Assembly (NCBI GenBank): GCA_902798385.1 | Contig: CADBWK010000005.1 | Span: 1-64,000, forward strand | Length of the DNA stretch: 64,000 nt | Reading direction: 5' to 3' | Origin: an uncultured Bacteroidales bacterium | GTDB lineage: Bacteria > Bacteroidota > Bacteroidia > Bacteroidales > Paludibacteraceae | Part shown: positions 1-64,000 of the stretch, piece by piece | Position numbering within the stretch: position 1 is the first letter of the stretch | Layout: every line of letters begins with the position of its first letter | The notes under the pieces: generated by a model | Seen by the model: only the letters and a program-made list of their open reading frames with translations | The model's database searches: none | What the model was told of the DNA's origin: nothing | Made by a program: the position numbers and the translations under genes

Positions 1-395
1 CCAATTATGGCAAGTAACAAAGTAAAAAGTTTTATTTTCATATAGATATAATTTATTGTTTGCATACATAAAAGTGGGACTGCAATGTTGCTGTTCCGCC
101 GATAGAGGCTCTGGTATTGCCTGTAAGCCCGAACAAACAACACTGAGCCCACGCTGTATGTACATATACACGAAAAACGTGTATCAAAATACACACTATG
201 GGCATCTTAGTGTCGCATTGCTTTGGGCTTATTTTGAAATTTACCAGATTTCTATCGGCCAAAACAAAGCGCGTAAGACGCTTTTTGTCAATATGTCCTT
301 CTGTTTAACGTCGGGAAGCGACGGCCGGTTTTAACGCTTGAGGTCACATTTTGTGACGTCAAGATTGTAACATATGTTGAAGACGACCTAAATCT
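1..395. other. Gene-free left edge
   Basis: No open frame here looks like a real protein: the candidates have low-complexity, Cys-rich composition and lie across a long palindrome. The stretch holds the 162-nt hairpin at 98-259, a short hairpin followed by T residues at 266-289 and a small palindrome near 343-357. It lies downstream of the minus-strand nucleotidyltransferase gene. Confidence 0.6.
98..259. repeat. Long imperfect palindrome (element H)
   Basis: Nested complementary blocks pair across the whole element: GCCGATAGA 98-106 with 251-259, TCTGGTA 110-116 with 242-248, TAAGCCC 124-130 with 225-231, ACACT 140-144 with 209-213, GCCCA 147-151 with 199-203, TGTAT 155-159 with 189-193 and ATACACG 166-172 with 178-184 around an AAAAA loop. 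Its sequence is unrelated to the other palindromes in the window, but the nested architecture is similar. Function unknown. Confidence 0.85.
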
Positions 396-701
396 CTAAT
401 GCGCTCTCTCATATAACAAAATTTTATCGTGATCTACGGTGGGGCGCGCGAAAGGCAGGAGTCCGTCTTCCGTTACCAAGTCTACCGGCCTGCCAAGTTT
501 ATCCTCCAAATCGGTGATCATTCTAAAATATTTCATGCCGATTGGTTGAGAATAATCCAGTTTGACAAGTATGTCAATGTCGCTATTCTTAGTCTCTTCA
601 CCACGCGAACAGGAGCCGAAGAGATAGGCTCTTTCGACCGGTTGGGTAGCAAGATACGCTTGTATCTGCGGAATCATTTTTTGGACTTCAGCGCTTGGCA
701 T
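396..701 (-). CDS. MNT-type nucleotidyltransferase (orphan minimal NTase)
   Basis: Predicted 101-residue minimal nucleotidyltransferase of the MNT/NTP_transf_2 family. The signature GSCSRGEETKNSDID matches the family pattern GSxxRG...SDxD, with the two metal-binding Asp residues present. Family members usually act as the AMPylating antitoxin partner of a HepT/HEPN RNase toxin. No HepT gene follows within the 395 nt available on this side, and the upstream neighbour is not one, so it is an orphan as far as can be seen. The start at 701 was chosen because a longer frame would read through the promoter at 728-758. A toxin beyond the window edge cannot be excluded. Confidence 0.85.
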   Translation of the reverse strand: MPSAEVQKMIPQIQAYLATQPVERAYLFGSCSRGEETKNSDIDILVKLDYSQPIGMKYFRMITDLEDKLGRPVDLVTEDGLLPFARPTVDHDKILLYERAH

Positions 702-727
702 AATTGAGTTGTTTTGATTTTGCGGTG

Positions 728-758
728 CAAAATTACAATAAAAAAATGATATATGCAA
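728..758 (-). promoter_or_regulatory. Bacteroidota-type promoter
   Basis: Minus strand: TTG at 756-758, 20-nt spacer, TAATTTTG at 728-735. It gives a leader of roughly 25 nt for the nucleotidyltransferase gene. Confidence 0.7.
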
Positions 759-777
759 GAGAAAAGAGAAAAAACTT

Positions 778-1524
778 TTACTCGAAAGTCAGGTAAGGGG
801 TGAGGCGGTGGAGGTCTTCAGCGGTGAGCTCGGGGAGGGAACGGAGGTCATCGAGGGAGGTGAGTCGGGTCTGTTTGCGGCGAAGGGCATAGATGGCCTT
901 GGCCTGCTCGTGACGGATATAAGGATGACGTTGCAGACGCTCGATAGAGCAGGAGTTAAGGGGAATACGTTGTATCGCTGCTGTATCTACGATGAAATGA
1001 TACAAAAGGGTATCGAGACTGAGTTTGCCCAATACCTCATCGGTCAGCTGCTGCGGGCTGTAGAATCCTCCCAAACGCTCGCGGTACTTCACTATTTGAA
1101 CGGCTGTATATCGCCCGATGCCGCGGATGTATTGTAGTTCGGTGGTGTCGCAATGATTCAGGTCAAGGACGGTGTCTTTCTTTATGCGCGCCGTGTACCG
1201 CCATCCGACGGAGTCGCGCCAGAGGGAATCGGCGATGCGCATGGAGTCCCATCGGGCTTGGCGCTCTATCTTCCATGCTTCGTGGCGCATGGAGTCGGCG
1301 AGACGGAAGGAGTCATAGCGTGCTTCCCGTTCTTCTTTCCACTGCACATAGCGCAACGAGTCTGCCAAACGGATAGAGTCCTTACGTTCTGCCCATGATT
1401 TCTTAGTGGGCTTCGGCTGCTCTTGAGGCTGACGCTCCGGATGGATTGCCACAACGAACCATGCGATGAGGGCTATACCGAAAAGTATAGCGGCGGCAAT
1501 CCGTTGTTCTTTGGCAAGTATCAT
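778..1524 (-). CDS. Membrane-anchored helix-hairpin-helix protein
   Basis: A 248-residue protein with an N-terminal membrane segment (about residues 8-28), then a charged helical linker made of repeats of the type DSMRxADSLR (about 45-110), then two helix-hairpin-helix (ComEA-like) modules. The first contains LDLNHCDTTELQYIRGIG and the second starts IPLNSCSIERLQRHPYI. HhH modules bind DNA non-specifically, so a membrane-tethered DNA-binding role, as in ComEA, is plausible. Its start overlaps the xseA stop by 4 bp, so the two are translationally coupled. The linker repeats may form a coiled coil. The exact role is not known. Confidence 0.75.
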   Translation of the reverse strand: MILAKEQRIAAAILFGIALIAWFVVAIHPERQPQEQPKPTKKSWAERKDSIRLADSLRYVQWKEEREARYDSFRLADSMRHEAWKIERQARWDSMRIADSLWRDSVGWRYTARIKKDTVLDLNHCDTTELQYIRGIGRYTAVQIVKYRERLGGFYSPQQLTDEVLGKLSLDTLLYHFIVDTAAIQRIPLNSCSIERLQRHPYIRHEQAKAIYALRRKQTRLTSLDDLRSLPELTAEDLHRLTPYLTFE

Positions 1525-2576
1525 ACTTTCAAATCGCAGGAACCGTCGGATAGATGGGTGGTGACGATGTCGCCGGGATGGAGATCATGGACGGAGCGGA
1601 TGATCTGTCCGTTCTTGGTGAGGAGGCTGTATCCCATGCGATAGATGCGCTCGGGGTTACAGGCGGCGAGTCGTTGTTGGAGCAGTTCGATGCGATGACG
1701 CCGGATGAGGATCTGCCGCTCGGCGGTGCGTTGAAGTCGCGTGAGCAGGTCGTTGATACGCGCCATCTGATCGTCCATGCGGTGGATAAGCCACTCGGCC
1801 ACAGCGGTAGGGGTCTTCAGGGCTTGATGCGCCACCAGATCGAGCACGGACACATCGCGCGTATGACCGATACCGGTGAGGATAGGCAGGTCGAACTGCG
1901 CACAGACGGCGCAGAGCTCGTAGTTGTCGAAGCAACTCAAATCAGTCGTCGCTCCGCCGCCTCTAATGATTACAACGGCATCAAAGCCCTCTATCTCGTT
2001 CAAGGCAGCGATGATAGACTTGGCGGCTCCTTCTCCTTGCATGGTCGCGCCGAAGAGCTGCGTCTCAAAGCGGTAGTGGCTGGTATCCAACTGGTGCTTG
2101 AAATCCTCGTAGCCGGCGGCGTTGGAGGACGAGATGACGGCGATGCGGCGGATGAGGGTGGGGAGCGGTAGGAGTTGTTGGGCATCGATGAGTCCGTCTT
2201 TCTCCAGTTGCTGAATGGTGCGCTGTCGCTGTTGGGCGATGTCGCCGAGCGTATAAGCGGGATCGATGCCGACGATGGACAGGCTGAGTCCGTAAACGGG
2301 ATGGAACTGTACCTCCGTCTCGATGAGTACTTTCATGCCGGCTTGGAGCTGTTGTCCGGTCTCGGACTCGAAATAGGCAGTGAGCATCTCCTGCGTACCC
2401 GACCAGCAGGTGGCACGCATCTTGGCTGTCTTGCCGTCTATAAGTTCGAGGTACATATGTCCGCCTTTGAGGCTGAGGCTGCTGATCTCCGCCTGTACCC
2501 AATAAGAGGGCGCCAGACGGTCGTCCAACGTCTCGCCGATAAGCAGACATAATTCAGTGAGAGTTAATGCCTCCAT
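1521..2576 (-). CDS. xseA: Exodeoxyribonuclease VII large subunit
   Basis: The large subunit of exonuclease VII degrades single-stranded DNA to oligonucleotides in the cytoplasm. The N-terminal OB-fold (about residues 1-100, including YWVQAEISSL) is followed by the nuclease domain with ISSSNAAGYEDF and the signature RGGGATTDLSCFDN. At 351 residues it is shorter than many homologues (400-450), mainly in the C-terminal helical region. No xseB gene is adjacent; an HhH protein takes the next position. The start overlaps the preceding barrel gene by 13 bp, placing this housekeeping nuclease at the tail of a surface-protein operon. Confidence 0.92.
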   Translation of the reverse strand: MEALTLTELCLLIGETLDDRLAPSYWVQAEISSLSLKGGHMYLELIDGKTAKMRATCWSGTQEMLTAYFESETGQQLQAGMKVLIETEVQFHPVYGLSLSIVGIDPAYTLGDIAQQRQRTIQQLEKDGLIDAQQLLPLPTLIRRIAVISSSNAAGYEDFKHQLDTSHYRFETQLFGATMQGEGAAKSIIAALNEIEGFDAVVIIRGGGATTDLSCFDNYELCAVCAQFDLPILTGIGHTRDVSVLDLVAHQALKTPTAVAEWLIHRMDDQMARINDLLTRLQRTAERQILIRRHRIELLQQRLAACNPERIYRMGYSLLTKNGQIIRSVHDLHPGDIVTTHLSDGSCDLKV

Positions 2577-3634
2577 GGGTCGCAGAGGATACAGTGTTCT
2601 TTCGGTTGGAAGCCGAAGAGGAAAGTGACCCGTACGCCGACGAAGAGGTTACGTGTCCAGAATTTCTTGGCATCCTCGGTGGAGAAGACATGCGCCATCT
2701 GATAGGTGGGGAAGTCATAGACCGTTGCTTCGGGGATGTCGTAGAGGACGTTCTTCGTGTTGGGGCAAATATTGAGCATACCAAAGTCGATGAACGCACC
2801 GAAGCGGATACGTCCGTCGAGACGCTCGCTGGGTCGTACGCGGTAGTCCTTGGCTCCCTGACGGGTGTTGTACTCATAACCCATCTCGAGGTGCGCCATG
2901 ATATCGAAGCTGAGCTTGAGTCGTTCGCCTTTTCGCTCGATCGGTACGTCCTTTCGGAAGCCGTGGTTGTCCATCTCTTCCCATATGCCGACATAGCGCT
3001 CGTAGAGGCCGGAGGTCGAACCGGTCATGTTCTGTCGCGTGCTGCCCCAGAAGGCATAGTTCGCGTGGAAACCGCCGAGGAAATATCCGATACCGCGTGA
3101 ACCGAAGATATAACATCCCGCGTAGAGCGGAATCTGTCCGTAGAGGTTCTGTGCCCGATCTTGCCGTTCGGCGAAGGCATGCTTGAGGGTATAGGTAGCG
3201 CCATCGACTCCGCTCCATTGGTCGGGCATGTTATAACGGTACATCGCCGTGTCGGCGAGCGAGTTAATGGCATACTGATAGGTCACACCGAGACCCGTCT
3301 GCAGCAGGAAACCGCTGTATTGGTACTCATAGAGCAGATGGAATCCGATCCCATAACCACCCGGGGTAGCTGATACTTTCGGCATCGAAGTGACGAGCGA
3401 TGTCCAACTGCCCTCTACGGAGAATCCGATGAGGTGGTGCGAGCCGGAATACTGCGAAGCATGCAGACCCCAGAGCACATCGGTCTGGTTCTCCACGTCT
3501 TTGGTGGAGAAGCCCTTCGCTTTGCTCAGCTCGTACTCGTGCTGCTCAGAAGCCGAGTAACGTCTCTGTGCCTGTGTCGGAACAAGGAACAGGAAGCAAA
3601 GACTCAGAACGATGATGTATCGCAGTTTGGACAT
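2564..3634 (-). CDS. Outer-membrane beta-barrel protein
   Basis: A 356-residue exported protein: a signal peptide (residues 1-22, ending PTQAQ) is followed by alternating amphipathic strands rich in aromatic residues and Gly, as in Bacteroidota outer-membrane barrels, e.g. IGFHLLYEYQYSGFLLQTGL and the terminal strand FVGVRVTFLFGF. It lies directly behind the 2254-residue surface protein, overlapping its 3' end by 31 bp. In T9SS organisms giant secreted repeat proteins are often paired with PorP/SprF-type barrels that hold them on the surface. Such a role is inferred from position only; I do not recognise a specific PorP signature. Confidence 0.7.
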   Translation of the reverse strand: MSKLRYIIVLSLCFLFLVPTQAQRRYSASEQHEYELSKAKGFSTKDVENQTDVLWGLHASQYSGSHHLIGFSVEGSWTSLVTSMPKVSATPGGYGIGFHLLYEYQYSGFLLQTGLGVTYQYAINSLADTAMYRYNMPDQWSGVDGATYTLKHAFAERQDRAQNLYGQIPLYAGCYIFGSRGIGYFLGGFHANYAFWGSTRQNMTGSTSGLYERYVGIWEEMDNHGFRKDVPIERKGERLKLSFDIMAHLEMGYEYNTRQGAKDYRVRPSERLDGRIRFGAFIDFGMLNICPNTKNVLYDIPEATVYDFPTYQMAHVFSTEDAKKFWTRNLFVGVRVTFLFGFQPKEHCILCDPWRH

Positions 3635-6600
3635 TGTTTACTTACTAATACTTTGATAGCTCTATAGGGTTCTTCGGGTGTGTCATTCGACCAGAGCTGT
3701 ACGATGTACAGTCCTTCGGCCTCGGGCAGACGAATCTCCGTCACTTCGGCACGGAAGGTACCGTCACTCACATGCTGTCCGTTGTCGGTCGTGACGCGGT
3801 AGGTTCCGTCATGACGGGAGAGGATATTGACGAACGGATGTCCGGTCACGACGCAGGTCGGAGTAACAGCCAGATAACCCATGGTGGGCACGATGGCATC
3901 GACCTTGTAGGTGGCGATGATCGGGCAGGTACGTACGGTGACATTATCATCGGTACGCGTCAGGGCAACGCTGTATTCCGCATCCGGCGTGAGGCCTGTC
4001 GGCACATGGAGGTAAGGTTTGGTCTGACCTTCCATGCGTTCGTCGTTCATGTACCATTGGTAAGCCGACCAGGTGTAACCGCCGCCGTTATAGCGCTCGT
4101 TGAGCAGGGCGATGACATCGTTATGGCGCTGCTCCATGATCCACGACGGGTAGCGCATCTCCATCTTGAACGGATAGCGCATGAGGCTGTCAGACAGGCA
4201 GACCTCATTCTTAAAGGCGATGACGGCATCGTAGTAACCCGGTCTCGGATAAGACTTCGGTGCTACGTTCGGTACCGGCAGCGATAGTATCTGTGCGCCG
4301 TTGAGCGGGATGTCTTCTTCATCCTCGAAACCGATCGCACGGGCTAAGGAGTCGTACTTGAGGCTATAGGATACAGGTGCATGCTCGCCCTCGTAGGTAT
4401 AGCGGAGGATATAGTTGGTCGCTATGCCTTCTTCATCGAAGCATACAGGCTCTACCGTCAGATGGAAGACGGTTGCCGGGATGTTCTCGAGCGTCAGTTT
4501 ATAGTTGGTCTCGCAACCCCAGTAGTTATCGTGTTTGAGTTCGTAGTAACCGGCCTGTGTGAGTTTTTGCTCGAAGAGCATATAGGTCTCGCCGATACAC
4601 ATCGAATCCGTCCAGATCGAGTCACCACTCGGGGCAATCGTCAGGTGCAGGTACATCGTCGAGTCGCAGTTACCGCGAGTGGTATGCTCGAAGATCGTAT
4701 CGAAATACTCCTGCGGTTTGAGCCACGTAGCGGATGCCGCTATCTGGTCGTCATAACTCTTGCCGTTCCATGTGAAGTGTTCATCGGCGGCACAGAGCAT
4801 CGTGTCGATATAGATCGCATAGGGTTGATCGACAAAGACATGCAGGTAATAACTCGAGTCGCAGCCCGTAGCCGTTCTGCCGGCGATCGTGTCGAAGATA
4901 TGTATCGTTACATCCGACTGGTAATGGATGATCGAGTCGTTGCCCTCTTTGTCTTTGACGATCCATTCGAAGTCATCACCGGTACAGATCGTTTGTTCCG
5001 TGACGAAGCGGTGGGTCGGGTCGATATGCAGATGGAGCGTGTAGACGGAGTCACAACCGCAGGACTTGGTGCGAAGGCTGTCGTAATAGATAAAGTCACC
5101 GGTCACGTCTGTCGGAATGAAATCGATCTTATTGCCCGCACCGTCGTACAGAGCCTCTGTGTGCTCCTTGGTCTCGCCCGGGCTTACCCATCCGAACGGA
5201 TCGAACTGACAGATGGTGTCGTACTCCACAAGCTGAGAGCCGTAGAACGGCATGAAGGTCAGATTCATATGGTGTACCTCGCCGCAAGGAGAAGACGCGT
5301 CTTGGTAAATTGCCTCCACATATTGCAAGCCGCCCGGACGATAGTATACCGGTTTATAATGCCAGATGATGGTGTCGTTCATACAGAGGGTCGTGTCGTA
5401 CTCCCAGTAACCGGACGGCATCACGATCAGATCGAGCACATAGACAGAGTCGAAGACATTCGTTCCGACGGTGTAGTTGATGGAATCGTAATAGATACCG
5501 GTACCCATCTCGTTGTATTTGGTCGTGCCGTGTCCTTCCCAGTAGTAGGCTTTGTTGGAACAAACAGCCGTATCAAACGTGAAGCGGTAGGTCGGGAAGA
5601 CGAACACACTGTCATGGACGATCGAGTCGCAGCCGTTGGCGGTGAGCAGGGTGTCGATGAACAGGTACTCGCGCACCGTACGACCGGTAGGTATTGTATA
5701 ATCAATCGAATCTAAATGAAATGTATATCCTGTCACTAACGGCAAAGAGTGCTCCGGTGCGTTTCCTCCGAAATGCCACGTGGTGTCATTATCACCAATC
5801 GAGTCCACGAGTTGTGTGAACTTCACCTCACAGATAGATATGTTGACATAATGCACGGAGTCACAGCCGAACTTGGACGTGCCGACTACCGAGTCGCGGT
5901 GGAAATTGCCTTCCTCTCGCGATAGATAGACCACGCTGTCATAACGCTGCTCCAGATCGGCATGGGTCACACCTGCAGCCACCGAGTCGAAGTCATAACC
6001 GACGAAGAGGATATGAGGATGTACGAAATGCGAGATAGTGTCGTTAGACGCCATACTGCGGGGATCGGTCAGTTCTTCGTAGCGGTCATTATAGGTAGGA
6101 TGGACCGTGAGGGTTAGGATCCATACACTGTCGCATCGCATCTGCTTGACCTCACCTGTCTTGGGGTTGGTGTAGATGGTGTCGGTCTTGATAGAATCCA
6201 TGACGGTCATGATGCCGTGTGAGGTGGTAGGCACATGAAAATGCCCGATCCAATCGAAGGTCTGTCCCTGACAAATTTCTCCCTCGTCCGTGTATTCGTA
6301 GGAGGGATAAGTGGTGAGGTAGAGTACGTAGATCGAGTCATAGCCCAACGCTGTCTTGAGGCTGTCGTAGTATATACGCGTGTTATACGCCGCCGGGAGG
6401 TCGTCGATGCGGATTGTGGTGTCCAGCCCTGTTATCGGGCTGGTGATGACCCAGTTATACGTACCGCAGTTAGCACACGTAGCATCGTAGGCCGTATCGC
6501 GGAAGATCTGTCCGATGGCGAGGGTCAAGGTGCGCACCGAGTCGCAGGAGTAGTTACCAATCGAATCGGTATAGAGCGAGTCAGTAATGACCATCACGCC

Positions 6601-9600
6601 TGTTGCGGGGATAACGGGTTTGCCGTCGGGGTTGTCAAATTCAGCCTTCTCACCGGCGTAGATACGTCCTTCCCAGTGTATGGTATCCTCATTTGATATC
6701 AGCGTATCGAACTTCAAATCGTAACTCGGCAGGATTACCACGGTCTTCTTTACGATCGAGTCGCACCCCTTGTCCGTATGCATGTAATCAACGATCTCAT
6801 ACGTACCTGCGCTATCGAGAGACAGACTGCCTGTCCAATCCGGGTGTCCTGTCCAGTCGTACTCAGCCCCCGGCTGCTTACAAACGGTATCGTTGAGTTC
6901 GTGCTCGTCCAGATAAACCGGATAGACGGTCACATAATGCAGTACGGCACTATCGCATTTATGGATGGACTCGTCATGGATCTCCAGCGGATAGGTGTGT
7001 CCCGGTTCCCATACTTGGGGTGCTCCGGGAACGTTGTATATTGTGCCATAGAAATCATAGGGCTCGTTGGCACAGACGAAGGTATCCTTGCGTTCTGCCA
7101 CGTAGGTAGGCCAGATAGTCAGACGGAAGGTTAACAAGGAGTCACACCCGTACTGCGTGGACATATGCAGATTGGAGGTGTAGATATGCTCGGTGATCTG
7201 TTTGCTCTTGGCAGGGATAGTACCTTTGTAGTTGATACCGTAGAAAAGGGTGTCCTGCCACGTGAAAGCCTCATCGTCGCACATCACTTTGGCGGTGGGA
7301 GTGGTCTGCGGACTTCCGACGCGTAACTTGAGTACGCAGATAGAGTCGCAATGACAGTCGTAGGTAGGAATCGTATCGTAGTAAGTGAATAGACCCGGCC
7401 CTTTGATGGCTATCGAGTCGAACTTATGATGGTTCTCCCAAGTATAGTATTGTTTGTTCTGCGCCACTAATTCCGGATCGATACAAACGGTGTCGTACGT
7501 CATCTGGTCTTTGTAGACCGTGTCCACAATGAAGGTGACTACATCGGTGAAACTACACAAAAGGGTAGAACCGTCCATGATCTTCACCGGCAGATCGGTG
7601 GTGTACGGTTTGTTACAGATCTTGCCTTCGGTGTTAAAATATACGTAGGCAGCTCGGTTCGTCTGGTTACGATAGGTGGTGTCCTTGCCCTGGCATATAT
7701 GGAAGGTGTGGGCTTGTCCGGCATCGCTGACGAACATTAGTCGCAAGACGTTACGCACACTGTCACAACCGCCACGAGGACAGTTGGTACACTCGATGTA
7801 CTTGAAGTATTTGCGGATGATATACTGCGAATCCAGCGTCATCGTGTCCGGATTGAATCGACCGAGCTCACGACCGCTTATTTGCTCTCTCCATACATAC
7901 TCACCTCCCATGCCCTCCAATTGCGACATACAGATGTTAGCTACATCGTTGTTGCGAACAACTTGTTTGATATCCAGATGCAATTCGAGCACGGAGTCGC
8001 ATCCGTTGAAGGTCGGGCAGTGTTTTTGGAACTCTTGCCATTCCGGCGAACGCATACAATCCTTGGCGCGTATGGTGTCGTAGAGTGTGTTTTCTCCGAG
8101 CGGCCAGTTTCTCGTTCTGTTGTATTTTGTAAAGAACTGACCAAAGTCCAGACCGGTCATGCCGTCTTCGCAAATCACGGTGTCCCGATGCTCGAAGCTG
8201 GGCGAGCAAACAAAGAGTTTGAGCGTACTGAGCGAGTCACAACCGCCGCTGGAGATGTAATGACGCGTGATCGTGTTGGCTCCTAAATTGTATTTAAACT
8301 GACCGTGGTCCGGATCGTGCACCGCGTTATTGAAGGTGGTAGTGTAGAACCCACCGCCATCCGCAGTATCCTTGAAGAATTGATACGTCTCGCCGTCGCA
8401 GATGGCTTTCCACGTGGTGTCATTATACTGACGCAGCACATGGACGATGGTGTTGAACGTGTCGCGCTCCCATTTGTCTTCGGGGATATCACAGATAATC
8501 GGCTTGCGGATCAGGATGCCGCGTACCTCGAAGTCCTCATATGGCTCACGGTTCTGCTCCTTGGGTAACAAGAGGAACTGGTGGGTTAACTCAGGACGGG
8601 GTACTTCCGTTGCCAATTGCTCCGTCGGGTTGGCGGGGATCATTCCTTGGATCGAACCCTGGATCTCCCAGATTACCTTATACCAAGCCTCATAGGTCTT
8701 GATGGGGAACGTGAGTTCGGTACTGTCGCAGACGAAGATCGAGTCGAGCAGGTAGGTGCCGTTGTCTAACAGCGTTTTATCCAGATGCCATCCGCCTTCA
8801 GTCGGGCTGATGGCTTTGTTTTTCCATGTGGACCAATGCACAGGATAATCACCTGCTTCTCCCTTCAAGAACAAGGAGTCCTCCTTCGGCGTGAAGTCAT
8901 ATCCGATGGGATAGAGATAAGCCTGGGCTTCGTCTATACCATAGGCGTAACCGGAGAAAGCTTTGCCTGGGGCAGTAACCATATGCGAACCGTTGGTGAT
9001 GTCCACGGTCGCTTGCGAATAGGTGTTATCGCTTGGTACGGTTTTCCAGTTGGAGATAGTGTTGCCATCCAATTTGATGTTCCCTGTTTGCGATGTGAGA
9101 CCCCAGATGTTTACCTGATGCGTTAAGGTGCCATCCCCGGCATTGTAAGTGCTGAAAACCGTGGTGTCGGTTAAGAACTCAAGAGGCGGAATAAGCGTCG
9201 TGGAGGGGTTACTGGGCAAGTGGTTGTTACCATAGTCATCGTACCAGTTGTTGTTAGCAGCACTGGAGGAATGCAGATATACCTGAATCGGAGCGGTCGC
9301 AGTTACATAGAAAGAAACGTTTTGCGGGTTTGGATTATCAACTGATTGCGTCATACGGAACAGGCTTGACTCTCCCTGATTCAGTGTTTTGGGCGTCCCG
9401 CCAAAGTTAATACCGTTCTTCTTGACGGTTACAACCGTGTTGTTTTGCATAGCAACGACCCGCAAGATATTCAACTGCGTGTTGCATGCAGTCATCGGGA
9501 TAATGAATGACTTACCCCATTTATTGATCGGCAGTAACTGGTCGTAGGTGTGGTTGTACTGCATACCGGCCTGCTTAGGCACTTGTCCCTGCTCATTACC

Positions 9601-10368
9601 GCTCCACACAGCAATCGTCTGATCCGCACAAATGGAAGCACCCGATAAATCGATATTCAGATCCGGATTCTCCGGGTCAGGAGCCATAGAACGGATGATA
9701 TAGATCTGCTTAGCCGCTGTAAACGTGATAGTCTTTTCTGTTCCTCCAACGCGACTCTCCACCGGTAGATGTACCGATACATTGGTAATACCGGGCTTGG
9801 TGGACATGATGACGAACTCCGTAGCGATCGCATCGTTTTCGGATGTTTGTGCAAAATACTCCGTTCCTAAGGCTTCTACAGGAATAATGTGCGCGGCATC
9901 GTAGCTATAGGTGGAAGTAGCGCCGACTTGGCTGGTGGCATATAAAGTGAAGGTCTTGTCTTGGCGACTGTAGACGCGTATACCCTTAAGCAAGTTTTGC
10001 TCTTCTTCTCCGTTCTCTATATCCCAGTAGATAGAGGCTTTGTCCAGATCGTCAATGACCCGTGTGTAAACGGTAGTCGATCCGACGGTGCTACTATAGG
10101 TAGCAGTAGTGGCATTGATGGGATAATCGCGGTACATACCTGCCGCATATTCCACGCGTACCAGGTTCTCTCCGCGCGAGTTGATAATCAACTGCAGTTT
10201 GAGATCTCGGTCATCTATCTTGCTGGCACCGTTAGGAAGCCATGCTACATAGAACTCGCGACCTTCGGTCGTGGTGACGTCAGGCAGTTTCTTGTTCTGC
10301 GCCAAAACGGCATTACACCAGCCGATGACCAGTGCCAAAACAAGTACTATGTGCGTGATTCGCTTCAC
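3604..10368 (-). CDS. Giant secreted repeat protein, IgGFc-binding-like N-terminus and T9SS-type CTD
   Basis: A 2254-residue surface protein. A signal peptide (about 1-23, ending VLAQ) is followed by a region resembling the IgGFc-binding N-terminal domain (about 30-520, including FSGYAYGIDEAQAYLYPIGY). About 17 repeat units of 60-100 residues follow, each with a GCDSxxxLxLxVxP-type core alternating with CxxxxFxW segments, roughly residues 700-1960. The C-terminus (EGLYIVQLWSNDT, then IKVLVSK) resembles a T9SS type A sorting domain, so secretion through the type IX system is likely. The paired Cys suggest disulfide-stabilised beta modules. It is flanked tightly by a smaller CTD protein upstream and a barrel downstream. 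Adhesion is an inference. Confidence 0.8.
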   Translation of the reverse strand: MKRITHIVLVLALVIGWCNAVLAQNKKLPDVTTTEGREFYVAWLPNGASKIDDRDLKLQLIINSRGENLVRVEYAAGMYRDYPINATTATYSSTVGSTTVYTRVIDDLDKASIYWDIENGEEEQNLLKGIRVYSRQDKTFTLYATSQVGATSTYSYDAAHIIPVEALGTEYFAQTSENDAIATEFVIMSTKPGITNVSVHLPVESRVGGTEKTITFTAAKQIYIIRSMAPDPENPDLNIDLSGASICADQTIAVWSGNEQGQVPKQAGMQYNHTYDQLLPINKWGKSFIIPMTACNTQLNILRVVAMQNNTVVTVKKNGINFGGTPKTLNQGESSLFRMTQSVDNPNPQNVSFYVTATAPIQVYLHSSSAANNNWYDDYGNNHLPSNPSTTLIPPLEFLTDTTVFSTYNAGDGTLTHQVNIWGLTSQTGNIKLDGNTISNWKTVPSDNTYSQATVDITNGSHMVTAPGKAFSGYAYGIDEAQAYLYPIGYDFTPKEDSLFLKGEAGDYPVHWSTWKNKAISPTEGGWHLDKTLLDNGTYLLDSIFVCDSTELTFPIKTYEAWYKVIWEIQGSIQGMIPANPTEQLATEVPRPELTHQFLLLPKEQNREPYEDFEVRGILIRKPIICDIPEDKWERDTFNTIVHVLRQYNDTTWKAICDGETYQFFKDTADGGGFYTTTFNNAVHDPDHGQFKYNLGANTITRHYISSGGCDSLSTLKLFVCSPSFEHRDTVICEDGMTGLDFGQFFTKYNRTRNWPLGENTLYDTIRAKDCMRSPEWQEFQKHCPTFNGCDSVLELHLDIKQVVRNNDVANICMSQLEGMGGEYVWREQISGRELGRFNPDTMTLDSQYIIRKYFKYIECTNCPRGGCDSVRNVLRLMFVSDAGQAHTFHICQGKDTTYRNQTNRAAYVYFNTEGKICNKPYTTDLPVKIMDGSTLLCSFTDVVTFIVDTVYKDQMTYDTVCIDPELVAQNKQYYTWENHHKFDSIAIKGPGLFTYYDTIPTYDCHCDSICVLKLRVGSPQTTPTAKVMCDDEAFTWQDTLFYGINYKGTIPAKSKQITEHIYTSNLHMSTQYGCDSLLTFRLTIWPTYVAERKDTFVCANEPYDFYGTIYNVPGAPQVWEPGHTYPLEIHDESIHKCDSAVLHYVTVYPVYLDEHELNDTVCKQPGAEYDWTGHPDWTGSLSLDSAGTYEIVDYMHTDKGCDSIVKKTVVILPSYDLKFDTLISNEDTIHWEGRIYAGEKAEFDNPDGKPVIPATGVMVITDSLYTDSIGNYSCDSVRTLTLAIGQIFRDTAYDATCANCGTYNWVITSPITGLDTTIRIDDLPAAYNTRIYYDSLKTALGYDSIYVLYLTTYPSYEYTDEGEICQGQTFDWIGHFHVPTTSHGIMTVMDSIKTDTIYTNPKTGEVKQMRCDSVWILTLTVHPTYNDRYEELTDPRSMASNDTISHFVHPHILFVGYDFDSVAAGVTHADLEQRYDSVVYLSREEGNFHRDSVVGTSKFGCDSVHYVNISICEVKFTQLVDSIGDNDTTWHFGGNAPEHSLPLVTGYTFHLDSIDYTIPTGRTVREYLFIDTLLTANGCDSIVHDSVFVFPTYRFTFDTAVCSNKAYYWEGHGTTKYNEMGTGIYYDSINYTVGTNVFDSVYVLDLIVMPSGYWEYDTTLCMNDTIIWHYKPVYYRPGGLQYVEAIYQDASSPCGEVHHMNLTFMPFYGSQLVEYDTICQFDPFGWVSPGETKEHTEALYDGAGNKIDFIPTDVTGDFIYYDSLRTKSCGCDSVYTLHLHIDPTHRFVTEQTICTGDDFEWIVKDKEGNDSIIHYQSDVTIHIFDTIAGRTATGCDSSYYLHVFVDQPYAIYIDTMLCAADEHFTWNGKSYDDQIAASATWLKPQEYFDTIFEHTTRGNCDSTMYLHLTIAPSGDSIWTDSMCIGETYMLFEQKLTQAGYYELKHDNYWGCETNYKLTLENIPATVFHLTVEPVCFDEEGIATNYILRYTYEGEHAPVSYSLKYDSLARAIGFEDEEDIPLNGAQILSLPVPNVAPKSYPRPGYYDAVIAFKNEVCLSDSLMRYPFKMEMRYPSWIMEQRHNDVIALLNERYNGGGYTWSAYQWYMNDERMEGQTKPYLHVPTGLTPDAEYSVALTRTDDNVTVRTCPIIATYKVDAIVPTMGYLAVTPTCVVTGHPFVNILSRHDGTYRVTTDNGQHVSDGTFRAEVTEIRLPEAEGLYIVQLWSNDTPEEPYRAIKVLVSKQCPNCDTSSF

Positions 10369-11402
10369 TTAACTTCTGCTCCGCTGACCGTAAATGTACG
10401 ACCGTTTTTGATGATGTATAACTGCCCGTCCAGCAGCATTTTAGCTGCCGGGGTAGTGCTTTGCGTTTGCTCGATACCCTCGAACAAGGGATCCGGGTTC
10501 TCCTGGAAATAGAACTGCGCACCGTAGCAACGGAACTGCTTCGGGCAAGTGAGTGTCACGCTGGTGTTGTTGATGTCCAGGATGACCAATGCCGGCCAAC
10601 CCTCCATCTCGAAGTCGGGATCCGTCAGGAACTGCAAAGTGCCGTGGTCACAAGTGGCATTGAAAGCTTTACGAACGTAACCGTCAATCGACACGCCTTT
10701 CATCGGCTGCGTGGCCGTGAACGTGATGGTGTGCTCGGCATTACAGTTGAAGTATGCGAAGGTGGTATCGGTGGCTTCTACAATAGAACCCAGGTCACAA
10801 TGAACGAGGATGTTATTGTCAATAAACGCCAACTCTTGCTTGAAGATTTGCGTGTCCGGTACGTGAACTAATGTCGGCTCTGCGTACGTATATAACGGAT
10901 CCAGATCCTCTGCTGTCGGCAATTCCGGCTCCGGATCGAACGTGATGGAGTCGCCATCTATCAGGATACGTTGCAGACGGCGTTGTCCTTTTCCTGTAAG
11001 GGTAAATACGACGCTCGATGCGCTACCGGTCCATTTATCTACTTTCCAGTCGTTTTTATCGATGGCTACACCTCCGGAAACCAATTCGCCGGTGCTTGCA
11101 CTTAAGCCGGTGTACTCCTTGTTGGAAGCGCTGCTTTTCGCGAACACCATTTGGATATTGGTCAAGTTCTTCTCACCCGAAATAGTAATCGTGTTGCCGA
11201 GATACAAACGCATCTCCGGCTTATGCGTCTCAAAATCCGTAGTGAGCGTCGGAGCGTTACTGCCGCTACCTTTGGCGATAACCATGGAGATGCCATCCTT
11301 CGTCTGGTTCATGTCATCAGACGTGGTGAACGTGAACTCTGTTTCTGCGTACACGCTCAGCGCGATGCAAAAACCTGCTATGAAAGAAAAGATTTTTTTC
11401 AT
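10365..11402 (-). CDS. Secreted protein with C-terminal GQLYI-type sorting domain
   Basis: A 345-residue exported protein: signal peptide MKKIFSFIAGFCIALSVYA, beta-rich body, and a C-terminal module KMLLDGQLYIIKNGRTFTVS ending GAEVK. The same kind of terminus (GxLYIxxxGxxYxxxGxxxK) closes the 2033- and 551-residue proteins in this window and is typical of Bacteroidales T9SS-like C-terminal domains. It is the first gene of the operon, just behind the promoter at 11428-11458, and its stop overlaps the giant gene's start by 4 bp. No enzymatic motif was seen. Confidence 0.75.
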   Translation of the reverse strand: MKKIFSFIAGFCIALSVYAETEFTFTTSDDMNQTKDGISMVIAKGSGSNAPTLTTDFETHKPEMRLYLGNTITISGEKNLTNIQMVFAKSSASNKEYTGLSASTGELVSGGVAIDKNDWKVDKWTGSASSVVFTLTGKGQRRLQRILIDGDSITFDPEPELPTAEDLDPLYTYAEPTLVHVPDTQIFKQELAFIDNNILVHCDLGSIVEATDTTFAYFNCNAEHTITFTATQPMKGVSIDGYVRKAFNATCDHGTLQFLTDPDFEMEGWPALVILDINNTSVTLTCPKQFRCYGAQFYFQENPDPLFEGIEQTQSTTPAAKMLLDGQLYIIKNGRTFTVSGAEVK

Positions 11403-11427
11403 TCTATATAAAAATCAAAATCGGGCG

Positions 11428-11458
11428 CAAAAGTACAAAATATTTCCGAATTACGCAA
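11428..11458 (-). promoter_or_regulatory. Promoter of the surface-protein operon
   Basis: Minus strand: TTG 11456-11458, 20-nt spacer, TACTTTTG 11428-11435. It sits in the 58-nt gap after comEC and would drive the five overlapping genes down to 778. Confidence 0.75.
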
Positions 11459-11460
11459 AT

Positions 11461-12489
11461 TTAATTTGCTTTTTTAGGCATAAATGCGTAAAATAGTATC
11501 AAAAGGACATAGAAAACTAACACCATCCACCCGTTTACATGCGCGCTAACGGTACTCCCGGGCAGGGATTCGATCCATTCGACGGCATGATTCATCGCCC
11601 AGGCCAGTGCCCAAGTGACCTTGCCAACCATCAGTCCGACGGTACTGCCACCCAAGGCGATTGTCACCAAGCCGCAGGGTACTAACAAGGTCGCGAGTGG
11701 TAGGACGATGAGATTGGTTAAAAGGAAATAAGTGCTCACCTGATGGAAGTAATACATCGTGATGGGGAGTGTGCCTAATTGTGCGGCAATACTGATGACG
11801 ATGATGCCGAGAATATAGCGCAGGATACGCGGGATGCGGGCGGACGAGACAGCCGGACTCCATGCCGACATGAAGAGGACGATCGCTGCCGTTGCGGCAA
11901 AACTCAGTTGAAAACTGACGCTCCATAGATCGGTGGGTTTGACCAGCAGAATGAGTACGGCTGCAGCGGCGATTGTATTGATGCTGAAACTGCGTTTGTA
12001 CGCCATGTGACCGACCTCGAAAATCGTCACCATCAGCACGGCGCGGACGACAGATGGCGTCATGCCTGTCAGCCATGCGTAGCCCCACATCGCGGCGATG
12101 ATGATGAGGCTGATGGCGCATCGCCCGAGACGGTTCTCGTGCATCGGTTTGTACCTTCCGCCAAGGGTGAGCAGGCCGATCAGAAGGGCGTATATGATAC
12201 CCGTGTGCAATCCGCTGACGGCCAGTACATGTGCCGCACCGGATGCCTGAAAATGACGTCTGAGATCTTTGTCGAGATCCTCTTTGTAACCGAGCGTCAA
12301 TGCGCCGACGGTAGCCAACTCATCGCCGGATAAACCAGCTGCGGACAATCGTCCGTAGAGTGTTTGTTGCAAGGTGTTAGGTGGGGTCTTTGGGGCATAC
12401 TTCGGCGGGCGATTGACAAAGAAGAGAATTGCTGCCACCAGGGGTAGCAGCAATAGTACCATAGGATATGCTCTAATTCTATCAATCAC
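11461..12489 (-). CDS. comEC: Reduced ComEC/Rec2-family membrane protein
   Basis: A 342-residue polytopic membrane protein matching the competence (DNA channel) domain of ComEC. Recognisable segments are TLGYKEDLDKDLRRHFQASG, AAHVLAVSGLHTGIIYALL and TGMTPSVVRAVLM. Full-length ComEC proteins are about 650-800 residues and carry an N-terminal OB domain and a C-terminal metallo-beta-lactamase-like nuclease; both are missing here. The first available start is a GTG at 12487-12489 lying inside a dispersed repeat; an ATG at 12460-12462 is the alternative. It is the last gene of a response regulator-rpe-comEC run. DNA uptake function is uncertain for such a short form. Confidence 0.8.
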   Translation of the reverse strand: MIDRIRAYPMVLLLLPLVAAILFFVNRPPKYAPKTPPNTLQQTLYGRLSAAGLSGDELATVGALTLGYKEDLDKDLRRHFQASGAAHVLAVSGLHTGIIYALLIGLLTLGGRYKPMHENRLGRCAISLIIIAAMWGYAWLTGMTPSVVRAVLMVTIFEVGHMAYKRSFSINTIAAAAVLILLVKPTDLWSVSFQLSFAATAAIVLFMSAWSPAVSSARIPRILRYILGIIVISIAAQLGTLPITMYYFHQVSTYFLLTNLIVLPLATLLVPCGLVTIALGGSTVGLMVGKVTWALAWAMNHAVEWIESLPGSTVSAHVNGWMVLVFYVLLILFYAFMPKKAN

Positions 12490-12506
12490 CTACTAATATC
12501 CTACTA
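12484..12506. repeat. Dispersed short repeat, TAGTAGGTGATT family
   Basis: This stretch is the reverse complement of 62136-62158 with 23 of 23 bases identical. It fills the rpe-comEC junction and contains the GTG start of comEC. Confidence 0.85.
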
Positions 12507-12514
12507 AACATCCG

Positions 12515-13159
12515 TTAATGTTTCATCTTCCGGATGGCTTCCTCGGGATCGGGGGCATTGAAGACGGCAGAACCGGCTACGAGTGCGTCAGCGCCGGCCT
12601 CAAACAGTTCGGCGGCGTTCTGGGTGTTGACACCTCCGTCGATCTCGATGAGCGTGTTCAGTCCGCGGTAGTCGATCTCCTCGCGGATGAAACGGATCTT
12701 ATCCATCGTTTCGGGGATGAATTTCTGTCCTCCGAAGCCCGCAAAAACGGACATCAACAGGATCATATCGACTTTGTCGAGGTAGGGCACGAGACGTTTC
12801 ACGTCGATGTCGGGATTGATGGTGAGGCAAGTGCGGACACCCTTGGCTTTGATGAGGTCAAGAATCGGCATGGGGTCGTTGACGGCCTCGAGATGGAAGC
12901 CTACCGACCATGCGCCGGCATCGCAGAAACGCTCTACGTATTTCTCCGGATGAACGATCATCAGATGGACATCGAGTGGTTTTTTGCAGTACTTACGCAT
13001 CGGTTCCATCAGCGGAAAACCAAACGATATATTCGGCACAAACGTACCGTCCATTACGTCGATATGTAACCAATCCGCCTCACTGCGGTTGATCATCTCC
13101 AAGTCTTGAGCCAAGTGTCCGAAATCCGCGGACAGAACGGAAGGGGCTATGATTTTCAT
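12515..13159 (-). CDS. rpe: Ribulose-phosphate 3-epimerase
   Basis: A 214-residue TIM-barrel enzyme interconverting D-ribulose 5-phosphate and D-xylulose 5-phosphate in the pentose phosphate pathway. The family motifs SADFGHLAQDLEMI, DWLHIDVMDGTFVPNISFG and LDVHLMI are present, with IEIDGGVNTQNA and ALVAGSAVF at the phosphate-binding end. The usual SVNPGFGGQ loop reads SVFAGFGGQ, so Asn-Pro is replaced by Phe-Ala near the active site; the rest looks intact. It follows the response regulator gene by 17 nt and precedes comEC by 25 nt. Confidence 0.95.
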   Translation of the reverse strand: MKIIAPSVLSADFGHLAQDLEMINRSEADWLHIDVMDGTFVPNISFGFPLMEPMRKYCKKPLDVHLMIVHPEKYVERFCDAGAWSVGFHLEAVNDPMPILDLIKAKGVRTCLTINPDIDVKRLVPYLDKVDMILLMSVFAGFGGQKFIPETMDKIRFIREEIDYRGLNTLIEIDGGVNTQNAAELFEAGADALVAGSAVFNAPDPEEAIRKMKH

Positions 13160-13176
13160 ATTTTAGATGTGTTGAT

Positions 13177-13851
13177 TTAAGATTTCTGATTGATCAATTT
13201 ATACCCTTTGTACCGCACGGCAACGATCTCATATTGCGCCGCTTTGATGAAGTTACGCAGATGGTTGATGTACACGCCGAGGGAGCGTGCGGTAAAGGCA
13301 TTGTCTTCCTTCCAAAGGGAGGATAGTATCTTATGCCGGTCAACTACCTCTCCTTCGTGGCGAGCGAGCATCAAGAGCAGGTCACTCTCCCGCGCCGACA
13401 TATGCGCGCCGTCGAAGGTCTGATGGAGCGAATCGAAGGAATGTCCGTTGAGGTCGAAAATCTTCTGTTTCTTCTCCTCGAAAGCCCGTACGCGGCGCAG
13501 GATAGCCTCGATGCGGCAGATGAGTATGTCCATCGTGAAAGGCTTGATCTGGTAGTCGTCTGCGCCGAGCTGAAACGCCCGCATCTGGTCTTCGCGGTCG
13601 CTGCGCGTGGTCACTACCAGCAGCGGAATGTTCGGCAGCCGATGGCGGATATCTTTGATCAACTCATATCCGTTCATCCCGACCCCCTGCAGCTCCATCA
13701 GTACGGCATCCCACGAACCGGCGGCAAGTGCCTCCAGTCCCGCTCTGCCGTCACTCACCCGCTGTGCTTTGTAGCCGCGACTATCCAAGTAATCGCTCAG
13801 CACCGTTGAGAGGGTGATATCGCCGTCTATGATCAGTATTCGTGCTGCCAT
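13177..13851 (-). CDS. OmpR/PhoB-family response regulator with Glu at the phospho-acceptor position
   Basis: A 224-residue protein with a receiver domain (about 1-118) and a winged-helix DNA-binding domain (about 130-222, SARESDLLLMLARHEGEVVD). The expected phospho-acceptor Asp is Glu53 (AVLMELQGVGMNG), and one of the two N-terminal acidic pocket residues is replaced (IIDGD instead of the usual DD/ED pair). The switch Thr81/82 and Lys103 (DYQIKPF) are kept. Glu at this site often mimics phosphorylation, so activity may not depend on phosphate; this is inference. No histidine kinase is nearby. The start at 13851 is preferred because the longer frame runs into the promoter. Confidence 0.9.
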   Translation of the reverse strand: MAARILIIDGDITLSTVLSDYLDSRGYKAQRVSDGRAGLEALAAGSWDAVLMELQGVGMNGYELIKDIRHRLPNIPLLVVTTRSDREDQMRAFQLGADDYQIKPFTMDILICRIEAILRRVRAFEEKKQKIFDLNGHSFDSLHQTFDGAHMSARESDLLLMLARHEGEVVDRHKILSSLWKEDNAFTARSLGVYINHLRNFIKAAQYEIVAVRYKGYKLINQKS

Positions 13852-13868
13852 TCTTCCAAAAATCGCTG

Positions 13869-13899
13869 CAAATTTAGTAAAATATTTGCATATATGCAA
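13869..13899 (-). promoter_or_regulatory. Promoter of the response regulator-rpe-comEC run
   Basis: Minus strand: TTG 13897-13899, 20-nt spacer, TAAATTTG 13869-13876. Its -33 region is shared, back to back, with the ansA promoter inside the palindrome TTTGCATATATGCAAA (13885-13900). Confidence 0.75.
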
Positions 13900-13916
13900 A
13901 AAAAATCGTAATTTTG
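13886..13916 (+). promoter_or_regulatory. Promoter of ansA
   Basis: TTG 13886-13888, 20-nt spacer, TAATTTTG 13909-13916, about 22 nt before the ansA start. It overlaps the divergent promoter over 13886-13899. Confidence 0.75.
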
Positions 13917-13938
13917 CAGCGGAAAAAAGAAAAATACC

Positions 13939-14961
13939 ATGAGTAAAGTTCTTTTGATTTCAACGGGCGGCACCATTACCATGGTGCGTGATGCGAAGAC
14001 ACAGGCGCTTGTGCCGGCGGATATCGAGACGTTTAAGGCCTATATGCCGGAGCTTTTTGCGGGTGAAATGCAAGTGGATATTGAGGCCTTCACTCCCTTG
14101 ATTGACTCATCGGATATCAATCCGGATTGTTGGGTGAAGATGGCGCGGATGGTCTATGACCATTACGAGGAGTACGACGGTTTTGTTATCCTGCATGGTA
14201 CGGACACGATGTCTTATTCGGCCTCGGCGCTCTCGTTCATGCTCGAGAACCTGAGCAAACCGGTGGTGTTCACAGGTAGTCAATTGCCGGTGGGTGTGCT
14301 TCGTTCGGATGCGAAGGAGAACCTGTTGACAGCGATTGAGATTTCCGGCGCGAAGGACGAAGAAGGGAATGCGATAGTGCCGGAAGTGACGATTTATTTT
14401 GAAGACCGGCTGTTTAGGGCGAACCGCACTACGAAGCGGAATGCCGAACATTTCTCGGCGTTCAACAGTTATAACTACCCGGCGCTTGCGAAGGCCGGTG
14501 TTCATATCACGTACCAACCGCATCTGGTGCATTACTCCGACCCCGAGAAACCCCTGATCCTGCATACAGCTTTCGACTGCAACGTCGCGGTGTTGAAACT
14601 CTTCCCGGGAATCCAACAACCGGTTGTGCGCGCGCTCTTGCGTGCACGTGGTTTAAAAGGAGTGGTGCTCGAGACCTTCGGTGCAGGTAATGCCCCCACC
14701 GATAAATGGCTGTACAAAGAGTTGAAGACGGCTGTGGACAACGGCATCATCATCGTCAATAAGACGCAGTGTAATACCGGTTCTGTCGAGATGGGACTGT
14801 ATGCCGTGTCGCTCAATCTGATGAAAGCCGGTGTACTGTCGGGCTATGATATCACCACCGAAGCGCTGCTTACCAAGATGATGCTGCTGCTCGGTGAAAC
14901 GCCGGAGAAAGCGAAAGAGCTGTTAGGCAAAGAGCTTTGCGGCGAGATGACCGTTGACTAA
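13939..14961 (+). CDS. ansA: Type I (cytoplasmic) L-asparaginase
   Basis: A 340-residue enzyme hydrolysing L-asparagine to aspartate and ammonia. The N-terminal catalytic motif ISTGGTITM holds the Thr nucleophile, and the second motif VILHGTDTMSYSA holds the Thr-Asp pair. No signal peptide is present, and the length matches the cytoplasmic type I (AnsA) family. It is transcribed divergently from the response regulator operon and is followed after 32 nt by pepD, so the two probably form an amino-acid salvage unit. Confidence 0.95.
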   Translation: MSKVLLISTGGTITMVRDAKTQALVPADIETFKAYMPELFAGEMQVDIEAFTPLIDSSDINPDCWVKMARMVYDHYEEYDGFVILHGTDTMSYSASALSFMLENLSKPVVFTGSQLPVGVLRSDAKENLLTAIEISGAKDEEGNAIVPEVTIYFEDRLFRANRTTKRNAEHFSAFNSYNYPALAKAGVHITYQPHLVHYSDPEKPLILHTAFDCNVAVLKLFPGIQQPVVRALLRARGLKGVVLETFGAGNAPTDKWLYKELKTAVDNGIIIVNKTQCNTGSVEMGLYAVSLNLMKAGVLSGYDITTEALLTKMMLLLGETPEKAKELLGKELCGEMTVD

Positions 14962-14993
14962 ATTTGATATTTGATATTTGAAATTTGATATTT
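14962..14993. repeat. Degenerate tandem repeat, TTTGATAT type
   Basis: The whole ansA-pepD spacer consists of four imperfect copies of an AATTTGATAT-like unit. A frame extending pepD upstream would start at a TTG inside it; the ATG at 14994 is preferred. Confidence 0.75.
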
Positions 14994-16439
14994 ATGAAAA
15001 ATTTAGAACCTAAAGGTTTGTGGAACTGTTTCTACAGCCTTACTCAGATTCCGCGTCCCAGCGGTAAACGCAAAGAGATCGCTGATTTCTTAGTGAATTA
15101 CGGTAAGTCCCTCGGTCTTGAGACCCTTCAGGACGAGATCGGTAATGTGCTCATTCGTAAGCCGGCAAGTCCGGGTATGGAGAACCATCCGGGTGTGATC
15201 CTGCAAGGACACATGGACATGGTGCCCCAGAAGAACAGCGACAAAGTGTTTGACTTTGAGAAAGATCCTATCGAGGCGTATGTGGAGGATAACGGCGCGT
15301 GGGTGACGGCGAACGGCACGACCCTCGGCGCAGACAACGGTATCGGTGTGGCAACGGCTATGTCGATTCTTGCGGACAAGAATGTGGTGCATCCGCCTCT
15401 GGAGGCGCTCTTCACTATCGATGAGGAGACCGGTATGTACGGTGCAAACGACCTGAAGGCCGGTTGGCTCAAGGGTAAGTACCTGCTGAACCTTGACTCG
15501 GAGACCGAAGGTGAGTTGTACGTCGGCTGTGCCGGCGGTATCGATACGACGGCTACGTTTGACTATCAGCCGGTAGAGACCGAAGAGGGTGATATTGCGC
15601 TGAAGGTTGAGTTGAAGGGTTGTAAGGGTGGTCACTCGGGCTGCGATATTCATCTGCAGCGCGCGAATGCGATCAAGCTCCTGTTCCGTTTCCTCAAGGA
15701 CGCGGTGGCTAACTACGAAGCCCGTCTGGCATGCGTAGAGGGCGGTTCGCTCCGTAATGCCATCCCGCGTGAGGCATCGGCGATCATCACCATCCCCGAA
15801 GAGAGTTATCAGGACGTACAGGATCTCGTGGATCGCTACGAAGACCTGTGGATCAAAGAGTACGACGGCGTAGAGACCGATCTGAGTTTCAAGGCTACCG
15901 AGGTAGAATGCCCGAAGACAGAACTGCCGGAGGATGTACAGGACTTCCTTATTCACGCCATCACGCTCTGCCCACACGGTGTTTACCGTTTCATCACGGA
16001 GATGCCGGATATCGTGGAGACGAGTAATAACGTAGCGATGATCAAGACCGAAGATGGTAAGATCGAAGTATGCTGTCTGACGCGTTCAAACGTAGAGAGC
16101 CGCAAGGAAGAGTTGGCTTCGATCATTCAGTCCGCTTTTGCGTTGGCAGGGGCAGATGTCAAGTTCTCGGGCGCTTACCCGGGTTGGCAGCCGAACTTCA
16201 AGAGCAACTTACTGAAGGTCATGAAAGAAACGTACGAGAAAGAGTTTGGAAACTCTCCTCGTATCGTTACTATCCATGCCGGTCTGGAGTGCGGTATCAT
16301 CGGTGCGAACTATCCGAGTATGGAGATGATCTCCTTCGGCCCCACCATCGAGCATCCGCACAGCCCGGACGAGCGTGTGAACATCGCTACTGTGCAGAAG
16401 TTCTATCGCTTTGTATTAGCTGCTCTACGGCAACTTTAG
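14994..16439 (+). CDS. pepD: Cytosol aminoacyl-histidine dipeptidase (PepD, M20 family)
   Basis: A 481-residue zinc dipeptidase of the M20/PepD family, cleaving Xaa-His and other dipeptides in the cytoplasm. Metal-binding and catalytic motifs are visible: LQGHMDMVPQ, LGADNGIGVA, TIDEETGMYGA and, near the C-terminus, HAGLECGII with PTIEHPHSPDERV. The ATG at 14994 follows a low-complexity spacer with no clear Shine-Dalgarno sequence, which is usual in this phylum. The 3' end runs 53 bp into the oppositely oriented S41 protease gene, a convergent coding overlap. Confidence 0.95.
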   Translation: MKNLEPKGLWNCFYSLTQIPRPSGKRKEIADFLVNYGKSLGLETLQDEIGNVLIRKPASPGMENHPGVILQGHMDMVPQKNSDKVFDFEKDPIEAYVEDNGAWVTANGTTLGADNGIGVATAMSILADKNVVHPPLEALFTIDEETGMYGANDLKAGWLKGKYLLNLDSETEGELYVGCAGGIDTTATFDYQPVETEEGDIALKVELKGCKGGHSGCDIHLQRANAIKLLFRFLKDAVANYEARLACVEGGSLRNAIPREASAIITIPEESYQDVQDLVDRYEDLWIKEYDGVETDLSFKATEVECPKTELPEDVQDFLIHAITLCPHGVYRFITEMPDIVETSNNVAMIKTEDGKIEVCCLTRSNVESRKEELASIIQSAFALAGADVKFSGAYPGWQPNFKSNLLKVMKETYEKEFGNSPRIVTIHAGLECGIIGANYPSMEMISFGPTIEHPHSPDERVNIATVQKFYRFVLAALRQL

Positions 16440-18018
16440 TAATCTCGTCGTCGCGCTCGAAGAGCTGGAAGAAACCCTCATCGCCGAGCACGTCACGCAC
16501 GATATAAGCATGCAGAAGTCGCGTCATTAACGGGCGCGATTTTTGTATCTCTGCCTCGTTGGGTTCGACACCTTTCTCTTTGGCGAAAGCCACGAACTCC
16601 CGGATGATATCTTTCTTGATCAGATACTGTTCCAGACTCTTCCAGTCGGTGAACTTACTCAGTTCTTTGCGGTGCGTGTCCGTGTATTTGTACGCAAACT
16701 GATAGGTGTAGGCGAGGTTGACGCAGCGGTTGTACCACGGCGTGTTGAGCGTGGTGTCACGACCTACGAAGACATCCGGCATGATACCTCCTCCGCCGTA
16801 CATCTTACGGCCGGATTTGGTGTAATAAGCCGTGGTGTCCGCGAAATGAATAGAGTCTGCCGAGTAGAACTCACCATGCTCCCAGCGCTCCATCAGATCT
16901 TTCTCGTAATCCTCTTGATCGCCCAGCGTATAAGGCTTTTGGATACAACGTCCGCTCGGGGTGTAGTACCGCGCCACCGTCAGACGGATCGCACTGCCGT
17001 CATCGAACGGCATCTGCTGCTGAACGAGGCCTTTGCCGAACGAGCGGCGACCTACGATGATCGCGCGGTCGTTATCCTGCATCGCGCCGGCGAAGATCTC
17101 CGAAGCCGAAGCAGAGAAGTTATCGATCAGTACGACGAGCGGGGTCTCTTTGAACCGTCCGCCGCCGTTCGCCGTTGCTTCATAGCGCGGGTAAGCGCGA
17201 CCTTGCGAATAAACGATCAGATCGCCGCGGTGGAGGAACTCATTGGCCATGCGGATGGCCTGCTCCATGTAACCGCCGCTATTCTCGCGCAAGTCCACGA
17301 TATAACGGTCTGCGCCCTTGGCATAGAGATCCGCCAAGGCAGCGATGAACTCCTTGTAGGTGGTCTCGCCGAACTTATTGACGCGGATAAAACCGATCTT
17401 CTTGCCTTCGCGCTCGATGATGAACTTGGCGTCTACCGAGTGAACGGGTATATCGCCGCGGGTGACGTTGAAATAGAGCATCTCAGGTGAACCGGCGCGC
17501 AGCACGCCTAACTTGACCTGCGTGCCTTTCTCGCCGCGCAGCGTGCGCATGACCTTCTCGTTATTGATCTTCTTACCTACGAACGCGGAGTCATCTACCG
17601 TGATCAGTTTGTCGCCGGCCAGCACGCCGACGCCTTCGCTCGGGCCACCGGAGATGACGGCTACGATGCGCACCGTGTCCTGCTGGATGGTGAACTGCAC
17701 ACCGATGCCGGAGAACGAGCCCGCCAACTCGGAGTTAACCATCTCCAGGTCTTCCTTGGGGATATAGGCGCTGTGCGGGTCGAGTTTATGCACCAACTCT
17801 ATCATCGCCTCGTCGGTGATGCTGTCGATATTGAGACTGTCGACATACGCGCTCTCCATGAGTTGGAGCAGCCTATCCACTTTCGATTGCTGAATCGACC
17901 ATTGTCCGTTCTGGAAGATGATCCGTTGTGCATTGGCTTTCTGGCTCAGCGCCATTCCTACGAGGATGCCTAATGCCACAGCAATCACTGTCAATGTAGG
18001 TAAGATATATTTTTTCAT
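16387..18018 (-). CDS. Carboxyl-terminal processing protease (S41, CtpA/Prc)
   Basis: A 543-residue periplasmic serine protease. The N-terminal signal/membrane segment (MKKYILPTLTVIAVALGILV) is followed by a PDZ domain (about 85-175, GSFSGIGVQF) and the S41 domain with the nucleophile in DNFSASASEIFAGAMQDND and the base Lys in RRSFGKGLVQQ. Such proteases trim C-terminal tails of exported proteins. The start at 18018 (MKKYILP) was chosen over an upstream extension. It is the last gene of the typA operon, and its C-terminal codons overlap the pepD 3' end by 53 bp on the opposite strand. Confidence 0.93.
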   Translation of the reverse strand: MKKYILPTLTVIAVALGILVGMALSQKANAQRIIFQNGQWSIQQSKVDRLLQLMESAYVDSLNIDSITDEAMIELVHKLDPHSAYIPKEDLEMVNSELAGSFSGIGVQFTIQQDTVRIVAVISGGPSEGVGVLAGDKLITVDDSAFVGKKINNEKVMRTLRGEKGTQVKLGVLRAGSPEMLYFNVTRGDIPVHSVDAKFIIEREGKKIGFIRVNKFGETTYKEFIAALADLYAKGADRYIVDLRENSGGYMEQAIRMANEFLHRGDLIVYSQGRAYPRYEATANGGGRFKETPLVVLIDNFSASASEIFAGAMQDNDRAIIVGRRSFGKGLVQQQMPFDDGSAIRLTVARYYTPSGRCIQKPYTLGDQEDYEKDLMERWEHGEFYSADSIHFADTTAYYTKSGRKMYGGGGIMPDVFVGRDTTLNTPWYNRCVNLAYTYQFAYKYTDTHRKELSKFTDWKSLEQYLIKKDIIREFVAFAKEKGVEPNEAEIQKSRPLMTRLLHAYIVRDVLGDEGFFQLFERDDEITKVAVEQLIQSDRTSAQ

Positions 18019-18019
18019 A

Positions 18020-18442
18020 TTATTTATCCGGTAAAAATTCCACTTCAATGCCGGCGCGCTTAAGCAGTTCTACGCCGTCCATGAGACGATATTCTTCGCC
18101 ATAAACCACGCGCTTGATGCCCGATTGAATGATCAGTTTGGAGCATTCGAGGCAAGGCGAAGCGGTGACGTACAAGGTCGCACCGTTGGAGCTGTTGTTC
18201 GAGCGCGCTACCTTGGTCAGCGCATTGGCTTCCGCATGGAGCACATAGGGTTTGGAGACGTTGTTCTCGTCCTCGCATATATTCTCGAAACCGGAAGGCG
18301 TACCGTTATATCCGTCGGAGATGATCATCTGGTCTTTGACCAGCAGCGCACCTACTTTGCGGCGAACGCAGTAACTGTTCTCCGCCCATGTACGCGCCAT
18401 GCGCATATAGAGATAATCGCGTTTTTTCTGTTTGTCAGTCAT
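18020..18442 (-). CDS. dCMP deaminase-type cytidylate deaminase
   Basis: A 140-residue zinc-dependent deaminase of the dCMP deaminase/ComEB family, converting dCMP to dUMP for thymidylate synthesis. The zinc site is given by HAEANAL (His, catalytic Glu) and SPCLECSKLI (two Cys), with the substrate loop SDGYNGTPSGFENICED. The ATG at 18442 (MTDKQKKRDYLYMRMA) fits the family; longer reading adds a lysine/leucine-rich tail. Its start overlaps the phosphoethanolamine transferase end by 8 bp, and the S41 start follows immediately. Confidence 0.93.
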   Translation of the reverse strand: MTDKQKKRDYLYMRMARTWAENSYCVRRKVGALLVKDQMIISDGYNGTPSGFENICEDENNVSKPYVLHAEANALTKVARSNNSSNGATLYVTASPCLECSKLIIQSGIKRVVYGEEYRLMDGVELLKRAGIEVEFLPDK

Positions 18443-19964
18443 AGATAAAAATATCTTTTTGTTGTTCATAAATAGGGCTGTCTATGCCGAGCAAGTCGAG
18501 TACGGAGTGGTAGATAGCAAAGGAATTAGCCGGTTCCGTCAGGTCTCGCACTTCGCGCCAGTTACCGTTCAACCAGACGATGAGCGGTACTTCGTACTGT
18601 TCCTTCGGCGCCGTTGCCATCGGTACGCCATGCATGAACAGACCGTTCTCGCCGAGACTCTCGCCGTGGTCGCTCATGTAGATCATCGCCGTGCGGTGGT
18701 CCGGGATCGCCGCCAAGGAATCGATGAGGTTGTTCAGCAGGTAATCGGTATAGACGATGGTGTTGTCGTAGGCATTGGTGAGACCGTGGATGTTTTTCAC
18801 ACCATCCTCCACGTTGTGCGCCACCGGCGTGAAGACCTCAAATCGCTCCGGATACTGCGCCGAGTACTGCGCACCGTGACTGGTGTTCGTATGCAGGATG
18901 ATCAATATACGCTCTGCGGCGGAAGACTCGATACGCTTTTTGATGCCGGCGAAGAGAGAACCTTCATGGCCGTCATCGGCCTCGGGGTACTGTTTCTTCA
19001 GTTCTTTGAGCGTCACGTACTCATCGATATGTACGGGCGGTTCACCCCAGTTATTCGTTCGCCACACGACATCGACGCCATGCCGGAAGAGGTAGTTCGG
19101 CAGCGCCTCTACCAGTGTTCTCGAGGGAGCAGGCTGCATCATCGCCCGCACGGCTGCCGTCGTATAGGTAGCGCAGGCGTTTGCCGGGATGGCATGGATG
19201 TCTGTGCGCTGCGAGAGTAGGGGATTGGTGGGACGAGGGTATCCATATAACTGGAAGTTCGCCCTGCGCCCTGACTCGCCGATGACGAGTACGACAGCCG
19301 TCGGTTGCTCCAACGGGCGAAGGGTGGCATCAGGGAGCGGTTCTTCTTTCGCATTCGCGGCGCGGTGCTGGGCGTATATACGGCCGCTGTTCACTACGTA
19401 CGACCAGGGCATGAGCATTCCGCCTAACTCCGTGTCGTGCTTTCCGAACCAAAGGAACTGATTGAAGTTCGCGCCGGCGAAAAGCAGACTGATACCGATG
19501 GCGACACCGCTCACGATGCCGAAGCGTTTCCATGTGCCGTAATTGACCTTCTGCATCAGGATCCAGCAGGCAGGGAGCATACCGCCTATGATGAGCCACA
19601 AGAGCATCATCGGGGTAAAGAAAGAGGAGGCTTCTGACCAACGGGTGTTGTAGAAGTTCTCCATCATCGTGCCGTCCAGGATCGTGCGATAGATCACCAC
19701 GAAATAGACCCCCGCTGCATTACATACCTGCGCCGCCGCTACGAGGATTCGACCTACATAACGGAATAGGAAAACCAGCAGGTAGCACACCCAGAAATTC
19801 AATGCCGCCATCACGATACCCAGACCTCCGACCAACAGGATCTTCGGCCAAAGTCCGGCATCGTTATGACTCATTACGAACTGAAAAAACGGGATGTTGT
19901 ACGCCAATAATCCCCAGATGCTGATGATCGCAGCGAATGCTATGAGCGGCAGTTCTTTTTTCAT
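18435..19964 (-). CDS. Phosphoethanolamine transferase (EptA-type, sulfatase fold)
   Basis: A 509-residue inner-membrane enzyme with about five N-terminal transmembrane helices (residues 1-175) and a C-terminal periplasmic alkaline-phosphatase/sulfatase domain. The catalytic region is AVVLVIGESGRRANFQLYGY followed by PRPTNP, and the distal metal motif is MIYMSDHGESLGENGLFMHG. Homologues move phosphoethanolamine to lipid A or core sugars; the exact acceptor cannot be read from sequence. The position usually held by the Thr nucleophile is Ser here (GES). The gene sits between mpl and the dCMP deaminase in the typA operon. Confidence 0.88.
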   Translation of the reverse strand: MKKELPLIAFAAIISIWGLLAYNIPFFQFVMSHNDAGLWPKILLVGGLGIVMAALNFWVCYLLVFLFRYVGRILVAAAQVCNAAGVYFVVIYRTILDGTMMENFYNTRWSEASSFFTPMMLLWLIIGGMLPACWILMQKVNYGTWKRFGIVSGVAIGISLLFAGANFNQFLWFGKHDTELGGMLMPWSYVVNSGRIYAQHRAANAKEEPLPDATLRPLEQPTAVVLVIGESGRRANFQLYGYPRPTNPLLSQRTDIHAIPANACATYTTAAVRAMMQPAPSRTLVEALPNYLFRHGVDVVWRTNNWGEPPVHIDEYVTLKELKKQYPEADDGHEGSLFAGIKKRIESSAAERILIILHTNTSHGAQYSAQYPERFEVFTPVAHNVEDGVKNIHGLTNAYDNTIVYTDYLLNNLIDSLAAIPDHRTAMIYMSDHGESLGENGLFMHGVPMATAPKEQYEVPLIVWLNGNWREVRDLTEPANSFAIYHSVLDLLGIDSPIYEQQKDIFIYD

Positions 19965-20001
19965 TTAGTCTCCTAGTTTCCTAGTCCCCTAGTTTCCTAG
20001 T
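19965..20001. repeat. Degenerate tandem repeat, TTCCTAGT type
   Basis: About four imperfect units of the type TTTCCTAGTC fill the mpl-transferase junction. The last codons and stop of mpl (Leu-Leu-Gly-Asn-stop) lie in the repeat. Related units occur in frame at 55479-55510 and 58771-58812. Confidence 0.8.
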
Positions 20002-21314
20002 AATTCTTTTGCAAACTCTTTGATGTTCACTCCGTCAAACGTACCGGACGACATCATGAGTAAAGCCGTGTTGTCGTATTTGAGTTCTTTCAGGCGTGCT
20101 TGCAGTGCCTCACTTTCCGTAAATACCTCTACATTTTTCGTGCCAAAAGCGGCTTTCACCTCTTCGGCTGTGATAGGCGTGAGGCGTTTATGCTCGATCA
20201 CTTTCGGGTTGAAATAGACGTAAGCGATGTCCGCTTCCGCCATGCAGTTTTTGTACTGCGGCAGGAAATCCGCCATGAGGCTCGAGAAGGTATGGAGCTC
20301 CATGCATGCCACAAGTTTCTTCTCCGGATAGCGTTCGCGCACCGCATTGACGGTGGCTTTGAGCTTGGACGGGCTATGTGCGAAGTCTTTGTAGGCTACG
20401 CTTGTCTCGGTCTCGCAGATCTTCTCCAGACGGTTGCTGGCGCCGGTGAAGGTACTGATCTCGCGATAGAAATCATCGGGTGCTACGCCGATGCAGTGAC
20501 AAGCGAGCATGGCGGCTTGCAGGTTCTGCATGTTATGCCGACCGAATACCTGCATCGGGACATTGCCTTCGTATGCATCGTACGGGATACAGGTGATGTC
20601 CTTACGGGCACCCTCAGCAATCATCCGCAGGTTCTCATCGCCCTGGTAGTATATAAAATTGCCGTCGGGCTCGAAGCTGTCCACGAATTTACGGAATGTA
20701 TCTACGTACTCCGGGAAAGTGGGGAACACATTGATATGATCCCATGCGATGCCGGTGAGGATAGCTACGTGCGGGTGGTACCATAGGAACTTAGACCGCA
20801 GATCGAGCGGGCTGGTCAGGTACTCATCGCCCTCGAAGACAGCGTACTTAGCGGTGTCGCTGAGGCGCACCATTCGCTCGAAGCCCTCTATCTGTGCGCC
20901 GACCATGTAATCGGCTTCGATGCCGAGACGGTTGAGAACATAGAGGATCATGGAGGTGGTGGTGGTCTTACCGTGACTGCCGCCTACCACGATGCGGATC
21001 TTGTCTTTTGTCTGCTCGTACAGATACTCGGGGAAGGAGTAAATCTTGATGCCTAACTCGCGCGCTTTGACCAACTCGGGGTTGTCCTCACGGGCATGCA
21101 TACCGAGGATGATCGCGTCCAAGTCCGGCGTGATACGCTCGGGATGCCATCCTATCTCGGAAGGCAGAAGACCTGCGTCGCGGAGGTGAGACAGCGCGGG
21201 CTCGAAGATTTCATCATCCGAGCCCGTTACCTGATATCCCGCCTTGGAGGCAACGGCCAATGCCAAGTTATGCATCGCCGCTCCGCCAATAGCTATAAAA
21301 TGGATTTTTGTCAT
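19989..21314 (-). CDS. mpl: UDP-N-acetylmuramate:L-Ala-gamma-D-Glu-meso-DAP ligase
   Basis: A 441-residue Mur ligase that reattaches the recycled murein tripeptide to UDP-MurNAc in the cytoplasm. The N-terminal Rossmann motif FIAIGGAAMHNLALA, the ATP-binding motif VVGGSHGKTTTTSM and ILTGIAWDHINVFPTF are present. The N-terminal GAAMHNLA form and the length favour Mpl over MurC, and the surrounding genes are not a dcw cluster. Its start overlaps the trigger factor stop by 4 bp, and its C-terminus falls in a short tandem repeat. Confidence 0.9.
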   Translation of the reverse strand: MTKIHFIAIGGAAMHNLALAVASKAGYQVTGSDDEIFEPALSHLRDAGLLPSEIGWHPERITPDLDAIILGMHAREDNPELVKARELGIKIYSFPEYLYEQTKDKIRIVVGGSHGKTTTTSMILYVLNRLGIEADYMVGAQIEGFERMVRLSDTAKYAVFEGDEYLTSPLDLRSKFLWYHPHVAILTGIAWDHINVFPTFPEYVDTFRKFVDSFEPDGNFIYYQGDENLRMIAEGARKDITCIPYDAYEGNVPMQVFGRHNMQNLQAAMLACHCIGVAPDDFYREISTFTGASNRLEKICETETSVAYKDFAHSPSKLKATVNAVRERYPEKKLVACMELHTFSSLMADFLPQYKNCMAEADIAYVYFNPKVIEHKRLTPITAEEVKAAFGTKNVEVFTESEALQARLKELKYDNTALLMMSSGTFDGVNIKEFAKELLGN

Positions 21315-22396
21315 TTGAACAATTTATCGAAATCTTCTTGCGAAACTTTCTTCGGCTCGATCTTCGCGATGCCCTTGATAGCCTCGTTGAGTTTGTCTTC
21401 TACGACGCGCTCTACGATACCGCGCAGTTGATCCTCGTTCTTGAGCATCTCTTTGGCGTAGTTGGTCAGGTGCTCCTCCTCAATGTTCATCAGACCGTAC
21501 TGCATGAACTGCATCTTCGCAATACGTTTAGCGAAGCCTTCTACCTCTTCGGGTTTCACGTCGATGTTGTACTCTTTCATCAACTGGTCTTTCGCCAGAT
21601 GCCATTTGAGTTCCTCGATCATCTTCGGGAAGTCCTTGTCGAGTTCCTCTTGGGTCATCTTCTCGTTCGTAGCGAGTACCCAACGTTTGAGGAAGTCCTC
21701 CGGGAAAGCGACCTTCTCCATCTTCTTCAGGATAGCGGCTTTCACGTCGATACCGAAGCGGTATTTGCTCTCCTCGGCGAGGCTACGCTCGATATCCTCT
21801 TTGATGCGAGCGCGGAACTCTTTCTCGTTCTTCGGTGCGTCGTTGCCATATACTTTGGCGAACAACTCACCGTCCACCTTGCAGGGTTTTACCTCTGCTT
21901 TGGTACCTTTCTCTTCGTCAGCCGGGATGTACTCACCGAAGCGGTTGGTGTAGGCCTCGATCTGCTTGTTGATCATCTCGTCCGTCGGTTCGATCGTGTA
22001 CTCCGGCAGTTTGTTCTTTGCACTCAGCTTAGCGTCAAACTCCGGTGCTACCGCGATGTCGAAGGCGAAAGTGAAGGTGTCCTCGTGATCGAGGTCAATG
22101 TTCTTGGTCTCTGCGTCGTTCGGCAGCGGCTCACCCAGGATCTGCAGTTTGTTCTCTTCGATGTGCTTGTTCAGGTTCTCACCTACGAGCTTGTTCAGCA
22201 CGTCAGCCAGAATACCTTTGCCGTACATCTTCTTTACCAAACCGGCGGGAACCATACCCGGACGGAAGCCCGGCATCTGGGCTTTCTGACGCACTTGCTT
22301 CAGTTGCTTTGCAACTTCTTCCTGATAGTCTGCGGGCTCAATAGTGAGCTTCACGATAGCCTTCAGGTCTTTCAATTCAGTTTGTTCAATTTTCAT
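21311..22396 (-). CDS. tig: Trigger factor lacking the PPIase domain
   Basis: A 361-residue ribosome-associated chaperone. The N-terminal ribosome-binding domain (about 1-145) carries MPGFRPGMVPAGLVKKMYG, close to the family signature GFRxGxxP. The C-terminal helical domain follows. The FKBP-type peptidyl-prolyl isomerase domain expected in between is absent: the sequence passes from EKGTKAEVKPCKVDGELF to KNEKEFRARIKEDIERSL. The usual length is 430-450, and the difference of about 90 residues matches one FKBP domain. It follows typA by 18 nt and overlaps mpl by 4 bp. Confidence 0.92.
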   Translation of the reverse strand: MKIEQTELKDLKAIVKLTIEPADYQEEVAKQLKQVRQKAQMPGFRPGMVPAGLVKKMYGKGILADVLNKLVGENLNKHIEENKLQILGEPLPNDAETKNIDLDHEDTFTFAFDIAVAPEFDAKLSAKNKLPEYTIEPTDEMINKQIEAYTNRFGEYIPADEEKGTKAEVKPCKVDGELFAKVYGNDAPKNEKEFRARIKEDIERSLAEESKYRFGIDVKAAILKKMEKVAFPEDFLKRWVLATNEKMTQEELDKDFPKMIEELKWHLAKDQLMKEYNIDVKPEEVEGFAKRIAKMQFMQYGLMNIEEEHLTNYAKEMLKNEDQLRGIVERVVEDKLNEAIKGIAKIEPKKVSQEDFDKLFK

Positions 22397-22414
22397 TTTT
22401 ATAGTAGTTTTAAA

Positions 22415-24214
22415 TTATACTCTTCCTGCGCGTTTGCGCTCCAGTTCATCAAGAATGATCTTGCGGATACGCATGGCATGCGGCGTTACTTCTACGTACT
22501 CATCCTCCTTGATATACTCGAGTGCCTCTTCGAGACTCATGCGGATCGGCGGCGGCAAAACGGCCTTGTCGTCTGCGGATTTTGAACGCATGTTGGTCAG
22601 TTTCTTGGATTTGGTGACGTTGATCACGATATCGCCTTCTTTGGCGTTCTCTCCAACCACCTGTCCGGCATAAACCTCTTCTTGCGGGTCGATAAAGAAC
22701 CGTCCGCGGTCTTGCAGTTTGTCCAGCGCGTAGGCATATGCCGTACCGGCTTCCATAGCTATCAACGAGCCGTTCGTACGTTTGACGATCTCGCCTTTCC
22801 ACGGTTGGTACTCGAGGAAGCGGTGCGCCATGATGGCCTCGCCGGCCGATACGTTCATCACGTAGGTACGCATACCCATGATACCGCGGCTCGGGATGGT
22901 GAATTCGAGGTGCACGCGGTCGTTGACCATCTCCATCTTCGTCATCTCGCCTTTGTGGGTGGAGACGAACTCGATGATCTTACCGCTGCACTCTTCCGGC
23001 GTGTTGACCGTCAGCGATTCAACCGGCTCACATTTGACGCCGTTGATCTCTTTGATGATGACCTGCGGTTGACCCACCTGCAGCTCGTAGCCTTCGCGAC
23101 GCATGGTCTCGATGAGTACCGATAGATGCAGTACACCGCGGCCGTAGACGCGCCAGCTGCTCTCTTCTGCGCCTTTCTCTACGCGCAGCGCGAGGTTTTT
23201 CTCGAGCTCTTTGTTGAGGCGGTCTTGGATATGACGGCTGGTAACGAACTTACCGTCTTGACCGAAGAACGGGCTGTCGTTGATGCAGAAGGTCATACTC
23301 ATCGTCGGCTCGTCGATGGCGATCGGCTTGAGCGGTTCGGGGTTCTCTGCATCGCAGATCGTATCGCCGATCTCAAAACCGTCAATTCCGATCAGCGCAC
23401 AGATATCGCCGTTTTTCACCACATCGGTCTTTACGTGCCCCATGCCCGAGAAGGTATGCAGCTCTTTGATCTTGGTCTTTACCATCGTGCCGTCTTTCTT
23501 GGCGAGCGTCACGGTTTGACCGTCTTTGAGTTCACCGCGATGAACACGTCCGATGGCGATACGGCCTACGTACGAGTTGTAGTCGAGGCTCGTGATGAGC
23601 ATCTGGGGCGTACCCGGGTTCTCCTGCGGCGCAGGGATATACTCGATGATCGCGTCCATGAGATCGGTGAGATCGGTGGTCGGTTTGCGCCAATCGGTAC
23701 TCATCCAGCCTTGCTTGGCGGAGCCGTAGAGCGTTTGGAAATCGAGCTGGTCGTCCGTTGCGTTGAGGTTACACATCAGGTCGAATACCTCTTCCTGTAC
23801 CTCGTCCGGACGGCAGTTCAGTTTGTCCACTTTGTTGATCACCACAATAGGCTTCAGTCCTATCTCGAGGGCTTTCTGCAGCACGAATCGTGTCTGCGGC
23901 ATCGCGCCTTCGAAGGCGTCCACCAGCAGCAGTACACCGTCTGCCATATTCAGTACACGCTCCACTTCGCCGCCGAAGTCCGCGTGCCCCGGAGTGTCGA
24001 TGATGTTGATCTTCGTGCCCTTGTAGTCGATGGATACGTTCTTGGCGAGGATGGTTATACCGCGCTCGCGCTCCAGATCGTTGTTATCCAGAATCAACTC
24101 GCCCTTGTTCTCGTTCTCACGGAACAGATGAGCCGTGTACAACATCTTGTCCACCAGCGTTGTTTTGCCGTGGTCGACATGCGCAATAATTGCTATATTT
24201 CTTATATTCTGCAT
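22415..24214 (-). CDS. typA: Ribosome-associated translational GTPase BipA/TypA
   Basis: A 599-residue GTPase of the EF-G family acting in ribosome assembly and stress adaptation. G-motifs are intact: AHVDHGKTTLVDKML, RERGITI, DTPGHADFGGEVERVL and VINKVDKL. Domain II, the EF-G III/V-like domains and the BipA C-terminal domain (KSKKLTNMRSKSADDKAVLP) follow; the length is typical. It is the first gene of a six-gene minus-strand operon (typA-tig-mpl-ept-dCMP deaminase-S41) behind the promoter at 24259-24289. Confidence 0.97.
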   Translation of the reverse strand: MQNIRNIAIIAHVDHGKTTLVDKMLYTAHLFRENENKGELILDNNDLERERGITILAKNVSIDYKGTKINIIDTPGHADFGGEVERVLNMADGVLLLVDAFEGAMPQTRFVLQKALEIGLKPIVVINKVDKLNCRPDEVQEEVFDLMCNLNATDDQLDFQTLYGSAKQGWMSTDWRKPTTDLTDLMDAIIEYIPAPQENPGTPQMLITSLDYNSYVGRIAIGRVHRGELKDGQTVTLAKKDGTMVKTKIKELHTFSGMGHVKTDVVKNGDICALIGIDGFEIGDTICDAENPEPLKPIAIDEPTMSMTFCINDSPFFGQDGKFVTSRHIQDRLNKELEKNLALRVEKGAEESSWRVYGRGVLHLSVLIETMRREGYELQVGQPQVIIKEINGVKCEPVESLTVNTPEECSGKIIEFVSTHKGEMTKMEMVNDRVHLEFTIPSRGIMGMRTYVMNVSAGEAIMAHRFLEYQPWKGEIVKRTNGSLIAMEAGTAYAYALDKLQDRGRFFIDPQEEVYAGQVVGENAKEGDIVINVTKSKKLTNMRSKSADDKAVLPPPIRMSLEEALEYIKEDEYVEVTPHAMRIRKIILDELERKRAGRV

Positions 24215-24258
24215 ATACTTGTTTGTAAGGCCACTCTAAGCCAAACTAAAATCGGCCA

Positions 24259-24289
24259 CAAAATTACTATTTTTTTTTCATATACGCAA
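24259..24289 (-). promoter_or_regulatory. Promoter of the typA operon
   Basis: Minus strand: TTG 24287-24289, 20-nt spacer, TAATTTTG 24259-24266. A GC-alternating stretch lies just upstream of the -33 box, as it also does upstream of the manC promoter. Confidence 0.75.
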
Positions 24290-24432
24290 GTGCGCGCGCA
24301 TATTTTTTTATTTTGCAAACTATACTTTGCTAAGTGGATGTGACAAATTGTAAGTAAGCATATTATGATTTTGACGATTTGTCAACTCGATTGCTCATTT
24401 TGTAGAAATTTATCACTTTTTGGCAAAAATAT

Positions 24433-24463
24433 TTGGTGGGTAACAAAAAAGGCAGTACTTTTG
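24433..24463 (+). promoter_or_regulatory. Promoter of the small secreted-protein gene
   Basis: TTG 24433-24435, 20-nt spacer, TACTTTTG 24456-24463. Transcription should begin about 24468-24470, at the foot of the leader hairpin. In the rest of the 24215-24576 gap I see nothing beyond the typA promoter. Confidence 0.75.
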
Positions 24464-24467
24464 CACC

Positions 24468-24541
24468 GTTTTTCGAAGGCACCTGCTCTCAAGGTACGCG
24501 AAACGTCGCGGGATGCCCACGCATTGGTGCGAACGAAAAAC
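24468..24541 (+). ncRNA. Structured 5' leader (candidate regulatory RNA)
   Basis: A 74-nt region closes with GTTTTTCG (24468-24475) paired to CGAAAAAC (24534-24541), a symmetric AAG/GAA internal loop, then GCACC (24479-24483) paired to GGTGC (24526-24530). The enclosed part has a small CGCG...CGCG hairpin. It begins at the predicted transcription start and ends 35 nt before the ATG. No known riboswitch class was recognised. Confidence 0.5.
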
Positions 24542-24576
24542 TATTAGTCTGTTAAAATTTAAGGAAAGGATTGGTT

Positions 24577-24861
24577 ATGAAAAAGATCCTATTGACATTA
24601 ACGACAGCTGTCGTACTTTTAACAGGAGTAATCGTAGCGGATGCTGCAAAGTGTACTGACAATTTTACTGTTCGCTTCCGCGAGAATACTCTGGTGGTTA
24701 CATCCGCTCAGATGGAGGAAGCAAGAATCTATTCGATGGAGGGTAAATTGCTCCTCAAAGAGCGTGGTAATTTCGTTGAGTTTGAATTAGAGCCCGGTAC
24801 GTACCGTCTCTATGCCAAAGTCGGCGGACAAACCGAAAAACGCCGTATCGAATTACGGTAA
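24577..24861 (+). CDS. Small secreted protein
   Basis: A 94-residue exported protein: signal peptide MKKILLTLTTAVVLLTGVIV ending ADA, then a 70-residue beta-rich domain. The mature part (RENTLVVTSAQMEEARIYSM, then GKLLLKERGNFVEFELEPG) resembles the last strands of Por-secretion/T9SS C-terminal domains without any cargo domain in front. The start has an unusually purine-rich leader, AAGGAAAGGA at 24561-24570. It is monocistronic, between its own promoter and a terminator. Function unknown. Confidence 0.75.
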   Translation: MKKILLTLTTAVVLLTGVIVADAAKCTDNFTVRFRENTLVVTSAQMEEARIYSMEGKLLLKERGNFVEFELEPGTYRLYAKVGGQTEKRRIELR

Positions 24862-24892
24862 ATAATTCAGTATTTAAGGTACAAATTTTGGG

Positions 24893-24916
24893 AAGAGTCC
24901 TTCGGGGCTCTTTTTT
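24893..24916 (+). terminator. Intrinsic terminator
   Basis: Hairpin GAGTCC-TTCG-GGGCTC followed by TTTTTT ends the small secreted-protein transcript. Its T-tract overlaps the stop codon of the convergent lptG gene. Confidence 0.85.
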
Positions 24917-25988
24917 ATTTGCTGGCCTTGATATACAGCGGGATAGAAATTGCCAGGAAGACGAAGTTCGGCAGCCATGCGGCCATGAATGGCGACATGA
25001 CGTTATTGACGGAGAAGGTTGTGCTGACGGTCGAGAAGAGGATGTACAGGGCAGTGAGCACGATACCGATACCGAGGTTCTTTCCCATACCTCCGCGCAC
25101 TTTGCGGCTACTCATCGTCACGCCCAGAAGGGTCATGATGAACGCACCGAGCGGACTCGCCCAGCGTTTATGGTACTCGACCTCAAACGCTTTGACGTTG
25201 CCTGATCCGCGTTGGCGTTGGCGCTCCATATAATGCCGTAGTTCCGGCGTGGTCATCTGTTCGGCCTGCTCGATGGTGATAAAGAGTTCTTCGGGGATGA
25301 TCGGCAGCGTGATATCTTTCCGCTCGCCCTGCTCCATCTCTTCGCGCATGCCGATAAACGCGCGTTGCGTGTATTTCTCCAGATGCCAGTACTCCAATGA
25401 GTCGTAGTAGATACGGTCGGCGGTAGTACGCATCACGAGCGATTTGCCCTCGAATTTCTCCAGCGACACCCGATAACCTATGTTCGTCTCCCGGCGGAAG
25501 GACTCGATATACAGAATCGTTCCGGGCTCGACCTCCATTTGCACGTTGCGCGCATTGTCCGAGGTAAAGCGGCTGACGTACTTGTCCGTGAAAGCCAACA
25601 TATGTTGGCTGCTTTTGGGAATCACCCAGCCGCCCAACCACATGCTGAGCACAAACAGAAGGGTTGCGGAGAAGGCATAGGGCACCATCAGACGATGGTA
25701 ACTGATACCCGTCGCCAGCATGGCGATGATCTCCGAGTTACCGGCCAGTTTGGAGGTAAAGAAGATGACGGAAATGAAGATGAACAGCGAACTGAACATG
25801 TTCATATAATACGGGATAAACGGCAGATAGTATTCGACAATGATCTCTTTGAGCGGCACTTGGTTCTCAAAGAAATCGTCCATCTTCTCCGTCAGGTCGA
25901 AGACGATGGCGATCGACAGAATGAGCACGATCGAGAAAAAGAACGTACCCAAGAATTTCTTTACTATGTACCAATCCAGCGTTTTCAC
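24915..25988 (-). CDS. LPS export permease LptF/LptG (YjgP/YjgQ family)
   Basis: A 357-residue inner-membrane permease of the LptBFG ABC exporter, which extracts lipopolysaccharide from the inner membrane. Three N-terminal and three C-terminal transmembrane helices flank a periplasmic beta-jellyroll (about 125-255). The N-terminal segment LDWYIVKKFLGTFFFSIVLI is typical of the family. Whether this copy is LptF or LptG cannot be told from sequence alone. It is coupled to tgt by a 4-bp overlap, a pairing often seen in Bacteroidota. Confidence 0.9.
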   Translation of the reverse strand: MKTLDWYIVKKFLGTFFFSIVLILSIAIVFDLTEKMDDFFENQVPLKEIIVEYYLPFIPYYMNMFSSLFIFISVIFFTSKLAGNSEIIAMLATGISYHRLMVPYAFSATLLFVLSMWLGGWVIPKSSQHMLAFTDKYVSRFTSDNARNVQMEVEPGTILYIESFRRETNIGYRVSLEKFEGKSLVMRTTADRIYYDSLEYWHLEKYTQRAFIGMREEMEQGERKDITLPIIPEELFITIEQAEQMTTPELRHYMERQRQRGSGNVKAFEVEYHKRWASPLGAFIMTLLGVTMSSRKVRGGMGKNLGIGIVLTALYILFSTVSTTFSVNNVMSPFMAAWLPNFVFLAISIPLYIKASK

Positions 25989-27118
25989 AGACGTTGCATG
26001 AGGTTCGGCATGACGCTTGCTTTCCAGGCGGAGTAGTCGCCGGCGAGGATATGTTGTCTTGCTTGTCCTACCAGATCGAGGTAGAACGCTAAGTTATGAA
26101 TCGAGAGAATCTGCAATCCGAGCATCTCTTGCGCGTGAATAAGATGTCTCACGTAGGCTCGCGTGTACGCATGATCGACATAGGATGTACCTGCCGGATC
26201 GAGCTCCGTGAAATCGTCCTCCCATTTCTTGTTACGGAGGTTCATCACGCCGTTCCAGGTGAAGATCATTCCGTTGCGGCCGTTGCGGGTGGGCATCACG
26301 CAGTCGAACATATCCACGCCGCGCTCAATCGCCTCGAGTATATTCCACGGTGTTCCGACGCCCATCAGATAACGGGGTTTGTCCTGCGGCAGGATGTCGT
26401 TGCAAACCCCGATCATGTCGTACATCACTTCGGTTGGTTCGCCTACGGCGAGTCCACCTATCGCATAGCCGTCGCGATCCAGATCGCGCAGCCGCTTGCA
26501 GGCCTCCTGACGCAAGTCGGTATAGGTACAACCCTGAACGATCGGGAACAGGTGTTGTTTATAGCCGTAGAGATCATCCGTGTCGTCAAAGCGCGTAATA
26601 CAGCGGTCGAGCCAGCGATGCGTACGCTCCATCGAGTCCTTGGCGTATTTCTTATCCGCCGTACCCGGGCAGCACTCGTCGAACGCCATCATGATGTCGG
26701 CGCCTATCTCGCGCTGGATGTCCATCACGTTCTCCGGCGTGAAGAGCAGCTTGCGGCCGTCGATATGACTGGAGAATCGAACGCCTTCTTCGTTCATCTT
26801 ACGGATGTCTGTCAGGCTGAACACCTGAAATCCGCCGGAGTCGGTTAAGATAGGACGATTCCAGCCCTCGAACTTATGCAGACCGCCCGCCTGATGCAGG
26901 ATCTCCGTGCCCGGGCGGAGGAAGAGATGATAGGTGTTACCCAAGATGATCTGCGCTTTGATATCGTCTTCCAGCTCCTTGCGTTGTACGCCTTTGACCG
27001 TACCCACCGTTCCGACGGGCATAAATATCGGCGTGAGGATGTCGCCGTGGTCGGTATGTATCACTCCCGCACGCGATCCAACCCCCTTCGCCTCGCTATG
27101 TAATTCAAAAAATGTCAT
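25985..27118 (-). CDS. tgt: Queuine tRNA-ribosyltransferase
   Basis: A 377-residue TIM-barrel enzyme that exchanges the wobble guanine in GUN anticodons for a queuosine precursor. The catalytic Asp motif ILTDSGGFQVFSL, the MAFDECCPG loop, IGGLAVGEPTEVMYDMI and the second Asp region DMFDCVMPTRNGRNGMIF are present. The canonical C-terminal zinc motif CxCxxC is not seen; the region reads DPAGTSYVDHAYTRAYVRH, a form I associate with this phylum. The ATG at 27118 is preferred over a TTG 12 nt upstream. Palindromic element A separates it from the GxxExxY gene. Confidence 0.94.
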   Translation of the reverse strand: MTFFELHSEAKGVGSRAGVIHTDHGDILTPIFMPVGTVGTVKGVQRKELEDDIKAQIILGNTYHLFLRPGTEILHQAGGLHKFEGWNRPILTDSGGFQVFSLTDIRKMNEEGVRFSSHIDGRKLLFTPENVMDIQREIGADIMMAFDECCPGTADKKYAKDSMERTHRWLDRCITRFDDTDDLYGYKQHLFPIVQGCTYTDLRQEACKRLRDLDRDGYAIGGLAVGEPTEVMYDMIGVCNDILPQDKPRYLMGVGTPWNILEAIERGVDMFDCVMPTRNGRNGMIFTWNGVMNLRNKKWEDDFTELDPAGTSYVDHAYTRAYVRHLIHAQEMLGLQILSIHNLAFYLDLVGQARQHILAGDYSAWKASVMPNLMQRL

Positions 27119-27147
27119 AGTTTGTTTCAATAGATCAAAGAAAAATA

Positions 27148-27265
27148 GATTTATTGATTTTCTTTTATCGAGTCTTTATTTACAAAACTGCTCTTATAAA
27201 TAAATTTACCGATCATTTTTCTAAATAAATCCTCTGATTTTTATAAAAATCAAAATCAATAAATC
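27148..27265 (-). repeat. Palindromic element A (reverse orientation)
   Basis: The 14-nt arms GATTTATTGATTTT (27148-27161) and its exact complement (27252-27265) enclose a core that matches the other copies when read on the minus strand: AAATAAATTTAC near 27198-27209 is the reverse complement of the GTAAATTTATTT core. It lies between the GxxExxY stop and tgt. Confidence 0.85.
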
Positions 27266-27292
27266 TTTGAAAATAATCGAAAATATCAAAAA

Positions 27293-27739
27293 TTAAAATA
27301 CTTCTATTTGACCATTATTCATATAGTATCGCTCAATCTGAGCTTTTGGGTATGCCCCAAAATTAACCAATATAGCTACCGGCCAGCCGGTTCCTCGTAA
27401 ATATCCGAATGTTTGATAGTGTTCGCGCTCTGTTAGTTGCGTCAACGCTTTGCATTCAATGATTATTCGACCAATACTGCTCTCTACCACCAAATCCATT
27501 TTAAGGTAAGCTTTCATCTCTTTTCCTTTGTATAGAGGGTGGTATTCAAGTTCCTTATATACAATGTATCCGGCTGCTTCCAGTTCAGTAGTTAGGGCTT
27601 CTTGGTAGATATATTCCGGTAGTCCGGCTCCAAGTTGGTTGTGAACCTCCTGCATACAACCGATAATACCGTAACAAGCCTGTTTCAGTTCTTGCCGTTT
27701 CGGTTCCTCTACAATATGTATGGTCGTTTTCTCCGCCAT
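27293..27739 (-). CDS. GxxExxY protein, predicted PD-(D/E)XK nuclease fold (copy 1)
   Basis: A 148-residue protein of the GxxExxY family. The name-giving motif reads GLPEYIYQEAL (about 39-49), and the predicted nuclease core shows the Asp of KMDLVVESS and the IIIECKAL motif, i.e. D...ExK. The family has no established function; a nuclease is predicted from the fold. It lies between panD and tgt on the same strand and is bracketed by palindromic elements A and B within 28 nt on each side. No promoter of its own was found; it may be read through from panD. The second copy at 37016-37459 has the same arrangement. Confidence 0.85.
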   Translation of the reverse strand: MAEKTTIHIVEEPKRQELKQACYGIIGCMQEVHNQLGAGLPEYIYQEALTTELEAAGYIVYKELEYHPLYKGKEMKAYLKMDLVVESSIGRIIIECKALTQLTEREHYQTFGYLRGTGWPVAILVNFGAYPKAQIERYYMNNGQIEVF

Positions 27740-27761
27740 GAAAAATATTTTTGGTATTTTT

Positions 27762-27886
27762 ACTGATTATTGATAGTAATTCGCAGAAAAGGAAGATTTA
27801 TTCGGATAAGATATATCAAATTTATTTGTAAATATGTTATCGGAATAAAGATTCAAAAACACGTAGTGATACGATCAATAATCAGT
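27762..27886 (+). repeat. Palindromic element B
   Basis: Exact 13-nt arms ACTGATTATTGAT (27762-27774) and complement (27874-27886) enclose the shared core AAATTTATTTGTAAAT (near 27819-27834) and AAGATTC. It lies directly upstream of the GxxExxY start and ends 20 nt before the panD stop. Its orientation is opposite to element A. Confidence 0.85.
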
Positions 27887-27906
27887 ATTTTTTATATATT
27901 TTTCTT

Positions 27907-28248
27907 TTATAAATGGTTATTCACTGGAAAAACAATCGCGGGTTTGAAAAGACGCGCCTCTTCCGGCTCCATGAGGGCATAGGCCATGATGATGACCGTG
28001 TCTCCTACGTTCACCAGATGCGCTGCAGCGCCGTTGATGCATATGCATCCCGAGCCGCGCTTGCCGGGAATGACGTAGGTCTCCAGCCGTGCGCCGTTAT
28101 TGTTATCCACTACTTGTACGCGCTCGCCGGCATAGATATTCGCCGCTTCCATAAGCGCCTCATCGATGGTGATTGAGCCGATATATTCCAAATTCGCCTC
28201 CGTTACCTGCACCCGATGAATCTTCGATTTCAGTATATTTAATAGCAT
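27907..28248 (-). CDS. panD: Aspartate 1-decarboxylase proenzyme
   Basis: A 113-residue pyruvoyl enzyme producing beta-alanine for pantothenate and coenzyme A. The self-cleavage site Gly24-Ser25 is clear ([11 protein letters not shown]), as are Tyr58-equivalent and substrate residues in [18 protein letters not shown] and the [19 protein letters not shown] core. The start at 28248 is set by this geometry and lies 21 nt after the promoter -7 box; the longer open frame upstream is not used. Other pan genes are not nearby. Confidence 0.95.
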
Positions 28249-28268
28249 CTCTAAAACTTTTGCGGCTG

Positions 28269-28299
28269 CAAAAGTACTGCTTTTTTTTGACATACGCAA
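28269..28299 (-). promoter_or_regulatory. Promoter of panD
   Basis: Minus strand: TTG 28297-28299, 20-nt spacer, TACTTTTG 28269-28276. It directly follows the terminator at 28308-28335. Confidence 0.78.
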
Positions 28300-28307
28300 A
28301 TTTTTAT

Positions 28308-28335
28308 GCAAAAAAGAACCCCGAAGGGTTCTCTT
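28308..28335 (-). terminator. Intrinsic terminator (module copy 1)
   Basis: Minus-strand hairpin GAACCC-TTCG-GGGTTC followed by a T-run, ending the 61-residue gene's transcript. The segment of about 45 bp around it, including the next promoter's -33 box, is identical to one at 29272-29316. Confidence 0.88.
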
Positions 28336-28352
28336 TGCTTTTATTCTCGAGC

Positions 28353-28385
28353 GCATCTCGTGAGCATCTCGTGAGCATCTCGTGA
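28353..28385. repeat. Tandem repeat, 3 x 11 bp
   Basis: Three perfect consecutive copies of GCATCTCGTGA lie downstream of the 61-residue gene. There is no spacer, so it is not a CRISPR. Confidence 0.9.
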
Positions 28386-28428
28386 CCATTACGGATGTCC
28401 TAGATGGGTCTAATTCCGGGCAATAGTA

Positions 28429-28614
28429 CTAAGAAACGGCATTAACTTCTGCTTGGATTTCTTCGTCAGTCAGCGCAGCCTTACTGCCTGAGCATGCTTC
28501 TATAAAGCGAGCAACGGGGTTGCGGCGACTCTCAATAGTCCATCCCATACGACTTGCAAACTGCATTATCAGCGCTACGTCTGTAGTCGGCATTTTTAAT
28601 ACTACATCTTCCAT
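28429..28614 (-). CDS. Small antitoxin-like protein
   Basis: A 61-residue protein starting MEDVVLKMPTTDVALIMQFA and ending with an acidic helix LTDEEIQAEVNAVS. Short Bacteroidota proteins with a degenerate first half and a TDEEI-type tail are often antitoxins of type II systems, but no partner toxin is adjacent, so this is only a suggestion. It has its own promoter whose leader is a near copy of the leader in front of the 44-residue gene at 29075-29209, pointing to cassette duplication. A terminator follows at 28308-28335. Confidence 0.6.
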   Translation of the reverse strand: MEDVVLKMPTTDVALIMQFASRMGWTIESRRNPVARFIEACSGSKAALTDEEIQAEVNAVS

Positions 28615-28643
28615 AAATCTTTATTTCTTTACCTTTGACGCTG

Positions 28644-28674
28644 CAAAAGTACTGCTTTTATTTGAATTATGCAA
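28644..28674 (-). promoter_or_regulatory. Promoter of the 61-residue gene
   Basis: Minus strand: TTG 28672-28674, 20-nt spacer, TACTTTTG 28644-28651. The transcribed leader GCAGCGTCAAAGGTAAAG is repeated at the 29245-29275 promoter. Confidence 0.78.
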
Positions 28675-28703
28675 ATTAAATTATTCAAATTCAATAATTT
28701 TGC

Positions 28704-28739
28704 ATAAAAAAACGGTAAACCGTGATTGGATTACCGTTT
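28704..28739 (-). terminator. Intrinsic terminator
   Basis: Minus-strand hairpin AAACGGTAA...TTACCGTTT followed by TTTT closes the two-gene toxin-antitoxin-like operon. Confidence 0.8.
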
Positions 28740-28757
28740 CTGTATTGTGATTAGGTC

Positions 28758-29078
28758 TTAATCGAAAAGCAATTCGTGAAGAGCTTCGTACACGACAACG
28801 ACTTTATCTCCGGATGGTAATGTCTCAATTTTGTATCCAAAATGAAAACCATCTACATAATAATCCTTGTATCCTTTTCGTATCCATGGAATATGCCTAA
28901 CCTCTCTATTATCGGTTAGAGCATATTTGCCAAGATCCTTTAACGCAAGAATAAGACGTTGTTCTTTCTTTAAAACAGTGACCTCATCTAAAGCTGGATG
29001 TTTCTTGAGACTGATTTTGTAAAAATCCGTCAAATCCAAGAATACACCATCATCTATGCGTACTTCTAATTCTATCAT
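28758..29078 (-). CDS. Possible RelE/ParE-like toxin (hypothetical)
   Basis: A 106-residue basic protein, beta-rich toward the C-terminus (WIRKGYKDYYVDGFHFGYKI then VVVVYEALHELLFD). Size, the ending in a beta-hairpin, and coupling to a tiny upstream gene by an ATGA overlap resemble RelE/ParE-type toxins with their antitoxins, though I cannot identify catalytic residues with certainty. It could equally be an unrelated conserved hypothetical. A good terminator follows at 28704-28739. Confidence 0.6.
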   Translation of the reverse strand: MIELEVRIDDGVFLDLTDFYKISLKKHPALDEVTVLKKEQRLILALKDLGKYALTDNREVRHIPWIRKGYKDYYVDGFHFGYKIETLPSGDKVVVVYEALHELLFD

Positions 29079-29209
29079 CCGTGAAAATGGTTATGGATAA
29101 TACGCTTCAATGTCACATCCAACTCTTCGATAGTATGTAGGCTATTCCATTTTTCTTCCGAAATAGTGCCTGCATTTGGCATAATCGGTTGTTTTAATGT
29201 TGCTTCCAT
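29075..29209 (-). CDS. 44-residue protein, possible antitoxin
   Basis: A tiny gene encoding MEATLKQPIMPNAGTISEEK followed by a short helix and ending NHFHG. The ATG at 29207-29209 lies 36 nt after a good promoter, and its TGA overlaps the ATG of the 106-residue gene (ATGA), typical of coupled toxin-antitoxin pairs. It is too short for domain assignment. The shared leader with the 61-residue gene strengthens the case that it is real. Confidence 0.65.
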   Translation of the reverse strand: MEATLKQPIMPNAGTISEEKWNSLHTIEELDVTLKRIIHNHFHG

Positions 29210-29244
29210 AATTGTATGTTTTTATTTCTTTACCTTTGACGCTG

Positions 29245-29275
29245 CAAAGGTACGACATTTTTCTGATATATGCAA
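29245..29275 (-). promoter_or_regulatory. Promoter of the toxin-antitoxin-like operon
   Basis: Minus strand: TTG 29273-29275, 20-nt spacer, TACCTTTG 29245-29252, directly after the terminator at 29285-29312. Confidence 0.78.
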
Positions 29276-29284
29276 ATTTTTATG

Positions 29285-29312
29285 CAAAAAAGAACCCCGA
29301 AGGGTTCTCTTT
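29285..29312 (-). terminator. Intrinsic terminator (module copy 2)
   Basis: Same hairpin GAACCC-TTCG-GGGTTC plus T-run as at 28308-28335; it ends the transcript of the large surface-protein operon. Confidence 0.88.
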
Positions 29313-29319
29313 GCTTGTA

Positions 29320-29685
29320 TTATTCCGCTCTCTTTTTGCGGCGGAGGGAGATGATGAGGCTGAAGGCTGCTGCGCATAAGAGCAACGGCCATAAACCATC
29401 CCCGAGAGGGTATGCCTCGGACTGACCGGTCTCACCTGGCTTCGGGAAACGACGTATAGTACGTGCGCTTGAGTTGTCTCCGGCTGCCACTGGATGGTAC
29501 TCAGACGGGGCGCTTTCGCCAAACGGCTCATACACCGTTCCTTGGTACAATGCCCCTTTCTGCATGATTTGTTGGCTTTGTATTGCCTGATTATTTGTCT
29601 GCGGCGTGTAGGTCTGAGCTGTGGCAATGAGTGTTACCACGCTCAGTATCGCAATGATCATAACTATCTTTTTCATGTTTTTCAT
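29320..29685 (-). CDS. Small exported membrane-anchored protein
   Basis: A 121-residue protein with an N-terminal signal segment (MKKIVMIIAILSVVTLIATA, cleavage near ATAQ), a Gln/Ser/Pro-rich middle and a C-terminal transmembrane helix (LWPLLLCAAAFSLIISL) capped by RRKKRAE. That hydrophobic-plus-basic end looks like a membrane stop-transfer tail. It follows the 2033-residue gene by 23 nt and is the last gene before the terminator. No known family recognised. The ATG at 29685 is used; an ATG nine bases further in is also possible. Confidence 0.7.
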   Translation of the reverse strand: MKNMKKIVMIIAILSVVTLIATAQTYTPQTNNQAIQSQQIMQKGALYQGTVYEPFGESAPSEYHPVAAGDNSSARTIRRFPKPGETGQSEAYPLGDGLWPLLLCAAAFSLIISLRRKKRAE

Positions 29686-29708
29686 AATACGCAACGTTTA
29701 AAGATTAG

Positions 29709-32700
29709 TTATTTAATCATTGTTCCGCGAACGTCATACATCTTACCATCCTTGACGATATAGAGTATGCCGTCGATAAGTACTTTACGCGCTCCTGTAA
29801 CCGGTAATCCGTCACCCGTAACCTCTTCAATGCCTGTTGTAGCATTGTGTATCGGCGAGATCTCCAATACGAAGCGGTTGTCAATAGTACCTGCCATCAG
29901 GTTAACGGTGTAATCGAGTGCGCTGAGGTTCGTGCGGGTATTGGCTACGTTATCAATGAGCGTCACACCAACTCCGCTGGTGCCATCCGGAATAGCGAAG
30001 GTGTATTCGCCTGCTTTGGTAATCTTTACACCTACCGGCACTAACGTTGTCTGGTCAGTCATTGGCATAGTATTACCCGCGGACGGGATATAACCCTCAA
30101 TGAAAGTATAGACATTTGCCTTGCCATCGTTGAATTCTTTATCTAAGTCTTCTCCGAATGCGAAGTTGGTGCTTGCCTCCTCATCGTTGCTCAGTTTAAC
30201 GAAGGTCTGGTCAATCATCTTGTCGTTCTGTGTCAGTTCTAACTTGAACTCTACGTTCTCCGACTCTTCGGCATAAGTGCGACGCGCTACTATGGATGGT
30301 GTTGCACTTGCCAATGTCCAACGTAACGTACCTGCATATTGTACGTAGTATGCGTGCATGGCCTTGAAGTTATACTTCGTTCCGCTTTGAACTGTATAGG
30401 TGTTATCGTTGGCGTTCCATTCGTACAAGAATGGTAGACCGTCAGCCTTCGGGTTGACTTGCCATGTGATATTACTACTTCCGTTCGACAACGTACTGCC
30501 GTAATTTGCATAACTCGGTACACCGATAATATTCCAGTGACTATCGGCTATACGGCGGTCGTTGTTCCAATCCGGGGTAGATTTGTCCGTACGGCGGTCG
30601 ATGGTACACTCATGGTCAGGAACAGTCACATTAACGGTAGTCTGCGAGATAGTACCAGTCGTCGAAGATGTGGACGGGAAGAATAGCTCTACTTGCTGGA
30701 TTTGGTTATTCCAGAAGGTATTGTCATTCGCTTTCATCAATTCCAGTTCGAGCGCCAGCACATAACCTCTTCCGGCTTTGAGCGTCACGCCACGACGATC
30801 CTCAATGTATGTCCAGAATCCTTCATCGTTATCTTTCCAGTACCCGATACGAGCGCGCTCAGCGCCATTGTAATCCATCATGATCCAGTGTGTACCATAC
30901 GTACCGAAACCGAATACCTCACTCAGGTTGACATCGAACGGGAAGGATATCCAGTATAATGCACGCTCATAGACGGATTTCATACTACCGGCACCTACCA
31001 GCGGGTGGAATTCTGCTATGTGTGCATCCGTATCGCCATGCTCTTTTATGTGGTCTTCAGGATGTTGACGGTTGTTCAGTATCCAGCGGTTGAAACGCAT
31101 AACACCATAAACCGTCTTGACATCGGTCAAGGCAGAAGCGGGATTCGCAAAGGTAATCTGTTGACCCGCCTCTTGATGCTCGCGAATAACCATGATATCT
31201 GCATTGATATCTAATGTGCCATCTATTTCTGCGTTATCCGGAAGGTATGCAGCTATAAGTCGGTTTGTCTTGAAGTCATATACAACACGCACTTTACAAG
31301 GATCTCCAGTGCCGCCGATTATCTCAATGTAATTGGCACTATTAGTCCAGTTGTTAGATGCATACGCGCCGCGGAAGTACTGCGAACCGTTTTCAGAAGG
31401 AGAATCTTGCGCGTAACTTGCATACAATTTAAACTTAGCACTCGGCGTCACCTTGATCTCGCGTTCATAAATCCAGTCTTCATCATCTTGGAAGATGACC
31501 TCATAAATGTTGTTTGTCCCATCTCTCGTTTCGCCGGTACCGGAAATATTCGTACCATCTCCATTCCAGAATTCAGTATTACTGCGGAGAATAAGGAACT
31601 TGCGGGTTGTGTTGGTGGACGAACTCATGTACGCACGACTAATCTTATTCGTCGATTCATTGTACATGAAGCGGATATTTGCGCTATATTTATCGCTAGT
31701 CTCATCGGAACTGGGCGTAGTACCACTATAAGACACAGCTTTTAATTCTCCATCCGCTCTGCCACCCAAATCGTTCTCATAGATATTTTGGTACGGATCG
31801 TCTATATCTTTGATCAACGTATCGGTGATACACATGCTATAATCGTTCGCGATAACAAACTTCACGTTCATTCCACGCGGACACCAATGCATGTAATAGT
31901 GCGTAAACAACTCTCCAAACTTGTTCGTGCTACGACTCTTTGAGAATTCTGAATAAGTCATCTGGTGGTCGGTTGCTCGGTAATTCTCCCATTTGGTGGA
32001 GCCGGCACAGTCGGTTCGGATATAGTAGTTGCCTGTGTACGGTTCAACTTTGCTGACACGGATTGTGCCAGCCGTTTGTGTGAGATGGAAATTATAAACA
32101 CCAGATTTTGATATGGTATCTACGGCCGATATGCCTCCGCTCTCAACATCCAGCCATGTTACAACTCCAGTTCCTGCGTTAATAGCATCCGCATACTGGA
32201 ACTTCATACTTGCGCTCGCGCCACCTGCTTTGCTGATATAGAACGAAACGATATCTTCAGCACCATTTTGTTTGTGAATAGTACGGGATGGGTGGTACCA
32301 GCTTGCACCGTGTGCCGAACTCTGTGACCATGCCACGCGGTCGTTATATACGATACGATAGTCGCCGACTGCGGCTGGATACTTAACGCCTACAAGGTAT
32401 TTGTATTTACTACTACCATCTAATCCATAGGATAACTTGAAAATATACTCTCCAGCAACAGTGGTTGTAATGCCAACACGCTGGTTATCGGTCAAATCTT
32501 TTCCACTTTCGTAGCCGTTATCACTACTCGTTATCGTTGTGGTCTTACCGAGAACAGAACCATCTGCGCGGTGGATCTCAAATCCGTATGTTCTTGACGC
32601 ATTCAGTTCTATAGTCAACTCCATAGGGAGAGTCTTGTCCGGTGTAAATTCAAACGGTATTGAACGTATCAAGTCAGAAGTATTATATGTTGCGCTGTTG

Positions 32701-35700
32701 TAAATTTTCAGCGTATAGCCTGTGTTCTCCGGATAGTTCATCCAGTAACCATCACTCATATACTCTGCTTTATCACTATTCTTTTTCTGTTTTGTCTGTC
32801 CGGTAAGCGGAACAAACATTGGCATAGATGTTTTGTGGTCTCCACGGCGAATAACTTGGATAGGATTCGCTGTGGTGTTGCTGAAATATGCGTGGTCGTT
32901 ATCCGGAGCTTGCGCTTCATGATTATCAGGATTGTCTCCGGATTGGTCTCCCATGTTAGTGAAAGCCACATTTGCGCGAGTACTATAACCAGCGGCTGTG
33001 TAATCGAAATACCAGATATCAGTTCCTTCTATTTGGGTCATATGGCCGCGCTCCATTTCCCAATAAGGTCTATTTCCGGAAAAAAGTTGTCCTTTCCACG
33101 CTCCTGTACCATAACCATCACTCCAGTATTTGTCTGAGTTATAAAAATAAACCCATACATCAGTCCATCCAAGTGTATTATTGAAGTAGATAACATTCTT
33201 CTTGTTGTACACCGCAGTCAGCGTTCCATCATAAGTTGCTTTGAGGTATATTTTTGAAGTAGTAGTTGTTGAGCCGTCTATAGCCGAAGTACTATCGGTA
33301 CTGATCGTTACGCCATCACCGGCTACCCAATGGTCAAATGTGTATCCGGTGATAGTAGCTGGAGTGATGCCCTTTGACCACTCTAACGGCTTAATACCCT
33401 CCCTCTCAGAGGAAGCAGCCAATGTCCGTCCACTTCCATCTTGATACTGAATCGTCACGGTGTGTTCGCCGGCAACGACGAGGTCGGCTACAACGGAGTC
33501 AAGAACCGTTCCTCCAGAGCACGAAGAACCTGTACGAAGTATACATGCTACTTTATAACTACCGCTTGTTGCCGGAGCGTCGAAGCTAACAGCATTGCCT
33601 TCGCCCGGAGCCCACTCTGTCGGCTGCGGATCCATCGGGTTGCCGTTAGCACGGAGTAACTTCCAACACAACATTTTATCTCCTACAGGTGCCGGATAAA
33701 TCGTCGGCGTCGCTGTTACGGATTCTCCCGGTGCTTGTGTACTAGGAGTCAATACCAAACTGGTTATCTCCGCTTGCTTGTAGTATGCGTAGAGGGTCAC
33801 ATTGCCGTCGTGAATCCACTTTTTGTTTGCATCGGTGTAGCCCGCAACTGAAGCAATCCATGTACCATCGTAGTTGATGAGTTTCGTACCTGTACCATTA
33901 TGGTCAGTATAGTATCCTTCCAATCCGTAACTGTCTTCTGCGGTCGGGAGATTCGGAACAGTAACTGTCGCTGTATTAAAGGTAACGTTTTGGCTTCCTG
34001 TTGCACCGGCAATAGTGCCTTTATGATCCTCGTCAAGATCGAATGTAACGGTATAATTATTAGGATCCCACCATGCCTGAAGTGTACAGTCTTCTGCCTT
34101 ACTCCATTTGCTGGAAGTGATATATCCACTTACGTTATTAGCAGCAAACGAATGATCACTATTCAGTACCTTTGTTGATGTAGAAGGAACATACCAGCCT
34201 TTGATGTGGTATCCTGTTTGCGTGATGCTTCCATCTACAAAAGTCGTAAATGAACCTGCATCATAATCTATGGTCGCGGTACCGCTTCCGCTTCCGCCTT
34301 CCCCATGAGACAGGGTAACGTTGTAGGTGTGTGCTGTCCAATGCGCATATAGGGTTTGATTGGATGTGACATTCCAAAGACTACTGCTGTTTGTGTAAGC
34401 CGTGCTGGCTTGAAGAGTTCCATTTGCTGTTGCAATGAGAACCGGTGTCGCATCATTGGTGTAATATCCTTCCACATTATAGCCGGTTTTTGTTGGTGCA
34501 GAAATGCTGGATAAGGAATTCTTACCGTGCGTAGCAGTAGCGGAACCATTATGCGATCCCCCATTATTATCATTCAGCGTTACGCTTGAAGTGGATACCT
34601 TCCAATAAACCGTTTTCTCTTTTACAGAACCATATAATGCGGATGAATTATTCTTTAGCCGAGCCTTGTATGTCCAATTCTGATTAGTTGTTTGCGTTAC
34701 ATTAGTGTGAGATTGACTGATATATGTACCTGATGTTCCATAATTGCTACCATCTGTTGAATATTGAGGAGAAGAGTTGGCATCGGTTGAAGCTTGAGTC
34801 GCACTAGAAAGTCCAAACGTAATAGTACCATCATGCGTTACCAAATACGGACTTCCTTCTGTACCACTACCGCTGCTAAGATATCCGGAACCGGATGGAG
34901 TAATGGTAAAATCTGACGTGGCCGGAGGAGATACATTGTAGTAATAGGTATATGTCTTTGTTCCCGCAGAACCATATGTTACCGTTACTGTTACAGTAAT
35001 GCCATTTGCACCAGAAGCATTCGGAGTGACAGAAGAAACAGTAATACTTGAACCTGATCCTGTATTAGATTTCGTAGAAGCGATATTACCAGATACAGAC
35101 AAATTTGTAAGTGTCGCTCCTACTGGGTAGTCGCTTATGGTAGCTGTGATATTTGTCAACGTACCAGCAACTAACGAACTTGTACCAGTAATTGTTATAG
35201 TAGGATCGGGAATAGTATAAGAAATGTGGTAGTTCCCTCCGTTATTGTTCCAATATTTTTGGTTGTCATAACATCCAGAAGTGCCTCCACTATTACCATT
35301 TATAGCAAAATAAAAATCGAAGTAATAACTGCCAGGTTTTCTATTGCGAATTAGGTCAATCCCAACTGATGTGTTTTTGTATTGTTCTACTGCCCACCAA
35401 TTATCCCAAGTCCAATTTCCATAACCGTCATTATTATATCCAGCTTGTACATTACTTCCCTTGCTTCCATCACGAGATGTATTTATACCATAATTCATTT
35501 TTACATGGCACACGTTACCGTCATGTTTCTTTATGATAGCGCGAAATTCCGAGATACTTAAGTTTGTTTTAGAACCAAGCGATATATCACTTTCTCCATC
35601 ATCTGCAAGATTTTTTTGTGTGGTTCCGGCATCCGTGACGTATTTAATCCATACGTCATCGGCCTCTTTGTGTAAGAAATCGCAGTTATCTCCTCCCCAC

Positions 35701-35810
35701 GCTTGTCCTACACCGAATGTAAACAGAATTGAGATAACGTAAAACATACGTAAAACATACCTTTTACATACCTTAAACATACGTTCACTCTTGATATAGT
35801 TGTTTTTCAT
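29709..35810 (-). CDS. Giant cell-surface protein with InlB-type repeats and GxLYI C-terminal domain
   Basis: A 2033-residue exported protein. The signal segment lies near residues 11-38 (VISILFTFGVGQAWG). Ig-like beta domains follow (about 190-300). Listeria-Bacteroides (InlB B-type) repeats span about 405-700, e.g. TGYNVEGYYTND with TLYAHWTAHTYNVTL, and another is near 790-850. A CBM26-like starch-binding module begins NVIYFNNTLGWTDVWVYFYN (about 870). The C-terminus KVLIDGILYIVKDGKMYDVR matches the GxLYI-type domain of other secreted proteins here. Its base composition is more A/T-rich than the enzymes around it. A glucan- or host-binding surface role is an inference. Confidence 0.8.
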   Translation of the reverse strand: MKNNYIKSERMFKVCKRYVLRMFYVISILFTFGVGQAWGGDNCDFLHKEADDVWIKYVTDAGTTQKNLADDGESDISLGSKTNLSISEFRAIIKKHDGNVCHVKMNYGINTSRDGSKGSNVQAGYNNDGYGNWTWDNWWAVEQYKNTSVGIDLIRNRKPGSYYFDFYFAINGNSGGTSGCYDNQKYWNNNGGNYHISYTIPDPTITITGTSSLVAGTLTNITATISDYPVGATLTNLSVSGNIASTKSNTGSGSSITVSSVTPNASGANGITVTVTVTYGSAGTKTYTYYYNVSPPATSDFTITPSGSGYLSSGSGTEGSPYLVTHDGTITFGLSSATQASTDANSSPQYSTDGSNYGTSGTYISQSHTNVTQTTNQNWTYKARLKNNSSALYGSVKEKTVYWKVSTSSVTLNDNNGGSHNGSATATHGKNSLSSISAPTKTGYNVEGYYTNDATPVLIATANGTLQASTAYTNSSSLWNVTSNQTLYAHWTAHTYNVTLSHGEGGSGSGTATIDYDAGSFTTFVDGSITQTGYHIKGWYVPSTSTKVLNSDHSFAANNVSGYITSSKWSKAEDCTLQAWWDPNNYTVTFDLDEDHKGTIAGATGSQNVTFNTATVTVPNLPTAEDSYGLEGYYTDHNGTGTKLINYDGTWIASVAGYTDANKKWIHDGNVTLYAYYKQAEITSLVLTPSTQAPGESVTATPTIYPAPVGDKMLCWKLLRANGNPMDPQPTEWAPGEGNAVSFDAPATSGSYKVACILRTGSSCSGGTVLDSVVADLVVAGEHTVTIQYQDGSGRTLAASSEREGIKPLEWSKGITPATITGYTFDHWVAGDGVTISTDSTSAIDGSTTTTSKIYLKATYDGTLTAVYNKKNVIYFNNTLGWTDVWVYFYNSDKYWSDGYGTGAWKGQLFSGNRPYWEMERGHMTQIEGTDIWYFDYTAAGYSTRANVAFTNMGDQSGDNPDNHEAQAPDNDHAYFSNTTANPIQVIRRGDHKTSMPMFVPLTGQTKQKKNSDKAEYMSDGYWMNYPENTGYTLKIYNSATYNTSDLIRSIPFEFTPDKTLPMELTIELNASRTYGFEIHRADGSVLGKTTTITSSDNGYESGKDLTDNQRVGITTTVAGEYIFKLSYGLDGSSKYKYLVGVKYPAAVGDYRIVYNDRVAWSQSSAHGASWYHPSRTIHKQNGAEDIVSFYISKAGGASASMKFQYADAINAGTGVVTWLDVESGGISAVDTISKSGVYNFHLTQTAGTIRVSKVEPYTGNYYIRTDCAGSTKWENYRATDHQMTYSEFSKSRSTNKFGELFTHYYMHWCPRGMNVKFVIANDYSMCITDTLIKDIDDPYQNIYENDLGGRADGELKAVSYSGTTPSSDETSDKYSANIRFMYNESTNKISRAYMSSSTNTTRKFLILRSNTEFWNGDGTNISGTGETRDGTNNIYEVIFQDDEDWIYEREIKVTPSAKFKLYASYAQDSPSENGSQYFRGAYASNNWTNSANYIEIIGGTGDPCKVRVVYDFKTNRLIAAYLPDNAEIDGTLDINADIMVIREHQEAGQQITFANPASALTDVKTVYGVMRFNRWILNNRQHPEDHIKEHGDTDAHIAEFHPLVGAGSMKSVYERALYWISFPFDVNLSEVFGFGTYGTHWIMMDYNGAERARIGYWKDNDEGFWTYIEDRRGVTLKAGRGYVLALELELMKANDNTFWNNQIQQVELFFPSTSSTTGTISQTTVNVTVPDHECTIDRRTDKSTPDWNNDRRIADSHWNIIGVPSYANYGSTLSNGSSNITWQVNPKADGLPFLYEWNANDNTYTVQSGTKYNFKAMHAYYVQYAGTLRWTLASATPSIVARRTYAEESENVEFKLELTQNDKMIDQTFVKLSNDEEASTNFAFGEDLDKEFNDGKANVYTFIEGYIPSAGNTMPMTDQTTLVPVGVKITKAGEYTFAIPDGTSGVGVTLIDNVANTRTNLSALDYTVNLMAGTIDNRFVLEISPIHNATTGIEEVTGDGLPVTGARKVLIDGILYIVKDGKMYDVRGTMIK

Positions 35811-35839
35811 AATATTATGTATTTTTCAATTTGTATTTT

Positions 35840-35877
35840 TTCTAGATTTCTAGAACTCTAGATTTTTAGATTTCTAG
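35840..35877. repeat. Direct repeat, TTCTAGATTTCTAGAACTCT copy 1
   Basis: The 26 bases from 35840 are identical to 36453-36478 and in the same orientation. Together the two copies bracket the four-helix-bundle gene. The repeat is itself built of TTCTAGA-like units. Confidence 0.9.
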
Positions 35878-35878
35878 T

Positions 35879-36433
35879 TTAATACCCTCTCACTTCTTTC
35901 CTGGCTGCGGACATTCGCTCTTTAATGCCACCTTCTTCCAAAAACGTCCTTTCTACTTTCTTTAAGTATGAGAGCATTCCTCTATCAGCTTGATGAATGA
36001 GTGTTAGAGCTACATTACAAAACTCTTCAATAGTCCATTTCTCATAGAACGGCGTAAAGTCCTGTAATTCATGATGCCGATAACAGTATTGTACCATTTT
36101 GTCGTATCGAGGATGTCCTTTATCCCATTGTTCCAATCTTCTGGATCTCAATTGATCTTCATAATCCTCTAATAATTCCAACAAACTTCCCCGTGCGGTA
36201 TTCAGCAATTTAATCTCCATTTCAATGCTAGTCATCCCATCTGCTGTTCCCTCTACGACATTTTGCTTTCCGCTACGAGCAGCTTGCTCCATTTGATCTT
36301 TTGTGCGGTCACCTCGAACTAAGTAACGGTTTTGATACCAGTAGGTCATATCGTATAAGATGGTTGCTTTCTTATAGAAGAGCAAATCTCTATAATTGAC
36401 CGGATTTGGTAGGAATCCATTCTTGTTGTTCAT
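35879..36433 (-). CDS. Four-helix-bundle protein (23S rRNA intervening-sequence family)
   Basis: A 184-residue, mostly helical protein of the four-helix-bundle/IVP (S23) family. The N-terminal helices YRDLLFYKKATILYDMTYWY and QMEQAARSGKQNVVEGTADG carry the typical QAxRSGxxNIxEG-like signature, followed by LLEDYEDQLRSRRLEQW and a C-terminal extension (about 120-184) as in longer Bacteroidota members. The family was first noted as ORFs in 23S rRNA intervening sequences; its function is unsettled. It lies between direct repeats at 35840 and 36453 and between a promoter (36570-36600) and the 2033-residue gene, as if inserted into that gene's leader. Confidence 0.88.
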   Translation of the reverse strand: MNNKNGFLPNPVNYRDLLFYKKATILYDMTYWYQNRYLVRGDRTKDQMEQAARSGKQNVVEGTADGMTSIEMEIKLLNTARGSLLELLEDYEDQLRSRRLEQWDKGHPRYDKMVQYCYRHHELQDFTPFYEKWTIEEFCNVALTLIHQADRGMLSYLKKVERTFLEEGGIKERMSAARKEVRGY

Positions 36434-36452
36434 GGGTGTGCCTTTTGTAGTT

Positions 36453-36482
36453 TTCTAGATTTCTAGAACTCTAGATTTCTAG
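36453..36482. repeat. Direct repeat, TTCTAGATTTCTAGAACTCT copy 2
   Basis: Second copy, just upstream of the four-helix-bundle start. See 35840-35877. Confidence 0.9.
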
Positions 36483-36569
36483 TTTTTTTTATTTCGATAT
36501 TTTTCGTTTCCTTCCTGTTTCGCGTATGTGTGATGCATGGTACATATGCGCGCATAACGGATTAGCGTG

Positions 36570-36600
36570 CAAAAGTACAACATTTTTGAGAAATAAGCAA
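36570..36600 (-). promoter_or_regulatory. Promoter upstream of the four-helix-bundle and 2033-residue genes
   Basis: Minus strand: TTG 36598-36600, 20-nt spacer, TACTTTTG 36570-36577. No other good promoter lies between it and the 2033-residue gene. The leader to the first ATG is about 130 nt and includes repeat copy 2. Confidence 0.75.
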
Positions 36601-36678
36601 ATTTTTGCACAAAAAAATATAATTTTTTTACAATTTTACGCTAAATGCGGCTTTTGGAAGAAAAAAACAAATAAAACA

Positions 36679-36797
36679 CCGACATTAAATGTTGCACTTC
36701 GTGCTTGGTGTATTAGTCGCTTGATCATCTATAAAAGTAAACTTTTCTATCTGCTCAATCGTCTAATCCACACTCTGCGAGTAACATTCAATGTCGG
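36679..36797. repeat. Long imperfect palindrome (element G)
   Basis: CCGACATTAAATGTT (36679-36693) pairs with 36783-36797 with one mismatch, TAGTCGCTTGATCA (36714-36727) with 36752-36765 with three mismatches, and AAAAGT (36733-36738) with ACTTTT (36741-36746). It is not related in sequence to elements A-F or H. It and element C occupy most of the 36601-37015 gap; I see no gene there. Confidence 0.8.
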
Positions 36798-36866
36798 AAA
36801 AAACCTACAAAATCTTTTCTTCTCTTTACAATCTGCTATGCTTCGGCGTGTTTTTTTATGTTTTTG

Positions 36867-36988
36867 CTTTTGAATGATAGAACACGATGTGTGGTGGGTA
36901 TTGATGATAAAAAGTATCCGGGAATTTATTTACGAGGACTTTTTAACAGCAATAGACACAAGGAGCAAAGCTCAATATCATTCAAAAG
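36867..36988 (+). repeat. Palindromic element C (divergent member)
   Basis: Exact 13-nt arms CTTTTGAATGATA (36867-36879) and complement (36976-36988) enclose GAATTTATTTACGAGGAC (near 36920-36937), close to the core of element D. Flanks TTTTTTTATGTTTTTGCT and GTGTTTTATATGTTTTTTTC are shared with D. The arms themselves share nothing with the other copies. Confidence 0.78.
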
Positions 36989-37015
36989 TGTTTTATATGT
37001 TTTTTTCTTAAAATC

Positions 37016-37459
37016 TTAAAACAAATACATCGTGCCATCAGCAACGTCGAGGTAATAATGTTCGATTTGATCTATGGGTGGAGCGAAATTGCAAAGTATA
37101 CCGATGGGCTTCTTCGTGAGCCGCATATAGTTCCATAGTTGTTGACGATGTTCCGCACAAATCTTTTCGACGGCTTTACACTCAACAATAATCTCATCGT
37201 TAATCAGGAAATCAACGTAATGTTTATGTTGTATTTGCTGCCCGTGAAACATAACGTTAAAATAATATTCGCGCGTGTACGGAATTTGTTGCTCGTCCAG
37301 TAGGATCTGCAGGGCATCTTGGTACATATATTCGTTCAAAAACGCCCCTAACTCTTGATGAACAGCGCTGCAACAACCATTAATGGCATAGCATTTCTGC
37401 TTGAGTTCCTTCCCTAATTCCGGCTTGACATCCATTAACCGTTTAAGTGTGTACTGCAT
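37016..37459 (-). CDS. GxxExxY protein, predicted PD-(D/E)XK nuclease fold (copy 2)
   Basis: A 147-residue paralogue of the protein at 27293-27739, clearly diverged from it. The nuclease-like core is kept (HYVDFLINDEIIVECKAVE, i.e. D...ExK), as are the C-terminal NFAPPIDQIEHYYL and the N-terminal CYAINGCCSAVHQELG. The name motif reads FLNEYMYQDAL, so the first Gly is replaced by Phe. Palindromic element C lies 27 nt beyond its stop and element D 24 nt before its start. It sits downstream of glgP on the same strand, beyond the glgP terminator. No own promoter was recognised. Confidence 0.83.
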   Translation of the reverse strand: MQYTLKRLMDVKPELGKELKQKCYAINGCCSAVHQELGAFLNEYMYQDALQILLDEQQIPYTREYYFNVMFHGQQIQHKHYVDFLINDEIIVECKAVEKICAEHRQQLWNYMRLTKKPIGILCNFAPPIDQIEHYYLDVADGTMYLF

Positions 37460-37483
37460 AGAAAATTATTTTTTATGTTTTTG

Positions 37484-37606
37484 CTGATTATTAAGTTTAA
37501 TTCGTAGAATGGAAGATTATTTGGATAATGTGGTCTGTAAATTTATTTACGAGAACACATTAGCGAAATAAGATTCATAGTACGCAGTACTAAACTTAAT
37601 AATCAG
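37484..37606 (+). repeat. Palindromic element D
   Basis: Exact 16-nt arms CTGATTATTAAGTTTA (37484-37499) and complement (37591-37606). The core GTAAATTTATTTACGAGA and AAGATTC are shared with B, E and F. Where E has TTGATTTTA, D has TTAAGTTTA in both arms, a compensated change. Confidence 0.88.
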
Positions 37607-37629
37607 TGTTTTATATGTTTTTTTCTATC

Positions 37630-37660
37630 CTATAAAAATACAGCCTGCATTGCTGCAGGC
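37630..37660 (-). terminator. glgP terminator
   Basis: Minus-strand hairpin GCCTGCA-GCA-ATGCAGGC followed by TGTATTTTTAT, just after the glgP stop. Confidence 0.75.
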
Positions 37661-37668
37661 CATATTCA

Positions 37669-40224
37669 TTAAATCCAGCGGACGTAGCAGAAGTCCATGC
37701 GGTGAGGCAGGAGTTCGTTGTGCGGATACATACGCAGGCAGAACTTCATACCACCGGCATAATCCAACTGGTAGATGTTCTCGAAGAACAAGTGACGGCC
37801 TTCGCTCTTCACCAGTTTCAACGGCTCTACTTCGTAGAGTTTGTCGTTGTTATGGGTCGAAGTACGAACGGCTACGAGCTCTACGCCGATGCCCTTGTCG
37901 TTCAAGCCCTTGGTATCCAACTCAACCGCAATCTTGAACTTGTCACCTACGGTGAGGTTGCTCATATCCGGAGCCTCTTTCTTAACCACCTCGATCTCGT
38001 CCCAATGTGCTACCATATTCTCTTTCCAAGCTGCGATTTCTTTGGCGATCTTGTAGTTGTCCGCCATCAGGAGGTTATGACGTTTCGCGAGTTTGTTATA
38101 GAACTTATCGAAGTAGTCGTCCAGCATTCGCTTCATCGTGAAGCGCGGAGTGATCTTCGTTACGCTGTTCTTGATGTATTGGATCCACTCGGGGCTGTAA
38201 CCCTTGCTGTTCTTAGCGTAGTAGAGCGGGATGATCTCGTTCTCTAACATCTGATAGATCGTAGCGGCATCCAGCTGATCCTGGTGCGCCTGGTTCTCGT
38301 AGGTGCGTTTCTCGGTCAAAGCCCATCCTGCGCCTTCTACGTAACCCTCGTACCACCATCCGTCTTTGACGGAGAAGTTCAGCACGCCGTTCATCTGCGC
38401 TTTCTCGCCCGATGTACCCGAAGCCTCGAGAGGACGAGTCGGCGTATTCAGCCAGATATCCACACCCGAGATCAGACGTTTTGCCAGACGCATGTCGTAG
38501 TTCTCCAGGAAGATGATCTTACCGAGGAATTGCGGCATTCGGCTGATCTCGATGATACGTTTGATCAAGCCCTGACCACCGCCATCAGCAGGGTGAGCTT
38601 TACCCGTGAAGAGGAACTGAACCGGATAATTCGGGTTGTTTACCAGCTTATCCAGACGCTCCAGATCCGTGAACAGCAGGTGCGCACGTTTGTAGGTAGC
38701 GAAACGACGACCGAAACCGATGATCAGGTTCTCCGGCTTCATCTCGCTCAATGCGCGAACGATGCGTGCAGGATCACCCTGACTCTTCATCCAGTCCTCA
38801 CGGAATTTCTCTTTGATGAAGTCCATCATCTTGCGTTTCAGGCCGATACGTGTAGCCCAGATCTCTGCATCGGGGATGTCTGCGTACGCCTTCCACATCT
38901 CCAGATTGGATTGGTCTTTCATCCATCCTTCCGGCAGATATTTCTTATATATCGTCTTCCAATCCGATGCAGCCCAAGTCGGCATGTGTACGCCGTTGGT
39001 CACGTAATCCACGTGCAACTCCTCCGGGAAATAACCGGGCCAAACCGGGCTGAACATCTTCTTCGATACCTCGCCGTGCAACCAGCTCACGCCGTTTGCC
39101 TCCTGGCAGGTGTTCAATGCGAAGACAGACATCGAGAACTTCTCGTTGTTGTCGTCCGGATTCGTACGACCCATACCGATCAGGTCATGCCATTCGATGC
39201 CTAATTTCTCAGCGTACTCGCTCATGTATTTGTAGAACAAGCCCTCCTCGAAATAGTCGTGGCCGGCAGGAACCGGCGTATGGCAGGTGTACAATCCGCT
39301 TGCGCGAACAACTTCCTTCGCCTCGTTGAAGCTCAAGCCCTCTGCTACCAAGTCAACCAGACGCTGCAGACCCATCAGAGCTGCGTGACCCTCGTTGCAA
39401 TGATATACATCCTTCTTGATGCCTAACTTCTTCAGCGCCAGCACACCGCCGATACCCAGCATGATCTCCTGTTTGATACGGTTCTCCCAGTCGCCGCCGT
39501 AGAGTTGGTGCGTGATCTGACGATCCCATTCGCTGTTCAACTCATTATCCGTGTCTAACAGATACAGGTTCATACGACCTACGGCTACTTTCCAGAGGTA
39601 CGCTTTCACGGTGCGACCCGGATAAGGCACCTCGATCACCATGTTCGACCCGTCCGCTTCCTTCATCTGAGTAATAGGCAGGTTGTTGAAGTTCTGCGCC
39701 TCGTAGTTAGCGATTTGCTGACCTTCCGGACTCAAAGTCTGGGTGAAATAACCGTAACGATACAGGAAGCCGATAGCCGTCATATCGATGTTGCAATCCG
39801 ATGCCTCTTTGATATAGTCGCCCGCCAAGATACCCAGACCACCCGAGTAGATCTTCAGCACGTGGGTCAAACCATACTCCATCGAGAAATATGCGATAGT
39901 CGGCTTCTTCTTGTCCTTCGGCGTGTCCATGTAAGCGCGGAACTCATCGTAAACCTTGTTCAGTTTCTCCATGAATTTCTCATCCTTGCTCAACTCTACC
40001 ATGCGGTCGTAACTCAAGATGTTCATCAGAACAACAGGGTTCGAGTTTGCGCGATGCCATGCCTCAGTGTCGATGTAGCGGAACAAATCCTTTGCATCCC
40101 CGTTCCAACTCCACCATACATTGTACGCCAATTCTTGCAATTTACTCAACTCTGCAGGAAGCGTCGCGTGAATGTTGCACTCTTTCCAGACAGGTTGATT
40201 TACATTACTAACTCTAACTTTCAT
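37669..40224 (-). CDS. glgP: Alpha-glucan (glycogen) phosphorylase, GT35
   Basis: An 851-residue PLP-dependent enzyme releasing glucose 1-phosphate from glycogen or maltodextrins. Recognisable regions are [18 protein letters not shown] near the start, [38 protein letters not shown] and the PLP-Lys motif [20 protein letters not shown]. This is the short 'alpha-glucan family' phosphorylase type with a C-terminal extension (about 750-851). It has its own promoter (40308-40338), divergent from the RNase gene. The GDE-GT4-GH57 cluster at 48400-52947 supplies other steps of the same metabolism. Confidence 0.95.
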
Positions 40225-40307
40225 AAATATAGTGTTTTATACGTTTTTCAACAAAAAAGCATAAGCTTTTATTTTTCTTAAACATGCGTTTTTCGAAAAA
40301 AAGCGTG

Positions 40308-40338
40308 CAAAGATACAGTTTTTTTTTGAGATGTGCAA
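40308..40338 (-). promoter_or_regulatory. Promoter of glgP
   Basis: Minus strand: TTG 40336-40338, 20-nt spacer, TATCTTTG 40308-40315. It overlaps the divergent promoter at 40326-40355. Confidence 0.75.
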
Positions 40339-40355
40339 GATTTTTTGTAATTTTG
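40326..40355 (+). promoter_or_regulatory. Promoter of the RNase R-like gene
   Basis: TTG 40326-40328, 19-nt spacer, TAATTTTG 40348-40355. The two -33 regions overlap, so polymerases may compete. Confidence 0.72.
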
Positions 40356-40425
40356 CACCCGAATTTACGATTTTGTGTACTGTGATTGTCAGAAATAAGA
40401 AATCGGATTTCACAAATGAAACAAA

Positions 40426-41775
40426 ATGATTATTGAGCAATTGGAAATATTACGGCGGCGGGACATGCGGGATGTGTTTACGTTCACCATCGATCCGGCT
40501 GATGCGAAGGATTTTGACGATGCGCTGTCCTTCGCGGTGGTGAATGAAGAAGACCAATCACCAATATACCAAATTGGTGTCCACATCGCCGATGTGTCGT
40601 TCTACGTGCGCCCGGGAACGAAGGTAGATGACGAGGCGTACCAGCGCGGGACGTCCGTTTATCTGGTAGATCGCGTACTGCCGATGTTGCCCGAAGAACT
40701 CTGTAACAACAAGTGCTCGCTGCGGCCCGGAGAAGACAAACTCTGCATGTCCGTGGTCTTCACGATGGACGACCACGCGCGCGTGATTAAATATAAGGTG
40801 TGCCGCACCGTTATCCGCTCCGATGCCCGGCTTAACTACGACCAGGCCCAGGACATCATCATGGCAAATCAGACTGACGAGACACTAACGAGAGAGAATC
40901 GGAACGGACTTATCTCGGAGGCTTTGCGTACCCTTAACCACCTTGCGCAGCTGATGCGTGCCGAACGATTAGCCAACGGCGCACTGGCGATAGAGCAGGA
41001 TGAGATGCGGTTCAAACTCGACGAAAAGGGACATCCTACAGAGATATACTTCGAGTCCCCGAACGAGGCGCATCATCTGATCGAGGAGTTCATGCTGCTC
41101 GCCAACAAAACAATCGCCAAAGCCGTAGGCTCCGGACGACCCTTCGTTTACCGTGTCCACGACCTGCCGGATAGCGAGAAACTCGACGAAGTGGAGGCGT
41201 TCAAATCAAAAATCAAAAATCAAAAATCGAAAAGGACTTCCCGATACTCGGGGAAGTCCGCCGAAGGTCTCCGCCGTGCGATCGAGATGCTGACCATCCG
41301 TGCGCAAGCCAAAGCCGTCTATTCCACCTATAATATTGGTCACTACGGCCTCGCTTTTACACACTACACGCATTTCACTTCGCCGATCCGCCGCTACCCG
41401 GATCTAATGGTACATCGGCTCGTGGAGAAATACATCCTGACAGGCAAGAAAGTGGAGATGAACCGCGAAGAAATGGAGATGATGTGCGAGCATTGTTCGG
41501 CGTGCGAACAGGCGGCAGCGCAGGCAGAACGCGATTCGGTCAAGATGTACCAAGCCCTCTGGATGAATGATCATATAGGCGAGATCCACACCGGCTACGT
41601 CTCCGGCATCACCGATTTCGGGCTCTTTATCCAACTGGACGGTAACCGCTGCGAAGGGCTGATCCATATATCCAAGATCGGAGACATCAAACGCTATCAA
41701 TTAGGCGACCAAGTGACCGTCAAAGTGGTGCAAGTGGACGTAAATCGCAGCCAAATTGATTTTGAGTTTGCATAA
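40426..41775 (+). CDS. RNase R-like exoribonuclease, RNB plus S1 only
   Basis: A 449-residue 3'-5' exoribonuclease. The RNB domain begins almost at once with the metal-binding motif TIDPADAKDFDDALSF, continues with YQIGVHIADVSFYVRPGT and HFTSPIRRYPDLMVHRLVEK, and a C-terminal S1 domain (about 380-449) follows. RNase R normally has about 200 more N-terminal residues with two cold-shock domains; these are absent, and the promoter 70 nt upstream argues against an unseen extension. Between VEAF and LRRAIEML the family-variable segment is replaced by a repeat-encoded stretch KSKIKNQKSKRTSRYSGKS. The catalytic residues appear intact. Confidence 0.88.
   Translation: MIIEQLEILRRRDMRDVFTFTIDPADAKDFDDALSFAVVNEEDQSPIYQIGVHIADVSFYVRPGTKVDDEAYQRGTSVYLVDRVLPMLPEELCNNKCSLRPGEDKLCMSVVFTMDDHARVIKYKVCRTVIRSDARLNYDQAQDIIMANQTDETLTRENRNGLISEALRTLNHLAQLMRAERLANGALAIEQDEMRFKLDEKGHPTEIYFESPNEAHHLIEEFMLLANKTIAKAVGSGRPFVYRVHDLPDSEKLDEVEAFKSKIKNQKSKRTSRYSGKSAEGLRRAIEMLTIRAQAKAVYSTYNIGHYGLAFTHYTHFTSPIRRYPDLMVHRLVEKYILTGKKVEMNREEMEMMCEHCSACEQAAAQAERDSVKMYQALWMNDHIGEIHTGYVSGITDFGLFIQLDGNRCEGLIHISKIGDIKRYQLGDQVTVKVVQVDVNRSQIDFEFA
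41203..41259. repeat. In-frame repeat plus hairpin inside the RNase gene
   Basis: Three to four AAATCAA units (41203-41233) are followed by a perfect 9-bp stem GGACTTCCC (41234-41242)/GGGAAGTCC (41251-41259). The frame is kept throughout. Confidence 0.85.
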
Positions 41776-41788
41776 AAACGCATAAAAT

Positions 41789-41819
41789 TTGCATATGTGC
41801 AAAATATTTTGTAATTTTG
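41789..41819 (+). promoter_or_regulatory. Promoter of the 244-residue barrel gene
   Basis: TTG 41789-41791, 20-nt spacer, TAATTTTG 41812-41819, about 20 nt before the ATG at 41840. Confidence 0.75.
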
Positions 41820-41839
41820 CACCCAAAATTACTACGGAT

Positions 41840-42574
41840 ATGAAAAAACTCTTCGTTCTGATCACATTTTTTGCCTTGTGCGTGTGTGCGCATGCGGAAA
41901 CCATAATTCTGCGTACGGGTGCGCGCGTAAAAGGGACTATCGTCTTCCAGAATGAGGAAGTCGTCATCGTGAAGAATGCCGAAGGGGCGCGTTTCCAGTA
42001 CCCGCGTGCGGACGTGGAGACTATCCTGACCGAGGATGTGGAGGAAGAGCAGGTGGCGGAGCAGGAAGAACAGAAGCATATCAAGACCACGAAGAAAGCG
42101 CAGATTGTGCTGGAGGCAGCCGGTGGCCCGACCTATATGCCGAATACCAAAATCGGCGGAGCGTTCAGCGTGGACTTGCTCGTAGGTAGCCATCATATCG
42201 GCGACCGACATATCTTCATCGGTGGCGGCCTTGGTTACCACGGTATTTTCATGGGTGCCAACAAGTTCAATTTCCTGCCGATCCAAGTCGCGCTTCGCAT
42301 GCCGTTCATGGAAGCGAAACATGCGCCTACTTTCGGCGCTTCGATCGGTTACGGCATCGCGCTGAGTAAGTCCTACGTCGGCGGTATCTACGCCGGCATC
42401 GATTTCGGTTACCGCTATCAGATCAACCCCAAGTCCGCCATCACGCTGAGTGCGTTCGTGCAGTTCCAGCAGGCGAAAGCCGAAACGACAGAAGTGGTTG
42501 AGGAAACTGTGTTTACGAATAAGACGGGTTGTAACTTCCTGACGCCCGGTATCAAGTTTGCCCTGTACTTCTAA
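41840..42574 (+). CDS. Exported outer-membrane beta-barrel-like protein
   Basis: A 244-residue protein with a signal peptide (MKKLFVLITFFALCVCAHA), a short N-terminal beta domain TIILRTGARVKGTIVFQNEE, an acidic Glu-rich linker (about 65-90) and then Gly/aromatic-rich strands ending FLTPGIKFALYF, as in an 8-10 stranded barrel. No specific family is recognised. The start at 41840 follows the promoter; upstream extension would cross it. Its TAA shares one base with the next gene's ATG (TAATG). Confidence 0.75.
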   Translation: MKKLFVLITFFALCVCAHAETIILRTGARVKGTIVFQNEEVVIVKNAEGARFQYPRADVETILTEDVEEEQVAEQEEQKHIKTTKKAQIVLEAAGGPTYMPNTKIGGAFSVDLLVGSHHIGDRHIFIGGGLGYHGIFMGANKFNFLPIQVALRMPFMEAKHAPTFGASIGYGIALSKSYVGGIYAGIDFGYRYQINPKSAITLSAFVQFQQAKAETTEVVEETVFTNKTGCNFLTPGIKFALYF

Positions 42575-42753
42575 TGGCGAAAGCTCCGCGCGAACATAGA
42601 GTTTCTATTCTGCTGAACGACAGCGAGCAGCGTATCCTCGATCGTTTCTGCGACCGGTACGGGGTGCGTAACCGCAGCCGATTGGTGCGCGAGACCCTCA
42701 TGCGCGCCATCCTCAAGAAGATGGACAACGATCAGCCGACACTTTTTGATTAG
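42574..42753 (+). CDS. Ribbon-helix-helix-like small DNA-binding protein
   Basis: A 59-residue protein, MAKAPREHRVSILLNDSEQR onward, with a beta-strand RVSILLND followed by two helices (SEQRILDRFCDRYG and SRLVRETLMRAILKKM), the pattern of Arc/MetJ ribbon-helix-helix domains. It ends DNDQPTLFD. The ATG overlaps the preceding stop (TAATG), so translation is coupled. Such small proteins in Bacteroidota are often called conserved hypotheticals; a local regulatory role is inferred. Confidence 0.75.
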   Translation: MAKAPREHRVSILLNDSEQRILDRFCDRYGVRNRSRLVRETLMRAILKKMDNDQPTLFD

Positions 42754-42756
42754 CAT

Positions 42757-42787
42757 CAAAAAAAACGCCTCCCGTCAAGGAGGCGTT
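42757..42787 (-). terminator. rpoD terminator
   Basis: Minus-strand hairpin AACGCCTCC-TTGACG-GGAGGCGTT followed by a T-run, immediately after the rpoD stop. Confidence 0.88.
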
Positions 42788-42791
42788 ACTG

Positions 42792-43652
42792 TTAACCAAG
42801 GTAAGTCTGCAAGATATGACTGCGTTGGCCGGAGTTGAGTTTGCGGATGGCTTTCTCTTTGATCTGGCGCACACGCTCGCGGGTGAGATGCAGTTCATCG
42901 CCGATCTCCTCCAGCGTCTTCTCGGGTGTACCGATACCAAAGAACTTGCGTAAGATATCCGCTTCGCGGGGGGTGAGAGTAGCCAGCGCGCGGCTGATCT
43001 CGGTAGAGAGCGACTCATTAATAAGGCCACGATCCGCGTTAGGCGAATCCTCGTTGACCATCACGTCGATCAGACTGTTGTCCTCTCCTTCCACAAACGG
43101 CGCGTCCACACTCACATGGCGACCGGACATCTTCAGCGTCTCCGCAATCTTATCCACCGGGATATCCAGCATCTCTGCCAGCTCTTCGGCACTCGGCTTG
43201 CGCTCGTTCTCTTGCTCGAAACGCTGATAAGCCTTGTTGATCTTGTTCATTGAACCGACCTGGTTGAGCGGAAGACGTACGATACGACTCTGCTCAGCCA
43301 ATGCCTGCAAAATAGATTGACGGATCCACCAAACGGCGTAGGAGATGAACTTGAATCCTCGCGTTTCATCGAATTTCTCGGCAGCTTTGATCAGACCCAG
43401 GTTGCCTTCGTTAATCAAGTCCGGAAGGCTCAAACCTTGATTCTGATACTGCTTCGCTACCGACACTACAAAGCGTAGATTGCTGCGAACCAGTTCCTCC
43501 AACGCAGCACGGTCTCCATTACGGATACGTCCTGCCAATTCCACTTCACGATCCACGGTAATCAGATCCTCTCGACCGATCTCCTGGAGATACTTGTCCA
43601 GACTCGCTGACTCACGATTGGTGATAGATTTTGTAATTTTTAATTGACGCAT
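42792..43652 (-). CDS. rpoD: Primary sigma factor RpoD/SigA (Bacteroidota type)
   Basis: A 286-residue group 1 sigma factor that recognises the TTG/TAnnTTTG promoters seen across the window. Region 1.2 ([17 protein letters not shown]), region 2 ([20 protein letters not shown]), region 3 and region 4 ([32 protein letters not shown]) are complete; the long N-terminal region 1.1 and the non-conserved region are absent, as is normal for this phylum. The start at 43652 matches the usual [11 protein letters not shown]. It lies 16 nt downstream of tRNA-Arg with no separate promoter seen. Confidence 0.97.
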
Positions 43653-43668
43653 AGTCTTGTGTATTATG

Positions 43669-43742
43669 TGATTCGGGCGGGATTCGAACCCGCGACCCAC
43701 AGCTTAGAAGGCTGTTGCTCTATCCAACTGAGCTACCGAACC
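43669..43742 (-). tRNA. tRNA-Arg (anticodon UCU)
   Basis: A full cloverleaf can be folded: acceptor GGTTCGG/CCGAATC, D-arm GCTC..GAGC, anticodon stem ACAGC/GCTGT with loop CTTCTAA (anticodon TCT) and T-arm GCGGG-TTCGAAT-CCCGC. The CCA end is not encoded. Confidence 0.95.
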
Positions 43743-43772
43743 CCTGCGCCTCCACGGCGCGCAAAAAGCGCG

Positions 43773-43803
43773 CAAAGGTACTGCTTTTTTTTCAATTACG
43801 CAA
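43773..43803 (-). promoter_or_regulatory. Promoter of tRNA-Arg (and probably rpoD)
   Basis: Minus strand: TTG 43801-43803, 20-nt spacer, TACCTTTG 43773-43780, about 25-30 nt before the mature tRNA 5' end. Confidence 0.75.
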
Positions 43804-43841
43804 GAAAAATCGTACTTTTACGGCTTTTTATGTGCTTTTTT

Positions 43842-44156
43842 TTACAAAAGGGCATCAAAAAGTTGTGCCAAATCCTGTTTTCTGCACGCTCCAACATGAC
43901 GATTAACGAGTTCGCCGTTGTTGAAGAAGAGCATCGTCGGGATGTTCATGATGCCGTACTCCTCGCAGGTGTCGGGGTTGTCATCCACGTTCAGCTTGCC
44001 GACTACCACGCGACCGTCGTACTCGTTGCTCAACTCTTCGAGGATCGGGAGCATCATCTTACACGGGCCACACCAGCCTGCCCAGAAATCTACTACTACC
44101 GGTTTGCCTGACGCAATCACATCCTTGATGTTAGCGTCTGTAATTTCTACTGTCAT
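43842..44156 (-). CDS. trxA: Thioredoxin
   Basis: A 104-residue thioredoxin with the redox motif WAGWCGPCKM and the cis-Pro region MNIPTMLFF; size and fold features are typical. It reduces cytoplasmic disulfides. It follows the Clp ATPase gene by 2 nt and is the last gene of the long manC-to-trxA minus-strand run. Confidence 0.97.
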   Translation of the reverse strand: MTVEITDANIKDVIASGKPVVVDFWAGWCGPCKMMLPILEELSNEYDGRVVVGKLNVDDNPDTCEEYGIMNIPTMLFFNNGELVNRHVGACRKQDLAQLFDALL

Positions 44157-44158
44157 AC

Positions 44159-46420
44159 TTATATCTTTTTAATGGTTATTTTTTTCTGATTCGGTCTGCG
44201 CAACAGGATATCCGTCAGCGGATCCTCCAGATAGGTCTGTACGGCCCGTTTCACCGGTCGTGCACCGTTCTTGCTGTCCAGACTCTTGTCCACCAGCTGG
44301 TCGATCGCCTCATTGGAGACGGCGAGTCGGTGTCCCTGTTTGCGCAGTCTCTGTTGTAACTGTCCCACCTCGATACGCACGATCTGCGAGATGCTGTCTT
44401 TGCTCAGCGGTTCGAAGGTCACCACATTATCGATACGGTTGACAAACTCCGGCGGGAACTGCTTCTGCAGCGCCTTGAGCAAGGTGGCGTTGATGCGCTT
44501 CTGATCCATCTCGCCCGCATCAAAACCGATACCTGCGCCGAACTCCTGCACCTGACGCGTACCCACATTACCCGTGAGCACGATGATCGTGTTTCGGAAA
44601 TCGACATTATGTCCCTGCCGGTCGGTCAAACGGCCTTCATCCAATACCTGCAACAGCACGTTGAAGATATCCGGATGGGCTTTCTCTATCTCATCGAAGA
44701 GGATGATCGAGTAGGGTTTACGCCGCACCGCCTCGGTCAACTTACCGCCGTCCTCGTGCGCTACGTATCCCGGAGGCGCCCCCACGAGCAGACTCGCCGT
44801 GTGTTTCTCCATATACTCGGACATGTCGAAGCGCACGATGGCATCCTTGCTGCCGAACATCTCCTCCGCCAGACACTGCGCCAGATAGGTCTTGCCTACG
44901 CCGGTCTGACCGAGGAAGAAGAACGTACCGATCGGTCGCTTGGGATCGCGCAGACCGAGTCGGCTGCGTTGGATAGCACGCACGACGGTCTCCACGGCCG
45001 TGTCCTGACCGATCACGCGATGTTTGATCGAGTCAGCCATCGTACGGAGTCGTTCGGTCTCGGCGGTCGCCACGCGCTGAACGGGCACACCGCTCATCAT
45101 GCTGACTACTCCTGCGACATCTTCCGTCGTGATGATATAGGGGGCTTCTTGCTTGCCTTGCTGCGCATGACTGCGTGCACCTACCTCATCCATCACATCG
45201 ATCGCTTTGTCGGGGAAAGCGCGGTCGGTGAGATAGCGCTCACTCAACTCGACGCAGGCTTTAATGACGGCTTCGGTATAAACGACGTGGTGATATTGGG
45301 CATAATGTTCGCTTAAGCGCCGAAGGATACCAACGGTCTCTTCGCCGGTCGTCGGGCGTACGATCACTTTCTGGAAACGGCGCTCGAGTGCCCCGTCTTT
45401 CTCGATAGACTTGGCATACTCCGCCGTGGTGGTCGCACCGATACATTGCACCTCGCCGCGCGCCAACGCCGGCTTCAGGATGTTCGCTGCATCCAGCGAT
45501 CCCGAGGCGTTGCCCGCACCGATGAGCGTGTGGATCTCATCGACGAAGAGGATGATCTCCGGGTGATCGCGCAGCTCCGTGATCACCTGTTTCATGCGCT
45601 CCTCGAACTGACCGCGGTAAGTCGTACCGGCTACCATCGAGGCGATATCGAGCGTGATGATCCGTTTGCCTTTGAGTGCACCGGCATCCTCGCTGACGAT
45701 CCGCGTCGCCAAGCCCTCTACGATAGCGGACTTGCCCACACCCGGTTCCCCGAGCAGGATGGGGTTGTTCTTCTTGCGGCGACTGAGGATCTGCAGCACG
45801 CGTTCGATCTCTGTCTCGCGTCCCACCACAGGATCTAACTTACCCTCTTTGGCTTGTAGCGTCAGGTCTCGACCGTATTTGTCAAGCGCGGTGGTCTTGC
45901 TTTTCTTTCCTTTCGGTGTCTCGCGCTGCGGCTGCCAATTGGACTCGTTGACATCGCCCGCCGGCTCATTCCCTTCCTGCGGATACTCAATCGACTCGTG
46001 CGGTTGGTTATAGGCCTCGACGAGTTTGTCGTACGTGATCTGCCATTCGCGCTCGAGGTAGATAGCCGTCTTGTTGATGCGCTCGCGCAGGATCGCCATC
46101 AGCATATGTACGGTGCAGACGGCTTCGCTGCGGTACTCGCGACTGATACCTTCCGCGATGCGGAAGATACGCTCGGTACTGGCGCTGAGTGGCAAGTTCT
46201 GCGGCTTCTCTGCCCCCCGTACGGAGTTCTCGATCGCTTCTCTGGCCTGATCCGGCTGGAAACTCATTTGAGTCAGTAAGTCGTACGCCGATCCTTCCCC
46301 CAAACGGCAGATTGCCAAGAGCAAGTGCGCGGCTTCTACGGACTCGCTGTTCAAACGTTCCGCCTCTTCTTGCGCATATAGAATAACCTTGTTTGTGTTC
46401 TGTGATACAATCATCATCAT
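44159..46420 (-). CDS. clpA: ClpA-like AAA+ unfoldase of the Clp protease
   Basis: A 753-residue double AAA+ ATPase feeding substrates to ClpP. The Clp N-domain (1-145) is followed by AAA1 with Walker A GEPGVGKSAIVEG and Walker B IILFVDEIHTLIG, then AAA2 with LGQTGVGKTYLAQ and SIILFDEIEKAHPDIF. The IGF tripeptide in FGAGIGFDAGEM fits a ClpP-docking loop. There is no UVR domain and length is near 750, so ClpA type rather than ClpC. The start is one of three consecutive ATGs. Confidence 0.92.
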   Translation of the reverse strand: MMMIVSQNTNKVILYAQEEAERLNSESVEAAHLLLAICRLGEGSAYDLLTQMSFQPDQAREAIENSVRGAEKPQNLPLSASTERIFRIAEGISREYRSEAVCTVHMLMAILRERINKTAIYLEREWQITYDKLVEAYNQPHESIEYPQEGNEPAGDVNESNWQPQRETPKGKKSKTTALDKYGRDLTLQAKEGKLDPVVGRETEIERVLQILSRRKKNNPILLGEPGVGKSAIVEGLATRIVSEDAGALKGKRIITLDIASMVAGTTYRGQFEERMKQVITELRDHPEIILFVDEIHTLIGAGNASGSLDAANILKPALARGEVQCIGATTTAEYAKSIEKDGALERRFQKVIVRPTTGEETVGILRRLSEHYAQYHHVVYTEAVIKACVELSERYLTDRAFPDKAIDVMDEVGARSHAQQGKQEAPYIITTEDVAGVVSMMSGVPVQRVATAETERLRTMADSIKHRVIGQDTAVETVVRAIQRSRLGLRDPKRPIGTFFFLGQTGVGKTYLAQCLAEEMFGSKDAIVRFDMSEYMEKHTASLLVGAPPGYVAHEDGGKLTEAVRRKPYSIILFDEIEKAHPDIFNVLLQVLDEGRLTDRQGHNVDFRNTIIVLTGNVGTRQVQEFGAGIGFDAGEMDQKRINATLLKALQKQFPPEFVNRIDNVVTFEPLSKDSISQIVRIEVGQLQQRLRKQGHRLAVSNEAIDQLVDKSLDSKNGARPVKRAVQTYLEDPLTDILLRRPNQKKITIKKI

Positions 46421-46451
46421 TTCCCTAAACTCTAATCTCTAATCCCTAAAC
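46421..46451. repeat. Degenerate tandem repeat, CTCTAATCCCTAAA type
   Basis: Four imperfect units of TCYCTAAAC/TCTAAT fill the whole clpA-porin gap. Confidence 0.75.
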
Positions 46452-46452
46452 G

Positions 46453-48396
46453 TTAATTATAGAAGTGCCATGCCAAGCCTGCTCGGAACACATCCCTATT
46501 GGTCGGATAGCCCGGCATGGTCAGATAGTCAATATTCTTTTTCATAAACAATCTGTTTATGTGCTGGTACTGTACGAAGAACCGCAAGTGGATCGATCGT
46601 ACGTAGAAGTTCGCATAGACGTTCATCCACGGGTAGTTACCCACTTTGACGTCCTGTTGGGTAGCGAACATGCTGGTTGCCGGACAGAGTACCGGCGCAT
46701 GATAGCGCGTGAAATAGCGCAAGTCCACACCGATCTGTGCGTCGAGCGCCCTGAACCACGTGCCGTGATAATAGAGTCGATGCTGCAGGATAGCTACCGG
46801 TACAGGCATCACGCTGTCGTTCGTGCTATGCTGGATGATGACTCTGTTTTCTAAGTTCACCCACGGGGTGGTGAGATCCAATCCTACATCGCCCGTGATG
46901 ATCTGTACATTCCCTTTGTACTGCCTCGGTTTCCAGTCGGAAGCGGAGGTGTAAATGGGGTTCGTGATGTTCTCAAAACTGAAATCGATCCGCGGCTTGA
47001 GCCATTGGTAGCCGTAGGCTACGGTCGCCCCTCCGAGGAAACGATAGGTGAAACCGAAATCGTTGTCCCAGATGAGATGGTTGGAGCGGTAGTGCTGCAG
47101 GTACCAACTCGGCGTCACGCTCTTGGCATACGCGCGCGCCTCGATGGAGAGCGGGTACTTGCCTGCCATGAACCGCGTCTGCAGGCGTCCGTTCACATCG
47201 AACTCACCGATCTTGTAGCCCAGCACGCACACTTTGCCCTCTACGTTATAGTGCACGTTCGCCCCGCTATGCTTATAGATCGATCCGCCAACGAAGGTGT
47301 TGTTCGTCCACTTATAGGCGTAGATGCTGTCGTAGGGGATGCTGTCATCCACGAGGAACCGCTGGCATTCGTTCATAGCGAAGGCCGTGATACCGAACTT
47401 CAGTTTCGTGTTATACGCTTCGCATAACGTGACGGCGAGCGAGTTACGGATCGTGAGCACGTCCGTCGTGTCGTGCGTGGAGATAGAGTCGTAGTAAATC
47501 TGCGAGTAGAAGGCCGTGTCGGTATTCTTCTCAATATACCGGCGGTTGGAGTTATTGCACTCGAACAGATGACTGAAAGTCATCAGCGGGATGTACTCCA
47601 CTTTGACCGTGTCACGTTTGACCGGACGTCCCTCTTCGATCACCTCGATCGTGTCGTGGTACTCGCGCTCCTTGGTGATGGCATACTGGTTATGCAGGAA
47701 ACCGCTCAGATAACGGTATCCGGTCATGGCGTTGAGGTTCACCGGCATGTCCTCCGGATCGAGGGTACTGCCTAAGTCCTCCGTGTCCTTGAGACCACCG
47801 TTGTCAAAGCTGTTGAGCTGACTCCAACTGAAGGCGGCGTGCATCGAGTAATGTGCTCCGTTATAACTGCCCCATACCGACCCTCGGAAGAGCTTACCCG
47901 CCGTGTTGGCATAGTGTCCGGCGGAGTTGAGGTAGTCCATCTCCAGACCTAAGTTCAAGGCCTTGTTGATATTGCCCGTGAACAGAAAATCGACGTCGTT
48001 CTCTTCGTGTCCGGTCACAAAACCTTTCTTGTACGCGACGGTCGAGAAAGGCGTCGTCGTATTGAAGAACCGCTGTTGCTGCGGCGTGACGACATAGGGT
48101 GTCAACGTCCATGCGAAGGGATCGTCGATCGTATAGAGTCGGTCGTTGACGACGCGACTCTCGATAGGGGAGACGAGGACGTTGCCGTTCGTGACACTGC
48201 TGATAGAGTAGAGCTGCTGCACATCAACATCGTGGTAGTTGAGCATCACGGTGTCGGCAAACGGGATCGTGTCCGCCACAGCCGTGTAACCCGGCATCTG
48301 CCAGGTCTTCACCTCTGTACGGATACGAGGCTGCTTGGCAGCGGCCACAAGGGTCGCTGCCAACAGCACTAATACTATCCAACTACGTTTAAACAA
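46453..48396 (-). CDS. Putative porin of the Bacteroidota outer membrane
   Basis: A 647-residue exported barrel. Signal segment MFKRSWIVLVLLAATLVAAA precedes a short periplasmic part, then many long amphipathic strands rich in Tyr, Phe and Gly, e.g. HYSMHAAFSWSQL, GFTYRFLGGATVAYGYQWL and the terminal RAGLAWHFYN, ending in aromatic-polar residues as outer-membrane proteins do. The layout fits the 'putative porin' family of this phylum. It sits between the GH57 gene (3 nt) and clpA; a link with glucan handling is possible but unproven. Confidence 0.78.
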   Translation of the reverse strand: MFKRSWIVLVLLAATLVAAAKQPRIRTEVKTWQMPGYTAVADTIPFADTVMLNYHDVDVQQLYSISSVTNGNVLVSPIESRVVNDRLYTIDDPFAWTLTPYVVTPQQQRFFNTTTPFSTVAYKKGFVTGHEENDVDFLFTGNINKALNLGLEMDYLNSAGHYANTAGKLFRGSVWGSYNGAHYSMHAAFSWSQLNSFDNGGLKDTEDLGSTLDPEDMPVNLNAMTGYRYLSGFLHNQYAITKEREYHDTIEVIEEGRPVKRDTVKVEYIPLMTFSHLFECNNSNRRYIEKNTDTAFYSQIYYDSISTHDTTDVLTIRNSLAVTLCEAYNTKLKFGITAFAMNECQRFLVDDSIPYDSIYAYKWTNNTFVGGSIYKHSGANVHYNVEGKVCVLGYKIGEFDVNGRLQTRFMAGKYPLSIEARAYAKSVTPSWYLQHYRSNHLIWDNDFGFTYRFLGGATVAYGYQWLKPRIDFSFENITNPIYTSASDWKPRQYKGNVQIITGDVGLDLTTPWVNLENRVIIQHSTNDSVMPVPVAILQHRLYYHGTWFRALDAQIGVDLRYFTRYHAPVLCPATSMFATQQDVKVGNYPWMNVYANFYVRSIHLRFFVQYQHINRLFMKKNIDYLTMPGYPTNRDVFRAGLAWHFYN

Positions 48397-48399
48397 GGA

Positions 48400-49668
48400 T
48401 TACTTTTTCGCCTTCTTCAACTTCTCGTTGAGTTTCTGAATCTCCTCCTCTTGATTGCGGATGGTCTTCAGCAACTCATTGAGCTCTTCGTTCTCGATCG
48501 TGGTCGGATACTGCTCCTCGACGCTCTGCAGGAAGTCAGACAGCACGTTCATATAGTTGATGAACGCATCGTAAGCGGACTCAAACTGCGTCTCGCCCTG
48601 ATCGATATGATTCATGTAATGGAGGTAGTTCACATCCTGCAGACGCAGCCAGTTGGTCTTGATGTTCTTGCCTTGGCAGAGGTTCACACGCTCGGTGACT
48701 GCATAGAGTTTGTTCAATGCCTCTTGTTGCAGATCATTACCGGTGTAAACGCTCAGGTCTTTGGCCTCACCGCTCCAGGTCAACGGATACGGACTGGACA
48801 GTACATCCTCCGCAGCGAGTTTCTTAGCGGCCTCGGCCGGCGTGATGAAGCCCATCTCGCGCTCCAATGCGAAGTACGGCAGCGCCTTGAGGAAGTCGAA
48901 GATACCTGTACCGGCGTTCTGACGAACACCGAAAGTCTCAGCACCTACCCATATATTGATGATGTCCTCGCCTTCGGGCAGTGCCTTGAGTTGGTCGGCG
49001 TATTTCTCTGCGTCGATGGGGAAGTTAGCCCAACCCGGATCAGAGAAATGGAAGCTGAGTTCGTCGCTTAAGTTCGTGTTACGCAGCAGCACTTTCATCT
49101 TCGGTGCACCGGCACTCTGATAAACCTTATTCGGGGTCTTCCAGCTGATGACATGCTTGGCACCTTCGGTGAGGATAGCCTTGTAACCCAACTTATTGAG
49201 GTTATATGCCGTCTCGTCGGTGTAGAGCAACTCGGTGTTCCATACGCTCTGTGCCTTCACGCCGAGGATGGACTCAAGCAGGTCGCCTTGGAACTTCAGT
49301 TGACGCTTGAACTCATCGCCGTTAAACTCCGAAGCAAGCGAATAAGCGTACGGGGTAGCGAGGAACTCGACACACTTGGTAGCGGCCAACTCCTTAAGAA
49401 TATCGATCATCTCGGGGTTGAACTGCTCGAACATCTCGATCATCGTTCCGCTCACGCTCAGGGCGCAGTGGAATTTACCCTTACTGAGGTTGATCATGTC
49501 CTTGATGGTCTGGCACAGCGGCAGATACGAGGTCTGTACAAGCCAGTTTACATGCTCTTCGGTAGCCATGTCATCGTAGTAGTAATGATCATGACCGATC
49601 TCAAAGAAACGATAGCGCTTCAGACGATACGGTGTGTGCATCTGGAAGCATAAACATATATTTTTCAT
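48400..49668 (-). CDS. Glycoside hydrolase family 57 (alpha-amylase/branching type)
   Basis: A 422-residue cytoplasmic GH57 enzyme acting on alpha-glucans. The N-terminal CLCFQMHTPYRLKRYRF (His of the first conserved region) and the nucleophile region AQSVWNTELLYTD are diagnostic; ILTEGAKHVISW follows. The C-terminal 60 residues form a coiled-coil-like helix (NEELNELLKTIRNQEEEIQK). Together with the adjacent GT4 and debranching enzyme it forms the cluster Bacteroidota use for storage polysaccharide. Whether it hydrolyses or branches cannot be read from sequence. Confidence 0.92.
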   Translation of the reverse strand: MKNICLCFQMHTPYRLKRYRFFEIGHDHYYYDDMATEEHVNWLVQTSYLPLCQTIKDMINLSKGKFHCALSVSGTMIEMFEQFNPEMIDILKELAATKCVEFLATPYAYSLASEFNGDEFKRQLKFQGDLLESILGVKAQSVWNTELLYTDETAYNLNKLGYKAILTEGAKHVISWKTPNKVYQSAGAPKMKVLLRNTNLSDELSFHFSDPGWANFPIDAEKYADQLKALPEGEDIINIWVGAETFGVRQNAGTGIFDFLKALPYFALEREMGFITPAEAAKKLAAEDVLSSPYPLTWSGEAKDLSVYTGNDLQQEALNKLYAVTERVNLCQGKNIKTNWLRLQDVNYLHYMNHIDQGETQFESAYDAFINYMNVLSDFLQSVEEQYPTTIENEELNELLKTIRNQEEEIQKLNEKLKKAKK

Positions 49669-49677
49669 AATGCTATT

Positions 49678-49709
49678 AAATTTACAATTTACAATTTACA
49701 ATTTCCAAT
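49678..49709. repeat. Degenerate tandem repeat, ATTTACA type
   Basis: Four units AATTTAC(A) and a variant AATTTCC fill the GT4-GH57 spacer up to 2 nt from the GT4 stop. Confidence 0.85.
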
Positions 49710-49711
49710 GC

Positions 49712-50974
49712 TTAAAGTGTATGGTTAATAACTCCATCATAAATTCGACGCACTTTAAGACCGGCATCAGACCACTTGATGTTATTCACTTCGGCCATAC
49801 CGAGTTCGTGCAGACTCTTGTATATCGCCGGATACTTAACAATCGCGTAGATAGCGTCGGCCATAGCATCGATGTCCCAGTAATCGGTCTTGATGGCGTG
49901 CTGCAGGATCTCTGCGCAACCGGACTGATGACTGATGATCGACGGACAACCCACCTGCATCGCCTCCAGCGGCGAGATACCGAACGGTTCGCTGACGGAC
50001 GGCATGATATAGACGTCACTCATAGCCAGCATCTCCTGAACCTGCTTACCGCGCATGAAGCCCGGGAAGTGGAACTTATCGGCGATACCGCGTTTAGCTA
50101 CGAGGTCGATCATCTCGGCCATCTTATCACCGCTACCGGCCATCACGAAACGTACGCCATCCGTCTTCGAGAGCACGCGGGCTGCGGCTTCTACGAAGTA
50201 CTCCGGTCCCTTCTGCATCGTGATACGACCCAGGAAGGTCACGAGTTTGTCCTTACGCTCAGGCTTGGTGAACTCCTCGGGATGAGCAAGCGGTTCAACG
50301 GCGTTATGCACGGTGCTGACCTTACGCGGGTCGATACCGTATTTCTCGATGACCGTCCGACGGGTGAGGTTACTTACGCACATGATATGATCCGCTTCGT
50401 CCATACCGCGTTTCTCGATCGCATAAACGGTCGGGTTCACATTACCGCGGCTGCGGTCGAAATCGGTCGCGTGAACGTGGATAACAAGCGGCTTACCGCT
50501 GATCTGTTTTGCGAACACACCGGCCGGATAGGTCAACCAGTCGTGGCTGTGGATGATATCAAAATCCAAACTGTGGGCAAGCACCGAAGCAACTGCCTCG
50601 TAGTTACCGATCTCCTCGATCAGGTTATCCGGGTAACGACCCGAGAAACCGATACAACCGAGGTCGTCCGTACCGATACGACGATAGTCGTACTTGATGC
50701 CGTCGCGCAGGTGATAATACTCCTCCGGACTCATCTTGCCTTCCATGCGTTGTTTAACGTAGTCATAATTGACATCTTTCCAAACAACAGGCACGCTGTT
50801 GGCACCGATGATGCGCAGGAAAGACTGATCCTCATCGCCCCAAGGCTTCGGGATGACGAAGGTGATCTCCATGTCAGGTTGCTCGGCCATGCCACGTGTC
50901 AAACCGTAACTGGCGGTACCCAAACCACCTAAGATATGGGGAGGAAACTCCCAACCAAACATTAACGCTTTCAT
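49712..50974 (-). CDS. GT4-family glycosyltransferase (glycogen synthase-like)
   Basis: A 420-residue GT-B fold transferase. The N-terminal motif MKALMFGWEFPPHILGGLGT is the nucleotide-sugar synthase loop (E-x-P-P-x-x-GGL), and the C-terminal domain has FLGRITMQKGPEYFVEAA and the E-x7-E signature in PSVSEPFGISPLEAMQVGCP. The neighbours (debranching enzyme overlapping by 4 bp, GH57 downstream) point to alpha-1,4-glucan synthesis, although substrate assignment rests on context. Confidence 0.9.
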   Translation of the reverse strand: MKALMFGWEFPPHILGGLGTASYGLTRGMAEQPDMEITFVIPKPWGDEDQSFLRIIGANSVPVVWKDVNYDYVKQRMEGKMSPEEYYHLRDGIKYDYRRIGTDDLGCIGFSGRYPDNLIEEIGNYEAVASVLAHSLDFDIIHSHDWLTYPAGVFAKQISGKPLVIHVHATDFDRSRGNVNPTVYAIEKRGMDEADHIMCVSNLTRRTVIEKYGIDPRKVSTVHNAVEPLAHPEEFTKPERKDKLVTFLGRITMQKGPEYFVEAAARVLSKTDGVRFVMAGSGDKMAEMIDLVAKRGIADKFHFPGFMRGKQVQEMLAMSDVYIMPSVSEPFGISPLEAMQVGCPSIISHQSGCAEILQHAIKTDYWDIDAMADAIYAIVKYPAIYKSLHELGMAEVNNIKWSDAGLKVRRIYDGVINHTL

Positions 50975-52947
50975 TGTTGTGCCTCCTTTTCTTGAGCCTC
51001 TTGCTGCTCTTTCTCGTATTTACGTAAGGTATCTATCAGACTGATGACAGCCGCTACACTCGGTGCGCTACTCATTCCGCCGTGTCCTTTGTACGGCGGG
51101 TTACCGTCATAGCACTCGTTGAGCGTACCGATCGTCAATTGATCCATCTCGGCCTCGAAGCCCACCAGCAGACGCTCCATGAAGCTGGTGCCGCTGTATC
51201 TGTAGATGTTCATATAGGCGCGCGAGTAAGCGGTGATGGTCGATGGCCATACCACGCCGTTATGCAGACTGCGGTCGCGCTCGATAGCGCCGCCGTAGCA
51301 CGTCGGACGATAACCGCCGCTCTTCGGACTCAAGCTACGGAGTCCCTTCGGCGTCAGCAGTTCCTTCGTACAGATATCAACGACGGCTTTCTGCTGCTTG
51401 CGATCCAGCGGACTGTACGGCAGACCGACTGCCCAGATCATATTCGGACGAACCTCGCGATTCTCGTAGCCGTCAAGCACGTAGTCATTGAGGTAGAGTC
51501 CGTTCCAGAAGGTCTTGACGAACGCATCTTTCGAGATCTCTGCCTGATACTCCATTAGGTCGGCACTGGTCTCTTTACCCATCTCGCGCAGCATCTCGGC
51601 CGTGAAACGCATCGCGTTGTACCAGAGGGCGTTCAGCTCTACGATATAACCCGTACGCGGGGTGATCGGCCAACCGTTCTCGGTGGCGTTCATCCACGTC
51701 GCGGGACGTTGTGTGCCATCTGCCCAGAGCAAACCGTTCTGATGCAACTTAGCACGCGGGTGGTTCTGTTTGCGATACCAGTTGATGATATCCAGACAGA
51801 GCTGACCGTATAACTCAGCCGCCTCTTTAACCGTATATTTATGCGCATATTTCTGACAAGCGCGGATGAACCACAGCAGCACGTCGGGTTCGTCCATACC
51901 GGTCATCTTGATCTCATTGCCGCGACCGTTCATGAACTTGAGGATCTCGTCAATAGCGGTCTTGTTCACAATCGCATCCCAGTACTCCGGACGGTCAATG
52001 TCGAGGGTGCAACTTGCAACCGAGAAGAAGGTCGAACGGGCATCCGCCTTGAACCACGGGAAACCGGCTAACAGATAACACTTGTCACCCTCTCTCTTGT
52101 AGAACTGGCTCGCGCTGTTCTTCAGCGTCGAGAACATGTCCTCGCGGTGGTTACGACGCTCGATCTCTTTCTTCCAGGTAGCCTTCAGCGTCGAGGTCTT
52201 GCACTCGGTCACACCGGCTGCGAAGATCACGCTCTCGCCTTTCTTCATCGGCAACTCGAAGTAACCCGGAACGAGCAGATCCTCCTTATACGCATACCCG
52301 CGCTCGCGCTCTTTGCGGTACTCGATGTCCTTGTACCACTGCGGATCGTGGTGATACTCCACTTCCTTGGTGAACTGCATGTACAGATTCGGGAAGCCCG
52401 GGTACATGCGGTTGAAACGACCGTTCTCGCAGTCGTTCATGTCCGGATTAGCCAGCGGGTTCTCGTGCGTGAGCTCGTTCACATTACGGAATGCTAAGAA
52501 CGGACGGAAACGCATCAGCGTCGGACTACCGCTCTCCAGCAGTGTGTAACGAATCAGCACACGCGGCTCAAAGCTCACCAGCAGACGCTCTTTCTGCAAT
52601 ACCACCGCTCCGACACGATAGGTCGTACGCGAAATAACCTCGCAATCAAACTCGCGAATGTACTTGTGTCCGTTCGGACTGAAATGGTTCTCGCTGTACT
52701 CGTGCAGGCCTAAGTTGAACTCTGCGCCGTGTTGGATCACCGTCTCATCCAGTGAACTGAGCAGCACGAAATTGTCGTCGCCCAACTCGGGAATCGGCAT
52801 CACCAACTGGCCGTGGTACTTACGTGTGTTACAATCAACGAGGGTCGTCGAGTTGTACACACCGGCACGGTTCGTCCGAATCATCTCTTTCTGAAGCGAG
52901 CGCTCCAGATTAACAAGCACTGTCTTGTCAAAATTCAGATAACTCAT
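50971..52947 (-). CDS. Glycogen debranching enzyme (amylo-alpha-1,6-glucosidase, GDE family)
   Basis: A 658-residue enzyme that removes alpha-1,6 branches. The N-terminal beta domain (about 1-250, NRAGVYNSTTLVDCNTRKYH) is followed by the (alpha/alpha)6 domain: YLLAGFPWFKADARSTFFSV, GRGNEIKMTGMDEPDVLLWF, ENGWPITPRTGYIVELNALW and a C-terminal GGYRPTCYGGAIERDRSLHN then GVVWP. It is translationally coupled to the GT4 gene and preceded by manC with a 14-nt gap. Confidence 0.93.
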   Translation of the reverse strand: MSYLNFDKTVLVNLERSLQKEMIRTNRAGVYNSTTLVDCNTRKYHGQLVMPIPELGDDNFVLLSSLDETVIQHGAEFNLGLHEYSENHFSPNGHKYIREFDCEVISRTTYRVGAVVLQKERLLVSFEPRVLIRYTLLESGSPTLMRFRPFLAFRNVNELTHENPLANPDMNDCENGRFNRMYPGFPNLYMQFTKEVEYHHDPQWYKDIEYRKERERGYAYKEDLLVPGYFELPMKKGESVIFAAGVTECKTSTLKATWKKEIERRNHREDMFSTLKNSASQFYKREGDKCYLLAGFPWFKADARSTFFSVASCTLDIDRPEYWDAIVNKTAIDEILKFMNGRGNEIKMTGMDEPDVLLWFIRACQKYAHKYTVKEAAELYGQLCLDIINWYRKQNHPRAKLHQNGLLWADGTQRPATWMNATENGWPITPRTGYIVELNALWYNAMRFTAEMLREMGKETSADLMEYQAEISKDAFVKTFWNGLYLNDYVLDGYENREVRPNMIWAVGLPYSPLDRKQQKAVVDICTKELLTPKGLRSLSPKSGGYRPTCYGGAIERDRSLHNGVVWPSTITAYSRAYMNIYRYSGTSFMERLLVGFEAEMDQLTIGTLNECYDGNPPYKGHGGMSSAPSVAAVISLIDTLRKYEKEQQEAQEKEAQQ

Positions 52948-52961
52948 GATGTGATTTAATA

Positions 52962-54074
52962 TTAAGTAAGATTAATTGTAAATTCTTTGATACGTTGCTC
53001 CTCGGATTTCTTGCAAACCAGCAGGGCGCCTCTCTCCTCCACAATAATCATATCGTTCACGCCTTGCACAATCGCTACTTTTCCCGGCTCGAGCACCACA
53101 ATGTTGCCTTCTGCCTCATGGTAATGGGTCTCGCTGTGCAGACTGACATTGCCATGCTCGTCTTTCTCGCTCAACTCATACAACGAACCCCATGTACCGA
53201 GATCGCTCCAACCGAAACTGCTCGGCAGCACATATACATTGTCCGCTTTCTCCATGATACCGTAGTCGATGGAGATATTCGGGCATTTGGGGAACATCAC
53301 CTCGATGAAATCCTCCTCTTTGTCCGTACCCATCAGCAACTCGCCCTCTCTAAATCGGTCGGCTACCTCGGGTAGCAGATAACGGAAAGCCTCACTGATC
53401 GTCTGTAGGTTCCAAACGAAGATACCGCTGTTCCAGAGGAAATCACCGCTCTCCAAGAACACTTTCGCCATCTCCAGCTCCGGCTTCTCCGTAAAGGTCT
53501 TCACCGGATAGATGCCGTCTTCAAACATGTCCGGCTGACGTTGAATATAGCCGTATCCCGTCTCCGGTCGGGTAGGCTGCATACCCAGCGTCAAGATGGC
53601 TTTGTTGCGACTCACAAAATCAAACGCCTTCAGAATCGTTTGGCGGAATTTCTCCTCTTCGAGGATCAGGTGGTCACTCGCAGCGACCACAATATTCACC
53701 TGCATCTCCGGTCGACTCCAGTCCTGGTTAGCCGCTGTCAGACCGGCTTTGCGCAGACAGATAGCACGGATATGCGAGGTGGCGTACGCAATACACGGCG
53801 CCGTGTTACGACGCGCCGGCTCACAAAGAATCTGCCCCTCGTCCAAATCGGGAACCTGCTCCAAGATCGTCTGCTTATACATCACGTTCGTCACGATGAA
53901 CATATTCTCGATCGGAACGATCGGGCGAAAACGATCCACCGTCATCTGCAATAAACTGCGACCCGTACCGAAGAAATCCAAGAACTGTTTCGGCTTATCT
54001 GCCCTGCTGTACGGCCAAAAACGGCTACCAACGCCGCCCGCCATGATCACGCAATAATTGTTGTTTTTAGCCAT
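52962..54074 (-). CDS. manC: Mannose-1-phosphate guanylyltransferase
   Basis: A 370-residue cytoplasmic enzyme making GDP-mannose from mannose 1-phosphate and GTP. The signature MAGGVGSRFWPYSRADKPKQ opens the protein, and GYGYIQRQ, KTFTEKPELE and GWSDLGTWGSLYE are conserved further on. The isomerase domain of bifunctional ManC is absent. It heads the long minus-strand run with the glucan cluster, from the promoter at 54094-54124. GDP-mannose would feed surface glycans or protein glycosylation. Confidence 0.95.
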   Translation of the reverse strand: MAKNNNYCVIMAGGVGSRFWPYSRADKPKQFLDFFGTGRSLLQMTVDRFRPIVPIENMFIVTNVMYKQTILEQVPDLDEGQILCEPARRNTAPCIAYATSHIRAICLRKAGLTAANQDWSRPEMQVNIVVAASDHLILEEEKFRQTILKAFDFVSRNKAILTLGMQPTRPETGYGYIQRQPDMFEDGIYPVKTFTEKPELEMAKVFLESGDFLWNSGIFVWNLQTISEAFRYLLPEVADRFREGELLMGTDKEEDFIEVMFPKCPNISIDYGIMEKADNVYVLPSSFGWSDLGTWGSLYELSEKDEHGNVSLHSETHYHEAEGNIVVLEPGKVAIVQGVNDMIIVEERGALLVCKKSEEQRIKEFTINLT

Positions 54075-54093
54075 GCTTTTGAATATTTGGCTG

Positions 54094-54124
54094 CAAAGAT
54101 ACGAATAATTTTTTATATATGCAA
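54094..54124 (-). promoter_or_regulatory. Promoter of the manC-GDE-GT4-GH57 operon
   Basis: Minus strand: TTG 54122-54124, 20-nt spacer, TATCTTTG 54094-54101, with an alternating GC stretch directly upstream of the -33 box. Confidence 0.75.
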
Positions 54125-54182
54125 GCGCGCGCGCATTTTATTTAGGAAAAAGTATCTTTTTGTTCAAAAAGTACGAAAATAG

Positions 54183-54213
54183 TTGTGTATGTCATTTCTT
54201 TTGACTACTTTTG
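54183..54213 (+). promoter_or_regulatory. Promoter of gldD
   Basis: TTG 54183-54185, 20-nt spacer, TACTTTTG 54206-54213. It leaves a leader of only 10-15 nt, so gldD must start at 54222 or, more likely, 54231. Confidence 0.72.
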
Positions 54214-54230
54214 TGACCAAAATGGGGAGA

Positions 54231-54803
54231 ATGCGAAAAATATTGCTTATCATAGGAGTAGGGTTGGCTTGGATGTCCTGCGGTCGGGTCTCGACCCCAC
54301 GTCCGTACGGATACTATCGGATCACCACGCCGGACACGGCCTACGTGCCTTTCTCGGCGCAATATGCGCACTATCCGTATAATTTTGCCCTGTCGCAAAA
54401 TGCCGTGGTCAAACCCCGTACGGATGTCTCTGAACCCTATTGGATCAATATCTTTTACCCCGCGCTGGATGCTACGATTCACTGCTCTTACAAGCCGGTG
54501 AACCACAACCTGCGCGAACTAACCGACGATGCACTCGAGTTCGTGTATCGGAACGCCTCGTTCGCTTCGGCGATACCCGAGAGTGACTACACCCATCCCG
54601 AAGCCCGCGTCTATGGCGTACTCTTCGATCTGGAGGGAAATACCGCTTCGTCCTGTCAGTTCTTTGTAACCGATTCCACGCACCATTTCTTCCGTGCCTC
54701 GGTGTATTGCAACTGCCCGCCGAATGCCGATTCCTTGGCGCCCGTTTACGAATACCTCCGCAAAGATGTCATCAAAATGGTAGAAACGTTTGAATGGAGA
54801 TAA
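54231..54803 (+). CDS. gldD: Gliding-motility-type lipoprotein GldD
   Basis: A 190-residue lipoprotein with a lipobox LAWMSCGR (lipidation at Cys17). The mature part carries GldD features: PRPYGYYRI, PFSAQYAHYPYNF, EPYWINIFYPALDATIHCSY and FFVTDSTHHFFRASVY. GldD is associated with type IX secretion in Bacteroidota, which fits the CTD proteins in this window. The start at 54231 is used because longer frames overlap the promoter. It overlaps the GGGPS-TadA gene by 10 bp. Confidence 0.9.
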   Translation: MRKILLIIGVGLAWMSCGRVSTPRPYGYYRITTPDTAYVPFSAQYAHYPYNFALSQNAVVKPRTDVSEPYWINIFYPALDATIHCSYKPVNHNLRELTDDALEFVYRNASFASAIPESDYTHPEARVYGVLFDLEGNTASSCQFFVTDSTHHFFRASVYCNCPPNADSLAPVYEYLRKDVIKMVETFEWR

Positions 54804-55939
54804 ACAAGAAACATAGTTTGGCATTGTTGTTGGATCCGGAGAAAGCGAATCTGGACGCTCTTCCGATCTCGGAGTCCTGCCATCCCGACTATCTCTTTGT
54901 CGGCGGTTCCACCGGCGGTGACACAACGGACTTTGTGCGCCATCTAAAATCGCTAATCGCTAATCGAAAATCGAGAATCCCCATCATTCTCTTCCCTGGA
55001 AATTCGTCACAATTTACCTCGGAGGCGGATGGCATCTTGTTCCTCTCGTTGCTTTCAGGAAAGAACCCGGAATACCTTGTGAATCAGCAGATTAAGTCAG
55101 CGCGGGCGATCCATGATTCGCAACTGGATTTCGTCCCAACGGCGTACATCCTCATCGACGGCGGCGTAGAGACCTCCACCATGCGCGTCACGGGTACACA
55201 ACCCCTCGATCCTCACGACATCGACACGATCGTGGATACCTGTATCGCGGCAGAACTGATGGGAAAGAAAGCGATCTATTTGGAGGCAGGGTCGGGAGCC
55301 ATTCATCCTGTCTCGCCGGAGATCATCCAAGCCGTGCGCTCCCATACCTCCGTTACCCTCATTGTGGGTGGCGGAATCCGTACACCCGAGGCGATGAATG
55401 CCGCCTACAAGGCCGGCGCTGACATCGTGGTCATCGGCAATCATTTCGAAGAGCATCCCGAAGACTTGGAAAAATTTACTACTGCTCCTAGTGTTCCTGG
55501 TTCTTCTCCCGATGACGAGAAATACATGTCTCTTGCCCTCGCCGAAGCCCGCAAAGCGCTCGCTGCCAACGAGATCCCCATCGGTTGTGTCATCGTCTCG
55601 CAAAACCAAGTCATCGGGCGCGGGCATAACCTGACCGAGATGCTCGAAGACGTCACCGCTCACGCGGAGATGCAGGCTATCACGGCCGCCACCCAAACGC
55701 TCGGCGGTAAGTACCTGCCCGATGCCACGCTCTACGTCACGGTCGAACCCTGCCCGATGTGTGCGGGAGCTATCGGTTGGGCGCAGATCAACCGCATCGT
55801 CTATGGTACACCCGATCCTAAACGCGGTTACACCACCTACGCCCCGCGGGTCTTCCATCCCAAAGCAACCGTCACGGCAGGTGTCCTCGAAGACGAATGC
55901 CGCGCCCTCATACAAGAATTTTTTAAATCCAAGCGATAA
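54794..55939 (+). CDS. Fusion: geranylgeranylglyceryl-phosphate synthase + tRNA adenosine deaminase
   Basis: A 381-residue frame with two complete enzymes. Residues 1-228 are a GGGP/heptaprenylglyceryl-phosphate synthase (PcrB-like TIM barrel): LALLLDPEKANLDAL, DYLFVGGSTGG, GGGIRTPEAMNAAYKAGADI and VIGNHFEE. Residues about 243-381 are TadA, which makes inosine at the tRNA-Arg(ACG) wobble position: VTAHAEMQAI and TVEPCPMCAGAIGWAQ carry the zinc site and catalytic Glu. The joint FTTAPSVPGSSPDDE is encoded by a degenerate tandem repeat. An ATG at 55527 could allow internal initiation of TadA alone. A second repeat tract encodes SLIANRKSR in the first domain. Confidence 0.9.
   Translation: MEINKKHSLALLLDPEKANLDALPISESCHPDYLFVGGSTGGDTTDFVRHLKSLIANRKSRIPIILFPGNSSQFTSEADGILFLSLLSGKNPEYLVNQQIKSARAIHDSQLDFVPTAYILIDGGVETSTMRVTGTQPLDPHDIDTIVDTCIAAELMGKKAIYLEAGSGAIHPVSPEIIQAVRSHTSVTLIVGGGIRTPEAMNAAYKAGADIVVIGNHFEEHPEDLEKFTTAPSVPGSSPDDEKYMSLALAEARKALAANEIPIGCVIVSQNQVIGRGHNLTEMLEDVTAHAEMQAITAATQTLGGKYLPDATLYVTVEPCPMCAGAIGWAQINRIVYGTPDPKRGYTTYAPRVFHPKATVTAGVLEDECRALIQEFFKSKR
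54946..54980. repeat. In-frame degenerate tandem repeat in the GGGPS domain
   Basis: About five ATCGCTA/ATCGAAA units encode LKSLIANRKSRI without breaking the frame. Confidence 0.75.
55479..55510. repeat. In-frame repeat at the GGGPS-TadA joint
   Basis: Units of the type CTCCTAGTG/TTCCTGGTT, related to the intergenic repeat at 19965-20001 and to 58771-58812. Confidence 0.7.
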
Positions 55940-55981
55940 ATGCAAATCTCAAATCTTAAATCACTCATCACCAATTACAAA
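55940..55981. repeat. Degenerate tandem repeat at the pgpH start
   Basis: AAATCTC/AAATCTT/AAATCAC units followed by CACCAATTACAAA. It contains the start codon and codons 2-14 of pgpH. Confidence 0.75.
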
Positions 55982-57838
55982 TACACCCCGGCGGTGCTCC
56001 GTTTGAGCTGCTTTGCCATCCTGGCTGCCGTCCTCGTGCTTATGTTCCCGCGTTACAACAACGCCTTCCGCTATCATTACGAGATTGGTAAGCCCTGGGG
56101 CTATAACACCTTGACCGCCGATTTTGACTTCCCGATCTACAAGACGGAGGATCAGTTGGCAACGGAGCAGGCCCAACTGCTTTCCACCTTCGCACCTATC
56201 TTTAATTATATCCCGCGCGTGCAACGCGAGGTGAAGGTGGTGTCGCTGGAGACGATGGATTGGTTGCAGGCCGAGGGCTATACGCGTATCACCCTTCAGC
56301 AGAAAAAATACCCGCTTTCGGAGATATACACGCCTAAGTCCGCTTATGCCAAATACGGCTATGAGATCACGACGAACCTCGTCCTGGACACCGTACGAAC
56401 GATGGACATGCGTGCCAAACTGCTGGCAACCCTCTCGCCCACACAAGGACTCGTCCAGAAAGGCGAGAAGATCATCGAGAAGGGTGAGGTGGTGACTGAG
56501 CGCAATTATCAGGTCCTGCAGTCCCTCCGCCGCGCGTACGACGATGAGTCGCTGGGGAACAAACAGCGTACGCTCTCCATCCTCGGCGAGGCGATGTTGG
56601 TGACGCTTTTCCTCTGCCTGTTTGTGGTCTATCTATATGTCTTCCGCCGCTCTTACCTGCGCTCAACCTCCACGGTGTTGTTCTTCTGCCTGCAGATGTT
56701 TATCGTTATCGCCTTGGCTTGTCTGGCGCTGCGTTTCGGGCTATCAGTCTACCTCATCCCCTTCGCTTGGGTGCCTATCCTGACGCGTGTCTTCTTTGAC
56801 TCCCGCACCGCCCTCTTCCTGCATTTCACAACCATCCTCATCACGTCGATTGTTGTGCCGGCGCCGGTAGAGTTCTTCTTCATCCAGATCGTGGTCGGCA
56901 TGGTGGCTATCTCCTCGCTGGGTGACATGACGCGCCGCGCCCAACTCGTACAGACCGCCGCGTGGATACTCTTCGCGCAGGTCATCGCTTATACCGCGAT
57001 CACTTTCGCCCAGACCGGCGCGTGGTCGTCTATCGATCCGTGGATGTACCTGTATTTCGCGATATGCGCACTGCTGACAATCGGATGCTACGGTCTGATC
57101 TATGGTTTCGAGAAACTCTTCCGTTTCATCTCGTCCATCACGCTGGTCGAACTCACAGATATCAACTCCGAACTGCTCCATACTCTTGCCGAACGTGCTC
57201 CGGGTACGTTCCAGCACTCGATGCAGGTGTCTAACCTCGCGGCGGAGGCTGCCAAGGCCATCGGTGCCAACGCCCTGCTCGTGCGAACGGGGGCGCTCTA
57301 CCACGATATCGGTAAGATCACCGATCCGCTCTACTATGTAGAGAATCAGACTGGCGTGGAGAACCCGCTCCTCAAGATGGATCCGCGGGATGCCGCACAG
57401 GTGGTGATGGCGCATGTGACGGAAGGAGAGAAGATTGCCCGTCGCAATCACTTGCCCGAAGTGATCATCAATTTCATCACGACCCACCACGGCACGTCCC
57501 TCGTGCGTTATTTCTACAACACCTACTGCAACGCCCATCCGAAGGAGCAAGTCGATGAGTCGCTCTTCCGTTATCCGGGTACGAAACCCAGCACGAAAGA
57601 GGGAGCTATCCTCATGATGGCCGATGCCATCGAGGCACGTTCGCGCAGCCTCGATAGCTTCACCGAAGAATCGATTGCCAAGGCGGTTAATCAGATGATT
57701 GATGCCCAGATAGCCGACGGCCAGTACGCCGAGACACCGCTGAGTTTTAAGGATGTCGAGGACATCCGCCGCGTCTTCACCGCTCGCCTCATCGCCATGA
57801 ACCATCATCGCATATCCTATCCATCGTTGAATCAATAA
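55940..57838 (+). CDS. pgpH: 7TM-HD protein, PgpH-type c-di-AMP phosphodiesterase
   Basis: A 632-residue membrane protein: N-terminal helix (about 20-38), an extracytoplasmic 7TMR-HDED sensor region (40-185), seven transmembrane helices (200-400) and a C-terminal HD domain with FQHSMQVSNLAAEAAKAI, ALYHDIGKITDPLYYVENQT and FITTHHGTSLVRYFY. The HD residues needed for metal binding are present. Homologues hydrolyse cyclic di-AMP. The first 15 residues (MQISNLKSLITNYKY) are encoded by a short tandem repeat and are probably a recent N-terminal addition. The gene follows the fusion gene without a gap. Confidence 0.9.
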   Translation: MQISNLKSLITNYKYTPAVLRLSCFAILAAVLVLMFPRYNNAFRYHYEIGKPWGYNTLTADFDFPIYKTEDQLATEQAQLLSTFAPIFNYIPRVQREVKVVSLETMDWLQAEGYTRITLQQKKYPLSEIYTPKSAYAKYGYEITTNLVLDTVRTMDMRAKLLATLSPTQGLVQKGEKIIEKGEVVTERNYQVLQSLRRAYDDESLGNKQRTLSILGEAMLVTLFLCLFVVYLYVFRRSYLRSTSTVLFFCLQMFIVIALACLALRFGLSVYLIPFAWVPILTRVFFDSRTALFLHFTTILITSIVVPAPVEFFFIQIVVGMVAISSLGDMTRRAQLVQTAAWILFAQVIAYTAITFAQTGAWSSIDPWMYLYFAICALLTIGCYGLIYGFEKLFRFISSITLVELTDINSELLHTLAERAPGTFQHSMQVSNLAAEAAKAIGANALLVRTGALYHDIGKITDPLYYVENQTGVENPLLKMDPRDAAQVVMAHVTEGEKIARRNHLPEVIINFITTHHGTSLVRYFYNTYCNAHPKEQVDESLFRYPGTKPSTKEGAILMMADAIEARSRSLDSFTEESIAKAVNQMIDAQIADGQYAETPLSFKDVEDIRRVFTARLIAMNHHRISYPSLNQ

Positions 57839-57875
57839 ATATAAAGTATTTTATAAAGTATTTTTGGTATTTTTG

Positions 57876-57997
57876 GATGATTGATTTTAATTCGATAGAA
57901 TAGGAAGATTGTTTTGGTAATGTTCATTGCAAATTTATTTGTGAATGAATGTTAGCAAAATAAGATTCGTAGGTACGTAGTACTAAAATCAATCATC
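57876..57997 (+). repeat. Palindromic element E
   Basis: Exact 14-nt arms GATGATTGATTTTA (57876-57889) and complement (57984-57997). An inner stem TTCATTGCAAA/TTTGTGAATGAA surrounds TTTA, and the core AAATTTATTT and AAGATTC are shared with B, D and F. It fills the pgpH-dus gap. Confidence 0.9.
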
Positions 57998-58030
57998 TAT
58001 TTTTATTATAATTTTTCTTTTTTTCTTTTA

Positions 58031-59044
58031 ATGAATAATAAATACCCATTATATTTAGCGCCGATGGAGGATGTCACCGATCCAGCCTTCCGCATGCTCT
58101 GCAAGCGTTATGGCGCGGATCGTGTCTATACGGAGTTCGTGAACGCCGACGCTCTTGTGCGCGACATCGCTTCCACGACCCGTAAGCTCACCATCCATGA
58201 CGAGGAACGACCGGTGGCGATACAGATCTACGGTCGTGAACCCGAGTCGATGGCAGAGGCCGCCCGCATCGTCGAGACTGCCAAACCTGACTTCATCGAC
58301 ATCAATTTCGGTTGTCCGGTCAAGAAAGTAGCAGGCAAAGGCGCCGGGGCAGGACTGCTTCGCGATGTGCCCAAGATGCTCGAGATCACCAAAGCCGTCG
58401 TCAACGCCGTGCAAACACCGGTTACCTGCAAAACCCGCCTCGGATGGGATGAGAACTCGCTCTACCTCGAGGATGGAACGCCCTTCATCGTCGATCTGGC
58501 GGAGCGGCTCCAGGACTGCGGCATCCGGGAACTCGCCATTCACGGTCGAACCCGCTCGCAGATGTACCGCGGCGAAGCCGATTGGACGCTTATCGGCGAG
58601 GTGAAGAACAATCCGCGTATACACATACCCATTATAGGAAACGGAGATGTGTGCACTCCCGAGCGCGCGAAGGAGTGTTTCGATCGTTACGGCGTCGATG
58701 CGATCATGGTCGGCCGTGCCACCTTCGGTGCACCCTGGCTCTTCGCCGAGATGCGCGAACTCCTCGACGATCCTAGTTCTCCTAGTGCTCCTAGGATTCC
58801 TAGGCCGACTAGCTTCGAGGAAAAGGTCGCTGTCCTCAAAGAGCATGTCCTCGCCTCGATCGCTTGGTGCGGCAACGACGAACGCAAAGGTATCGTCCAT
58901 TCGCGGCGTCATTTTGCGGCTTCGCCGGTCTTCAAAGGTCTCGATAACTTCAAGCAAACCCGCATCGCCCTCCTCCGCGCCGACACCCTCGATGAAGTCT
59001 TCCGTATAATGGATGAAATAGTAGCCAAATGGTCAAACGAATAA
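58031..59044 (+). CDS. tRNA-dihydrouridine synthase (DusB-like)
   Basis: A 337-residue FMN enzyme reducing uridines in tRNA. The N-terminal LAPMEDVTDPAFRMLCKRYG, INFGCPVKKVAGKGAGAGLL (catalytic Cys), HGRTRSQMYRGEADW and PIIGNGDVCTPE with AIMVGRATFGAPWLF are all present. After this comes a repeat-encoded insert DDPSSPSAPRIPRPTSFEEK before the C-terminal helical domain. Palindromic elements E and F lie on both sides. No promoter was recognised in the upstream gap, so it may be read from pgpH. Confidence 0.94.
   Translation: MNNKYPLYLAPMEDVTDPAFRMLCKRYGADRVYTEFVNADALVRDIASTTRKLTIHDEERPVAIQIYGREPESMAEAARIVETAKPDFIDINFGCPVKKVAGKGAGAGLLRDVPKMLEITKAVVNAVQTPVTCKTRLGWDENSLYLEDGTPFIVDLAERLQDCGIRELAIHGRTRSQMYRGEADWTLIGEVKNNPRIHIPIIGNGDVCTPERAKECFDRYGVDAIMVGRATFGAPWLFAEMRELLDDPSSPSAPRIPRPTSFEEKVAVLKEHVLASIAWCGNDERKGIVHSRRHFAASPVFKGLDNFKQTRIALLRADTLDEVFRIMDEIVAKWSNE
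58771..58812. repeat. In-frame degenerate tandem repeat in dus
   Basis: Five TCCTAGTTC/TCCTAGTGC/TCCTAGGAT-like units encode PSSPSAPRIPRPTS at the boundary between catalytic and helical domains. Confidence 0.85.
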
Positions 59045-59099
59045 AAAAGTATTTTTGATATTTTTGGATGATTGATTTAAATTTTATCTATGTTTATCT

Positions 59100-59224
59100 C
59101 TGATTATTGATTGTAATCTCGGTAGAGATGAAGATTGTTTTGGAAATGTTCATTGCAAATTTATTTGTGAATGAATGTTTACAAAATAAGATTCAGGGGT
59201 ACGTAGTACTAAATCAATAATCAG
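59100..59224 (+). repeat. Palindromic element F
   Basis: Exact 13-nt arms CTGATTATTGATT (59100-59112) and complement (59212-59224). From 59150 to 59180 it is nearly identical to element E, whereas the arms differ from E. An extra unpaired left-arm-like sequence GGATGATTGATTTA lies at 59067-59080, possibly a remnant of an earlier copy. Confidence 0.9.
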
Positions 59225-59250
59225 TATTTATCTAATTTTATTTACTTATA

Positions 59251-60240
59251 ATGAGAAAATTCTTCGATTCCAACGCGTTATGGTTGAGCATGCTCATCGG
59301 AGCGGTCTTTTACCCCTGGCTTCTCCCGTTAAAGCCCATCCTCCCTTGGCTCATTTTCTTCATGCTCTTCTTCACCTTCTGCAAGGTCAACCCCCTCGAT
59401 CTGCGTTTGCATAAATGGCATGGAGTCGTACTCGCCGCACAACTCATTTTCAGTCTCGCCACCTACCTCCTGACCCTCTATCTCTCGGGCGATCCGGTCC
59501 TCGCGCAAGGCCTGCTGATGTGCTTCATCATGCCGACCGCCACCGCCGCACCGATCATCGCCGGTAAGATGGGTGGTTCGATACAAAACCTGACGACATT
59601 CACGCTCCTCTCTAACTTCGCCACGGCCATCATCGTACCCGCTACTTTCCCGCTCATCAACCCCGCCGCTGACATGACTTTCTGGCCGGCCTTCCTGCTC
59701 ATCCTATCCCGCATCGCTCCCCTTTTACTTGGTCCTTTTTTCAGCGCGTGGTTAGTCCGCATTATCTATAAATGGCGTACGAAAAATGAGTTCGTTTTGC
59801 CGGTCAAAATAGCGGTAGTCCCCTTCTATCTCTGGGTTGCCTCGATCACCGTGCTCTCTGCTACAGTCACACAAACAGTTATTACCAATTACCAATCACA
59901 GATGACCAATATGCTAATTTTATTAGCATGCTCCTTCTTTGTCTGCCTGCTGCAGTTCGGTTTGGGTAAATGGATTGGATATAAACTGCCGGCTCCGAGC
60001 AAAGGACGCGACTATCAGGACGTACTCATCAACCCCGCGGCGGCACCGAAAAACATGAACGAGGTCTCGTCCATTACCGCCGGTCAGGCGTTCGGCCAAA
60101 AAAACACCTCCCTCGGTGTCTGGATGGCGCATACCTACCTCGATCCCCTCTCCGCCCTTGGGGCCGCGGCATATATCATCTGGCAGAACCTCTTCAACTC
60201 TGCCCAACTTTTCTTCGTCGCACATAAAAAACCAAAATAA
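59251..60240 (+). CDS. Bile acid:sodium symporter (BASS) family transporter
   Basis: A 329-residue membrane protein with about nine or ten hydrophobic segments. The conserved stretch LMCFIMPTATAAPIIAGKMG, TTFTLLSNFATAIIVP and NEVSSITAGQAFGQKN fit the SBF/BASS fold with its crossover helices. The substrate is unknown; family members carry organic anions with sodium. In the predicted loop/helix at about 208-222 the sequence TQTVITNYQSQMTNML is encoded by a CCAATTA-type repeat (59877-59914). Element F lies immediately upstream. Confidence 0.85.
   Translation: MRKFFDSNALWLSMLIGAVFYPWLLPLKPILPWLIFFMLFFTFCKVNPLDLRLHKWHGVVLAAQLIFSLATYLLTLYLSGDPVLAQGLLMCFIMPTATAAPIIAGKMGGSIQNLTTFTLLSNFATAIIVPATFPLINPAADMTFWPAFLLILSRIAPLLLGPFFSAWLVRIIYKWRTKNEFVLPVKIAVVPFYLWVASITVLSATVTQTVITNYQSQMTNMLILLACSFFVCLLQFGLGKWIGYKLPAPSKGRDYQDVLINPAAAPKNMNEVSSITAGQAFGQKNTSLGVWMAHTYLDPLSALGAAAYIIWQNLFNSAQLFFVAHKKPK
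59877..59914. repeat. In-frame degenerate repeat in the BASS gene
   Basis: Units TTATTACCAA/TTACCAATC/GATGACCAAT encode VITNYQSQMTNM. They are related to CACCAATTACAAA at the pgpH start. Confidence 0.65.
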
Positions 60241-60252
60241 TTGCAAATTTAT

Positions 60253-60283
60253 TTGCACAGGTCAAAAAAATGTTGTACCTTTG
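60253..60283 (+). promoter_or_regulatory. Promoter of the 551-residue secreted-protein gene
   Basis: TTG 60253-60255, 20-nt spacer, TACCTTTG 60276-60283. The leader holds a perfect 8-bp hairpin ATCGACCA-CCTT-TGGTCGAT (60307-60326). Confidence 0.78.
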
Positions 60284-60380
60284 TGCCGGATTTGAAAAAA
60301 CAATGCATCGACCACCTTTGGTCGATCAAACAATAACAAACCAATTAACTTTTTTGTTTAACTAAATTTTTAAAACTATC

Positions 60381-62036
60381 ATGAGAAAATTATTCTCTTT
60401 AATCGCTGCCGTGCTCTTCGCAGGTAGCATGTTCGCCGCTGTAGGTAATGTGTTCTACACATTGGAGTTTAAGAATACAAGCGGTAAATCCGGTTATGCG
60501 AATGCTTATGATTATACATGGGCAGACATGAACTGGAGTGTACCCGGTAACATGACTCAGGGTGATTTTGACCGTATTGGTGGAAACAAGTTAACCAAAC
60601 AGCCGCGTAATATCGTTGCAGCTTCGCCTATGGGTAGTGCAATCGCTAAAATTGTGATTAATCACAATGGCGGTAACCGTAAGGAAGTTATTCTTGATTC
60701 GATTACTGTAACTGTTGCAAGCGATGCTGATTTTACTCAGGATGTTGTAGTTGAGAAATATGGCCAGCATCTTGGTACGGGTGATGCGAAGATTGCAGCC
60801 GGTACTATTGAACTGTTGCCGACCGCTGACAGCTGGGCTACTAATAGCTACTACAAAATCACGTTATTTGTAACGAACAGCAGCTCGAGCAACGGTGGCT
60901 TGGATGTTGCTACGATCGCTTTCTATGCTTATCAGGACGCTTCGGCTCCGGCTATCAATGCTGCTAATATCGAGTTGGGTACTTGCCCCACCAAGACGGA
61001 CGCTTTCTCCAAAACGGTTGAGCTGGCAGTCGTAGGTGCAAACCTGAGCGCTCCTATTGCAGTTGTTAATGGTATTTATACCACCGCAACCGGCGAGTTG
61101 ACCGCTGAGGGTGGTACACTGGCTGTTACCTTTGCTGTTGAGGCTGAGGGCGAATATAATGACGCACTCACCCTTACTTCCGGTGAAACCTCTATTCAGG
61201 TAACTGTTAGGGCAAATGTTGTTAAAACGGTAGGTATTGGTACACAGGATGATCCTTTCACCGTAAGTGATGTTGTGAAACTGAACAGCAGCACAGGTGT
61301 GGATAATAAGTTCTGGGTTATCGGTTATATCGTAGGTTGTGCAGGTAATGGTGGTGCTACCGGTGATGTGGTTGCAACGAACCTTGCTATCGGCGAAACA
61401 GATGACCAGACTGAAGGTGTTCTTCCGGTTGAGTTGCCTTCTGGTGACATTCGTACAGCGCTGAATCTCGTGGACAATCCTAGCTACTTGGGCAAGCAAG
61501 TGAAACTTCACGGTGCGTTGATTACTTATTTCAACTTCAAGGGAGTTAAATCTGTTGATGCTTATGAGTTCGTTGAGGAGCCGGTTGCTGGCTGCGATTG
61601 GGATAATATCGAGTTCTTCAATGTAGGTATTGCTCCTGAGGACGAGAACTACAACCAGTTTAAGATTTGCAAAGCAGGTGAGAATCCTAATATCGTAAAT
61701 ATTCAGGTTGCTCCTTGGGCAGATAATAACAAAGGTATCTATATTAACTTCCCAAGTGCTGAATTTACTACCATCTCTTTGCCGGAAAGTCAATATACGG
61801 CACAGGGTGCAGGTATCCTGCTCTATCTCTCTGCTTTCACGGCTCAAGAGACTGAAGTTACCATTAATTATCAGGGAGCAGATTGCGTCTTCACAGTTTA
61901 CAATGCTAAGGCTGGTGCTACCGCTATCTCCAACACCGCTGCTGAGGCTAAGGCTGTTAAGTTCTTCGAGAATGGTCAACTGATCATTATGATGAACAAC
62001 GTGAAGTACAACGCTCAGGGTCAGATTGTAAAGTAA
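60381..62036 (+). CDS. Secreted multidomain protein with OB-like domain and C-terminal sorting domain
   Basis: A 551-residue exported protein: signal peptide MRKLFSLIAAVLFAGSMFAA, an N-terminal beta domain (about 25-190), an Ig-like domain (195-285), and a region FTVSDVVKLNSSTGVDNKFW followed by VIGYIVGCAG, which resembles the OB-fold DUF6359-type module of Bacteroidales surface proteins (about 290-395). The C-terminus VKFFENGQLIIMMNNVKYNA ending QGQIVK is the GQLxI-type domain. It has its own promoter and terminator. Ligand unknown. Confidence 0.78.
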   Translation: MRKLFSLIAAVLFAGSMFAAVGNVFYTLEFKNTSGKSGYANAYDYTWADMNWSVPGNMTQGDFDRIGGNKLTKQPRNIVAASPMGSAIAKIVINHNGGNRKEVILDSITVTVASDADFTQDVVVEKYGQHLGTGDAKIAAGTIELLPTADSWATNSYYKITLFVTNSSSSNGGLDVATIAFYAYQDASAPAINAANIELGTCPTKTDAFSKTVELAVVGANLSAPIAVVNGIYTTATGELTAEGGTLAVTFAVEAEGEYNDALTLTSGETSIQVTVRANVVKTVGIGTQDDPFTVSDVVKLNSSTGVDNKFWVIGYIVGCAGNGGATGDVVATNLAIGETDDQTEGVLPVELPSGDIRTALNLVDNPSYLGKQVKLHGALITYFNFKGVKSVDAYEFVEEPVAGCDWDNIEFFNVGIAPEDENYNQFKICKAGENPNIVNIQVAPWADNNKGIYINFPSAEFTTISLPESQYTAQGAGILLYLSAFTAQETEVTINYQGADCVFTVYNAKAGATAISNTAAEAKAVKFFENGQLIIMMNNVKYNAQGQIVK

Positions 62037-62060
62037 TTACAAACAAATCCATACAAAAAA

Positions 62061-62092
62061 TGACATGCGCACTTGCGTGTGTCATTTTTTTG
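62061..62092 (+). terminator. Intrinsic terminator
   Basis: Hairpin GACATGCGC-ACTT-GCGTGTGTC followed by TTTTTTT ends the 551-residue gene. Confidence 0.85.
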
Positions 62093-62135
62093 TTTCTTTA
62101 ACATTAACAGTTGCGCTCTTCTGCGCAGGGATCTG

Positions 62136-62188
62136 TAGTAGGATATTAGTAGGTGATTAGTAGGTGATTAGTAGGTGATTAGTAGGTT
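62136..62188. repeat. Tandem repeat, about 4 x 11 bp (GGTGATTAGTA)
   Basis: Consecutive near-perfect 11-bp units, with the first 23 bases identical to the reverse complement of 12484-12506. The 62037-62390 gap holds this repeat, two copies of one terminator and the next gene's promoter; no gene was seen. Confidence 0.9.
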
Positions 62189-62254
62189 ATAAATGGATGC
62201 GGAAACACACCAGAAACACCACGCAAACACAAAATTTGACAAAAAATTTACAAA

Positions 62255-62291
62255 AAATGACATGCGCGCTTGCGTGCGTCATTTTTTTTTC
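62255..62291 (+). terminator. Second copy of the terminator hairpin
   Basis: GACATGCGCGC/TGCGTGCGTC hairpin with a T-run, a near copy of 62061-62092. Its 3' arm includes the TTG of the following promoter. Confidence 0.75.
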
Positions 62292-62300
62292 GTAACTTTG
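62270..62300 (+). promoter_or_regulatory. Promoter of the C-terminally open secreted-protein gene
   Basis: TTG 62270-62272, 20-nt spacer, TAACTTTG 62293-62300. It overlaps the terminator hairpin upstream. Confidence 0.72.
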
Positions 62301-62390
62301 CGGCGTATTTTGAGTAATAGGGTCTTTTAGACGCTACTATACGTAAAAATTATTAATTAACTTTATTGTTTAACCAAAAATCAAATTATC

Positions 62391-64000
62391 ATGAGAAAAA
62401 TTCTTTCTTTATTGACTGCAATTCTCTTTGCAGGCTCCATGATGGCTACTGATTACCAAAAGGTGACTTCTACCGCTGATTTGGTGGCAGGCGCTAAGTA
62501 TGTAATCGGTACTGATGCTGGTAGATTTATTTCTACCGAAAGCTATGGCAACAACCGTAAAATTACAACGGCTACGGTTACTGATGGTGTAGTTACCGCA
62601 ACAGAAGCCATGATGGTATTCACTCTCGGCGGCCAAGCAGATGCTTGGACGTTTGCTACAGACAACTATCTCGGTACTGCCGGCTATCTGAATGCTACCA
62701 ATGCTACGGGTAGTAACTACCTGAAAGTGGTAGCTGACTTGGATGACTATGCCTATTTCACAATCGCTATTGCGGATGGTGTAACGACTGTTACTTGCAA
62801 CGGTAAGGCTTCTCGGAACATCCTCTATTTGAATGGTACGACTTGTTTTGCTTGTTACAATACTCAGAGTACTTCGCAGTATTCAAAACCGAACCTCTAC
62901 AAAGAGGTATCTGTCGCTCCTTTGACTACCGTCAAGACTGTGTACTGCAAGAATGTACAAAGTTGGTGGTATGAAGACGGCGCAGCTGTTGGTGTTTACG
63001 CTTTTGCTGATGGCGAAGTGAAGAACGCTGCTTGGCCCGGCGTGCGCATGGAAGCTGTAACAGGTGAAGAAGGCCTCTGGAAAGCGGACATTGACACCGC
63101 GAGGTATGCGCAGATCATCTTCACCCGCGTAAACGCAACGGGCGACATCGCCGACTGGGGCGCTAAAACAGCGAACTTGACTATTCCGGCTGACAAAGAC
63201 CTCTACACCATCACTTCTACTACTCCTGTCTGGGGCGACCCGGGTGTTACAGGAGAGTGGTCTGTATATGGCGAAGAACCGCCGGTTGAGAATCATACCT
63301 ACACTGTAGCAGGTAGCAATGCGGACCTCTTTGGTACAGCTTGGGATCCTGCTCTTGAGGCTAACGACATGGTTCTCCAAGAGGATGGAACATACAAGTG
63401 GGAGAAGGCTGACGTAACCCTTTCGGCGGGCAACATTGAACTCAAAGTGGTGAAAGATCACGCTTGGGGCGAAGATGGCGTTAATGCTTATCCGTTAGGT
63501 CCTAACTACATCCTGAATATTGCAGAGGATGGCGTTTACACCGTGACCATCATCTTCAACCCGGCTGCTGAAGAGAATAAGATTTCTGCAGAAGCTGTTA
63601 AGACCGGCGGTGCTGAAATTGAGCACACCTACACGGTAGCAGGTGAGCCGGCAACTCTCTTTGGCTCCAACTGGGATGCGACTGACACGAACAACGACAT
63701 GGTTCTCCAAGAGGACGGAACCTATAAGTGGGAGAAGACTGAGGTCACCCTTCCTATTAGCACGATTGCTTTCAAGGTTGTGAAGGATCATTCTTGGGAC
63801 GTTGCTTATCCGGCACAAAACTACATCCTGAATATCGCAGAGAATGGCGTTTACACCGTGACCATCATCTTCAACCCGGCTGCTGAAGAGAATAAGATTT
63901 CTGCAGAAGCTGTTAAGACCGGCAGTGCTGAAATTGATCCGACCGCTGTACTTGGTTTCGGTGTGTGGGGCGGCGACGAACAAGACTGGAGTCAAGCAGA
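62391..64000 (+). CDS. Secreted protein with starch-binding CBM26-like module and tandem repeats (3' end missing)
   Basis: An open frame running off the window. Signal peptide MRKILSLLTAILFAGSMMAT is followed by a beta domain (about 20-165), a CBM26-like starch-binding module (KTVYCKNVQSWWYEDGAAVG onward, about 180-295) and two tandem modules of about 105-115 residues, each with HTYTVAG, MVLQEDGTYKWEK and YILNIAE plus GVYTVTIIFNPAAEENKISA, at about 63282-63620 and 63625-63935. The modules resemble SusE/SusF-type starch-binding repeats. A surface glucan-binding lipid-free protein is inferred. Its upstream leader resembles that of the 551-residue gene. Confidence 0.82.
   Translation, partial: MRKILSLLTAILFAGSMMATDYQKVTSTADLVAGAKYVIGTDAGRFISTESYGNNRKITTATVTDGVVTATEAMMVFTLGGQADAWTFATDNYLGTAGYLNATNATGSNYLKVVADLDDYAYFTIAIADGVTTVTCNGKASRNILYLNGTTCFACYNTQSTSQYSKPNLYKEVSVAPLTTVKTVYCKNVQSWWYEDGAAVGVYAFADGEVKNAAWPGVRMEAVTGEEGLWKADIDTARYAQIIFTRVNATGDIADWGAKTANLTIPADKDLYTITSTTPVWGDPGVTGEWSVYGEEPPVENHTYTVAGSNADLFGTAWDPALEANDMVLQEDGTYKWEKADVTLSAGNIELKVVKDHAWGEDGVNAYPLGPNYILNIAEDGVYTVTIIFNPAAEENKISAEAVKTGGAEIEHTYTVAGEPATLFGSNWDATDTNNDMVLQEDGTYKWEKTEVTLPISTIAFKVVKDHSWDVAYPAQNYILNIAENGVYTVTIIFNPAAEENKISAEAVKTGSAEIDPTAVLGFGVWGGDEQDWSQA

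What the first reader, a model, noticed from the sequence alone, without database searches (positions are those of the whole stretch)
27148..59224. Six palindromic elements with a shared core but covarying terminal arms
Elements A (27148-27265, reverse), B (27762-27886), C (36867-36988), D (37484-37606), E (57876-57997) and F (59100-59224) are 118-125 nt long. A core of AAATTTATTT and AAGATTC recurs. The terminal arms are exactly complementary inside each copy (13-16 nt), yet differ between copies: GATTTATTGATTTT in A, CTTTTGAATGATA in C, CTGATTATTAAGTTTA in D, GATGATTGATTTTA in E. Compensated change means pairing, not sequence, is kept, as in a structured RNA or a hairpin DNA transposition intermediate. 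I know of no described family with this form, but I cannot search.
Basis: seen in the sequence. Interest (0 to 1): 0.88.

Follow-up and report, generated by a model that had tools for sequence, protein, structure and literature searches.

The report
Mobile cloverleaf-folding DNA repeats
A gut bacterium's genome is sprinkled with short mobile DNA repeats that all fold into the same four-armed shape although their letters differ widely, which suggests that whatever moves or uses them reads shape rather than sequence.

Summary
The six palindromes are real, and a seventh copy lies at 36680-36796 (-). 19 places score below E 1e-6 in this 1.92 Mb, 74%-complete assembly. They share one architecture: variable closing arm, short hairpin, long hairpin with a purine bulge, second short hairpin. 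In 54 aligned copies 46 of 47 pairs change on both sides, beyond all 500 shuffles. Without alignment, arms pair 11.2 of 12 within copies, 6.0 between. The elements come and go: of 22 panD-tgt loci of the genus 20 are empty; the window and one relative carry element-GxxExxY-element. Some copies nest in others. Rfam: no match in the window at gathering scores or in five other loci at E<=1, tRNAs aside.

Best reading: a new MITE-like intergenic repeat family selected for folding of one strand. GNA triloops, and an antisense excess (30:15) between co-directional genes, lean to single-stranded DNA over RNA; this is not proven. No transposase was identified; GxxExxY nuclease is only a candidate partner.

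The parts
27148..27265 (-). Element A (palindrome with arms)
   Evidence: R1 48.5 bits, R3 59.7 bits
27762..27886 (+). Element B
   Evidence: R3 73 bits
27293..27739 (-). GxxExxY protein gene (PF13366 / TIGR04256) between A and B; the left ends of both elements face it
   Evidence: block absent from 20 of 22 panD-tgt loci
36680..36796 (-).
   Evidence: 55.7 bits; 77.7 bits
36867..36988 (+). Element C
   Evidence: R3 78.7 bits
37016..37459 (-). second GxxExxY protein gene, between C and D
37484..37606 (+). Element D
   Evidence: R3 115.7 bits
57859..57875 (+). left flank of E, TATTTTTGGTATTTTTG; the pattern TATTTTTN{1,3}TATTTTTG has 10 hits in the genome (control 1), each at an element or a remnant when looked at
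57876..57997 (+). Element E
   Evidence: R3 104.3 bits; site without a model hit in 78 of 80 dusB loci
57998..58020 (+). right flank of E, TATTTTTATTATAATTTTTCTTT
59050..59079 (+). remnant: left flank plus 5' arm of an E-type element, with F just inside it
   Evidence: nested arrangement with both outer arms in L118
59100..59224 (+). Element F
   Evidence: R3 103.9 bits

Best explanation
A family of non-autonomous mobile intergenic repeats (MITE-like, about 120 nt of folded core plus T-rich flanks), abundant in one Bacteroidales genus whose named relatives are ruminant-gut Paludibacteraceae. SHOWN: common four-way fold, extreme covariation, presence/absence at orthologous sites, like copies near one another in the same orientation, single cases of one copy nested in another. 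INFERRED: the form that is recognised is one strand folded as single-stranded DNA (closing arm, two mini-hairpins often closed by C(GNA)G, one long bulged hairpin), working like attC sites or IS200/IS605 ends; a protein supplied in trans reads this shape and moves the element, often to nearby sites on the same strand and sometimes into an older copy. The enzyme is unknown; the PD-(D/E)XK protein GxxExxY, bracketed by elements in this window, is a candidate only.
For: Covariation: 46 of 47 pairs with both-side change, 92.9% of cells paired, 0/500 shuffles; arms 11.2/12 within vs 6.0/12 between copies. One strand: forward folds better in 91 of 94 (RNA parameters) and 93 of 94 (DNA parameters); purine bulge in 85 of 94. 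DNA-type loops: GNA in 46 of 67 hp1 triloops and 62 of 81 hp3 triloops, about 7% expected from composition; GNRA tetraloops 4 and 2 of 94, UNCG 0. Mobility: 20 of 22 panD-tgt loci empty; of 80 dusB loci, 2 have a model hit just upstream and 6 just downstream. Nesting: L118, L111, L090, L067, L032, window F, read by eye. Nearby copies in the same orientation are more alike (29 pairs, 0.713) than opposite ones (17 pairs, 0.515). Between co-directional genes the folding strand is antisense 30 times, sense 15.
Against: No transposase was found: no Y1 transposase in the own genome; no other transposase family was searched. No consistent target-site duplication could be read. Likeness by distance alone is not significant (0.64 near, 0.585 far, permutation p 0.06), and the same-orientation pairs come from a few clusters. 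All 3 hits in family f112 lie sense, directly behind tRNA genes, which suits an RNA role. GNA triloops also occur in RNA (recalled). The 30:15 bias rests on a crude ORF caller and 45 of 94 copies. The nesting statistic over all copies is weak: 9 of 94 reach a 10-nt outer match, 4.5% of the null do.
Confidence: 0.55

Rival explanations
1. RNA-level element: a dispersed structured RNA (ERIC-like mRNA stabiliser or processing site, terminator, or small RNA from its own promoter) for which the RNA fold is selected; mobility is secondary.
For: Forward strand, with its G-U pairs, is clearly more stable; tandem G-A internal loop common (29 of 94 exact GA/GA); the 3 f112 copies lie directly behind tRNA genes in sense and include terminator-like hairpins (read by eye). 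ERIC is reported to act on mRNA stability (PMC2229807, section 10).
Against: Folding strand antisense to flanking co-directional genes in 30 of 45; gene-orientation classes around elements (45 co-directional, 11 convergent, 9 divergent of 65) resemble ordinary gaps (117, 15, 18 of 150), so no terminator-like preference; mini-hairpin loops are GNA rather than GNRA/UNCG.
Confidence: 0.3
2. Passive maintenance: template switching at palindromes (quasi-palindrome correction) keeps the arms complementary by mutation alone, with no selection for structure.
For: In the closing arm nearly all changes are two-sided, with few G-U intermediates.
Against: Conserved asymmetric features survive: purine bulge 85 of 94, GNA triloops, internal loops, G-T over A-C 160 to 42; correction would be expected to erase them and the strand asymmetry.
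Confidence: 0.08
3. attC-like recombination sites of an integron-type cassette system: element - accessory gene - element.
For: Structure-only conservation, one strand favoured and an extrahelical base are like attC (PMC2727003, passages); GxxExxY genes, and genes that look like toxin-antitoxin pairs by eye, lie between element pairs.
Against: R-box pair RYYYAAC/GTTRRRY at the ends in 0 of 94; in the eight loci laid out, most neighbours look like ordinary chromosomal genes (by eye); integron integrase not searched.
Confidence: 0.04
4. REPIN/RAYT system: REP-type hairpins moved by a Y1 transposase.
For: Palindromic, intergenic, one strand favoured.
Against: No Y1_Tnp (PF01797) in the own genome; weak hits in 5 of 15 genus genomes, 4 of 10 with elements and 1 of 5 without; a 120-nt cloverleaf, not a 20-40 nt hairpin (PMC3733652, abstract).
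Confidence: 0.03

Closest known systems
ERIC / IRU / RU-1 and other bacterial MITEs (Correia, RUP, RPE)
   Same: 100-200 bp, intergenic, palindromic with a highly paired fold, mobile (PMC2229807, sections 4 and 10)
   Different: Most of those listed have terminal inverted repeats and several a target-site duplication (PMC2229807, Table 1) and they are known by a sequence consensus; here sequence is nearly free (GC 0.19 to 0.55), shape is fixed, and no TSD was resolved
Integron attC sites
   Same: Little sequence conservation, one folded strand, extrahelical bases, 57-142 nt (PMC2727003, passages)
   Different: No R-box pair in 94 copies; four-way fold; no cassette array recognised
REP / REPIN with RAYT
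   Same: Repeated extragenic palindromes thought to be moved by a tyrosine transposase (PMC3733652, abstract)
   Different: No Y1 transposase in the genome; much longer and branched
PINSR of Prevotella intermedia (188 bp)
   Same: Lineage-specific intergenic repeat, probably non-coding, no terminal inverted repeat noted (PMC4755523, passages)
   Different: 177-184 copies with a sequence consensus; no fold in the passages I saw, and its letters were not compared here
IS200/IS605-type ends
   Same: Hairpins recognised on one single strand (recalled)
   Different: No transposase gene found, no cleavage site shown

Membership tests
MITE / ERIC-like repeat | short, intergenic, non-coding, dispersed copies | tested here: met
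   19 places in own genome; 65 of 94 copies could be placed between two ORFs
MITE / ERIC-like repeat | presence/absence at orthologous sites | tested here: met
   panD-tgt 2 filled, 20 empty of 22; dusB sites
MITE / ERIC-like repeat | target-site duplication | tested here: inconclusive
   a 7-8 nt repeat AATGAATA seen by eye at the E site of L110 only; nothing regular at the other sites compared by eye
MITE / ERIC-like repeat | parent insertion sequence sharing the ends | tested here: inconclusive
   left-flank pattern of one flank type hits 10 places in the genome, all elements or remnants, no IS; other flank types and other genomes not searched this way
REPIN/RAYT | Y1 transposase in the genome | tested here: not met
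   0 in own genome, weak hits in 5 of 15 genus genomes; own assembly 74% complete
Integron attC | R boxes RYYYAAC/GTTRRRY at both ends | tested here: not met
   0 of 94
Integron attC | integron integrase | not tested
   no search made
Integron attC | structure conserved without sequence, one strand favoured | tested here: met
Any Rfam 15 family | match to a covariance model | tested here: not met
   window at gathering: only a tRNA; L207, L214, L220, L221, L030 at E<=1: only a tRNA
PINSR | sequence similarity to the consensus | not tested
   the consensus is in a figure that is not held

The most novel reading that the evidence does not exclude
A transposable-element class recognised purely by the three-dimensional shape of a folded single-stranded DNA cloverleaf, free to change nearly every base pair, that moves locally on one strand, homes into its own older copies and is served by a PD-(D/E)XK nuclease of the GxxExxY family carried between paired elements.
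Probability: 0.12. Interest if true: 0.9.

Novelty: new variant of a known kind. Interest (0 to 1): 0.66.

Why it matters
Bacterial repeat families are usually found by sequence; this one keeps an elaborate four-armed fold while GC content runs from 19% to 55%. A DNA search with element E found the core of only 8 of the 19 places in its own genome. If the fold is read as single-stranded DNA it is a rich natural data set for shape-only DNA recognition, and it gives a concrete lead on GxxExxY proteins, a name that only two papers of the library hold. If it is read as RNA it is a structured RNA family of Bacteroidales that Rfam did not match in what was searched.

Tried and rejected
REPIN/RAYT (no Y1 transposase in own genome). 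attC (no R-box pair). Own-promoter small RNA: the left flank TATTTTTG resembles the Bacteroidetes -7 box (recalled), but a similar motif stands on the right side too and I saw no -33 box by eye, so I dropped it; no promoter scan was run. Integron-like arrays: in the eight loci laid out most neighbours look like ordinary chromosomal genes (by eye). Regular target-site duplication: not found by eye. Plasmid and phage records: one copy tried against each, no match. Outer-arm statistic for nesting over all copies: 9 of 94 reach 10 nt, the null in 4.5%, so nesting rests on single cases. GxxExxY as obligate enzyme: G002, G006 and G032 carry elements but show no PF13366 gene (90%, 84% and 76% complete). 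A literature query on 23S rRNA intervening sequence proteins failed on a format error and was not repeated. Viral and metagenome collections were not searched.

Full report
WHAT WAS CHECKED. There is a seventh copy, G, at 36681-36795 on the minus strand (36680-36796, 77.7 bits). Rfam has only a tRNA in the window at gathering scores.

ARCHITECTURE. Each copy has a closing arm (12 modelled pairs, 13-16 in the window's best copies), a short hairpin (hp1), a long hairpin (hp2, 26 modelled pairs) with internal loops and, as a rule, a single bulged purine on its 3' side, and a second short hairpin (hp3), meeting in a four-way junction. A lacks a clear hp3. T-rich flanks stand on both sides and by eye resemble one another as direct repeats (left ...TTTTATTTATGTTTAT, right GTTTTATATGTTTTTTTC in many copies). 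The left-flank pattern of the E type has 10 hits in the whole genome, control 1, and the right one, with one mismatch allowed, 7, control 0; all 10 and 7 are at elements or remnants when looked at.

HOW MANY, AND WHERE. Covariance models from six copies (R1), 11 (R2) and 54 (R3) were used. R3 finds 19 places below E 1e-6 in the own genome, counting each place once, plus one doubtful at 1.5e-4. One of the 19, C12:48605-48728 (67.5 bits), I had found by its flanks alone; R1 did not hit it and it is in no training set, so R3 recognises an unseen copy of quite different sequence. A longer class (148 nt, contig C33: one complete, one without its left arm, one cut by the contig end) has similar flanks but gave no model hit. 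R2 hits 25 of 120 genomes, own genome included, all of one genus among 48 (30 candidates scored per genome). The best named dusB relatives are labelled Paludibacteraceae or uncultured Bacteroidales, many from ruminant gut; the window's own name is not given. In 393 genomes of the order R3 hits 5: the own one, one of the same genus, and three from two other families (9 candidates scored per genome). A closer look at 39 genomes (93 candidates each) gives 4 with hits, G317, G283, G284 and G430, the same as before. Diverged copies elsewhere may be missed. In family f112 all 3 hits (tRNA-Pro, tRNA-Arg, tRNA-Val; two genomes) lie directly behind the tRNA and in sense; the 2 hits of f111 do not.

COVARIATION. 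In 11 aligned copies 31 of 47 pairs change on both sides; in 54 copies 46 of 47, 672 cells, 92.9% paired, with 0 of 500 shuffles as high on any measure and slid controls at 38-46% paired. These alignments were fitted to the structure. A test that needs none: in 94 distinct copies (134 matches at E<=0.001 reduced to 101 places by keeping the better strand, then to 94 by dropping duplicates), 12-nt arms pair at 11.2 positions within a copy (42 perfect, 79 with 11 or more) and 6.0 between copies; mean arm identity between copies is 0.50. GC of the element runs from 0.19 to 0.55.

WHICH STRAND, WHICH NUCLEIC ACID. The forward strand folds better in 91 of 94 copies with RNA and 93 of 94 with DNA parameters; G-T pairs outnumber A-C mismatches 160 to 42. 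Of 67 hp1 triloops 46 are GNA, of 81 hp3 triloops 62, against about 7% expected from composition; the RNA favourites GNRA (4 and 2 of 94) and UNCG (0) are nearly absent. C(GNA)G stands in 38 hp1 and 51 hp3 loops of 94. Short hairpins such as GCGAAGC are described as unusually stable DNA hairpins (PMC10527192, passages; the generalisation to GNA is recalled). The apical loop is T..A or C..G in 88 of 94, and a bulged purine is present in 85 of 94. Between co-directional genes (45 of the 65 copies that could be classed, out of 94) the folding strand is antisense in 30 and sense in 15, which does not suit a structure working in the mRNA of its neighbours. The classes co-directional/convergent/divergent are 45/11/9 around elements and 117/15/18 in gaps without one, so there is no terminator-like preference. 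Together these lean to folded single-stranded DNA; the tRNA-linked copies of f112 lean the other way.

MOBILITY. In 22 genus loci where panD and tgt could both be placed (2 of 24 lacked panD), 20 have 0-93 nt between them and no GxxExxY; the window (779 nt) and G003 (842 nt) have element-GxxExxY-element. R3 over 23 of these loci hits G003 only. Of the 80 dusB loci kept, 7 hold 11 distinct elements (12 matches, one the second strand): 2 within 200 nt upstream and 6 within 200 nt downstream of dusB. In the 33 of 80 printed, the other gaps are short or hold unrelated sequence as far as the eye tells. The same site can hold different elements: the six filled downstream dusB sites have six different arms, two of them alike, and the B site of G003 has another element than the window.

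NESTING AND LOCAL COPYING. In L118 a complete element stands between the two arms of another (GATGATTGATTT ... AAATCAATCATC) with its flanks; window F shows the same with the right outer arm lost; L111, L090, L067 and L032 are similar by eye. In the own genome 5 of 17 neighbouring gaps (18 copies used) are under 1.5 kb (0.25 expected, maximum 3 in 5000 simulations). Copies within 10 kb in the same orientation are alike (0.713, 29 pairs), opposite ones are not (0.515, 17 pairs; far pairs 0.585, 230); near against far without orientation gives permutation p 0.06, and a few clusters supply most of the same-orientation pairs (59 of 94 copies, 7 genomes). Of 8 neighbours within 300 nt, 7 are head-to-head (- then +), 1 is - -, none is tail-to-tail. 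This suits strand-preserving local movement; recombination between direct repeats would also make them alike.

THE GxxExxY LEAD. Both PF13366 genes of this genome lie between two elements. Of 14 such genes in 10 genus genomes, 7 have an element within 500 nt by the coordinates; about 1% would be expected for a random place in a genome with 20 copies (my arithmetic). Against it: other element pairs enclose dusB or genes that look like toxin-antitoxin pairs by eye, and three genomes with elements (G002, G006, G032) show no PF13366 gene. No experiment or search links the protein to the element beyond neighbourhood.

VERDICT. A real, structure-conserved intergenic repeat family that comes and goes at orthologous sites; kind known (MITE-like), form not in Rfam 15 for what was searched nor in the literature I could search. 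Its enzyme and its working form are open.

Noticed in passing
L219, L221, L230 (family f112 genomes G284, G430): Cloverleaf elements stand directly behind tRNA-Pro, tRNA-Arg and tRNA-Val genes, followed by a shared GGATCACG motif; L221 has a second partial copy behind the first.
   Followed up: partly
window 62055-62090 and 62252-62287; a similar one in L033: A second palindrome, AAAAAATGACATGCGCACTTGCGTGTGTCATTTTTT, in two copies 160 nt apart.
   Followed up: no
window 28704-28745; similar in L033 beside a small ORF: Hairpin AAAAACGGTAA...TTACCGTTT next to a small ORF (28758-29078) without Pfam or NCBIfam match at E<=0.001; by eye the neighbour in L033 looks like a toxin gene of a toxin-antitoxin pair.
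   Followed up: no
window 35879-36433 (-): Four helix bundle suffix protein (TIGR04258; weak PF05635, 23S rRNA intervening sequence protein, below its cut-off), next to elements G and C.
   Followed up: no
L034 (G000:C26:23563-23614): Left flank, one arm and right flank without any palindrome: a deletion remnant or footprint of an element.
   Followed up: partly
G000 contig C33, L033: Longer (148 nt) elements of related form and flanks around a small ORF pair; no hit with R1 or R3.
   Followed up: partly
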